From Sipunculus nudus (lineage: Eukaryota > Annelida > Sipuncula > Golfingiida > Sipunculidae): 64,000 nt of DNA. The notes beneath the pieces were generated by a model. The model saw nothing but the letters and a program-made list of their open reading frames with translations, was not told the origin of the DNA and searched no databases. Shown one piece after another: positions 1 through 64,000 of this stretch. The stretch lies in contig CM049311.1 of the NCBI GenBank assembly GCA_026874595.1, positions 58,116,453-58,180,452 of the forward strand, read 5' to 3'. The stretch's first letter is position 1; each line of letters starts with the position of its first letter. The position numbers and the translations under genes are program-made.

Positions 1-440
1 CAAAAGATATGTAGATGAGCCTCACCTGAGTGTAAAGCTGTTTTATATCCCACTTAAACAAATGATATGCAGTTGAGCCTCACTTGAGTGTAACAATATT
101 TTGAATCACACTTTAAACAAAAGATATGCAGATGAGCCTCACTTGAGTGTAAAGCTACTTTATATCCCACTTAAACAAATGATATGCAGATGAGCCTCAC
201 TTGAGTGTATCACTATTTTGAATCACACTTTAAACAAATGATATGCAGATGAGCCTCACTTGAGTGTATCACTATTTTGAATCACACTTTAAACAAAAGA
301 TATGCAGATGAGCCTCACTTGAGTGTAAAGCTATTTTATATCCCACTTAAACAAATGAAATGCAGATGAGCCTCACTAGAGTGTAATGATATTTTGAATC
401 ACACTTTAAACAAATGATATGCAGATGAGCCTCACTTGAG
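1..440. repeat. 58-59 bp minisatellite, 8 units, overlapping the w52 donor
   Basis: The block TGAGCCTCAC recurs at 16, 74, 133, 191, 250, 309, 367 and 426, a period of 58 or 59. Units come in two kinds: one with 'tttatatcccactt', one with 'ttttgaatcacacttt', largely alternating. The last unit runs into the coding exon, so its gene-strand copy of CTCAAGTGAGGC is the working splice donor. The array continues past the left edge. Confidence 0.93.
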
Positions 441-551
441 CTTAGTGGCCTGTGACGGCTCCAGTATCAGCCTGAGTTGCTCACACAGTTCCTGAGACAG
501 GCTGCTGGTTAGGGCTTCATAGTTGTGCCATAATGTCTGGGCTTCCTGTTC
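436..551 (-). CDS. MDN1: MDN1 exon w52: LCEQLRLILEPSQATKLK, before MIDAS
   Basis: 116 nt, phase 0 start, two-base split end. Reads EQEAQTLWHNYEALTSSLSQ then ELCEQLRLILEPSQATKL. The 'LW..Y..LT..LSQ.LCEQLRLILEPTQA.KLKGDY' motif continues into the MIDAS domain in other species; that exon is off the left edge. Donor CTCAA|GTGAGG. Reading on into the intron meets TGA at once. Confidence 0.97.
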
Positions 552-3500
552 CTAAACACAAAAGAAACAAACCAACTTTACAATTCATATAGATTCTGGT
601 ATTAAGGCCTTTTATGTACCACATGGAGAAATGACAGGATTCTTTGATTCCTTAAAAAAATAACATTTGCATCATATATCATCATCATTTTAACAGAGCA
701 ATGGATGGTTAAATTCTAAATACTCTTTGACTGTTGCTAGAATTTTCCATTCAAAACTATAGGACTAATCAAGATGTCAGGGTATACTTGAGGGTTTGAC
801 AGTGAAGTTTTGGAAATTAGTAATATCCTCCATTTTCTCTGATGGCTGTGACAAGGGTTGACAAAGGAACTCTCAGCTTCAAAGTCCAGTGCTTACAAAA
901 CTACTGTCTTGTCTAAAAGACCACCTGTCTACCTGTCTAACAAGATAAACCCTTGAGTGAACTGAAAACATTTACATTAAAACTGACCTGTACAATAAGA
1001 TCACCTGTTTTGGAACGATTTTGGCCAGTCCTGGCATGTCTCATACGTGGATTCACTTTACATCACACCCTTGTGGCGAAGGGGAGGGAGACTCAAATGA
1101 ACTTACAGCTGGCACAGTCATGTTAAGATCATGTTTTTGTCACCCAACCACTTCCAGCAGTCACTGAGCAGCATTTTTTGTCATTCACCCTTACCTCCTC
1201 TCTGGATGCTGCCCGGGGCTGTGTCCAGCTGCTGAGTTGCTGCTCCAGCTGCTGTCTCAGCTCCTCCAGGTCTGTCTCCTGGTTCTGAATAAAAATAAAA
1301 TTTAATATAATCTCAAACAGGAATTATCATTGTTTCAAAGTCAAGGAACCTACAAAAAAAAAAGCTAACACTATAATTATACATATTGGTCATACTCATA
1401 CAATAACTGGAGAATTTGGACATGGTAAAAAAAAGTGTTATCCTGCTTTAAACTCTGCTGATACACATGCTCCTGCCACAAAACTCTCTCAGCAGATCAC
1501 ACTTTATGGTACTTTCATAACGCATTCCAGCACTCTCATCAAACTCTGACAGTTTTAATTTTCCCCATGTTGCATGTATCTAAATTAAGGACAAGGTATC
1601 CCAAATAACTGGTAAAAGGTTCATTTTGATTTTACAGATTTTTACCTTGAATATGAAGTTATGATATAAATAAAAGCAATGTTGGAGGAATAAATCAATT
1701 TTTGCCATCATGAGTATTATTGTCATACTAATTAGGTGACAAAATCTGATCTGATAATACTGCATAAAAATAAATGAGCAAATCGGCTTCTTACGAAAAA
1801 GAATAAAGAAAATATTCACAGTTTGCTAGAGGGAAGATGGAAGATAACTACAGACTATCTATCTATTTGAATAAAATACATTAAATTTGCTTGTTTAAAG
1901 GAAGTTTTCTTTGCTTAAATAATTGCATGTTTAATGCAACACAATCAACAATGTCTTCTTGAACATATAATAAACGCAGAACTACACAGTGAGAAGGTGA
2001 CTCAGTGAAATCTTTTTCCTTACTGTTTGCATGACGTAGTGCTCCAGTGAAGTGTGGATGGTAGAGACCGGCCCCCGCTCAGCTCCGTAGGTCACTACTT
2101 TCTCACCAGGAGTCTCCACTGGCTCTGCATCTTCCATCCTCTCCTCCCCCTCCTCAGCTTCACCACCATCCCCTTGTCGCTCTCTAAGTTTAGCAGCAGA
2201 TAATTTCTCTACTTCAGGCTGTGTCTGTGAATTGAACAAAATGTCATGTTTTTATAATCAGAAATTATTTTGCATGCAATATATCTAGTGACCTTTTTGT
2301 AATCATTGCTTATAAATTTTGTTGTAAATTAATTATCAAAATAAACAACAGGCAGTGAAAAAAAGAAAGAAAACTTGTCAGGCTCTGTCAGGGCCTCATT
2401 TAACCATAACATTAATGCTGAAGTGTTAATATTGGTGTTAATGCTTTCTTACCTCTGTGCAGGTAATGTGGAAACAATCTTTTTGGATGCAATAAAGCAG
2501 TCAAATAGAGGTGGTGCCTCTGTAGTGGTCCCATGGTCAGTATGGTCCAAATTTTTTCATAAGAAAGCTACAGCTGTCTTTGAGAAAAGAACAGTTATGT
2601 AGTAAGTTGGTTTATGTGGTGGGCATAAGAACTAAAGAGATCTGACTCTTGTAGGGCATATTTTAGGCTGTGCATGGTTATGAGAACATGTGCGGCGTAA
2701 GAATTGACAGCAACTAGATGCAGGTCACGCAGATGTAGTTCGGCACTGCCATTTTAGTTTGATAACTGCTTGGACTTAGGAAACTGAATGCGCTAAATTG
2801 ACTGTTTATATTGCTCCAGCACAGCTTATTTAAGATTTCTTCATATTTTTTTGGTGTATGAATGGTGATATATTGTAGTTGCTGTACCAACAAAGATTGT
2901 TTGTATTTGTTGTTGAGTACAAATGGTGTCTCACAGTTCAGTATCACCACAGCACTCCCTTCTGTCCTGATACAGAAATCACAACAAATACAGAATATGG
3001 CATGCATTAGAACTTTAACAAGAAAATCTGATTACATCACACCTGTGCTCCATGCTCTTCACTGGATGCCAGTGTGTCAGAGGATTTATTGTCTTAAACT
3101 TAATTTTGTAATTTTTGTTTGTATTCATTGCTAATTTAACAAATATCATTCCATTTGTCACCTTCAAGTCATGTACAGCATTTACAGCACCATTTCTGGT
3201 GGATTTTACGCATTATACAATAAATTATTATTATTACCGTAAAAGTTGTTGCAGAAGTCACATCCTTATTACAAGTCGCACCCTGACTTTTAGGATCCCC
3301 CTGGGGAATAGCCGTTCAAGTTTAGTTTCAGGAAAAGTCCATAATATAGGTCGCACCCAGACTTTGGAGGCGTCCCAACCACCTGATACTTTTGGAATTT
3401 GAGTATCATTCCTTGCGATGCAAGACTACAACCAACGTCCCCGTAGTACTTTTGTGGTTTATAAACTAGATAAACCATTCAAACGTAAAAATAATTGGAC

Positions 3501-6500
3501 AGCTTTAATACAATGCTTATATTTAAGGAATAACAATAGAATCTTAACATATAAAGTCGGGGTTCAATTGTCAGGTAAGATTTGTACAGTGCCAAAGTCA
3601 GCTGCGTCGGATAACATTTTGTGCTGTGAAACGATGTCATTGTTGCCGTTTCTTACTAGGTTAAGTAACATTAGAATGCAAATATCAAGTTAAATGACTG
3701 TATTAATAAACTAAAAGAGTCTGTGGCAAATTACTATCACAATCGAGCAACTCTTTAAATTGTTAAAGATCGTCAAACGTAGGGTGGATTCATTACACTA
3801 TGATTAGTTTGCGTACGCGTGACGAGTCCCAATCCGTCGCATTGGGCATGATTTGAACTGACTTAAGACAACTGAAAGATGGAAAGAATAATTGAGTTTG
3901 AATTTATTCACCTAATTTCTTACATAGGCTCTAAAACTGAATTTAGTAACCCTTCAATTAAGTGTTACAACTTACCATCTAGGCGCGGCACATGCACCGT
4001 ATTACTGAAATCACTGAAATATATGTCAGTCAACAGGGGGATAATGAACGCTTTATCGACCGGTCAGTTAACGTAAAATAAACATAATTGAATTTACAGA
4101 TATTATATTTACTGGGACTAATGATTTATTTTTCTTTGATAATATCTGGAAAACCCAATTTCCATCGTTATCAGTGATTATATTCAAGTGGCTTGGATGT
4201 ATGGCAAACTCAGCCGTGTTGAACCAGATCCGTCATGACACCAAACGGTGCCGATTCCCGTGGAATTTAGGTGCGTATGTGGCATTTTAAGTTAATAAAA
4301 TATATACCTATATGGTGTTTGTTATTTCATTGTATTGACTAATGTGTCTTCATTAAAAAAATCACGAATACGTCAACGCATGATTGACCGTAATGCATGC
4401 GTGCCGCCATATTGTTGGGCGTACGATCGTCCTGAAAGAGACACGGGTAACACTCGGAGCAAATCGTATATTTGTAGCTCACGTGAAACGTTATAACATT
4501 GTTATCCAAAACGCTTGAAAACCACGAGATGGTGACAGTGACCTAATGGTTCTTAATATGAGAGTTTATAATTGTGGATATCAGTCACGGAAGGCTTAGT
4601 TGACACGGCTTCAAAGGTCAGCTGGTATTCAGCGATCAACCGGGCAGGCAAAGGAATTCACGACGTATGTGTAGTGGATCAAGCTTGAATGTGACGCAAC
4701 TTTACATGCATAAACGGATATGGAACCGTGAGTTTTTCATTATGGAAAGCATACCCATATAGTTAAACGGAAAGAAAATGTACATCAAAGAGTGGCAGAC
4801 TGGCATATGTGTCAAATTGACTCATGATATAATAGTAACGCAGATTTGGAAGTGTCACTTGAATGGCGACTTGTCAGAACGGGTAGGTCTTGAACTGGGC
4901 AAATTTAAAATTTGCATTTAATGTTAATAAAATAAAAATTTCGTCAGTTCACAAAATATAAAGCATAAGAGATGGTTAAAAGTGTAAATTATTGGAAAAA
5001 GACGTTTCACAAAGCACTGGTTAAAGGTATTGCCGATTATCGCTCAACTGACGTCGTTCCATGTACCGGGAAAGCTAACAGAAACGGGATAAGTAAGTAT
5101 TACAAGTCGCACCCCGACTTTGCTAGAAAATTCTAGTTTTTAGAATTCGATTTCCTAGTACAAGTCGCGACTTCTGCAACGACTTTTACGGTATTATTAT
5201 TATTATTATTATCCCTCGGCACAGCATTGACCCCGTTCATTGCAACCCATCCCTGTGACTGTCAGCTGGCAATTTACTAATTCTTGGAGCATTATCATAT
5301 TGCCTTACTGTGACGGAGTTTAGTCACAAGTATTGATTGGATATTGGATAATATGTCTGGTACTCAAGTTCCCATGGCCATCAGTGAACCTTCAAAATAC
5401 TGCACTTGAGTTTTAGGCAGTTCTTATGTAAAGGGTTTCCATAGTTTCCGAGCAGGGAACCAGAGAAAGCAGCCATTTTGGATTTGGTGAGGGTCATATC
5501 ATGTGGTATTGGAGGGCTTAAGCTTCTCACATTCATGAGTGAATTTGCAGACGTGATTGACATTGTTCAGCCTTAGTTTGTTTACGTTCAAGAGGGCAGT
5601 AATGATTTTCATTCAGCCTCTGTGTCCCCCGACCATTTGTGGTGGAGTTGATCCAATTTTCTTGTACTCTGATGCTCTTATGCTGTCAAATTCATATTTA
5701 TAGACTTGATCCAATGTTGCAATGTTCCAGTCTGTAAACGTAGATGACCATGTAGATCAGATTACAACTGTATGGTCGATGCAGTGCACCATAACATTAA
5801 GAGGTGGTGTTGTGACAACTCTGAAAGTAATACAGTGAAACCTCGTTGTGTCAAAGTCCAAGGGACACTCAAAAAACTTCGATATATCCCGAGGTTCAAC
5901 ACAAGCGAGTTTTATTTGGTAATAATTTACTTGAATTGTCCGGAATATCGAGTCTGTAACTTCGACATAAGCAGGGTATTCGACTTAAGCAAGTTTCACA
6001 CAAGAAGGTTAGGGACACCAGGATGTTCGTTGGCAGAAATATCTCAGCAGTGATGGTGTTGACTTTAACTCCATCAGTTTAGCACAGTATTACAGAAGTG
6101 TTTAAGAGGCCATTTTATAAGCCATGCAGTTACTTACTGCTTTCTTGTAATCACCCCCAAAATAAAATTCAATGTTTATATTCATCTGGCACATTTTATG
6201 ATAATTGGTGCTTCTGCTCAGTCATCAGGAGTCAAAGTCTGTATGTGGCAGGTGTCAGCACACTTGGCTGGTTGGTGTTTTGGTCAAGTTTAGGCTTAAA
6301 CATGGCAGTTGCAGTTAGCTTAATTCATATGATACCATATGATACATTATTACTGATGCTTTTGTCAAGTTTGAGCAGTTTAGGCTTAAACATGGCAGCT
6401 GCAGTTACCTTAATTCATATGATACCATATGATACATTATTACTGATGCTTTTGTCAAGTTTGAGCAGTTTAGGCTTAAACATGGCAGGTGCAGTTACCT

Positions 6501-9500
6501 TAATTCATATGATACCATATGATACATTATTACTGATGCTTTTGTCAAGTTTGAGCAGTTTAGGCTTGAAGACTTGAGAAATATGGACTTTTCTTTGTAT
6601 TTATTGACAAAACCAGGTGCCTGAACATGTTTTTCTATATAACTCGGATAATACAGGTCCAATTCTATTCAAGCTTTGGGTGCTGATTTCCTGAAAGGGG
6701 TACATACAGAGGATTTTAAGCCATAACTTACTGGGTTTAACAGTTACAATTTGTGCCCTGTTAACAGACAGCTGGAAGGATGACATACCAAGGATGATCA
6801 CTTTAGCTCACATGACTTTCAGTCAGCTGAGCTAAAAAAAACCCCAGAAATTTCTATATCCCAAGTTTAACTGTATTTACTCTGCAACTATAACTTACCT
6901 CTGGTTCCAGTCGGTCCATCATGGACATTTTATCATCTTCTCCAACAGGCTCAGCCTGTTCATCTTCCATATTTGGTGTGGGCTGGTCTTGTTGTGCCCT
7001 CTGCTGGTCAGCTGTAGCAACATCCATGGTTTGTGCATCATAATGGGCCTCTGGTTCTTTAACATGCTCATACAGGTCACTCTCTGTCTTGTCTTGTTCC
7101 TACAATGATTATTGAAACCAAATGACTCTAGAAACATTTATGGCATTATGTACGAAAAATAAATAATAAAATAATAATTTATCACCAATAAGACCAATTT
7201 TATTGAGACCAGAGAGACTGCTTTTGTAATATACTACGGTGTATTAACAAGAAGGAATTACTTTAAGTTTTGAAACATTGAATTAATCTGTGAAATGTAA
7301 AGTATAGTGTGGAAGACTAAAATCAACAATTTAAATCTGTAAGTTTCTGTGAATGTGTCACAAGCTGTCATTAACCTGTTTGTTATTGTCCGTCATGTTT
7401 TCAACAGTGTGCAGTCGTCGCTGGACTTTATCTTCAACAGATCCTAGGCTCCTGTCAACACTTGCCTCGCCTGGCTTCCTCTCATGCTGAAACAAATAAA
7501 ACATCAGATTGTGAAGCATTTGTTTCTGAAAACGAGTACTATGTCTGTTTTTTTATTTGTTTTGCCAATTAAATTGTAAGTAGATAAGGTGTGATAATGT
7601 AAAATATTAGAAACAAATTTGCTCAAACCTTGGTGAATTGATTTAGGCATTGTTTATCTGAGGACCAGATGATCCACCTCATCCTCTGAAACTGACCCAA
7701 CCATCCCTCATATCTGCTCTCTACTGTGTACCCTCTAATACATCAGTATATTACAAATATCTAGGCAAGGGAATTAATGTAAAGCTGCCTATTAAGATTT
7801 TATTTTCATGGAAATTTATCTTTGAAACAAAAAGCATGAAACCCATTATTTTCAACTCTAAAGCAGAAATGAAAGTAATGATTTTGTGAAGAACAATAAC
7901 CAAGTTTATAGTTTGATATTCTGCCTATTTAACACTGCCAGTTACCTGTTGTTGTTGACCTTGACCTGTAGCCTTGGTTACCTTTGACATTTGATCTCCT
8001 TCATGCCCTTGTTGTTGATCAGGTTGTGCCACACCAGCCCCCTCACTCTGGAATCACATCATGAATATTCAGCATGCAAATTACATGGCACTTTCCGTAT
8101 GAACTAGATTCAAACATCAATAGATGATATCTATATAAACAGTTTTGATGGATCACATGAACAAAAATTGCACAAATATTTTGAATGGAATTCAATTTCC
8201 AGAATATTGAGAACCTTGCAGCCAAAGTTATACCAAATACCATTTTGTTCTTCATACTGACGTCACAGTTTAGACTGAAGTTTAACAGCCAGAGGAGAAT
8301 AAATATGCATCAATGACCACAAGTGAGCTAAAGAAGTTGAATTTGCATTTAACGAGTTGTGGTTGTCTTCTGTCCTGTACTTGACCTTACCTATGTTGCT
8401 TAAAATTTACACTCAAAAATTAATTTTGTTTATGAAAGTAACCATTCTTCTTGCGCCATTTAACTGTATTCTGACCTCATCTTGGTCATTCTCTCCACTG
8501 GCTGCCTGGTCTTGTGCTGAGTCACTCTGCTCAACCTCCTGAGTGTCATGTGATATCTTCCCATAAGTCTCTGCACTCTGAGGAGTGTCGTCTGCTGGCT
8601 TGTTTTCCTCATTCTGGGGATCTTCTGGTAATGGTTCCTCTGCATGGGGATCATCCTGTAAATATATTCTTCTGCTCAGTAAATCTGAATTCAAGACATC
8701 TGCAGCCTGTAATGTTTTCAATTGAATGTCAGTAGAATAAATAAAAGAGGGCATGTAATTATTTCTTTTGATAAAGAACAAATTGAATGGTCCTTGCAAG
8801 AGGAAAAGTTTATGACAACAATCAAATTTAACACTTTTCACAGTTTTCTGACAGTCTGTGTATCAACTTATCTTATACATGTATTTACTGACTTGTTAAT
8901 GTGTGAAAATTGCATCAGGGATAGTACATCAAAATCAGATGCCTAACAAAAAGGAAATGGAAACTTACATAGAAATGAGGAAATATTCAGGTACTGTATA
9001 ATGTAAACAGCAACAACTGTAATTAGTAAATTAATTAAAAGGTTGTGTGAGTACAGAACTGAGTATGAAGGATTCTCTTCTTTAAACCATTTTATCTACC
9101 ATGGACACAACTGAGCCCATATCCAATCGTTTCCATGGCAACCACATACATTTACCTGTGGTTCAAAGCCCTGCTGCTTCTCATCTTGGTCCTCCTTATC
9201 TTCCACCTTGTTGTCATCTGCATCCATTGGTTCAGGTTCTGCATCCTGAGTAGAAAAAGAAATACTCCCATAGTAAAGCAGTATGTGCATCTACATTATC
9301 ACTGGGCCCTCAGGCAGTGACAACATTTAAGTTGTAGAATGATCATTCACATGAAGTGATTTTTAGGTCATATATATTTCTTAAAGCAGAAATTTCATGA
9401 AAACTGTCCACATCAAAATAAGTCTGCAGATTCAAGCCATCAGATACAGATACATTAAAGGCATAACAAACCATCTAAACACAGATAAATCTCTCAGTAT

Positions 9501-12500
9501 GTCATTTTCATTTTTTGGTATTATTACACTTAACCCGGTGGTGTTAAAAATATATCTATTAGAATCACTAAGGTATTAAAGAGTATCATTGAGCACACTG
9601 TGTTATCATCACTAACCTGTTCAGTCTGTTCCTCTTCAGTTGTGCCCTCTGTGTCCATTGGTTCTTCCTCTTGAACAGCATCTGTCTGTTCTTCTTCTCC
9701 TTCCTGTTTATCTTGATCTTCATTCTCCTCTACCTTGTCAAGGTCATATGGATTGTCCTCTGTTGAGAAAACATATCATTTAGATATAAATTAAATTTTG
9801 TCAAACACAATCCTGCCAGCTACACAGAACAATTAATTATCAATCATTTTAAGAAAAGGACAAACATGACTGTCCAACAAACTGGAGAGGACACTAAATC
9901 AGATATAAAGTGAAAGTGATGTACATCAAGACTGAGACCTTTGAATCTGAGACTGAAACAGAGACTGGGACCTTGGATCTTAGACTGAGACCAAGACAGC
10001 CAACAGCCTCTGCTGTTTGTACACAGGTATATAAAGTATTAAATTAATATTAAAGCATCACTGTGAGATATGAAATATCCTTAGATTATAAATATAAAAA
10101 ATGATAGCCTCTGAATCTTAAATGGCCCTAGAGGAAACACAGATGATCTGATGTAAACAAAGTTTATGATGTAACAATAAATCAAATAACAGCCTGGTAA
10201 GTGTGTTTAACAAACAGGGCTTGTCTGTGTTCTCTCTGTACCATGTTTCTCCTCCTTCCCCTCTTCCTCTTTCTCTCCATCCTCCTCCTCCCCATCCAGC
10301 TTCATCTCATCTGGAAGGTCCATGGCCTCTGTCTCCTGTTGTTCCTCTTGCTTCCCATAATGAGGGTCGATTTTCTCATCATCATACTCCCTCTGTTTAA
10401 TACAAAAAAAGCTCTCCCATATAGTTCTGGATTTAATTTTCAGGTTCTTTTCAATGTTTTTCAAGGATATAAATTGTAATTTATAAGAATTTTGATGCAC
10501 TGCCTTTAAACACCCCTTCAGCTGTCTGGTCCTCCCACATTTTTCTTTTATTTTAGATTTTCAGTTTTCATGTACAAGTCTTGAGTTCTTTGTTAACAGG
10601 TAAGAAGCATAATTTGATGCTTTTTGTCTGTCAAAAAAAATAAAAATCAAGGCACCTTTAAAGAAATTTTCATAATTAACCAGATTCAAGCACTTCAAAG
10701 GCCATGAAAATACACAACATACTTTCAAATTTATTCAAGCATATACTAAATTATGGAATTATAAACACAGAAATTATAGAACTGGCTTATCAAATTTTGT
10801 AAGCATGAAATCAACACTGATTTGACATGATCTAATCTTGTTCTGATTTTAAACTGGTATGAATATAACATTTATGGATTTAAGTAAAATTTGTTTGAAA
10901 AGGTAAATAAAGGAAGCCACAGGAATCAGGATTATGATGTATGATGAAGAGGACTGTAATATTTTACAGATATCTAAATTATCTTTCACAAGCTGTCCCT
11001 GACTGTTTAAGTAAAGCAGGAAATACACAAAAATGCAAAATGGTCAGACTACACCACAAATAGTAATTATCAATTATAATTTCTATTACAGAAACAATGA
11101 GAAACACTATACTCCTCTGACAAAATTCATACAAACTAGAATACGGGTAGTCGACAAGCGACTACGTGTATCCGCCAAAATCAGAGAAGGACAGGTGAAG
11201 TAAGGCATGGATTGAGTGGCAAGGGGATATAGAGTTACATGTGTTAAATATTAGAATGGATCTCTGCCACATAAACATGATTGTAGGTGGCGCCACCTGT
11301 TATTTGAAACTATCCAAGATATATACACAAGCAAAATTTCATTTGGAAAAGTCAAACCACTGCAGAGATATGAGTGATTTTATCCCACAGCAGACAAACA
11401 GATGGACGCTGTGCAAAAATGGCTGCAGGTGGCGCCACCATTTTTGTGTATGTTATAAAGCTATCGAAGGGCTACATTTGTGTAAAAAAATTTTCCTGAT
11501 TGGTTGAATGAGTCCGGGATATAAGCATGGATGTCTACAGCGTGAATGTGAATGTAGGTGGCACCACCTGTCATAAAATCAAAAAAGCTATGCGGGATGT
11601 ACACGCATGCCAAATTTTAGGTGATTTAGTCAAACCACTGCAGAGATATGAGTGATTTTAACCCCAGGCAGATGGACAAATGGACACTGTGCAAACATGG
11701 TTGCAGGTGGTGCCACCTTTTGTTGTGTATGTTATAAAGCTATCCCAGGGCTACATTTGTGTAAATTTTTTTTCCGGATCGGTCAAACGGTTCCCGAGAT
11801 ATAAGGGTTTATGTGTGAAGCGTTAACGTGAATGTAGGTGGCGCCACCTGTCATAAAATCAAGAAAGCTATCTAGGATGTATACGCATGCCGAATTTTAG
11901 GTGATTTAGTCAAACCACTGCAGAGATATGAGTGATTTTAACCCCAGGCAGATGAACAGATGGACACTGTGCAAACATGGTTGCAGGTGGCACCACCTTT
12001 TGTTGTGTATGTTATAAAGCTATCCTAGGGCTACATTTGTGTAAAAAATTTTTCCGGATCGGTCAAACGGTTCCCGAGATATATGGGTTTATGTGTGGAG
12101 CCTTAACGTGAATGTAGGTGGCGCCACCTGTCATAAAATCAAGAAAGCTATCTAGGATGTATACGCATGCCGAATTTTAGGTGAAATAGTCAAACCACTG
12201 CAGAGATATGAGTGATTTTAACCCCAGGCAGATGAACAGATGGACACTGTGCAAACATGGTAGCAGGTGGTGCCACCTTTTGTTGTGTATGTTATAAAGC
12301 TATCCTAGGGCTACATTTGTGTAAAAAAATTTTCCGGATCGGTCAAACGGTTCCCGAGATATATGGGTTTATGTGTGGAAACAGACGCACAAACGGACGC
12401 TGGGCAGAGACGAAAGGTCAGAGGTCAAGGTCACTTGGTTAGGCACCAGTTCACATGTGACCCGATAATTTGTGTAAGTTTCGGAAAAATCTGTCCAGTA

Positions 12501-15500
12501 GTCTCAGAGGAGTTCTCCGGAAAGGAACGCGGCGGTGGAACCCGGTCAAAAACATAGTATCCGCAAAACTTCGTTTTGGCGGATACAATAAAATTTTGAT
12601 TGGTCTTACTCTGATAATTTTTTTTACTACAGATTATGAAAAAGCCCTATTCTTGAGACTTCAATATAAAGAGATGTCAGTGATTTTCTTAGGTTAAGAC
12701 ATTTGCTTAAATATATCACCATTCTGCTGAAAAAAAATGTATTTAACATATGATAATGGATGATCTTTGATTGTTTTTCACAAGGTGCCCTTGCAATTTG
12801 AGACCACACAATCAGGTCAGTTAATCATACATGAAGCCTGTAAGGTTGTGTGTTTGCTATTCTGAAAAGTACAACAATAGTCAGCATAGCATGAAAACAA
12901 AATCCCTGCATTTTTCAGGACATTTTAATTTTCAGACTTATTTTTCAAGAATTCTTCCTGATGCATTTGCATGTTTTTTTTTCAGTCAATATCCACATAA
13001 AAGTCAACACAGGGAATCACCCAGTGGTTACACTGTTTGGACATGTTTTAAAACATAACAGATGGCAAAAGATGACATGTGGCAAAACTAAACATACATT
13101 GAAATTAAACATGTGGCAAAATTTATCATACTGACCAATGTCTGAGCTTTAACAAATTCCCCAAGTTTTTCCTGATGAGGTATTTTATTTTTCAAATTCT
13201 CCATGTTTTTTTCTGGCTGGAAAAAAGGAATTCATTTTCCAAATTTCCACTGATTTTCAGGATGACTGGGAATCCTGATCCCTAACAGAGGACATAAAAC
13301 ATGTATGTAGGTCACTGTAGCAATATGATTACTGATACCAGCTTCTGTGGCTCAGGGGTAGTGCACAGGACACTAAGCTGGGAGACCATGAGTTTAAATG
13401 TCAGCCGAGGCGGTAAGATTTTTCACCGTCTGCCCCCACCCAGGGTGAGGGTTCTGCAGGCTTAATGGGAAGGCTGTGCCCAACGGCCATGTTTCACTTG
13501 CAAACCAGTTGACCTTTCAGGTGTTCCTTGGTGGTATGACCAAGCAATGGGGCGATTACGCACACAGGGCCTGCAGATGCAGCAGTCACAGGGCAAGGAT
13601 GTAAAATGAGCAGAAGTGTGTGATACTGCCCTGTCACATAGTTTGAAACCAGAATGGAATTCTGCAGATGTACATGCATGTAGTTAAGTTAGCATTAAAA
13701 AAATGGAGGAGGTTATCTCCAAAAAAAAATTGTGAATACTGATGAGTCACTAGTACCAGCCTGACCTCATCCATCTGATCCAGGTTATTCTGCTTCTTGT
13801 TCTCTCCATCTTCCTCATCCTGGGCTTCCTCTTGCTGCTGCTGGTCCTGCTGCTGTTGCCTGCTGTCATCTCCATCCTCTGGGTTGTCGTCCTTGGCGAC
13901 CAGCTCTGGCTGGCTCTGTTTCCCAGCTCCAGGCCCCTCTTCATCCTTGGTTTCCTGCACATTCAGTACAACATGTTGTCAATCGAGGTATAGTGTCAGA
14001 AAAGGCTTAACAAAAATGTAAACATAGTGTGCCAAAAATTCATTTTTCTCAAAGACAAAACAAAGAGGAAAATAATAAAACATGACAGAAAAGTTAAATG
14101 TATTTTAATATTTTAAGAATAACAGTGGGATGGTGTTCTCTTTGACATAAAAGTTAATCCTCTCATCATACTATACATTCAAAATATTAAAATCATTGTG
14201 TACTGACATTAATATTTCTAATATATATCATAATAAACATTACTGACCTGAGTATTTGCAATTCTTATTTACCATACATAATTTACCATAATAATAATAA
14301 TAAAAAATATAATAATAATAATAATAGTAATAATAATAGTAGCAGTAGTACTAATCAATATCAGTATTATCATCAACAGACCTTATCTTCTTCTTCATCC
14401 TCCCCATCACTTCCCCACAGCTGCTCATCTAATTTGTCTGCCTCCTGCCCTTCAAGGTCACCCATCTGCTTGTCAAGGTCATTTTCATCCATCTCGTTCT
14501 CAGAATCAGAATCATCATTACCTTCTGAAAGTCAGAGAGTAGTCAGGAATAATCATCAATATAGTGGCTATAAGGTCTAATCAATGATCCATTCATATAC
14601 TGCACACCTGATAGTTCTTGTTAAAATTCGATATGTATTTTTCTTAGATTAAAAAGTAATTTAACCTTGAAGCACAAGCCATTCTGAAAACCCTATCTAT
14701 AATGTGACCAGATAAATTGCCCGGAACTGAGAAAGTTTAATTTCAGTTCTGGACCACTTGATTAAAAAAAATACTGCAAAAACAACACAAATTAAAACCA
14801 TTTTCATGGCACGCTATACCCAAAAAATAATTGTATGTTTTTTTGGGTCAACAAATGTTGAATGTATCACATGCTCTGTCATCATACTTGTGACTTTTTA
14901 TACATTGTATATATATTTATCCAGATTCCTGTGGAATAATCATGATATTTTCTCTATAACTGCCCACCCTGACCTGTAGCTTGCACATCTTCTAATTTTC
15001 CCTCAAAGTCTTCATTCATCTCAATGGCATTTTCCTCTGGCTGAATGTCTGGCTGCTGTCCACCATCTTGTTTCTCCTCCTCCTCTCCTTCTTTCTTTGC
15101 CTCTTGGAGCTGCAGATACCATAAAGTATATAAAAGATGCTCAGGTCTGTATCAAATGAAGATAAAATGTCCACAAATTAGTTTATGTTCTCAAATACAA
15201 TAAAAAAATATATAAAATATGCTCAGGCCAATATAAAATGAAGATAAAATGTCCACATATTAGGTTATGTTTTCATCTACTTTGTTGCTTTGACTGTTTG
15301 TTTGTTAAATAGTTTTTAAGAGACTTCTAAAAGAGGTGGTTTATCCTGGTTATATGAAGGCCTGATAAATTTTGTTTTGATATGAATCAAATACATATTC
15401 ATGAATTTTCTTTACCTGATGAGCCCTGCTATATTTAGCTTAATAATACTTGGTTCAAAGATATGCTTCTGTCTCCTTTTGGGCAAAAGGAAGGTACCTG

Positions 15501-18500
15501 TGAAGACTCATTATACTACACTTAATATTGCTAGATTCCAATGGATTCTTAAGTGAAGTAAACCACTTAGTCCATGGAATCTGTATCTTCAGTTCTGAAA
15601 AGGTGCTTAACTGAGACACTGTCTGCCTTCTGCTTATTCCTGACGCCCACATTTTACAAATTGTTATGTTTGCAATTCCAAGCACCTATACAAAATCTGT
15701 TAGCATTTTTGTGAGTGTGTGTTAACATGTGCATGTGTGTGTGTCTGTGAGCCCCACCTGGTCTTCATTCTCTATCTGGTCACTGACGTCCTTGACCCCT
15801 TCACCTTCACCCATGCCCCCTCCTTCAATGTCCTTGAACTCTGTGGCCCCATCTTCCATCATTTCATCAGAATATTCAGCAGGCAAACAGAAACCCTGTG
15901 TTTCAGAAAGACTAATTATACTGTAATCAATCATAATTTATATTCTAAATTAAAACAGAACCTAAAACAAGAAATTGCCAAACAATCTCAGATGTGTTTA
16001 GTGATAATTAAATTGATAACTCCCTGAATAAAGAAAACTATCAGAATTATAAATAGTATCCAGCGCTACTGACAAATTTTAAAATGCATCATCTGTAAAT
16101 GTTAGTTTATTTTTACAAATTTTACCTTCTGGGCCAGTTCAGCAAATATTGCCAGCAGTACAGACAGCAGTTTGGCTGATGTTCTCAGGGCTGCTATGCT
16201 TTTAGTGAGGTAATACTGCACTAGGTGGCAGTACTGGTTCAGCAGTGGCCATGCTCCTCTTAGTGCATGTATCATCTTGGTAGCAGCTGCCTGGTCAGTA
16301 TCAGTCAGCTCCAGTAAATGTACCACGTCATGTTTTACTAGTGATGTGATCTGTAAAACCACGGTATATCCCTTTTAAATTATCAGTTTATACATGTAAC
16401 ACAGTGAAAAACAAGCTGGAATGATCTGAAGAATCAACTCCACAAGACACATTCAGAGTCCTACAGTCTGATGTTTCACCAACAGAACATGCTTCAAATG
16501 CAAAGCCAGTGGAAACTTTGTCATATCAGTTTTATATTTACAATACAACCATTAAGTTCTTCAGCTGAGAAATTATGCTTGTATACAGGACTACTTACAT
16601 AAATTTCTATGGAGTTAGAAAAATCTAAAAAATATTAAAGCATTTTATAAATGGCCAAAATTTATGTGTAGTCACTTAATTGTCAGATACAGACAGGCCT
16701 TTTTACCTTTGGTGAATACTTATGAATTATATTACAAACAACTTTTTATTAAACTTCGGTATTTATTCTGATTTGAAATTCTTGTGCCGTTACACTAGAA
16801 TGTTGTCTTATCTGTCCCATATACATGAATTTACTTTATTTTCCAGTACAAGCCAATTACCTTAAATTTTGTTGTTATTCCTCTGTTGTACATGTGACAA
16901 GAGAACAGAAAATGAAATGAACATATTCCCAGGGTCTTTACAGGTACTCTATCATGGTATCAAACAGATACTCTGTTACCTCAATGAAAAATTCAGTTAA
17001 TAAACATTTTGTAAGCCATCCTTAAAAGAGATCAACTTAATCTTTCACAGTATAAATTATAGAAAGCATATCCATATAAATATATTTTCTTCTTACCTTA
17101 TCCAGTTTCAGATGTTTGATATCCTTGTTGAGATCTGATTGGATATGGGAGGTCAGGTGACCTTCTACAAGCCCTGTCTCCTCCTCTTCCTCCTCCCCAT
17201 CTTTTTTCTCTTCAGCATCTTTTCTGCTCTCATCAGCATCTGACTTCTTCATCAGCCTCTGCACCACCAGCAGCACCTCTTTCACCAGCTTCTCTGCCTG
17301 GACAGCACCTGGGCTGCTGGGAGCATCTGTAGCAGCATCAACAGTGCTGGATTCATCTCTGATACTGCTGTACCAGCCTTCATAGGAGGCTGCAGTAGAC
17401 TGGAGGTCTGCCCTCAGTAGAGACAGGGACTGGCTAAGACTACTCCCTTCTCCTGTCTCTGGGTGCTTAAACATTCCATCTATTTTTGCCACTCTGTTAG
17501 ATACACTCATAAACCTTGTAATAGTTTCGGCCTGAAATTTCCTCAAATCCTTCCTGTAAAATAAATAAGATTTTTGTTTTGTGATTGCAAGATTCAGCAA
17601 GAACAGTTTATATAAATTCCAAATCTTGTGAGAAACAATAAATTTATACAACACAATCAACGGATAAATTCCATTTATTGTATTCCTTGTGGAAACATGA
17701 AATACAAATATGTTTAAAAAAGATTCATGATAAAGCAAGATTATCATTATAATATACAAACTAGAAATACTTCAAAATTAGAATACAGATGTGAGAATTA
17801 AACATAACAAGCAAATTCGTCGAAATTATGTCCCCCATTTCCTCCTCTTGTCCCCTGCTTGCCTTCTCAATATGTTTCAGTTTTTATTTCCCCCTGAAGA
17901 GGTCTCCACATGTCATAGTGGCTGTGTTTAAGTTTTCCTTTTCCCCTGAAGATGTCATAAGTTTTGTTGTGAATTGGAAACAAAAGGGGAAATTTTTGTT
18001 TGTTTTGAAGCTGTTGATAATAAATTTTCAGACAGACACTCCAAAACCAATACCAACCGAGATATGTATGAGAGCAATCACTGAGCAAAATTTGATTTAA
18101 TTCAGATAATAAAAACCTGATAGATGGACAGAGAGACAGACAAATGTAAAAACCCAAATCAGTGTCCCCTGTTGCACAGCAGGGGACGACATTCTTCCCT
18201 ATGAAGTGATAACTAGCCTGATCGGATGTTATTTTTCTATGATTCTAGTCCACCCTAACAATCTGACATATTTCTTATATGACCAGTTTTGACAGTCAGG
18301 TTTCCAAATGCCTTCTCTTGCTTTGTCAGAGGTTCCAATCTTCCCATATTTCCACACGTTCACCTAACTCGAGGTAAAATCATACAACTATATGTACAAA
18401 AATAAACTCTGTTAACACTTTACTCACCAGGTGACCATGTGAAACTTGCTTTGTTTCTCTCCTATTGACTGTTTGCACTGCTCCAGATCTGACAGTGTTT

Positions 18501-21500
18501 CCTAAAATAAATTTTTAAAATATCAATAATTTTCATTGGGTTATATGACAACTGATCCATTTTTTCTGGATATGAAGTAAATAAACAAACTATAGTAAAA
18601 TATTCTAGGACACGAAGGAGTGTCATGATGTCACTTAATCATGCAGGCCAGAGAAACCTTAAAGCAATCAACTGCCACAGTAATTTACTCAATTTTACAA
18701 CCCATTTAATAGTTGGTTCTCCAAATTTAGTGAAATTACTATGAATTATCATTGCAAAGTGCACTTAAATCATGATTCATGAAAATAGATGCAGAAGATC
18801 AAAAATAATTTTACCTGAAACAATGCTTTAGTTTCCGTCCATGTTTCATCTTGGTTTCTGACTTTGGCAGCAGGTGGCAGCATATTCTGCGGAAACGGTG
18901 TTGGATAAGTTGCCCCATCTGTTGGGGCAGGTGGACAACACTGCCAGAGTGTCAAGTGCTGTTCAATACACCAAATGGCCTGGCAGGTTTGGTCAGACAG
19001 TTGTCTCTGTTGGAAGAAAATTACCCTAAACTACCACAAAGAACAAACAATTTTATGAAGAACTGCGTGATCTTATGATTAACCAAACCCCACAAGAGTC
19101 TGAAATGAGTATTCAAGCAAGCGATTTCTTTTTCATACATTACCAGAGTCTGAATTCAATACTGCAGTACCACTCAAGTTATCCTATATTTTGTGTATTC
19201 CAGTAGATATTATGTATGTTTCTGACTGAGCCTGGATCTAACAAATCAAAGTGAACATGCTAATACTTAATACTGCCACAGAATTAAAATCTTATCGAAA
19301 AATTGTCAATAAATGAAATAGTCAAAATTTACAAAAATACAATGACTCTTTAACCATTAAAGAAACAGGAAGTTTAAGGATTCATCTGCTTGAAAAAAAA
19401 CAACAAAATAGCTTGGATAGTTGTTTCAGTTAATGCGCATGCACATAATTTCAAGAGATATGAGTGAGTTAACGGATTGTCTATTAAAACAAATTGTGCT
19501 TCATTTTGACATCAAAGAAGAACAAATTTAATACTGGACTGCATAATTTAATGCTGAACTGAGTTAGTCTGCAGACTCATGGAGGATAAATTAGCAACAC
19601 TGACCATCCAGGCTATGGCTGCCTGCTGAGGTGGTAGTGTCTCCTCTCTGTCTTCTCCCGAGTCCTTGTCTTTATACGACTTGACTGAGGCCACTGCCTG
19701 ACGCAGATTATAAAACAATCCAAACTGCTCTGAAAGGTGGCACCACTGGTCTAGAACAGAGGTCATCAGGTGCTCTGTGTATCCTCTGCATCGGCTGATA
19801 TTAGCAGCTCCAAGTTCCTATCAAAAGAACCAGCAATCTTAATACTTATCTGACTTTATGAAGATGAAAGAAATGATATGTTGAAGTATGATTTCATAAT
19901 ATCTGATAACTTAATAAAGCTGCACCAAATTTGGAAACTATGTTGATTAACATTCAGTACAAAGCTTTCATTAATTAAGGAGGCTTTTAAATAAATACAG
20001 CTATATTTGGGGCAGAATTTAAGTTATTTTTAGGATGATGGCTTTCATATAGAGAAATCTCATCAAGTCAAAGTGTAATTGACAAAATATTCCAATAAAA
20101 TTCAGATCAAGACTGAAGACTTTGAATTCAAGAAGCATTTTGATGAACATATAAGGAGAAGAACACACCAACAGCTCAACAAGTTTTATTTTTATTTCTG
20201 TACCTGTGATGGTGAGAGCAGAGCCGTGTGGAACAGAGCTTGTCGTGAGATACAGCGAGTATAATAGTCACAGCAGCCATCCCACTGTGCCTTCATCTCA
20301 GTGTCACATCTGTCAATCATGAAACATGAAAATGGTAAATTATGATGTTAAACCCATTCATATATAAGTAGTTTGATGCCCTGTGTTAAGAGGCTACATC
20401 AGCATGGCAGTAAACTATCTTACTATAGGAACTCAAAAGAAATATCAAAAATATTATTTACAGAGTAAATTTTATAAAGGTATGTCCATGGCCTGCTGAT
20501 GACACTCCCTACTTAATGAGAATGAAGTTGACCACATCACAAAAATTGTATGTTATAATTAAACATTTTAAATTTAAAGATGTTACCCAAAAGACAACCT
20601 GTACGTTGTAGTTAAGAATTCAGAGCAAACATTACAGGTTCTATCACGAGGAGGTCATGTTTCCATTAATGCCCTCGACTTAGCTAGGCACTTGTAGCAC
20701 TTAAGTCCAATACCTTAACCACTTGACTAAGCCCTATTCCCTTACTATGGAGTACACTTTCTTACCTTGTGTTCTGAATCTGCTTCAGACTGGCAGACAC
20801 ATCCAGAGGGTCCATCAACATAGGTCCAGTGTCTGACTTCTCTTCCACCATGGTCAGTCCTTTACGATAGGACAGCCCTAAAATCACAAAATAATAAAAT
20901 AATTAAACGGAATCCAAAAGAGATAAAAATTTGGAAAATTATCAGTAAATCTTGAATGGTCATTAAACCATGGACTTATGAGTTTGCTTTTCAAGTCAAA
21001 CATTTATTTAACACATGCAAAATAATGTAAATTTATTAAGAGTGCTAACTATTAATTGAATTTAGATTACATACTCCTGGAAGTATGGTAATTATCATTT
21101 CATTCAAGTAATCATGTATAAAGATATTTATGTTACTGATGAACTAATATTTAGATAAGTATCAAAAATGTGGTTGCCCCATTTACAGATCTATTAGCAA
21201 TTTAACAGTTATCTCACATTTCTTTGATTTAATTAAAAAAACAAAGCAAATTTAACAAAACCCAGAGGTCAACTTTTGGGCCCGCCACCAGATCATGTGA
21301 CATAAACTAACCAATCAGAGTGAGGTATTTAAACAGGTCAGCCAAAGACTTTCTCTTCCTCATGTGGATCAACTTGGCTTCTTTCTTCTGCTTCTCTTTG
21401 TCTTTGATCTGAAAAGATGTGAAGACAACATTCACAGAAACAGGAACTCTTAACTCATTTAAAATGAGGAGGTAAATGTGAATCAAAGAAAACCAATGAA

Positions 21501-24500
21501 TTTCAATGACAATTGATTTATACAGCACAAACTATAAAGATGAAATCCTCTGATTGCAATAATCATATTTGTAATGATTAAAATTCTGCCAATATTTCAT
21601 AGATAAGATAAGGTGAAGTTAAGATAAAAGTGAAGATAAAATGCCAACTCACCTCAGTCAGAGTATCCTTCTGTAGCTCATGTACTGTCTCAATTATATC
21701 TCCTGAAATCAGCAGTACCATTAATGATAAGCAAATAATGTATATGTTCCCCTTGAACCACTATATAAACAATTGCAGCATGTAAATGATGGTGAAACTG
21801 ATTAGCTATTCATTTATTTATGGATGCATGATTATATCAGTTATTGCATATTAATAAATCCATTAGCATGTTTGTTGAAAATTTGACCACATGAATACAA
21901 GCATGGCTCACACAGGTTCCAGGATGAGGGATGAGAGCCAACTTGTACGCAATACAGGAAATGATTCATGAACATAGAGACAAATTTTAAGTTTGGTTTG
22001 TGAGTTCACATGTATTCTTTTGTGTTAATTTGTCACTCATAGCCTAATGTTCAGATTAAGGACTGTTGACCAAATATCAATGCAAGAGGATGAATGACTG
22101 TTGCAGTACATTCCCCAGTATGGCTTGTATCATGATTAAAACTAGACATTTCTTGGCACCGCAGGTGCCAGAGTATCCCCAGACATAGTACGGCCCCTCT
22201 TTAAGAATAGGCCCCCATTTTTAGCTCCTGTGACCTTCACCTTTGACCTTGTGACCTCAAAATTGATAAGGGTCTTACTCTCTTGGCAGGTAAACTATAT
22301 GTGCAAGATGAAAGGTCTGAGATGAAATGTTTGGCTGAAAATGCATCAACAATCTTTTTAAAGATGTATCCTGTGACCTTGACCTTTGACCTCATGACCC
22401 CAAAATCAATTGAGGTCTTGCTTTTTCCAATGGGACATATACAAGTCAAGTTTGAAATCCATACATCAATAAAAGCAGGAATTATCATCCAGAAACTAAT
22501 TTTTGGACAGATGGCTCCTGTGACCTTCACCTTTGGCCTTGTGTTTGAAATCCATATGGCTATCAACACTGGAGATATCATAAGAGGTGTGTGATTTCAC
22601 CAAATATGGACACATTAAAGGTCAAGGCCACTCTCATGGTAAAGGTCATGACCCAAATGTAAATAGACCTCATCCCATAACCAATCTCTCTACATATGCA
22701 TTATATGAAAGAAATCTGTCCATTAGTTTTTGACTTATAATGCTCACAGTGCTGTCAAGTTGCCCTTTTTAAGATATTCATGATTTTATGTTTTTCACCA
22801 AATATGGGAATATTCAAGGTCAAGGTCACTCTCATAGTCACGGTCATGACCCCAAATCAATAAACTGCATTCCAAAATATCCAACATTTGAAAAAAAAAT
22901 TAAATTTAAAAAAAAATAATTTAATTTAAATTAAATTTTAAAATTAAATTTAAAATTAAATATACCTCATTCCATAAACCATATCTATATACATGCATAA
23001 CATGAAAGAAATCTGTCCATTACTGTTTGACTTATAATGCTCACAGTATATACTGTCAAGTAGCAACTAGATATTTCTTGGCACTGCAGGTGCCATAGTA
23101 TCCCCAGACAATTAATCCCCCCCCCCCTTTTAGAATAGGCCCCCCATCTTCAGCAACAATTAATATCAGACCACACTCATAGAAAAGGTCATTCTCATAG
23201 AAAAGGTCATGATCCAAATTTCAATATACATCATCCCCTAACCCATGTCTATGTATATGCAAGAAATCTGTCCATTAGTTTTTGACTTATAATGCTCACA
23301 ATACTGTTAAGTGGCAATGATGGGGTATTAAATGGCACGAAAACAAGTAAAAGAATAACAGGTGGCACCACCTGTTTCCTGTACATGACAACACTATCCA
23401 AGATCTTTGTTCAAGTTGATTTTTGGACCAATCAATGCATCCCTTATTGAGAAATTAATGATTTTGTGTGATTTTCACCATATATGGCAATATTCAAGGT
23501 CAAGGCCACTCATTGGAAAGGTCATGACCCCTAATCAAATAAACATTATCCTATAACCCATATCCATGTATATGCATAATATGAAAGAAATTTGTCCATT
23601 AGTTTTTGACTTATAATGCTCACAGTACTGATAAATGGCAATGATGGGGTATTAAACGGCACAAAACAAGTAAAAGAATAACAGGTGGCGCCACCTGTTT
23701 CCAGTACATGACAATACTTTCCAAGATCTTCGAACATGTTGATTTTTGGACCAATGCATGCATCCCTTATTGAGATATTAATGATTTTGTGTAATTTTCA
23801 CCATATATGGCAATATTCAAGGTCAAGGCCACTCTAATAGGAAAGGTCATGACCCCAATTTATATATACATCATCCCATAACCCATGTCTATGTATATGC
23901 ATAATATGAAAGAAATCTGTCCATTAGTTTTTGACTTATAATGCTCACAGGTTATAAATGTACTGTTAAAAGGCAATGATAGGGTATTAAACGGCACGAA
24001 AACAAGTAAAAGAATAACATGTGGCGCCACCTGTTTCCGGTACATGACATTACTATCCAAGATCTTCGGTCAAGTTGTTTTTTGGACCAATGCATGCATC
24101 CCTTATTGAGAAATTAATGATTTTGTGTGATTTTCACCATATATGGCAATATTCAAGGTCAAGGCCACTCATTGGAAAGGTCATGACCCCTATTCAAATA
24201 AACATTATCCTATAACCCATATCCATGTATATGCATAATATGAAAGAAATTTGTCCATTAGTTTTTGACTTATAATGCTCACAGTACTGATAAATGGCAA
24301 TGATGGGGTATTAAACGGCACAAAACAAGTAAAAGAATAACAGGTGGCGCCACCTGTTTCCAGTACATGACAATACTTTCCAAGATCTTCGAACATGTTG
24401 ATTTTTGGACCAATGCATGCATCCCTTATTGAGATATTAATGATTTTGTGTAATTTTCACCATATATGGCAATATTCAAGGTCAAGGCCACTCTAATAGG

Positions 24501-27500
24501 AAAGGTCATGACCCCAATTTATATATACATCATCCCATAACCCATGTCTATGTATATGCATAATATGAAAGAAATCTGTCCATTAGTTTTTGACTTATAA
24601 TGCTCACAGGTTATAATGTACTGTTAAGTGGCAATGATAGGGTATTAAACGGCACGAAAACAAGTAATAGAATAACATGTGGCGCCACCTGTTTCTGGTA
24701 CATGACATTACTATCCAAGATCTTCGGTCAAGTTGTTTTTTGGACCAATGCATGCATCCCTTATTGAGAAATTAAATGATTTTGTGTGATTTTCACCATA
24801 TATGGCAATATTCAAGGTCAAGGCCACTCATTGGAAAGGTCATGACCCCTATTCAAATAAACATTATCCTATAACCCATATCCATGTATATGCATAATAT
24901 GAAAGAAATTTGTCCATTAGTTTTTGACTTATAATGCTCACAGTACTGATAAATGGCAATGATGGGGTATTAAACGGCACAAAACAAGTAAAAGAATAAC
25001 AGGTGGCGCCACCTGTTTCCAGTACATGACAATACTTTCCAAGATCTTCGAACATGTTGATTTTTGGACCAATGCATGCATCCCTTATTGAGATATTAAT
25101 GATTTTGTGTAATTTTCACCATATATGGCAATATTCAAGGTCAAGGCCACTCTAATAGGAAAGGTCATGACCCCAATTTATATATACATCATCCCATAAC
25201 CCATGTCTATGTATATGCATAATATGAAAGAAATCTGTCCATTAGTTTTTGACTTATAATGCTCACATGTTATAAATGTACTGTTAAGTGGCAATGATGG
25301 GGTATTAGACGGCACGAAAACAAGTAAAAGAATATTAGGTGGCGCCACCTGTTTCCGGTACATGACAATACTATCCAAGATCTTCGGTCAAGTTGATTTT
25401 TGGACCAATGCATGCATCCCTTATTGAGAAATTAATGATTTTGTGTGATTTTCACCATATATGGCAATATTCAAGGTCAAAGCCACTCTCAAAGGAAAGG
25501 TCATGACCCCAATTTTAATATACATCATCCCATAACCCATACCTATGTACATGCATAATATAAAAGAAATCTGTCAATCAGTTTTTGACTTGTGATGCTA
25601 AAAGTACTGTCAAGTGGCAATGATGGGGGTATTAAATGGCACAAAAACAAGAAAAGGATACTAGGTGGCACCACCAGTTTCTGGTACATGACATCACTAT
25701 CCAAGATCTTTGTCCAACTTGATTTTTGGATAAATCCATGAAAGATCTCTTGAGATATTTAAGAATTTGTGTGATTTTCCCAAAAAATGGATCTATTCAA
25801 GGTCAAGGTCACTCTCCTAGTTAGGGTCATGACCCCATTTTAAATAGGCTTCGTCCTCTCACCTATATATTTAAATGTGTCAAGTTTGAAAAAGATCCTT
25901 GAAATATTTTTTGAGTTATTGTGTCCAAAAGAAATCTCTGCGGCGGCGGCGGCGGCGGCGCAACCTTCCCTAAACCATAGTATCTCCAGACTATGTCTGG
26001 CAATACAATTAGGCTTACCAGTCCAATATGAATGTCTACTGAGTCAGGTATTCACAGCTATTACGTATACTGAAGTGGTCATGAGCTAGGTCTCTTCTAA
26101 TGCACCTTTCCTTAAACAGAGCAGGTCTATCTGTCAGCTTTACTGCCTGTGATGTTAAAACTCAGCAAAGTTTACAACCTTCTTCACTACCATTGAGGAG
26201 CTAAATCTGCTTGTGATGGAGTGGTTTTACTGACTGGTAAGCTGATCCAAAGTGATGATGTGGTAACAGTATGTATAATCTGCCTGTGATGGAGTGGTTT
26301 TACCAACCAGTAAGCTGATCCAAAGTCATGATCAGGTCAGAGTATGGCTTCTGTTGTAAGATGCTCCTACAATGTTTCCTCATCTTCTGATACAGGGTTG
26401 GTAACCGTGGCAACACACCTGTTGATGATTCCAGGTCTTGGATTTCAGCCATATGTTGTGTCAGCTGGAATAACAACATCATTATCATCTTGTTGATGCT
26501 GATTACATTTGCTGCATGCGTTTTGTTTAAAACATTCAACTAAAAGTGGTATAAAAACCAGAAAACTGAATGCTCAACAGAGCAGTGCAGAGTTTCCCTT
26601 GTTACAGAGATCATGTATTACATCACTTCAGCATTTGACCATGTTTTTGTAAGGATTAATGAGGTTACAGTGAGTCTGAGCTGGTAGATGGTAATATGTT
26701 CACCAGTTCACTATGATATCTTACTATTAGTGGGAACAGCCCCCAAATAATTACTAAATATGTTGAAAACACCTGAAATGTAATAACAAAGAGCAATGTC
26801 CCATCTTCCAATCTTTATTTTATGTGCTCACTATTTCAACATATGTGAAATATCAAAATTATAAAATACACTAACATAGCAGAACTAATGTATACTCAAA
26901 GAAACAAAGAATGAAATATACTGAAGTTATTTTTCCCAATGAAAGAGAGCCAAACAAGAACTTACTTAACTTATAAACAATATAAATAATTCCTAATGGA
27001 CAAAAAGGTTTATTGTTATGATATAAAAACTAATAACAAATTTGAATTGTAATGTATACTGACTGACTAGTCTAATTATTGTTACCTTTTTGTCACAGAT
27101 GTAAAGAGATAAGTCCTGATCAGGTGTGGTGTGACCTCTGACCTCTTCTGACCCTGTGACATCTTCCATGTCCTTTGTGTCTATGAAGAGCTTGTTTGCT
27201 GGTTGCTGTAGGACTGTGGTGAAGGCTTTTATGTGCTTGTGTAGGGTCTTGTGGGTCTTCTCTACAGCTTGTTTCATTGCCCAGAAATTCAAATCATTCC
27301 AACGGGCTATCTTTACATAACCCTGCAAACAAATAACAGAATCTTTAATGTCAATCACATTATCATACACACTTATGTAAACTATAGATACATGAAAGGC
27401 TCCCTCTGTTCACATGAACAATTCTGATCACAGGATTCAATAAGTCTATCACATCATGATTTACTTTGCTTATTGGATCACATAATCAACAATAAGTTTT

Positions 27501-30500
27501 ATAAACTAATCTCATCTATCTTACCTATATTATCACTTGATGTACTCAGCCTATTTGATCACATGATTTACTAAGCCAATCTGATCACATGACAAATAGA
27601 GCCAATCTGATCATCTGATTTGCTGAGCCTACCTGATCATCTAATTTATTGAACCTATTTGATCACATGATTTAATCAGCCAACCTGATCACACGATCTG
27701 CAGGGCCCACCTGATCATATGATTTACTGATTCTGTATTAATCTCCTACCTTCAGTTCTTTTTCTATGGGTGATCTTTTCTTTGACACCTCTGCTGCAAC
27801 TTTGTCCTTGAATTGGGAGTAAAACTGATGGACATTCCATAAAGATGCTAGAGCTTGTTCTGCAAGAAATAAACAAATACAAAAAACACACATATTTAGA
27901 TCAAATCAATTTAAATAAGATGACTATTTATCTACAAATGATGGCTATCTTATGTATTATATACAAGAAATTCTAAGGCAAAGTTAAAAATTTCAGCTTA
28001 GGTAAAAATCTTAAGTTTGTGTGAGCTTTCCTACATATCTATTCAGCTCAGATTAAAATCAATTATTATTTGGAAAATAATTATGATATTCATTTTCTTT
28101 AACCTCTAACTGAATATATAATTTATTAGAAGTACTGATCATGTTTATATTTTCCATCCATTCTTATAGAAAATCGTGCCACAAATGCATACTTTCTTTT
28201 CACTGGACAAAGTGTATGTTATTTTATGATTTTAGAAGCAACTATGAAAGACAGATCTAACATCTTTTTAATGTTTGTATCTTTTATCTTTGTGACTGAC
28301 TTTGTGTGGGTGATTTCTCCATGTGGATGGTCTGACAGTGAAATGCTCGTAGCAGACTCAGGCGGGCCTGGAACTCTCCAAGGTTTGATGTCTCCATAAA
28401 CTGCTGAAGACTCTTCACAAACTCTGTGACGCTGGGCTGTAATCATAAACCACAGGAATCAGACTGATGGTGGTAACACACATGGTACAGTACTACATTA
28501 TAAATAAGAAATACAACTTTATAAGTTTGTTATATGACCAAAGTCCAATAATTAAAGTATTAATTTTTCCAATCAAGTTATATTACTTTTTTAAATAAAA
28601 TAGAATAGAGGTTATCATTAATTTGTTAAGTTTCACGTTTCAAAAACTTGACTAGTAAGATGAAACTTGCATAGCACACCAAGAGGAATAAGATGTAATT
28701 TCCACAGACAAACAAGAAATTCATTAGTATTCATTTCATACTTATAATTCATAGTTTGTGTTGTCTCTACAGATTGGCTACACAATAAAAACAAGCAAGT
28801 GCTTGTAAAAATGACCTATCTGTATTAAAAAAAAGAGAATGTAAAATATCCCGATAAAATGTCCACAAGAATGCATCACACATGCTGTAATCTGTGTTAT
28901 GATTCCCATGATCCTCACCTGTGTACTTGCTGACCCCTGGGGTGGTTGAATGAATCCTTGAACCACCTGGTAAAGATGGAACCACCAACGGTTTGCCCTG
29001 TGGGAAACCTGCCATGCTGCTGTGTCTAAGCACTGGTGCCAGTGTCTGCAAAGGTCAAAGTTCAAAAGTCAAAGTTCAATTTTTTGGTTGTTTAAAAACT
29101 GGCTATTTTTGCTTTTCATCACATGTAAAAATAGTTTTTGTATACAACTACCCTGACAATATCATTCCACCTCACCCCCATTAACAAAAAATATTTATGG
29201 ACTATTAAGAATCTTTGGTGAAGGACAGTTGTGAAATGCATATTCAACCAGGAACTTGCTGTAAAAATTCAGTTCTGACTCAAAACTAAATTCCTGTAAA
29301 TCAATTTACTTTCTGATTCCAGGCACTTAGGGCTCCACATAGCTCTCTATTTTGCACTCTTGCATGTTTGACTTTTAAAAACTTAATTCATTTTTTTTCA
29401 GATTTTGAAGTGAGCACAACGCCTGCATAATTGATTGACCAACCTCAGTTCTAGCTTCCTGTACTGTATGATCATCTGTGTGACCTCTTGAAGGTGAGAG
29501 GTCAAGGTAACATGACGAGCAGCATTGCTTTCCCATTCCTGCAACGCAGAAGTATAAATGTCTAAGAGCACAATACAATGCTTGAAACTAAAATTTGAGT
29601 CTAAATAAATTACTACTGTTAAAGTGTACTCCCAATTTTGAAGTGTACATTGGGATTGTAGTGATTTGTCACAAAAAAGTTAGGTATATTTCCAAAACAA
29701 TTTGGTCTCTGAAGTTGCTCCCTGCTGAACATATATGTATCTACCAATACAATAAGGAATGCTGTGACAGATCAACTGTTAAACAGGTCAGTTTTAATGT
29801 GTGACCACTGAATAACAATCACATATATGTTTTGAATATGAGATGTTCAGAGTCATGATGAAATCACTATTGAACAGTATAAATATATTTTATGATATGA
29901 TGTTTAACACCTGTTTCATTTTGCTTTTACCTGTGCCTTCTGAAGCAAGACCTCCAAACCAGTAACAAACTTCATCAGTGGGCTGGTTGCCGGGAACAAC
30001 AGGATACGATCAATTATGGTCAAAAGCTACAAGCAGTAAATTGCACTTCATTCAATGTACAATGGCAAATGTCAAGGTCAGCTATTTCACTTTTAATCAA
30101 ATGTAATGTAACATACAAGAAATAAAGATCTATCTGATAGTCTAAGAAAGTACCCGGGTTGGGTTTACATGCAAATCAGTACAATAAAATGCATAAGCTT
30201 GTTTCAAATAAATCAAAGACAAATACAGATGCAGCAGTAATTAGACATAAAATGTAAATGTGCTATAACTTATTAAGTGCAAATCAACATTATAAAATCA
30301 ACATAAACTTGTTATGCAATCTAAGCTAAAACTATTGTTTAGACCTTTCTGATATTATAGTTAAGGCTTGAGTTAGCAATTGCATATTTCTAATCATGAC
30401 ATCCATGGAGGTCATATTGACCAGTTAAAGGAAACTATAAAAGCCCTTGCACATGGGTGTTTACTGAATAACAATAAATGAGATGTAACATGTACTGGTA

Positions 30501-33500
30501 CTCTTAGTGCTAACTGCAAAACCCTCATATACAACAGTACACAGACACTGCTTTAATGGTTTCTTCTTTGTCTGCAAGTAAATACATATGTAAAAAGGAT
30601 GCTCTGACCTGTTTCAGTGTCGGGTGGTCTGGCCATTCTTCCAACAATTCAGTGATCCTGATTCTAAGTTTCATCAACAGGGGGCGACACTGTGACACCT
30701 CAGGCACATTTGGATCATGGTATATATCATATGGTTTCTGCGACTGAAAGAAATAAAAAGAGTTTATTTCCAAAATATGACAATCACGAGCAAATTACAC
30801 ACATTTATAAGAATGATTCCTAAACAAAATTATTTTTCATCTTTAATGCTGATAAGCTTCATTAGAAACTTTTTATTTTAAATAATTTTGTGCATGGCCA
30901 TATACTGCCCATCATACAGGTGCTTGTTACATACATGGCTGCATGTTTAAAGTAAGTTTGAGTTGAAATAAGGAACATGGACTCATTATGTTTTTACATA
31001 TAACCTTTTACCACTGTCTTTATGAGGAATGCTGAGCTATGTACATAGAGATTAAGGGAACTAGATAAAGTTGTGGCATTTTCAAGGTGGTCATCTAGGC
31101 GAAGTTTTCATAAAGCACAAAAAAAGAACTATGACCATGAATAAGTGTTGGTATTTTAAGATTGTCCATATACATAGGTGGTCATTGAGTGAGGTTTTAC
31201 TGTATTATTAGAGATTTTGAATACCGGTACATTCTCTTGACCTGAAACACAGGCTTGCCCACTAAGAGCCAGGCATGCTCATATTTGGCTATATGAAAAC
31301 TAATTTTGGTGATGATTGCAGAAAGCAGACTCTCCAGTCTTAGTTTGTAAACTGTACCTGAGTGATAGCACTGTTGTCCAGGACTGATCTCTGTAGTGTG
31401 GAGCTTGCCAATAAATGACCTCCCACCAGCTGCCCATCAGTGCTGCCATCTACAGTCAGAGTAAGGTACCAGTCATAATTTCTCAAATGTAACTTTAAAA
31501 TTAAGCATCTACCTTTATATTTTCATTCCAGATTTATCTTATGATAACATAAATTTCAATACTTTGTTTGATAATGAGCCTGTAGACTGACAGAGAAAAA
31601 AATTACTAACGATTAAGTAATTTGTATTTTTATTAAAATGAAACCATATACTTGAATATTACAAGCTATAAATGACTGTTGTAAACAACTAGATGTGTCG
31701 GAACAACACGAATGCCCCCCCTGGGGCAAATTAGAAACATTTGTAAAATTTTGAAAAATTGTTTAAGTTCAGGAGGTGTCGTATGGTCAAAAGTAGGTCA
31801 ACAAGGGCAAAATGCAAACTCGATCTGTAACGGGTCATTATCAAGCAACACACCAAAAATCATGCCAGTATATGCAGGCATTGTGACAAAAGTCCATACA
31901 TGCACATTTTCCATTAAAATTTCTGTCTTTCATGAAATTTTTTATGTTTAGGAGCTGTAAAACAATCAAAAGTAGGTCAACTGGGACAAAACGCGAACTC
32001 GATCTGTAACTGTCATTATCTGCCCACACGCCAAAAATCAGGCCCGTATCTGCAGGCACTGCGAAAAAAAGTCTGTACAAGTGTATTTGTCATGAAAATT
32101 TATATTTTACATGAAATTTTCTATGTTCAGGAGCTGTAAGACAATCAAAAGTAGGTCAACTGGGACGAAACGCGAACTCGATCTGTAACTGGTCATTATC
32201 TGCCCACACACCAAAAATCAGGCCAATATCTGCAGGCATTGTGAAAAAAAGTCCGTACATGTGTATTTGTCATGAAATTTCATATTTTTCATGAAATTTT
32301 CTATGATCAGGAGCCGTAAAACAGTCAAAAGTAGGTCAACCGGGAGGAAACGCGAACTCAATCTGTAACTGGTCTATATCTGCCCACACACAAAAAATCA
32401 GGCCAATATCTGCAGGCATTGCGAAAAAAAGTCTGTACAACTGTTTGATTTCGGAAGGACGGAAGGACGGAATGACGGACATGGGTAACACTATATGCCC
32501 CGGCCACTTTGTGGCGGGGGCATAAAAAAAGGGTTAAATGTAGGCACACTTTAATACTAATTGCACAAATCCACTTTCAGGAATATAACTAAAATACTTA
32601 TTTTTTTTTTATATTAAAACTCAAGATGTCTATATATATTGATTTGCAGTCTGTTCTAAGTCCCTTTATGTATATCAGTTATAGCTACCCAATTAACCTA
32701 AAATAATATTTTGTATCTTCATGTTAATATAACTGATTTATGCTGTACTGGTCAAAAGTTGGAAGGTCTCACCCAGCAGCTGCCAGTGTTTCTTAGTGAT
32801 GTGTGCTGCCACCTGGTAGCACAACATGCTGGCTTCCTGTTGGTTCACCTTTCTTTCACCAGGTGTCAATAGCAGCCAGGGTGCTCTGGTCCAAGAGATG
32901 AGTATTTCTGAATGTACCTTGCTTACAAGCAACATCTCAGATTCTGACACAGACAGAATGCTGTGAGTTGACAGCTCTCCTTCTGCCTCTGTGCCTTCTT
33001 CAGTGATGGTTTCCTTCTTTGTTTTGTCCTCTAGGGTAGGGCCAACAGTTACATCCTCAAAGTCCTGGTTAAATGATAACAAAATAGACAGTATTTATTC
33101 CCCTGGAATCATGTACAAATTTATATGTCAGTCAATATACTGCCCATCCATGAAATTGTATACAGTGAAACTCTCAATTACAGACACAGACAAGACTTAA
33201 GTTTCTGTCCACAATAGACAGATGTCTGTATTAGAGAGGTCACAGATATCAAAATCTACTTCTTTCTGGACCATCTGAAGTGCCTGTAGGGAGAGGTTGT
33301 GATGTTAATGCAGCTTTTTAGGAGACTACAGCATTAGACATCAACATTAAGAGATCTTTAACTAAAAGAAGACTGCTGCAATATAGACTTCACCACACTT
33401 CTCTCCTCGCTGACTGCCATACAAGAACCTTACTAAGGTTTCTGCAATCTTTATTTTTTATTGTCTTGCGTTATCCCTACACAGATTCTCAAACCAAAAG

Positions 33501-36500
33501 GACCAGAATGCTATCCTTAGTCTGGACCTTCTCTTAATACTTGTCTTCCTTGGTTGGATTTCCCATGGATGCGAGTCTTGAAGTAACTATTATAGTTCAG
33601 AAAAATATGCAAGACTACACACTATGGCAATGTTACTGCAAGAGGTACACACAACAGGCCTCAATTATTTTACATTTTGGCAAGAGATACTTATTCATTT
33701 ACCTCATCAAAGGTAGGGAACATCTGTTGTATTTCTTGTTCATCCCTTTCCTCTTCTGTCAATCCATCCCCATGAGTCTGTGTCTTGAACCTATACAGAC
33801 TGGCCTCCTCCTCTTCTCTCTTCTTTCGTTCGTCCTCTGCCCTGACCCATGCTGACACATATGTCTGACACAGCTGTGACAGCAGCTGTACAATGACAGG
33901 TGACATGTCACCTGCCAGCTCCGCTTCATACTGAGTCAATAACAGTGCTGCTTGCAGCAACCTTGAACAAAAAGAATTGTTGTACTGGCTATTAACCAAT
34001 TCTGTTCATTTTTCTATAAAATTTCTTAAATGCAGGTTACCAATGGACATAAAATTAATATTTTATTTAGGTGTATGACTGAGCCATCTCTGGGGCTGGC
34101 ATATAAATAAAATTTAAAAAGTTATTATATGACAAAACTAGGTGTGTCGGAACGACACGAATGCCCCCGCCTGGGGCAAATTAGAAACATTTGTAAAATT
34201 TTGAAAAATTGTTTAAGTTCAGGAGGTGTCGTATGGTCAAAAGTAGGTCAACAAGAGCAAAATGCAAACTCCATCTGTAACGGGTCATTATCAAGCAACA
34301 CACCAAAATTTATGCCAGTATATGCAGGCATTGTGAAAAAAAGTCCATACATGCGCATTTTCCATAAAAATTTCTGTCTTTCATGAAATTTTCTATGTTT
34401 AGGAGCCGTAAAACAATCAAAAGTAGGTCAACCGGGACAAAACGCAAACTCGATCTGTAACTGTCATTATCTACCCACACAAAAAAAATCAGGGTGGTAT
34501 CTGCAGGCATGGAGGAAAAAAAGTCAGTACATATGCATTTGTTATGAAAATTTCTATTTTTTATGAAACTTTCTATGTTCAGGAGCAGTCAAATGGTCAA
34601 AAGTAGGTCAACTGGGACAAAACAAGAACTCGATCTGTAACTTGTCATTATCTACCTACACACCAAAAATCAGGCCCGTATCTGCAGGCACTGCGAAAAA
34701 AAGTCCATACATGTGCACTTTTTTATGAAATTTTCTATGTTAGAGCACCGTCAAATGGACAAAAGTAGGTCAACTGGGACAAAACGTGAACTCAATCTGT
34801 AACTGGTCATTATCTGGCCACACACCAAAAATCAGGCCAATATCTGCAGGTATTGCGAAGAAAAGTCTGTACAAGTGTATTTGTCATGAAAATTTATATT
34901 TTTCATGAAATTTTCTATGTTCAGGAGCCGTAAAACAATCAAAAGTAGGTCAACTGGGATGAAACGCGAACTCGATCTGTAACTGGTCTATATCTGCCCA
35001 CACACAAAAAATCAGCCCAATATTTGCAGGCATTGCGAAAAAAAGTCCGTACATGTGTATTTGTCATGAAATTTCATATTTTTCATGAAATTTTCTATGT
35101 TAAGGGGCGTAAAACGTTCAAAAGTAGGTCAACCGGGATGAATCGCGGACTCGATCTGAAACTGGTCATTATCTGCCCACACGCAAAAAATCAGGCCAAT
35201 ATCTGCAGACATTGCGAAAAAAAGTCCGTACATGTGTATCTGTCATGAATATTTCTATTTTTTCATGAAATTTTCTAAGTTAAGGAGGCGTAAAACAGTC
35301 AAAAGTAGGTCAACCGGGATGAAACGCGAACTCAATCTGTAACTGGTCATTATCTGCCCACACACAAAAACTCAGGCCAATATCTGCAGGCATTGCGAAA
35401 AAGAGTCCGTACATGTGTATTTGTCATGAAAATTTCTATTTTTCATGAAATTTTCTAAGTTTAGGAGCCGTAAAACAGTCAAAAGTAGATCAACTGGGAC
35501 AAAACGCAAACTCGATCTGTAACTGGTCATTATCTGCCTACACACCAAAAATCAGGCCAATATCTGCTTGCATTGCGAAAAAAAATCCGTACATGTGTAT
35601 TTGTCATGAAATTTCTATTTTTCATGAAATTTTCTAAGTTTAGGAGCCGTAAAACGGTCAAAAGTAGGTCAACCGGGACGAAATGCGAACTCGATCTGAA
35701 ACTGGTCTAATCAGGCCAATATCTGCAGGCATTGAGAAAAAAAGTCCGTACAACTGTTTGATTTCGGAAGGACGGAATGACGGACATGGGTAACACTATA
35801 TGCCCCGGCCACTTTGTGGCGGGGGCATAAAAAGTACAACATGCACAACTGTACAACTGCACAGCTAATGGACAACAAAGGACCCGTGGGTCACAGCACT
35901 CAGCTGAATGAGACAGATACAATTGTGTCACTATTGTTGTATGTAGGTCTGTAAGATTTCATTTTGACAGATGTAATTTTTTGTATTAATTATGTAGTTG
36001 AGTGGAATAGTTATCAGTATTTTAAATATGAACATGAATGTGTGTCTAAAATATTGCAATGGGAATGACCAGATGTTGTAAATTGCAGAGGAAGGAAGTG
36101 GAGATTTGCAAGTATAAAAACACACATTTAATAAATCAAAATATTTATGGAAAAGTTGAAAACTTATATGTTTTGGGAAGCAGTTGTTGCTGAATTAGAG
36201 AGGAAACAGAATGTGTCAAAAAGTATCTATAGAGAAGAAATTGTAGATTAAGCTTTGAGAAGTTGCCTTGTTTGATCTGAATTGAAGAATGGGGGATTGT
36301 TGCTAATAATATCTTGTGATCTGACCATGTGTTTTCTAATGTTGAAACTGAAGCATTTAAACAATTAGTAAAGACAAGATCTATGGTATTTCCATGGTCA
36401 TTGGTTGGTTCTCTGCCTAGTTGTTGACATTAAAGAGTTGACATAATTGTGTCAATTTGGTGTTATATATTATATTAGAAATGTCAATATTGAAATCGCC

Positions 36501-39500
36501 CATGATCACTATAGGCAGGTTGTGGTCAACTTGAGAGACTAAAACTTTGGAGTTCAGCAAAGAAGTTACTGATGGGACATCCGGGTGACCTATAGAGGAA
36601 AACAATCTGAAGTGACTGAGTCTAAGTGTGAATATAGAGAAGAGATGACTCAAAATCTGGTGTTGTGTGGTGGTGAAGGGTTACATGGGGACTCAGCTAT
36701 TTAACCTGATTGGGGGGGGGGGGGGGGAGGATGAGAGTTTAAAAACACCTTTGTAACTCTGTATATTTATTTCTTTATTTACCAGTTATAAATTTTATGC
36801 AGTTGCCAGAAGAATATTGTCCTAAACAAATACTCAGTGGAGTGAGGAAAGTTACAACACCTTTGCATGAACATACAGGATACAAAATTTAATCTTACAG
36901 GTAAAAAAAAGTTTTATTCATAATTATTGAATATTTAAACAAGTGACCCAGGGGTCATGACGCTCAGCTGACCAGGAAGACATTGACAAAAGTAATTTTA
37001 TCATCTGAATGTCAAATTTGAATGAAATACTTTTTCCAAACTTGACCTTTTGTATAAAATCATCCAATATTCATTGGGGTACTATGGAGCTCTGTAGCAT
37101 GAAGGATATGGGTAACAGACACCTATTTTCAAGGTTTACAAGATGACTTTTCAGGGGTCTCCCAGCATGTCAAAAAATAAAATTCTAGGTCCAGTTATTA
37201 TGATTTGTGCCCTGTTAACAAATCCAATTGTTTATTCTGGGGGGTATTTCAAAGCCGCATAGGATGAAGGATATGGGTAACAGAGACGTAATTTCAGGTG
37301 CACAAGGAGACTTTTCAGGGGCCTCCCAGCATATCAAGAAAGGAGATTCTAGGTCAAGTCATTATAATTTGTGCTCTGTTAACAGATGACCAAATCTTTA
37401 TTCTGGGGAGTACTTCGGAGCCCCAGAGCATGAAGGATATGGGTAACAGGGACCTTATTTCGGGTTTCCATGTAGACCTTTTATGGGCTTCCCTGGAGGT
37501 GAGGACAGAAGATTCTAGGTCCAGTCATTATGATTTGTGCCCTGTTAATATATGACCAAATCTTTTTTCTGGGGGGTACTTCAGAGCCCCATAGCTCACA
37601 GAATATGGGTAACAGGGACCTTATTTCGGGTTTCCATGTAGACCTTTTATGGGCTTCCCTGGAGGTGAGGACAGAAGATTCTAGGTCCAGTCATTATGAT
37701 TTGTGCCCTGTTTACAGATGACCAAATGTTTAAAGATCACAAAAGTAGAGAAAAAAAATCGTAAAAAATAAAAAAAATAGGTGGCGCCACCAATCTCCAG
37801 AAATTGATGAAACACTCCATGATCAATATCCATGCAAAGAATCATGGTGATTAATGCATTAGTTGTTCAGATACTTGAGCTTTTGTATCAAATTTTGCAT
37901 TATTCTGGGGGGTACTTCGGAGCCCCATAGCTCAGAGGTTATGGGTAACAGAGACCTAATTTCAAGTTTTTAAGGAGACTTTTCATGGGCCTCTCAGCAT
38001 GTCAAGAGAGAAGATTCTAGGTCCAGTTGTTACAATTTGGGCCATGTTAACAGATGACCGCATCTTATGAGGTCTCAAAAAAAGAGAAAAAAATTCGTAA
38101 AAATAAAAAAAAATACAGGTGGCGCCACCATACTGCAGAAACTGATGACACATTCCATGATCAATATCCATGCAAAGAATCATGGTGATCACTGCAATAG
38201 TTGTTTAGATACTTGAGCTTTTGTATCAAATTGTCCATTATTCTGAGGGATACTTCAGATGACTTACAGTCAGCTGAGCTAAAAACACTTAATGGTCAAT
38301 ATCCATACAAAGAATCATGATGATCTCCGTATTAGTTGTTCAGATACTTCAGCTTTTGTATCAAATTGTCCATTATTCTAAGGGATACTTCAGAGTCCTT
38401 ATAGCTTGAAGGATATGGGTAACAGAGACCTAATTTCAAGTTTCCACAGGCACTCTTCATGGGCCTCCTTGCATGACAAGAATGAAGTTTCTAGGTCCAG
38501 TTGTTGCAATTTGTACCCTCTTGATAGATAACCACATCTTCAAAGGTCTCAAAAAAAGAGAAAAAAATTCGTAAAAATATGAAAAAAATAGAGGTGGCGC
38601 ACCCTCTCTGCAGAAACTGATGGAACATGTCATGATCAATATGTATGCCAAAAATCATGACCATCAGTGTTGTAGTTATTGAGATACTGCACTTTTTGTA
38701 TCAAATTTTCCATTATTCTGGGGGGTATTTTGGAACCATACAGCCTAAAGAATATGGGTAACAGAGACCTAATTTCTGGTTTCCATGGAGACTTTTCATA
38801 GGTCTCTCAGTGTATTGAGAATGAAGATTCTAGAACCAGTCGTTACGATTTGTGCCATGCTAACAGATGCCAGCATCCTTAAAGGTCTCAAAAATAGAGG
38901 AAGAAATCGTAAAAAAATCAAACAATATAGGTGGCGCCACCAGTCTGCAGGAACTGATGGAACATCTCATAATCAATATGTATGCCAAAAATCATGACCA
39001 TCAGTGATGTAGTTATTGAGATATTGAAGTTTTTGTATGAAATTTTTGACTACTCTGGGGGGGGTACTTTGAGGCCCCATAGCTCGAAGGATATGGGTAA
39101 CAGAGACCTAATTTCCGGTTTCCATGGAGACTTTTCATAGGTCTCTCAGTGTATTGAGAATGAAGATTCTAGGTCCAGTCGTTACGATTTGTGCCATGCT
39201 AACAAATGTTCACATTTTTAAAGGTCTCAAAAAAAAAGAGAAAACAATTCGTAAAAAATAATAAAAAAAAAAAAAATAGAGGTGGCGCACCCAGGCTGCA
39301 GAAACTGATGACACACTCCATGATCAAAATCCATGCAAACAATTATGGTCATCCCTGCATTCGTTGTTCAGATACTTCAGCTTTAATATCAAATTTTCCA
39401 TTAATCTGAGCTGTACTTTGGAGTGCCACAGCTTAAAGGATATGGGTAACAGAGACCTAATTTCATATTTCCATGGAGACTTTTCATGGGTCTCCCTGTG

Positions 39501-42500
39501 TGTCAAGAATGAAGATTCTAGGTCCAGTCGTTACTATTTGTGCTATCCTAACAGATGACAGCATCCTTAAAGGTCTCAAAAATAGAGGAAAAAATCGTAA
39601 AAAATTGAACGATACAGGTGGCTCCACCAGTCTGCAGGAACAGATGACACATCTCATGATCAATAGTTATGCCACAAATCATGACCATCATTCAAGTAGT
39701 TAATGAGATACTGAAGTTTTTGTATGAAATTTTTTACTTTTCTTGGGGGTATTTTGGGGCTCCATAGCTCGAAGAATATGGGCAACAGAGACCTAATTTC
39801 TGGTTTCCATGGAGACTTTTCATAGGTCTCTCAGTGTGTCAAGAATGAAGATTCTAGGTCCAGTCTTTACGATTTGTGCCTTGTTAACAGATGTTCACAT
39901 TTTGAAAGGTCTCAAAAATAGAGAAAAAAATTCGTAAAAAATTGAACGATATAGGTGGCGCCACCAGTCTGCAGGAAGTGATGGAACATCTCATGATCAA
40001 TATGTATGACAGAAATCATGACCATCAGTCAAGTATTTAATGAGATATTGAAGTTTTTGTATGAAATTTTTTACTTTTCTGGGGGGTAGTTTGGGGCCCC
40101 ATAGCTGGAAGGATATGGGCAACAGAGACCTAATTTCTGGTTTCCATGGAGACTTTTCATAGGTCTCTCAGTGTGTCGAGAATGAAGATTCTAAGTCCAG
40201 TCATTACGATTTGTGCCTTGTTAACAGATGTTCACATTTTTAAAGGTTTCAAAAATAGAGAAAAAAATTCGTAAAAAATCGAAAAATACAGGTGGCGCCA
40301 CCAGTCTTCAAGAACTGATGGAACCTCTCATGATCAATATGTATGCCAAAAATCATGACCATCAGTCAAGTAGTTAATGAGATATTGAAGTTTTTGTATG
40401 AAATTTTGGACTTTTCTGGGGGGTACTTTGGGGCCCCATAGCTGGAAGGATATGGGTAACAGAGACCTAATTTCTGGTTTCCAAGGAGATTTTTCATGGA
40501 CCTCCCAGGATGTCAAGTAAGAAGATTCCAGTTCAAGCGGTTACGATTTGTGCCCTGTTAACGGACAGACGCCCGGACGGCCGGACGGCCGGACGGACGA
40601 CGGACAAAAGGTGATCCCTATAGCTCAGATGACTTTCAGTCAGCTGAGCTAAAAAAGACAGAGAGATATAAAAACAAAGCAAATCACTTTAATTCCCATT
40701 CTACTGGGGCAGAAAAATACTGAACGAATGTTTGCATTAGGTCCTCATTTTTTTATTACATCAATTTTTTGTTAAGGGAAATTTTGGAAAAAATTTATAA
40801 ATTTTACTATACATTTACAATATATATCAAATATATTTGAAAATTTAAATTGATTAACAATTCTAAATTGCATCAACATTTACAGTTAATCTGCTCAGTC
40901 AAACAATTATGTCACATAATATACACAGATGTATTTATTTTTTCTTAAAATATATTTTTTTTAATTTGAAAAATAATAAATATCTGAAAATAACACTTGA
41001 TTCAGGAAAAGTTGTATACATTGGATCGTGAACAGCAATGCAATTAAAGTATGTAAATAATGCAACATATCTGTTGGGGGGGGGGGGGAGGGAGGGAGGT
41101 CAGGGTTGCCATGTGATTCTACATTTGTGACAGCAGTGTTGCATCACTAACAGGCAAGGCTGTAGTGACCAGACATGGCTGGTCTGGAGGTTCAAAATGA
41201 AAATACATTAGAGCCTCAGAAAAACTTCAACAACTAGAACAATTTTTAAGCTTTTACTTTGAAATTTCAGAATTTAACAGATTAAATCTATATATATCGA
41301 CTGTGAAAAGTAAATCAAATGTTCTTACAAGAAAGAAACATGTCATGGTCAAACTTGGGCAAAATTTAAGTTATACAGAGGAATATTTATGGTAAATATG
41401 AAGAAAACCAGATGAGTGGTTTTGATATTCGGCAGTCCTGAAGTATGAAAATAGATACTTAATAGAAACACAGGTGTATTTAATTTTTTCTAAAAATATA
41501 TTTTTAAATTATAACTTTTTTAAATTATATAATACTGACTAAATTACTGGCACGTACATAGGAACTATACAGAGGAAACAGTTAAAGTTTTGAAATACTG
41601 TGATGCATATGAAAAATTTACAGATGGACAGGCAAGTGGAAAGAATGGACTAATACATTTATTTCACTTTCAAGGGAATAATGCATTTAAGTTTATATAT
41701 AAGCCTATTTTTTTAGCATATCCACTTTTTCCATTAATAGTTTTAATTAAATCTTATTCATTTTTTTTTATTTACAAGTTTTATAAATGTGTAATAAAAC
41801 AACTGAACATATAAGTTAAAATATTAGAATTCTAAGCTGCAATCATTATATATCCAGAGTGTAGGTCATATTGGGTCATATTATGCATACACATATATTT
41901 TTCATTTTTAAATCTCAAATGTTTAAACTGAATTTAAAAGAAAATAATGCCACAACATGGCATCTAATAGATTATTCCTTGAATCACTATTAAAAAGTTT
42001 TGCACATTGGAATTTTCAGTACATGCTTAATTTTATTCACCGAAATAAAATAAAAGATTCAGTAAATTGGATAAAATAAAAAGATCTTTTCAAATAAAGT
42101 ATACACACTTTTGGTTGAATGAAGGACAAACAATATAATTATGCTAATTACAATCTCAGCAATAATTTATTACTGGAATTAATAGTCAATTTCACACCTG
42201 GTGAAGTTTTTACTCTTCTGAAGTAAGGAATTACTTATCTGATGAACATCCACACTTTCATAGCAATACACCACTTTGTGGACACTATTAAATGAGCACT
42301 TTAATCATTGTAACCCTGGTGGTACAATACATAATCTAAAATGTAGCATAGCCATGAATAAAATAAAATACAGAAAATTATAACATTCATCTAGTTAATG
42401 CACCATGGGGGGGGGGGAGTGCAGGGCAGAGGGGAAGCCTGCTAGTAGTGGCCAAGCTGAGCCTGAGGCAAGCTGCCTCGGGTGGGTTACATAATGCAAG

Positions 42501-45500
42501 TGATGGCTGTTTTACTAGGTGAGCCAGATGTAAACCACACTTGACATGGTGTATGAAAACTTGAATAAAAGCTACTCTTTTCTATCAATTCCTTTGAAAT
42601 TTCAGATTGTAAAAGATTAAATCCTTATGTATATATGCTGTGAAAATTAAATCAACAGTGCTTACAGAGAAAAAACGTGCCATTCCCAAAGTTGGACAAA
42701 ATTTAAGGTATTATTTTTTTATTTATGCTAATAACTTGAAAAATTTGCAAAATTCAGATCTAATTTTGGGGAAATCATTGAATCTTGATTAAATAAAGTT
42801 ATATTCCTGAAAAAAGCTTCAGCAATTCTCACGTTAGGTGAGTAAATACATTTCCTGATTTTTTAAAAATTGCATTATATTTGGGCCTATAACAAAATAA
42901 TACCCAATACTGACCTAATTTTTGGTATGTTCATAGAAAATGTATGGAAGAATATGAATACTAAATATGACTAAGAACAGATCAGTGGTTTTGATATTAG
43001 GCAGCCTTGAAGTGTAACAATGGCTTTTTTATGGAAAACGGAGGTTTTTCCTTAGTATCTCGAAGGAACGAAGTCCTAATGACCCAATTTTTGGTATGGT
43101 AGGAGAATTTGGGAACATCTAATGGTATGTATAATTTTGGATTCATAGGTCTAACAGTTTTAAAATGTGCCCTGTTAACGGACGGACGGCCGGACGGACG
43201 GCCAGACAGACGACGGACAAAGGACCACGACTATAGCTCAGATGACTTATAGTCAGCTGAGCTAAAAAATAAGTAAAATATTTAGGCTATACCTAGGAGG
43301 CAGGAACGATTATGCTGAATTCCTGCATGGATCAAACCTCTTCTTCAAACGTTTTGTACTTTTTCAATTACCTGGTATGTAATCCATCAATACATTTATT
43401 TACATACCTTCTGGCAGGATTTTGTGATTGGTCAGATGACTCTTCTTGCATATTCATAAGCAGATGTTCAGCCAATGGTAGATGTCTCACTATGATTCTA
43501 TTGGCCATGGCTCCTGGTGACCTGTTGACCTCAGAGAATGCTGGGAAACCTCCCAACTGTCCAACAAGGTCTTCGAGAAGAAGCTGTAGAGACAACAATT
43601 AAATAAATATTGTGTAAATGTTGATTTTGTTCAGATGAGTTGTATGTCACTTCTTGAAAACAAGAGGTAAGCTCTATGTGTACATTTGTTAATGTAACAT
43701 CTCCTCAGGGAAAGGGAATATAATGACTGTGCTGAGTGGTACAGTACCCAGAATATAAAAATTTAAATTATTTAGTAACAGTTCTATAACTAGGGACCCA
43801 TAGGTCTCGACGCTCAGCTGAATTTGTCTATAAGGATATTTTTTTAGAAATTTTTTTTCAGAATGACAGTCCTTGTTACCTTGTTTAACCAATGACCTCA
43901 TGACCAAAAAATCTTCGAACTTATTATCCTTGAACTAGCAGCATTAAGATTATTGTAACAATCTTTTAAAAAGTGACCTAAAAATCTACAGATTTCCTCA
44001 CTTTGGGCAAGTAAGCCATGTGTGAAAGATGGAAAGTTTGGGATGAAAAGTTTGATTTACAGTGCATCCACAATCTTTTTAAAGATGTGGCTCCTGTGAC
44101 CTTCAACTTTGATCTCTGGACCCTGAAAATCAAAATGAATATACTTAAGTTGTGGGTCATTATTAAATCAAGTTTGAAGCATCTGTATATCCAAAGCAGA
44201 ATCATCATCCATAAACTCATTTGTAAATGGATGGGCCCAGTGACCTTGACCTTTGACCCAAAATCGAACAAAATCTTCTCCAACTGGCAGGTTAGCAATA
44301 TCTTGAAGATGGAAGGTTTGTGATGAAAAGTTTGGCTTCAATTGCATATGCATTCTTTTTAAAGAAAAGAGTCCTGTGACCTTGACCTTTGACTGTTGGA
44401 CCCAAAAAATCAACACAGTTCTTACTTTAGTAGTGAGCCATATATAAGTTAATTTTAAAATAAATATGTCAAACTACACTGGTGTTATCATCTGGAAACT
44501 AATTTGTGAACAGATGGCCCCTGTGACCTTGACCTTTGACCTTGTGACCCCAAATTCATTTATGCTCTCCCCATACTGGCAAGTCAGCTAAATGTGCAAA
44601 ATGGAAATTTTGGGAAGAAAAGCTTGGCTTAAAATGCAGCCATTATCTTTTTAAATAAGTGAGTTCTGTGCCCTAGACCTTTGATCTTGTGAATCCAAAA
44701 TCATATAGGTTCTTGCTTTAGTGGTGGTCCATATGAAAGTCAAGTCTATAATCCATGTGTCAAGACAACCTAAAGTTATCATCAGGAAACAAATTTGTTT
44801 GGATGAATGGATGAACAGACAGACAGACAAACAGACAAACAGACAGGGTGATTACTGTAGGTCATCCACTTGTGATCAATAAACACACCAGGTTTTGGGA
44901 CACTAGATGTAATCACAGCTGAGAAACTGACATGATTCTTGTCATTTTAAAGTAAAACAATAGAATAATATTCGTTGAAATAACAAAAAAATACAGGTGG
45001 TGCCACCTCTATTTGGGAACTGACAAAACTAGTCATGGTCAATATTCATGGCAAGATTCATGACAGTCTGTTAATTATCAAGATATTGGAGGGTTTGTAT
45101 CAAATTTTTTATTATTCTTGGGGGTACTTTCAAGCCCAATAGCTTGGAGGATATAGGTTGCAGTGATCTAGTTTCAGGTTTTCAAAGAGATTTTTTTATT
45201 GACCTCATTTGATGTTCACTTAGAAGTTTCTAGGACCAGCAGTTACTATTTGTGCCCTGCTAACGGACGGCTGGACGGCCAGACAGCTGGATGACCAGGC
45301 GGCCGGAACGGACAAAGGACAAAGCGCCATTCCTATACTTCAGGTGATTTACAGTCAGCTGAGCTAAAAATAGTAAAATGTGTGATGTTGCTGCTTTTAA
45401 GTATATACACAACACAATGATGTCTGCTGAGTGTCAGCTGACCTTAACCAAACAGCTAAACATGACATGATTGTTTCTTGTGACATCACAAACCCTGCTG

Positions 45501-48500
45501 CACCAATGGCTGTATCAAAACTGATGAGATACTCATCCTGGAGAATTTTACACAGAGATTTACCGAAAAAATAAATCACTTGAAGATCTGTGCACAAACA
45601 ACTACCATTCCACATTGTATTAAAATCCATGAAACTTTCTTCAGATATTTTGCGAATACACACACACACAGAACTGATTGAAAACAATAACCTTTTACTT
45701 CACTCAAGGTTAACAAGAAGAGTTTCCTGCTGAACATCATAGAGCTGATACAGGTAACCTTTAATCATGATTATCCTGGTAACTCTTGACCAAAGGTGAG
45801 TTTGTAGTCAGGTAAGTACATGTATCTAATTCGTGTAATAAACCTACCTGTTGCTGTGGTAAATGAGGTATCATCTCTGCTGTTGTCCTGGCAACCTCCA
45901 CAGTGTATGTCATCAAGCTCAACCCATAACTCACCTGGTAATACATGTATAAATGTCATCATGTATGGTGTGGTCTATCCCACCAAACATTCAATATAAT
46001 GGTTATATATTGTACTGATGTAAATGGCCAACCAGTGTTAACTTATGATATCATTAGCATAAAATTGTATAGATATATACTGCATTCTTTTACCTGCCAA
46101 TACCTTTAAAAAATACATTTACAGATATATTTAATAACTGTATCACTACAAACAACCCAAAATTCTACAAAATAATACTTATAATATAATTTTACTCATA
46201 ACATAATAGGCTTGAACTTACTGAAATATATGTTTTTTTTCCACATATAAACACTTATTAATTCCAACTTATTATTTGCTTAATTGTGTAAATATATGTA
46301 AATATACTAAAAAAGTCAATTTATTTTATTTATATATTTGTACATGAGTAAGACCTACCTGGGCCAATGCTGCCATGAATGGTGTAGTCAGATCATGATA
46401 AAGAGGATATGTCTGTTGTAATCTCTTTGTGAATTCTCTGACTGTATTTTGCCATGTTCTGAACTCTGCCAGCACTGACTTTAATGCCACCTGCTGGCCG
46501 TCTGAGGAATCAGTTCCAAGACATCTCTCCAGTCCAGTCACTATGGAGACCACATAGTCATGTGATAGAACTGTCTTCACAAAATGTCTGGTGTCTTGCA
46601 GAATGAGGTGAAACTGTAGAAAATGTTATAAAAATATTTATCTCAAACTCTTAATATTGGTAAATGAGTCAACAAAACAGTGTTTGATGAATCAAATATT
46701 TTAATAAATGATTTTTGCTTGATCAAGATAACTATTTTAATAAATATTATATTTTCACACATAATATATCCACTGAAATAATCCATTGAATTCCCTTCAA
46801 AATCAGGAGTTAATTCATCTTTTTCACAAAGTTAATGGAACTTATCTAGTTTTAATGTGGCAAAGGAAGATATGGTCTTCTATAATATTTAAATTTTGGA
46901 GAGGTTAACAAAGATAATACATCTAAAGCTTATATATATAAAAAAAAACATTTAATTAGATATGCATTTAATGATGCAAATTGTATTTCAAATATAAACA
47001 GATAATCAAAAACATATTTTTTAATAAAATAAAAAGTACATTTGGAAAGTTGTAAATGGTTGAACTGAGACAGAGCACAGTGGAATTTAACAAAAACAGA
47101 TTGATTATATCCTATAATACATCCTTGTATAAATTTAATGTAGAGTAAGTGTTGCACTGATCTGTCTTTGCACTGACCTTCGGTGGCGTGGGTCTGTAGG
47201 CAACCTCTGTTGTGAGCTCTTCTTGCCGGGCTGCTAACACTTTCAGGTTGGTTGCAAGGTGCTTTATGTAGGGATGACCTTTAGTGACCTCCAGCTCATG
47301 ACCAGTCATTAACCAGTGCTGCCAGCTTCTTACACCCATCTCAATCTCAACCTCTTTGTGCTAACAGAATTTATCATCATGGTCATCAGAAAAAAATATT
47401 CAGTTACCAAATTATTCTAGTAATTCATTTGGAAAAATTAAATAATATATTTCACACTTAGAAAGTTTCTATTGTTATATTATATAAATTTCTATTGTGA
47501 ATAAAACTATATACCAAAAGGCACTGAAATTGCCTTTGGCTACTGACCAAAACGAGAATTGACCAATGGGCTTATTCTTTGAATATACAGATGCTGAGAT
47601 GATTTTCAGTTAAGGTCGGCCTAAAGTAATGGCACCCCAGTCAGCAGACCCTACCTGTGCATGACGGTTTATATAAAATATCCAACTTATTTTAAGAAGA
47701 CATCCTTGACATTATTCATAGATACATCCATCAATTTTATTCTTTTAATTTATAAAGAATACTATTCAAATAAAAAAATATCTTGAATCCTTGTAAAAAT
47801 GTAAGGATATGGCTTTTCAGATGGCCCTTTGGGATATGTTATTATATGGACCTTCCTGGCTTGTTAAAGTTTAATGGATTTCAACTGCTGAGCACAGGTT
47901 TTAATTAAACCTTGAGAAAAACTGTCAAAAAATGAAAGTGACAAGCCTGTCGCAGAATTCCAGGTGATATATAAATTATATGACCTACCTGTTGCTCCAC
48001 ATAACCCAGCTCTACTGACACTCTGTGAGCTGGATCCACAGGGCCTTGGACAGCTAGTAGGTGAGCCTGTACAAGTCCAGCCAGAGCTAAGGCCTTCCCA
48101 GCTACACACAGATCCTGTCGTCCCATGCTCCCATCTGAGCTTGTAGTTACCATATCTATATCTTTGGCTGCTTGAATACAGCTGGACAAAGCAGGCTGGA
48201 TTCCAGGCATCAAACAGCTCAAATGTTCAACATCTGTGGTCTGTTCTAACTTGTCCACTAGCCCTTGTAATGTACCTGGTATGGATTCTCCACCAAGTAT
48301 AACACACCTGGCTACCTGCACTAGTGACCTGACCACAAGCCCAGTCACACCGTTTCTGAAAAGTATGTAAAACAGATTAAGTAAACGGACCTGGCAGCAT
48401 CAGATACACTTTGATTACTGTACTTCCCATAATGAATTATCATTTATATCAATAATTTCAAATGATATCTTAAACAGCTAGTCTCTCATATTTCTAACCT

Positions 48501-51500
48501 TGACTTCTTAAATGATTCACGACAACAAATAGCCGGGGTTAAACATATCAGTATTTTTTTCTTTTTAAAGTGAAAAACAATGGAAAAAATAATATAAGAA
48601 ACATGGTACATAAAGGTAGACAAAAGGAACAGTACAACATACCTTGCTGAATGCTGCTGGTTTGATAAGGCACCTGCATTTACCCATAATGCACCAGACA
48701 CCTGCTTCAGCTGTTCCAGCTTCTGGTCTACCTCCCCAAGGGAGATGGCTCCTGACATCAATGTAGAACTGTCAGGGATCTTCTCACCAGCAACAGCTTT
48801 CTGTTCTGTCAGCAAGGCACTGACTGTGTGTGACATGGATGCACCAAATACCATGTAAATACCCTGAAAAGTATTAAAATTAATTAGTGTAACTGCAAGA
48901 ATAAAATGCTGATGCACAGGTTAAGTCTATATTTTATTTTATTTCATAAATAAAAGTTGGTATTTCATAATTTTTATATTTACCTTCAAAGACAAATTAT
49001 ACCAAGTTTGCACAGAAAAAAAAATTTAAATTTGTTATTCTTCTGAATTTTTTATGTCGATGATATAATGGAAAGCAATCATTCATCTATACATATAAAT
49101 TAAAACATTTAGCATACCGTATTTTCTCAAATATTTCGGAATGAAAAAAAAAATTACGATCTTGGAATTACAAAATAAAACAATAAAAAATGAGTAAATT
49201 TAGTTTGCTGACGCACTGACCATCGATGTCGTTTCATTGATGGGCAATAATACCAGAAGTTTGAATATCTACCTTATAAAAGAACAAGGTGCACATATTT
49301 GTTACGTTTGCTTGATTAAACCCATTTCTGTAGTTCTTTAACCCCCTCAGATAATCTTTAAATTCGAAATTCTCAATGAAAACTTAAGATTTCGTTGTTT
49401 TATAATGGTACATTATGTAGACGGGTCTCACGTTTAGGCTGCCCTACTTGACAGTCGACTTCTGATCAGCTGTTAAGGCCAGATGGAGTAAATTTAATAA
49501 CGGATTTTGCTTAAACTTTATTAATTTTTTTTGCCTATCATTTACTGAGTTAATGTATGCAAGGACCAAACCAAAGTTTATTCCCATGCTGAATAAAATA
49601 CAAGAGGTTTTCATAATCTTTTATTATGAATGGTATTCCCAAATGACAAGTGCAAACGTATACAAATATTTGAGCACCATGTCTCGTTATGAAATTATAC
49701 TCATTTCCCACTCGAACACGCGTCTGAGTAGACTTTCTTGCACAGTATACAAAATTTAGCAGGTAAAATTCCTGAACTGCTCAAGGTAGTGCGTGCAGCG
49801 AGGGCCACTTCCAGGCAGTTGTGGTCCGAGCCGTGAAGCGTTAATTGCTTGTGCAAGGAAGACCGCAGATGCGCGAAACAACATCTCTTTAATAATTAAT
49901 TACATAGCAAAACCGCAGGGGCGCAAGGCGCAAATCACAATCCTTTGATGATTAATTAGTACGCTAAAACAAAACCCACCTTAACCAAACAAGTGACCGT
50001 TACAAACTCCGCATGAATGGTTAGACAATGTTAATTTTGACAAAAAGAACATAATCAGTTAACAATAAAACAATTTAATGAAATGAAGAACAACAAATTA
50101 TATATGTTTTATTTCATATGTCAGAAATAAGAGTAATTAGTATATGTGTGGCCCCGTTTGACCTCAGTTAACACAAGCTGAGGTCGCGTGACTTGGGAAT
50201 TTCCAATAAAATGTGCATACATTAAACTCCTTAGCAGCATAGTTATATTCCTTGCAATCAGAATAAAACTGGCACTTTGAGAGAGATGACATCTTATGGA
50301 TAGGTATACTGAATTATAAAAGGTAAGTTTTCTGCCCATTTTTTGAGAATGTCAATAATTATATATTTTTAAATATATATTAAAGGGCAATATTGGAGGG
50401 TGAAACAGTCAATTGTCAACAGGTGCTGCGAATGTTTTACGCGAGGCGATGATTTGTGGTAACGGGTCGTACATGGTATATATTTTTAATAGTCACCCTA
50501 GTACTACATTCATATCAGTAATGGCGATTCCTTTGATAACACTAAAAAAGGTGCAAAGTTCTTGTTGTTCCATTCAATACGGTCATGTCATTAACAAGGC
50601 AAGATGGCGATCAGCACGAAACCGCCAGCCTGACAGCTGAGCTCCGAGGTTTGTTCTTTCAAAATTTTTTTAGTAAAAAAAAAATAATTAAGATTTTCAG
50701 AAAACTACGTTTACGAATTAAAACAGATTTCGAATTATTTGAGAAAATATGGTATGTGTAACATACTATTCTGGTAAACCACTAAGGTCCACCTTACTGT
50801 ATTTTCCAAATGTTCACAGACAAATCTACACCACCTCAAAGTACATATATATATATATATATATATATTTACACTGCCATAAATTACCAAGCCCTCTCCT
50901 GTAATTACAGTTAAATTTATATTGCAAAGCAAAATCTGGGTTGTTGGAATATAGTCCAGTTATTAAAATTTTTAAAAAAATGTCCAAACACTGTCCATCT
51001 AGCCGTATCAGAGGTACAGGAGTTTACTACCAAGGACTAAGAGTATAAAAATTCACTGACCTGTCCTGGTTGTTTCTTATCATCCATCTCTGACAAAGAT
51101 GATGCTAAATCATCAGAGGTTGGTTTCCATGACAACAGCTGCTCACTGTCACATGCACTGATGCCGTTCCACAGCTTCTGGATGAACTGAAACATCTGCA
51201 GTGGCCAGATATCCTACAATAAATCAGCAGAGTATAAAATTCTCCAAACTTCTGAAAGTTATACTGCAAAATACAGCAACATTATAAATTTTCAGACTCT
51301 ACAAAATGATGCATGTAACAAACAAAAAAATATATATATAAAAAAACTATATTAAATGGAAGAATGGTATCCATTCTTTAGAAATCAATTCTCTTTTGGT
51401 TGTAACCCCTAGATGTGTGGTGTAAAAGACATCGAAGGGAACAGTTTCCAAACAGATTTGAAATTCCTCATGAGACATTATTGTCATGAGACCATCTATC

Positions 51501-54500
51501 AGTATAATACTTTATTCATGATAACATCAGATTTAGGTTTTATAGAATATGTCATTCATATACATTTTATAGTTTATGTCATTTATGTACCTTTTAATTA
51601 CATATACATACATATATATGGCATATTAAATATATCTTATATCAGTATGATATCTGATTATACGGACAAGTTCTAAAGAAATGGGTAACATGTTGAAGGT
51701 AAAAACAAGAAATTAAACACTTTTTTTTAATAATGTAGCACTACCTGTTTACTGGCTGTCAGAAGATGTTGCCATGCCAACAGATGAGCAGGCTGTGATG
51801 GCTTGGTACTGATACAGTAACTGAGGAAGGACTGCAGCATCTCTGTAGGATGGGGCTGCAAGCTCCCCAGCATCTGCTGCTCACAGCGGACTGCCAGCAC
51901 CTCTCTCAGCAACCAGAGGGCTATCTGTGAACTGTCTGCTTGCTCTGCAACAGCAGAATTTACTGAGATATAATTAAAAAATATCAATTAATACATGAAA
52001 TGGGAACAAAGTTATAACATTTCCTCTGTAAAATTTCCGATACTTACTCAACTTTACACAAAATGCTGGGTTAACATATGAAAATCATGTAGTTAATGCA
52101 AATTGTATTATTTTTTTACAGCTTCACTTAGTGTACATGCTTATCATATGTTCAATGTTTTTTTTTTAAACTGAGTCTTATTTAGTTTATTATTATTACA
52201 AATTCAAAGTTTTTGTACATCCTTTTTTCAATTTATTGTATGTTAATCATATAGGCCATGTTATTTCCATACCATCAGAACTTGCTAATCAACTAATGAA
52301 TATATTTCTGTATCATCTGAGCTTCATTTAGACTATGCTAATAAAAATTTAATAATATTTTTTTCATACTTTCTCATATTCTTTTTTCATAAATTTTCTT
52401 TCCTTGGCCTGGCAAACAAATAATTTTGCCACCCACACAAAGTTACAGTATCTGGTGTCCAGACTAGGATTATTAAAATATTATTGTTTTATGATTATGT
52501 GTTTAACCCATTCTTTCTACAGTAGTGTTGGTACACATGTATTGGTTGAAAAATAAGTCCTGTGTTTATTAAAGAATCAATGTTATCTCACCATTAGTGA
52601 GAGTAGACTCAGAGAGGATTGTAGCTCTCTCCTCAGGTGACAAGCTAAGGTGGTCCACCAGGCCATAAACACGCAGAGTGCCTTCTATGTTATCAATCAG
52701 ATGTAGCTTCTCTATCCCTGACATTGTAAATGGAAAAGTCAAATAAAATTAGTAATTTAATATATTTTTTTACATAATGATCTAAATTAAAGAAAGAGTG
52801 AATCAGTAGTCACACAGTCATGGCTAATTCTTTTTTGTTAATAAGTTACATGTAGCTTAAGTTTAGCTTGGCTGTATAGTCAAGTAGGGTCACAAATACA
52901 GATAATACAAGAGAGAAAATGAATCAAAAGTCTTCTTTCCTGGCTTAGAAAACATATGTTCCAATCAGTTCAGAGCATTTTAAAAAAAATTGTTGAAAAC
53001 AATCTACAAATTTGGAAGAGCAAGTGGAAATTCACCTAAATCACCATGTGCCCAGGGATCAACCATTAAATTAATTAACTCCTGTGAAACCTCTGATCCC
53101 TTTTGTAACCAGAATTTCACCAGCCGGTCCCTGGAGTCTCCTTCCTTCCAGTTGGTCAGTCCTAAAGGAGAGAGGGCGTTACAGGCTTGGAGGAGCCTCT
53201 GTAACAGTTCTGCTTCTTCCTTTTGCCTGTAGGGGGGAGGGTGGTTGGTGTTTCTTCGAACTTGTGTCCATGCTATTGCTGCCATATTGTCCTGTCCCAG
53301 AATGCTGTGCAGTTTGTTGATCACAACACACAATTCTGCAGGTGCTGAGCTGTAAAAGCCAAGATGGATTTTTTTTTTTTTTTTTTTACTTTTTCAGAAT
53401 ACTTATCAATTCTTCAAAAATTTACATTTGGAAAAACAATTTAATTGAAAAATATTTTTCTACTATAATTTATGCAATATAAAAGGAAATTTAAAATACA
53501 ATACAAAAGATTATGAAAACATTTAGAAACTTAAATATTTCATTATTCTTTTATATAAACCTTCATTAACAACCGAAATTTATTATGAGGAAAAATACTG
53601 CAAACACTTAAAAGTTAAAATACAGTTAACCTAAACACCTTGTTTATATTTATATATATCAAATGTAAATACACAGCTAGCAAACCTTTGAAGGCTGGGT
53701 ATTTCCTGAAGGCAGTTGTCATATAACCAGCCCCAGTGAAGTGACAGGAGAGAAATCACCGAGGGCAATGCCTGTGCTGCCACCTGACGATGACATAGCT
53801 CACTAAACCTCCAGAGCCACTGCAGCTGTTCCATTACCTGAAGACAAAGAAAGTCACATTATATACATGTAAATGTGGGTGATAATCATCCAAAATGTGC
53901 AGAATTGGTAAACTTAAGTGTTTTTTTTTTCATCTAAATGACAAAACTTTGTCAACAACATGGCAGTCACATGAGGAATCTAAAAGTAATGTGGAATGAA
54001 AGGGAATATTGCCAATTAATTGCACTAGTACTGGTACAGAGTAATTGTTATTTATTCTTGGGTTATACATATAGACTTAGACATGCATGGTCAGAATTAA
54101 ATCTATAATATGCCACACTCTTATCACAAACTTTATGGGGTGACCAGTTGATCCAGACTGCCTTGAAAAACCTCAAACAAAGTTTTCACTTCTTACTCAT
54201 TGAATGCCTGACACAGTGAATCCTCAAAATTACAACCACAATTGGGACCTCGATCGAGTGGTCATTTTTATTTGGTGGTTGCTAAACGGAGATGGCTGTT
54301 GGGCGAGGTTTTATTGTATATGATAGTATAGCAGTTAGGCCAAAAAAAGTAAAAGGTATGGTTCTCAGGCACCGCCCGCATCAATTTTTAACCCCCGCAT
54401 CAAAAATGTTTATTTTGATTTTCAACAGAAACTTACCAATTTTGAGCTGCAGCTGCTCGGACATTTCTTTCAAACTGATAAAACCATACAATTTCCTTTG

Positions 54501-57500
54501 TTATGTAGTGCTTTTACTTGTTTAGCAAAATAAATATGTTTTTATAAAGCTTTTCCCTTATCATTTAACATTTTTATCGAAACATACCAAAAAATTAAAA
54601 ATAAAAAACCGCCCGCCCGCATTAATTTCTGAAAAAAAGTGGCTGAGAAACATCCCTTTTTTTATTTTGGCCTTACATCAACATTAAAATATTAATGTTA
54701 ATGATTTTGAAACTGACTGTACCTTGTACAGCTGTCCTTGTGACAGACAGTCTGTCTGTCTGACCAGTCTCTGTAGGTCACGGTACAGCAGTGACAGGAA
54801 CGGGTACATGTGGGGCACACAAGGGTGACTTGATGCCTGTGCATCCAGCTTACCTGGAATGTATGACCATCAGCTGATTCAAACACTTCTATTCAGTTTT
54901 AACAAAAATTCAACCATAAGGGAAATTCATATGTTAAAGGCGTAGAAAAAAGAATTAATCGTACGTACTCTTCATTAGAAAAAATGTATAATATTTCAAG
55001 CTTAACAATTGATTAGAAATCTAAAAAGTTGTAGATTACTTGATGAAAATTAATGCAGGATCCAGTGAAAATATGCACTTTTCCCAAGTGTCTTTATTAA
55101 ATATCTGTGCCTGAGAAATATTTCAGATAGAGTGCCTTCATAGATGTACAGGTAATATGAAGCATTTTTTCATAAAAAAAAAAAACAAAAATACTGAAAT
55201 AATATATTAGTTTAACATACAGTATATGGAAAAGAATCATTCACATGAAAGTTGAGCAGAAATGTTTTTGCCAATGAACCTCAAAGCTAATACTTATGAT
55301 TAACTTTGTGACTGTAGTGTATGTAACCTATGGATAGGCCTCTAACTGTTCATGCAGTCTGTCCTTTCATTACCTTGCTGGATTGCCCAAGATTGTTGTA
55401 GAAAGGTCAGTTTATACTTGGCCTTAACCTTGACCTCTGCTTCAAGGTTTCTCAAGGTCAATATCTGCATTTGTGCAAGTACAGACAATAGTTGACACCT
55501 GTATAAAGGAAAGGTACATCCGTCATTTAATGTATGATATAAAATCTTACAATTACAATTAATATCCATTACCCAGTTGATTTAATTTGAGTCCAAACCT
55601 ATATCCAAGAAAACAATGTGAGAATGTAAGAAAGCTTAGTTCTAAATCTGGCGTTTTTAAGGCATGTCCTGTTAATACATAGCCAGAAAGCTAAGAGGCA
55701 GAGAGTTATTCCTTAGCAAATGCCTTGGTTATTGCAAACTATATTTGTACTGAAATTATATGTTTTAATCTAACTTAATATCATCAGTGTTATTTGTATT
55801 GTGCTAAATCTAACTTTGCTAATAGTCCAGTAAATTTGGTTTTTTTTTATGATCACTTGAATTACTGTCTAATATTCTGAGCCAATCAAATAATTTTAAT
55901 CAGGTCTTTTTTTAGCAACTACATTCCTATAATTCTGTATAATAAATATATCTTATTTTATCTCAGCTAAGGTAAAACCTTTAAAATTCAACCAATATTT
56001 CCAGACTGTGATCACTCTAGTCAGCCTGACCTGTCTGTGACCTTGGTCAGTGCTGTCATCCCGTCACATGATCCCTCACCACTGGCTGACCTCACAAGTC
56101 TTCTCATCAGCTCAGGATTCCAGCGCAGGTCCAGGGGCTGCTGCAGGAGCTCCCCAGTGACTTCTACAATATATCCCCAGTCTATGATAACTCATGAAGA
56201 AGTCATGTTATACCTAATTTCGCTCAAAATCGGTAGAAAAATTCAACGACTTAAAATACTGCAATTTAAGAGACGGTCTAAATTTCAGTACAATAAAAAT
56301 GTTTCTTTTAATAATGATCTTGTTCGTTTCTTCTTAGTTCATCTGTATATGTTTTCTTTGGGTTTCAATGAGTATTCTATTGTTTATCTGGTATAGTCCG
56401 TCCCAGTACCCGTGTCCGCATGTTTTTCTGGGATAATTTTTCATACAAGTGAAGCCGTGTAAACCTTATTTGTCCAAAGGTTGAAGAAGCTATTCTGCTG
56501 ACAACCTGTGTAAAAAGTAATGCCTTACCTTGCTTTGATTTTGTATGAGACAAATAATCCAATATATGACAAAACAAGTTAGTGTTTACAGCTTATTCCT
56601 TGCCTGAGAACTGATAATAAACAAGCCAGTTAAACTTATGATGTCACTCAATTGAAGGTGATACGGGACCAATTATTGTGAAGTCTTTGTAGCGTCACTG
56701 TTGTCTAACAAACACCAAATGCAGCTATAGACATGGAAAGTGTACCATAGAGGTATGTACTATCCAGCAGTGCCAGGAAGACGCCATCCACAGGAAAAAT
56801 AACGCTTTAAGAGTCAGAAATAAGTATAGATGCATCTTGGTCTGGTCAACTTAGAGAAAAAATCACCCTTGGATTTGTAGTTTTTGAGATCAAAAATATG
56901 AATTAACTTTTTTCTTGATTCCGCAAGTCACATACTTCATGATATATTCACTTTTTTTTAATAATGCAGAGTAAATGTATAATATTATGAAGAATGAAAT
57001 CACTAAACCCACCTGCTCCAAGCACACTAGCCATCTGTTTGATTTGTGAATTATGTTGATCATGAAGTGGAACAAACATGGCTTCCAAGCCAGACTGAAT
57101 CAACTGCTCAAGATGTTCCAGCACCAGATCCCCTGTCTCACCACCAGAGGTCACCACTGCTAGTGACCCCAGCTGTGACCTGACCCATGACCCCAGCAGT
57201 TGCCAGCTGTCAGGTGAAGCATGATCAAAAGTCACCTTCAGAGCAGCTGGTATCAAAGACTTCCAGGTAAGTTCAGACTTAAAGTTTTCCAGAAAGGAGA
57301 CCTCTGGCAAAATGCTGGTGTTTGAACTGAAAAAGAAGATTTTTATCATTCTGGATCTGATTTTTTATCAGTCTGATATAGGAAGAAATGACTTTATTTT
57401 GGATATTATTATTTCATTATCTTGTACAAAATTTTAACATTACAATCAATAGATCAATATCATATAAAACACATGGCATCAAGTAATGGGTTAAGTTCAC

Positions 57501-60500
57501 ATAAAATGAGTATAATGTTAATTATCTTTCTCTTTTCCAGATCCACATATAATGATTTAGCAAATTAACCACAGCACTGTTTAATTAATTTCACTGGTAT
57601 TAAATGTAACACAACTGACAGTTAGAGACCCTGTCTAAAAACAAGTGACCCATGGGTCATGACGCTCAGCTGACTGGGAAGAGATTCGCAAAAGGAAATT
57701 TTATCATCAGAATGGTAGTATATACCCATTCAACTGAAGCATCAAACAGATTAACCAACAGGCCAAGATTTAGTCTGTATTTATATATCTCAAAAATAGA
57801 GAAAAATGTGTACATTTTTAAAACTAGAATACAGGTAACCGACAAGTGACTACATGTATCTGCCAAAATCAGATAGTGAGGCATGGATTGAGTGGCAAGG
57901 GGAAATAGAGTGAGGTATGTTGCATATTAGCATGGATGTCTGCAGCCTAAATGTGTATGTAGGTTGTGCCACCTACCACAAATCCAGAAAGCTGTCCAAG
58001 TTGTATACACCTGCAAAATTTTAGGCAGAAAAGTCAAACCACTACATGTATATGAGCGATTTTTGCCCATGGCAGACAAACAGACAAACACTGTGCAAAA
58101 ATCTTTCCAGGTAACCCCTCCAGTTTTGTGTATGATAAAGACCTATGTGAGATCTAAACACATGCACAATTTTGGCCCAATCGGTCAAATGGTTCCTGAG
58201 ATATGAGCTTGGATGTGTCCAGCATTAACTAGAATGTAGGTGGCGCCACCTGTCATAAAATCAAGAAAGCTGTCCACGATGTATAAACCTGCAAAATTTT
58301 AGGCAGTTATGTCGATCCACTACAGAGAAATGAGTAATTTTAGGCCACGGCAGACTAACAGACAGACGCTGTGCAAACATTGTTACAGGTGGCGCCACCA
58401 TTTTTTGTGTATGTTACAGAGCTATCAAAGGGCTACATTTGTATAAATTTTATTTCCTGATCGGTCAAACGGTTCCCGAGATATAAGCTTGGATGTCATC
58501 AGTGTGAACGTGAACGTAGGTGGCGCCACCTGTCATAAAATCAAGAAAGCTATCCTGGATGTATACACATGACGAATTTCAGGTGAATTAGTCAATTCAC
58601 TGCAGAGATATGAGTGATTTTAACCCAAGGCAGATGAACAGATGGACACTGTGCAAACATGGTTACAGGTGGCGCCACCATTTTTTGTGTATGTTATAAA
58701 GCAATCCAAGGGCTACATTTGTATCAATTTTATTTCCTGATCGGTCAAACGGTTCCCGAGATATGAGGGTTTATGAGTGGAACCAGACCCACAAATGGAC
58801 ACTGGATAGAGAGGAAAGGTCAGAGGTCAATGCAAATTGGTTAGGCACCAGTTCACATGTGACCCGATAATAGGTGTAAGTTTGGGAAAAATCGGTCCAT
58901 TAGTCTCAGAGGAGCTCTCTGGAAACGAACGCCGCGGCGGCGGAGGAACTCGGTCAAAAACATAGTATCCGCAAAACTTCGTTTTGGCGGATACAAAAAT
59001 ACAGGTGGCTCCACCAGTCTGCAGAAACTAATAAAAACACTTAATGGTCAATATCCATGCAAAAAATCATGGTGATCTCTGCATTAGTTGTTCAGATACT
59101 TCAGTTTTTGTATCAAATTGTCCATTATTCTGAGGGATACTTCGGAGTCCTATAGCTTGAAGGATATGGGTAACAGAGACCTAATTTCAAGTTTCCACAG
59201 GCACCTTTCATGGGCCTCCTTGCATGACAAGAATGAAGATTCTAGGTCCAGTTGTTGCGATTTGTACCCTGTTGACAGATAACCACATCTTTAAAGGTCT
59301 CAAAAAAAAGAAAAAAATTCGTAAAAATTTGAAAAAAAAATAGAGGTGGCACACCCAGTCTGCAGAAACTGATGGAACAGCTCATGATCAATATGTATGC
59401 CGAAAATCATGACCATCAGTGTTGTAGTTATTGAAATACTGCAGTTTTTGTATCAAATTTTCCATTATTCTGGGGGGGGGGGGGGGGTATTTTGGACCCA
59501 TACAACTTAAAGAATATGGGTAACAGAGACCTAATTTCAAGTTTCCATGGAGACTTTTCATGGGTCTCCCTGTGTGTCAAGAATGAAGATTCTTGGTCCA
59601 GTTTTTATGATTTGTGCCCTGTTAACAGATGTTCATATCTTTAAAGGTCTCAAAAATACAGAAAAATTTCGTAAAAAAAACCGAACAAATACAGGTGGTG
59701 CCACCAGTCTGCAGAAACTTATGAAACACTCCATGATCAATATCCATGCAAACAATTATGGTTATCTCTGCATTAGTTGTTCAGATACTTTAGCTTTTGT
59801 ATCAAATTTTCCATTATTCTGAGCTGTACTTTGGAGTGCCATAGCTCAAAGGATATGGGTAACAGAGACCAAATTTCAGGTTTCCATGGAGACTTATCAT
59901 GGGTCTCCCTGTGTGTCAAGAAAGAAGATTCTAGGTCCAGTCGTTACGATTTGTACCCTGTTGACAGATAACTACATCCTTAAAGGTCTCAAAAATGGAG
60001 AAAACAATTCGTGAACATTGAAAAATACAGGTGGCGCCACCAGTCTGCACAAACTGATGAAACATCTCATGATCAATATGTATGTCGAAAATCATGACCA
60101 TCAGTGATGTAGTTAATGAGATATTGAAGTTTTTGTATGAAATTTTTGACTATTCTGGGGGGTAATTTTGGGCCCCATAGCTCGAAGGATATGGGTAACA
60201 GAGACCTAATTTCTGGTTTCCATGGAGACTTTTCATAGGTCTCTCAGTGTGTCGAAAATGAAGATTCTAGGTCCAGTCGTTATGATTTGTGCCATGCTAA
60301 CAGATGACAGCATCCTCAAAGGTCTCAAAAATAGAGGAAAAAATCTTAAAAAATCAAACAGTACAGGTGGCGCCACCAGTCTGCAGGAACTGATCGAACA
60401 TCTCATGATCAATATGTATGCCAAAAATGAAGACCATCAGTGATGTAGTTATTGAGATATTGAAGTTTTTGTATGAAATTTTTTACTATTCTGGGGGGTA

Positions 60501-63239: not shown

Positions 63240-63829
63240 CTGAGTAAAATGTATTCCTCTTAGAAAACAGATGGGTTAAAAGAGTTGTCGAGGCACTGGG
63301 ATGCTGAGACACAGCATCTTTTTCATTAACATTGTTTAAGGATTAACTCCTTAATCAGGTTTTAAGATCTTCCTTATGACATCATGCTTACAAGATGCTT
63401 ACAAGTGACAAATCCACTTGATTTAGGTCAAAAATATGCTATAAGTCACTTGATTGAAACAGATCGAAGAAAGCCCTAAAATGAAATTTTTTAAAAGATT
63501 TTTTCTTGTTTTTCTTTACCAATCTTCTTATTTTTCCTTATCAAACAAATCAGACATTTGAGAATATAATTTACTGGGCTTTTTTCTATCACTCTACAAA
63601 GTCTTACACATAACTTACAAAATCAAACTACAGTTCATATAAAAAAACAGATGACAGAATAAGATCAGACAAATCATGAACTGATTTTACAAATTCAATG
63701 ATATACGCAGTCTGGTGCAGAAAAATTCAATAATTACTGTTAAAGCCAATTTTATTTGTATCTTTAAACACATTTTCAGTTTATCCATAATTTTAACATC
63801 TAACTGAGACATCAGGTTTCGATTAGGGT

Positions 63830-63945
63830 GCAGGGATTGCACAAGAAAGTCCTCCAAGGCCACCATCCAGGAAAGAATCAACTTGCAGCGAGCAAGTTTG
63901 GTGGCAAGGGAAGTGTAGCAACAAAGTTTAGAGTACAATAATGCT
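63830..63945. other. compact GC-richer segment, unidentified
   Basis: In an AT-rich intron, 63830-63945 stands out by composition and includes a perfect hairpin ACTTGC-agcga-GCAAGT (about 63882-63898). A minus-strand open frame covers it but shows no midasin similarity and no fitting splice sites. Could be a SINE body or other old repeat. Confidence 0.35.
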
Positions 63946-64000
63946 TTTTTTGGACCACATCAAAACCCCAAAATTATAGTAGGAATTTGTATGTGTTGGT

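Follow-up and report, generated by a model that had tools for sequence, protein, structure and literature searches.

The closest described relatives of the elements reported here are the DINE-1/HINE elements, whose plan, in the excerpt of Thomas et al. (2014, PMC4067079) available to us, consists of a 5' subTIR, a complementary IR, a microsatellite, a tandem core, a 3' subTIR and a palindrome. Cg_HINE of Crassostrea gigas follows the same plan in the accessible part of Vojvoda Zeljko et al. (2020, PMC7492417), where some Cg_HINE have common motifs in otherwise divergent monomers (Cg_HINE_4) and others have unrelated cores. The bivalve Pearl elements and CvA, CvE, CvG, MgE and DTC84 also have tandem cores, a likeness that we draw from their descriptions, and Pearl has been re-categorised as a non-autonomous Helentron (PMC7492417 and PMC11136912, both in excerpt). 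Ten autonomous C. gigas elements are described in the same part of PMC7492417, none of which could be related to any Cg_HINE, and autonomous copies were not detected in the oyster set of PMC7992393, as far as its available text goes.

Here we describe four repeat families of Sipunculus nudus that are very likely HINEs, non-coding rolling-circle elements that depend for their movement on Helentrons encoded elsewhere in the genome, a kind known from oysters and flies. The elements are ordinary in kind, with a useful link to coding Helentrons for two of the four families, a core module common to three of them and a pattern of co-orientation.

Results

Eight elements of four families in a 64-kb window

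The window analysed is a 64-kb stretch of the 1.43-Gb Sipunculus nudus assembly GCA_026874595.1 (CM049311.1; contig C6:58,116,453–58,180,452). Eight elements of four families (A, B, C and D) were found within it, all co-oriented on the minus strand. The left side of each has CTAG or CAAG and a short hairpin; the right side has a microsatellite and a hairpin that is longer. Family A comprises copy 1 (11136–12588), with the transposon 5' end at the right and the 3' CTAG end at the left, and copy 2 (57824–58996), which an empty-site comparison with D units placed within family D copy 3. In copy 1, the 5' subTIR with its complementary IR hairpin lies at 12550–12588 and the 3' end, consisting of subTIR, palindrome and CTAG, at 11136–11181. 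The family B element is a composite (22142–26008) with 3' ends at 22142 and 23067 and a single 5' end at about 26008, an arrangement that fits 3'-end bypass or nesting. The two family C copies lie at 31689–32528 and 34138–35833. In family D, copy 1 (36940–40655) ends in CTTG and is composite, since it contains an internal 5'-end motif, a right end, at 38268–38281; the diverged copy 2 (43790–45370) ends in CTAG; and copy 3 (57642–61080), which ends in CTTG, has family A copy 2 inserted within it. Outside the catalogued elements, D ends that are degenerate or stand alone were also seen at 35881–35907, 6821–6834 and 43251–43264, and further tandem arrays at 1–440 (59-bp period), 6287–6567 (90 bp) and 27524–27728 (26/52 bp). 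A Pfam search with 10 window ORFs and PDB searches with two window ORFs gave no matches.

The ends of the eight elements, with their left and right hairpins, were determined by eye. The IR complementary to the 5' subTIR was adjacent to it in every one (the right hairpins), and the short 3' palindrome (the left hairpin) was present in the window elements. The transposon strand, minus in the window, is fixed by the coding Helentrons described below, whose coding sense runs toward the CTAG/CTTG end. On this strand the families start with TTGTATCC (A), TTGTATTG (B), TTTTTATGCC (C) and TTTTTAGCTC (D), with a 5' TC absent from all four. The left CTAG was exact in six of the eight elements (both A copies, B, both C copies and D copy 2), and D copies 1 and 3 have CAAG, which reads CTTG on the transposon strand, as it does in both D Helentrons.

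These readings bear on an earlier note made from the window alone. Its hairpins were all recovered and the elements lay where it had placed them, but the right ends run 2–5 A/T bases farther than it gave, and the two left ends with one right end of B, the composite D copy 1 and the nesting of A copy 2 in D copy 3 revise its extents. Its left terminus of ACTAG or a variant was borne out as CTAG in the six elements with the exact motif, D copies 1 and 3 having CAAG. What it called the Helitron 3' end is Helitron-like as far as CTAG goes, but there is no 5' TC, and two of the three window D elements and both D Helentrons end in CTTG.

The left subterminal repeat agreed with the reverse complement of the right end, that is, of the right-hairpin arm, as had been claimed: 14/14 and 13/14 positions in A copies 1 and 2, 15/17 in B, 8/8 and 11/11 in C copies 1 and 2, and 11/11, 10/10 and 13/13 in D copies 1 to 3. 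In a null of 2000 random window pairs, the 95, 99 and 99.9% values were 8, 10 and 14 and the maximum was 15; C copy 1 did no better than the 95% value, and each of the remaining seven elements reached or exceeded the 99% value. With a score of 7, the inner B end fell short of the 95% null value. The evidential weight of the ends comes from their recurrence in genome copies and from motif counts more than from subTIR scores in the window.

Genome copies and insertion sites

Across the genome, the exact 3'-end hairpin motifs occurred 5313 (A), 1548 (B), 2450 (C) and 7731 (D) times, and reversed-pattern controls occurred 0 times for each family. These are exact matches to one end, not full-copy counts, and the B motif counted is a sub-type slightly unlike the outer B end of the window. 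With counts of 1548–7731 against none in the controls, the four families and the common layout proposed for them are real. An apparent strand skew of family D (39 of 40 listed rows on the minus strand) was rejected, the genome-wide strands being nearly equal (3854 plus and 3877 minus), and was taken as an effect of candidate scoring.

Two-ended copies were obtained for 24 places (9 A, 4 B, 8 C and 3 D), two of which (L021 and L022) are not independent, since their flanks are nearly identical. The family ends recurred in genome copies with differing flanks, and the insertion flanks were T-rich or TT. When the joined flanks of the 24 copies were searched against the sequence retrieved in the analysis, a match spanned the junction in six, and four were usable as paralogous empty sites: an A copy (L005, 89% identity), two C copies (L019, 85%; L024, 77%) and the window A element inside D (77%, with a poorly aligned junction). 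The two other matches, at 69% identity, were left out. Beyond 0–3 extra A letters, no target-site duplication was found in the four usable sites; judging from the sequence, the extra letters may belong to the T-run of the element itself or reflect a duplication of 1–2 nt. Constant ends with differing flanks, and no duplication outside this A/T ambiguity in four empty sites, are what the earlier note's proposed check on genome copies returned.

Tandem cores of A, B and D share a directional module

Tandem cores were detected by TRF in seven of the eight window elements, with periods of 280 bp in A, 336 bp in B, 180 bp in C, 166 and 337 bp in D copy 1 and 336 bp in D copy 3. The core array expected in every element was missing by TRF from D copy 2 (43790–45370), in which the repeats found were limited to a short ACAG microsatellite and others that were short and at chance level. 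The family A core (11286–12277) carries two palindromes of the GGTGGCGCCACC type in each 280-bp unit and the B core (23361–25675) one in each 336-bp unit. In D copy 1 (core 37780–40302) the palindrome recurs about every 337 bp with some copies imperfect, and the core of D copy 3 (58995–60975) consists of 336-bp units with the palindrome. The D Helentrons also carry the GGTGGCGCCACC module, about every 337 bp.

With up to 2 mismatches, GGTGGCGCCACC occurred 37 times in the window: D had 14 of these matches, A 13 and B 9 (including one in the CGG microsatellite), one lay elsewhere and C had none. The 15-mer ACAGGTGGCGCCACC had 60 346 occurrences in the genome, and its reversed counterpart had 1. 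Downstream of the palindrome comes a GAGATAT-like box, at 76 nt in eight of the nine B matches; 12 of the 13 A matches have it at 67–78 nt, 74 and 78 being the usual distances; among the 14 D matches, it lies at 76 nt in eight and at 72 nt in one, and is absent within 110 nt in five.

We compared consensus units built from 23 (A), 9 (B) and 5 (D) units. For the 110 nt downstream of the palindrome, with the palindrome itself excluded, z was 3.1–4.3 in all six consensus pairs, and 0–7 of 1000 dinucleotide shuffles scored as well. The 110 nt upstream gave no signal in five of the six pairs (the B–D pair had z 2.6, with 7 of 1000 shuffles scoring as well), and segments half a unit off gave none in the five pairs using such segments. 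On this alignment signal, the cores of A, B and D, whose ends are unrelated, have in common a directional module of ∼120 nt led by GGTGGCGCCACC. The families thus differ in sequence at their ends, as had been described, but the A, B and D cores are not unrelated. The shared module arose via common descent or core exchange.

Within each family, other 12-mer windows were better conserved than the palindrome, 138 of the 326 in D, 41 and 15 of the 269 in A (one figure per palindrome) and 34 of the 319 in B, which rejects it as the best-conserved 12-mer, and its conservation is supported only as sharing between families. The palindrome could, as a guess, be a putative protein-binding site; nothing related to the letters GGTGGCGCCACC was found in open-licence PMC papers. 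In the excerpt of PMC12628747 available to us, different oyster Helitron elements have core types in common, and core sharing as such is therefore not new.

Coding Helentrons with family C and D ends

A genome search with Helitron_like_N gave 143 matches, some of which are fragments of one locus, and 16 Rep loci were read in part (4 + 12, the latter 12 covered only between 3 and 7 kb past the Rep match). Among these 16, a D 3' end was found in two, a D-like end in two (L054 and L060), a C end in two and none of the A–D 3' ends in 10. The D and C ends adjoin the coding region. The two D-type Helentrons, at C17:35.63 Mb and C5:42.91 Mb, are 14 888 and 16 131 bp long. Both start with the family D 5' end, the GTCC microsatellite and D tandem units; their homology stops at CTTG and a common TTT, and their flanks differ on both sides. 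In the C17 copy, an open frame of 2342 aa contains Herpes_teg_N, DUF6570, Helitron_like_N (E = 3e-27), PIF1 (1e-21) and a sub-threshold Exo_endo_phos, and the frame of the C5 copy is broken. Herpes_teg_N in the C17 frame is presumably an OTU-like protease.

The C-type Helentron (C3:41.77 Mb; 12 008 bp, with its 5' boundary defined from one copy) has both family C ends, the family C microsatellite and tandem core, and a split frame with Rep, PIF1 and a sub-threshold Exo_endo_phos. A second family C 3' end was found at the C5:20.31 Mb locus, with a flank unlike that of the C3 copy. In the C and D partners, the Helitron_like_N and PIF1 matches were above the cut-offs; the Exo_endo_phos matches in two partners scored 22.5 and 23.2 bits versus a Pfam cut-off of 24.5, and no nuclease came up when the D Helentron protein was compared with PDB sequences.

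The window elements match these Helentrons closely at the ends. Window D copy 3 agreed with the C5 D Helentron over its first 60 bases (60/60) and with the C17 D Helentron in 32/33 positions at the 3' end, and both window C copies agreed with the C Helentron in 59/60 positions at the 5' end and in 31/33 and 32/33 at the 3' end. The window D elements aligned at 68–88% identity with the initial ∼2 kb of the D Helentrons, and the window C elements at 78–88% with the initial ∼1.25 kb of the C Helentron (up to 6 pieces per pair in both cases).

For families A and B, no 3' end was found beside a coding region at the 16 Rep loci sampled. The only A-type ends at Rep loci came from an A-like HINE nested in both D Helentrons (5826–6683 of L048 and a counterpart across L050/L064), and D Helentrons may therefore carry A-type passengers. 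As candidates for A or B partners, 27 + 4 sites had the 3'-subTIR pattern after non-HINE letters, and the six that were read looked like ordinary HINE copies. The suggested check for an autonomous element with the same ends thus succeeded for C and D but not for A and B. Another coding Helitron-like family (L043–L046, L065 and L066) was seen at C7:31.58 Mb and C11:50.39 Mb, 99% identical over 13.8 kb, with tandem units of ∼148 bp containing the hairpin TCTCGTTTGACGAGA and with ends outside the 20–21 kb read.

Orientation domains on contig C1

Exon-like frames lie on the minus strand at ∼17037–62544 of the window, and a splice-site filter retained the minus candidates 30533–30743 and 62288–62544 along with two plus candidates that look spurious. 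The joined minus-strand frames gave a weak PDB match to midasin (E = 0.028, 42 residues), and we take the frames to be in line with midasin. From these predicted frames, the minus strand likely carries a host gene, which may be midasin, although this is thinly shown; the transposon strand of the window HINEs is the sense strand of this putative gene.

Orientation on a larger scale was followed on contig C1, from the first places listed per family (100 rows each for A, C and D and 98 for B; exact-motif copies only), which cover C1 to 16.3 Mb for A, 16.8 Mb for D, 38.6 Mb for C and 60.7 Mb for B. Among these listed C1 copies, different-family pairs agreed in orientation in 71 of 88 cases at 2–20 kb, 110 of 134 at 20–50 kb, 140 of 213 at 50–100 kb, 194 of 362 at 100–200 kb and 355 of 715 at 200–400 kb, agreement over 0.15–60.7 Mb falling to 50% by the last interval. 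Pooled below 50 kb, 181 of 222 pairs of listed copies (81.5%) were co-oriented, a value that none of 500 rotations of each family's strand labels reached (null 49.8%, sd 3.9%), and the signal was present in all six family pairs at 20–50 kb. With one random pair of listed copies per bin, a mean of 55.5 of 73 bins agreed at 100 kb (p = 2.6e-6) and 42.9 of 57 at 200 kb (p = 8e-5), and for pairs up to 100 kb apart in 400-kb bins, 30.2 of 45 agreed (p = 0.018). In runs tests on the listed C1 copies of one family at a time, D gave a clear result (z −4.0) and B a weak one (−2.2); A (−1.0) and C (−1.2) did not reach significance.

The co-orientation could stem from replication polarity, from insertion linked to transcription or from selection that disfavours one of the two orientations. 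We tentatively entertain that HINE insertion is strand-biased by local polarity, either replication-fork direction or transcription, and that thousands of HINEs record domains of ∼50–100 kb genome-wide. The available part of a review (PMC5371812) ties IS608-type orientation bias in bacteria to replication; IS200/IS605 elements likewise transpose as single strands with an orientation tracking chromosomal polarity, but IS608 is bacterial and its polarity is that of replication, and the data here come from part of one chromosome. Insertions of Helraiser prefer transcribed genes, according to the portion of PMC4778049 consulted. Somewhat more doubtful is that insertion is unbiased and the pattern reflects selection after insertion inside introns, for example against copies whose antisense orientation exposes poly(A) signals. 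The co-orientation of all eight window elements over the apparent minus-strand host gene is weak evidence in its favour, and the right end of family A carries AATAAA antisense to that gene, in copies picked by likeness to a query with AATAAA. Most B, C and D copies read have no AATAAA at this end (one D copy, L036, has it through its flank), and the recurrence of the signal in each of the six family pairs at 20–50 kb among the listed C1 copies also speaks against intron selection. Among open-licence PMC papers, as far as consulted, we found none that describes Helitrons or HINEs as co-oriented by region.

Discussion

The assignment of the four families to HINEs rests on the exact ends, the four empty sites without obvious duplication and the coding Helentrons for C and D, which together uphold the Helentron-like identity that had been proposed. 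The CTAG terminus is more typical of canonical Helitrons and counts against it. We consider it very improbable that the families are canonical (Helitron1) non-autonomous elements, with a 5' TC, a hairpin 10–12 nt before CTRR and A/T insertion. In their favour, a 3' hairpin stands close to CTAG in A, B, C and D copy 2, the empty site of the L005 A copy is readable as A|T, and oyster elements with CTAG and subTIRs are described as possible intermediates in the part of PMC7992393 available to us. None of the A–D starts has the TC, hairpins stand at both element ends, D copies 1 and 3 and the D Helentrons end in CTTG, and the partner proteins end in an Exo_endo_phos match, below cut-off. We give practically no credence to a DDE transposase acting on foldback/TIR elements or MITEs that contain tandem cores: inverted repeats do lie close to both ends, and the excerpted PMC7492417 notes that Pearl was originally termed a MITE, but the ends are asymmetric, the four usable empty sites show no obvious target-site duplication, and elements coding for Rep and helicase have the C and D ends.

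On the transposon strand, the elements start with T's, followed by a hairpin of the 5' subTIR and its complement and a C/G-rich microsatellite, and continue with a tandem core (in seven of the eight copies), a 3' subTIR, a short palindrome and CTAG/CTTG, in a T-rich target. The C and D HINEs appear to be internal-deletion derivatives of Helentrons with the same 5' end, microsatellite, core and last ∼33 bp, and A and B were presumably moved by related Helentrons. The Rep domain would nick the 5' end and the helicase would then peel off the strand, with the 3' palindrome probably working as a terminator by analogy with Helraiser, a canonical Helitron for which this was shown (PMC4778049, in the part available).

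The plan agrees with what the consulted portion of PMC4067079 gives for DINE-1/HINE elements and Helentrons, namely subTIRs of 11 or more bp, an IR by the 5' subTIR, a 3' stem-loop, a microsatellite, tandem repeats and T-rich targets, as well as a Rep–helicase–endonuclease partner for Helentrons, of which the endonuclease match is sub-threshold here. Unlike the animal Helentrons of that portion, our elements terminate in CTAG/CTTG at the 3' end, as given there for a P. infestans proto-Helentron and canonical Helitrons. They also resemble Cg_HINE in the 5' subTIR with IR and microsatellite, the satellite-like core and the 3' subTIR with palindrome. The relation between the left repeat and the right-hairpin arm, which the earlier note had singled out as worth describing, is therefore already part of the defining DINE-1/HINE/Cg_HINE plan in the available parts of PMC4067079 and PMC7492417, and the layout is not new. 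What differs from Cg_HINE, compared by its published description, is the presence of coding Helentrons with both the C and the D ends.

If the co-orientation on C1 holds genome-wide, it would make testable whether replication, transcription or later selection lies behind Helitron-type insertion in animals. The C and D Helentrons supply the link to an autonomous partner that PMC7492417, in its accessible part, could not make in oyster. Since they carry the ends, the microsatellite and the core, the tandem core belongs to the coding element as well, and a satellite-like repeat can spread along with it.
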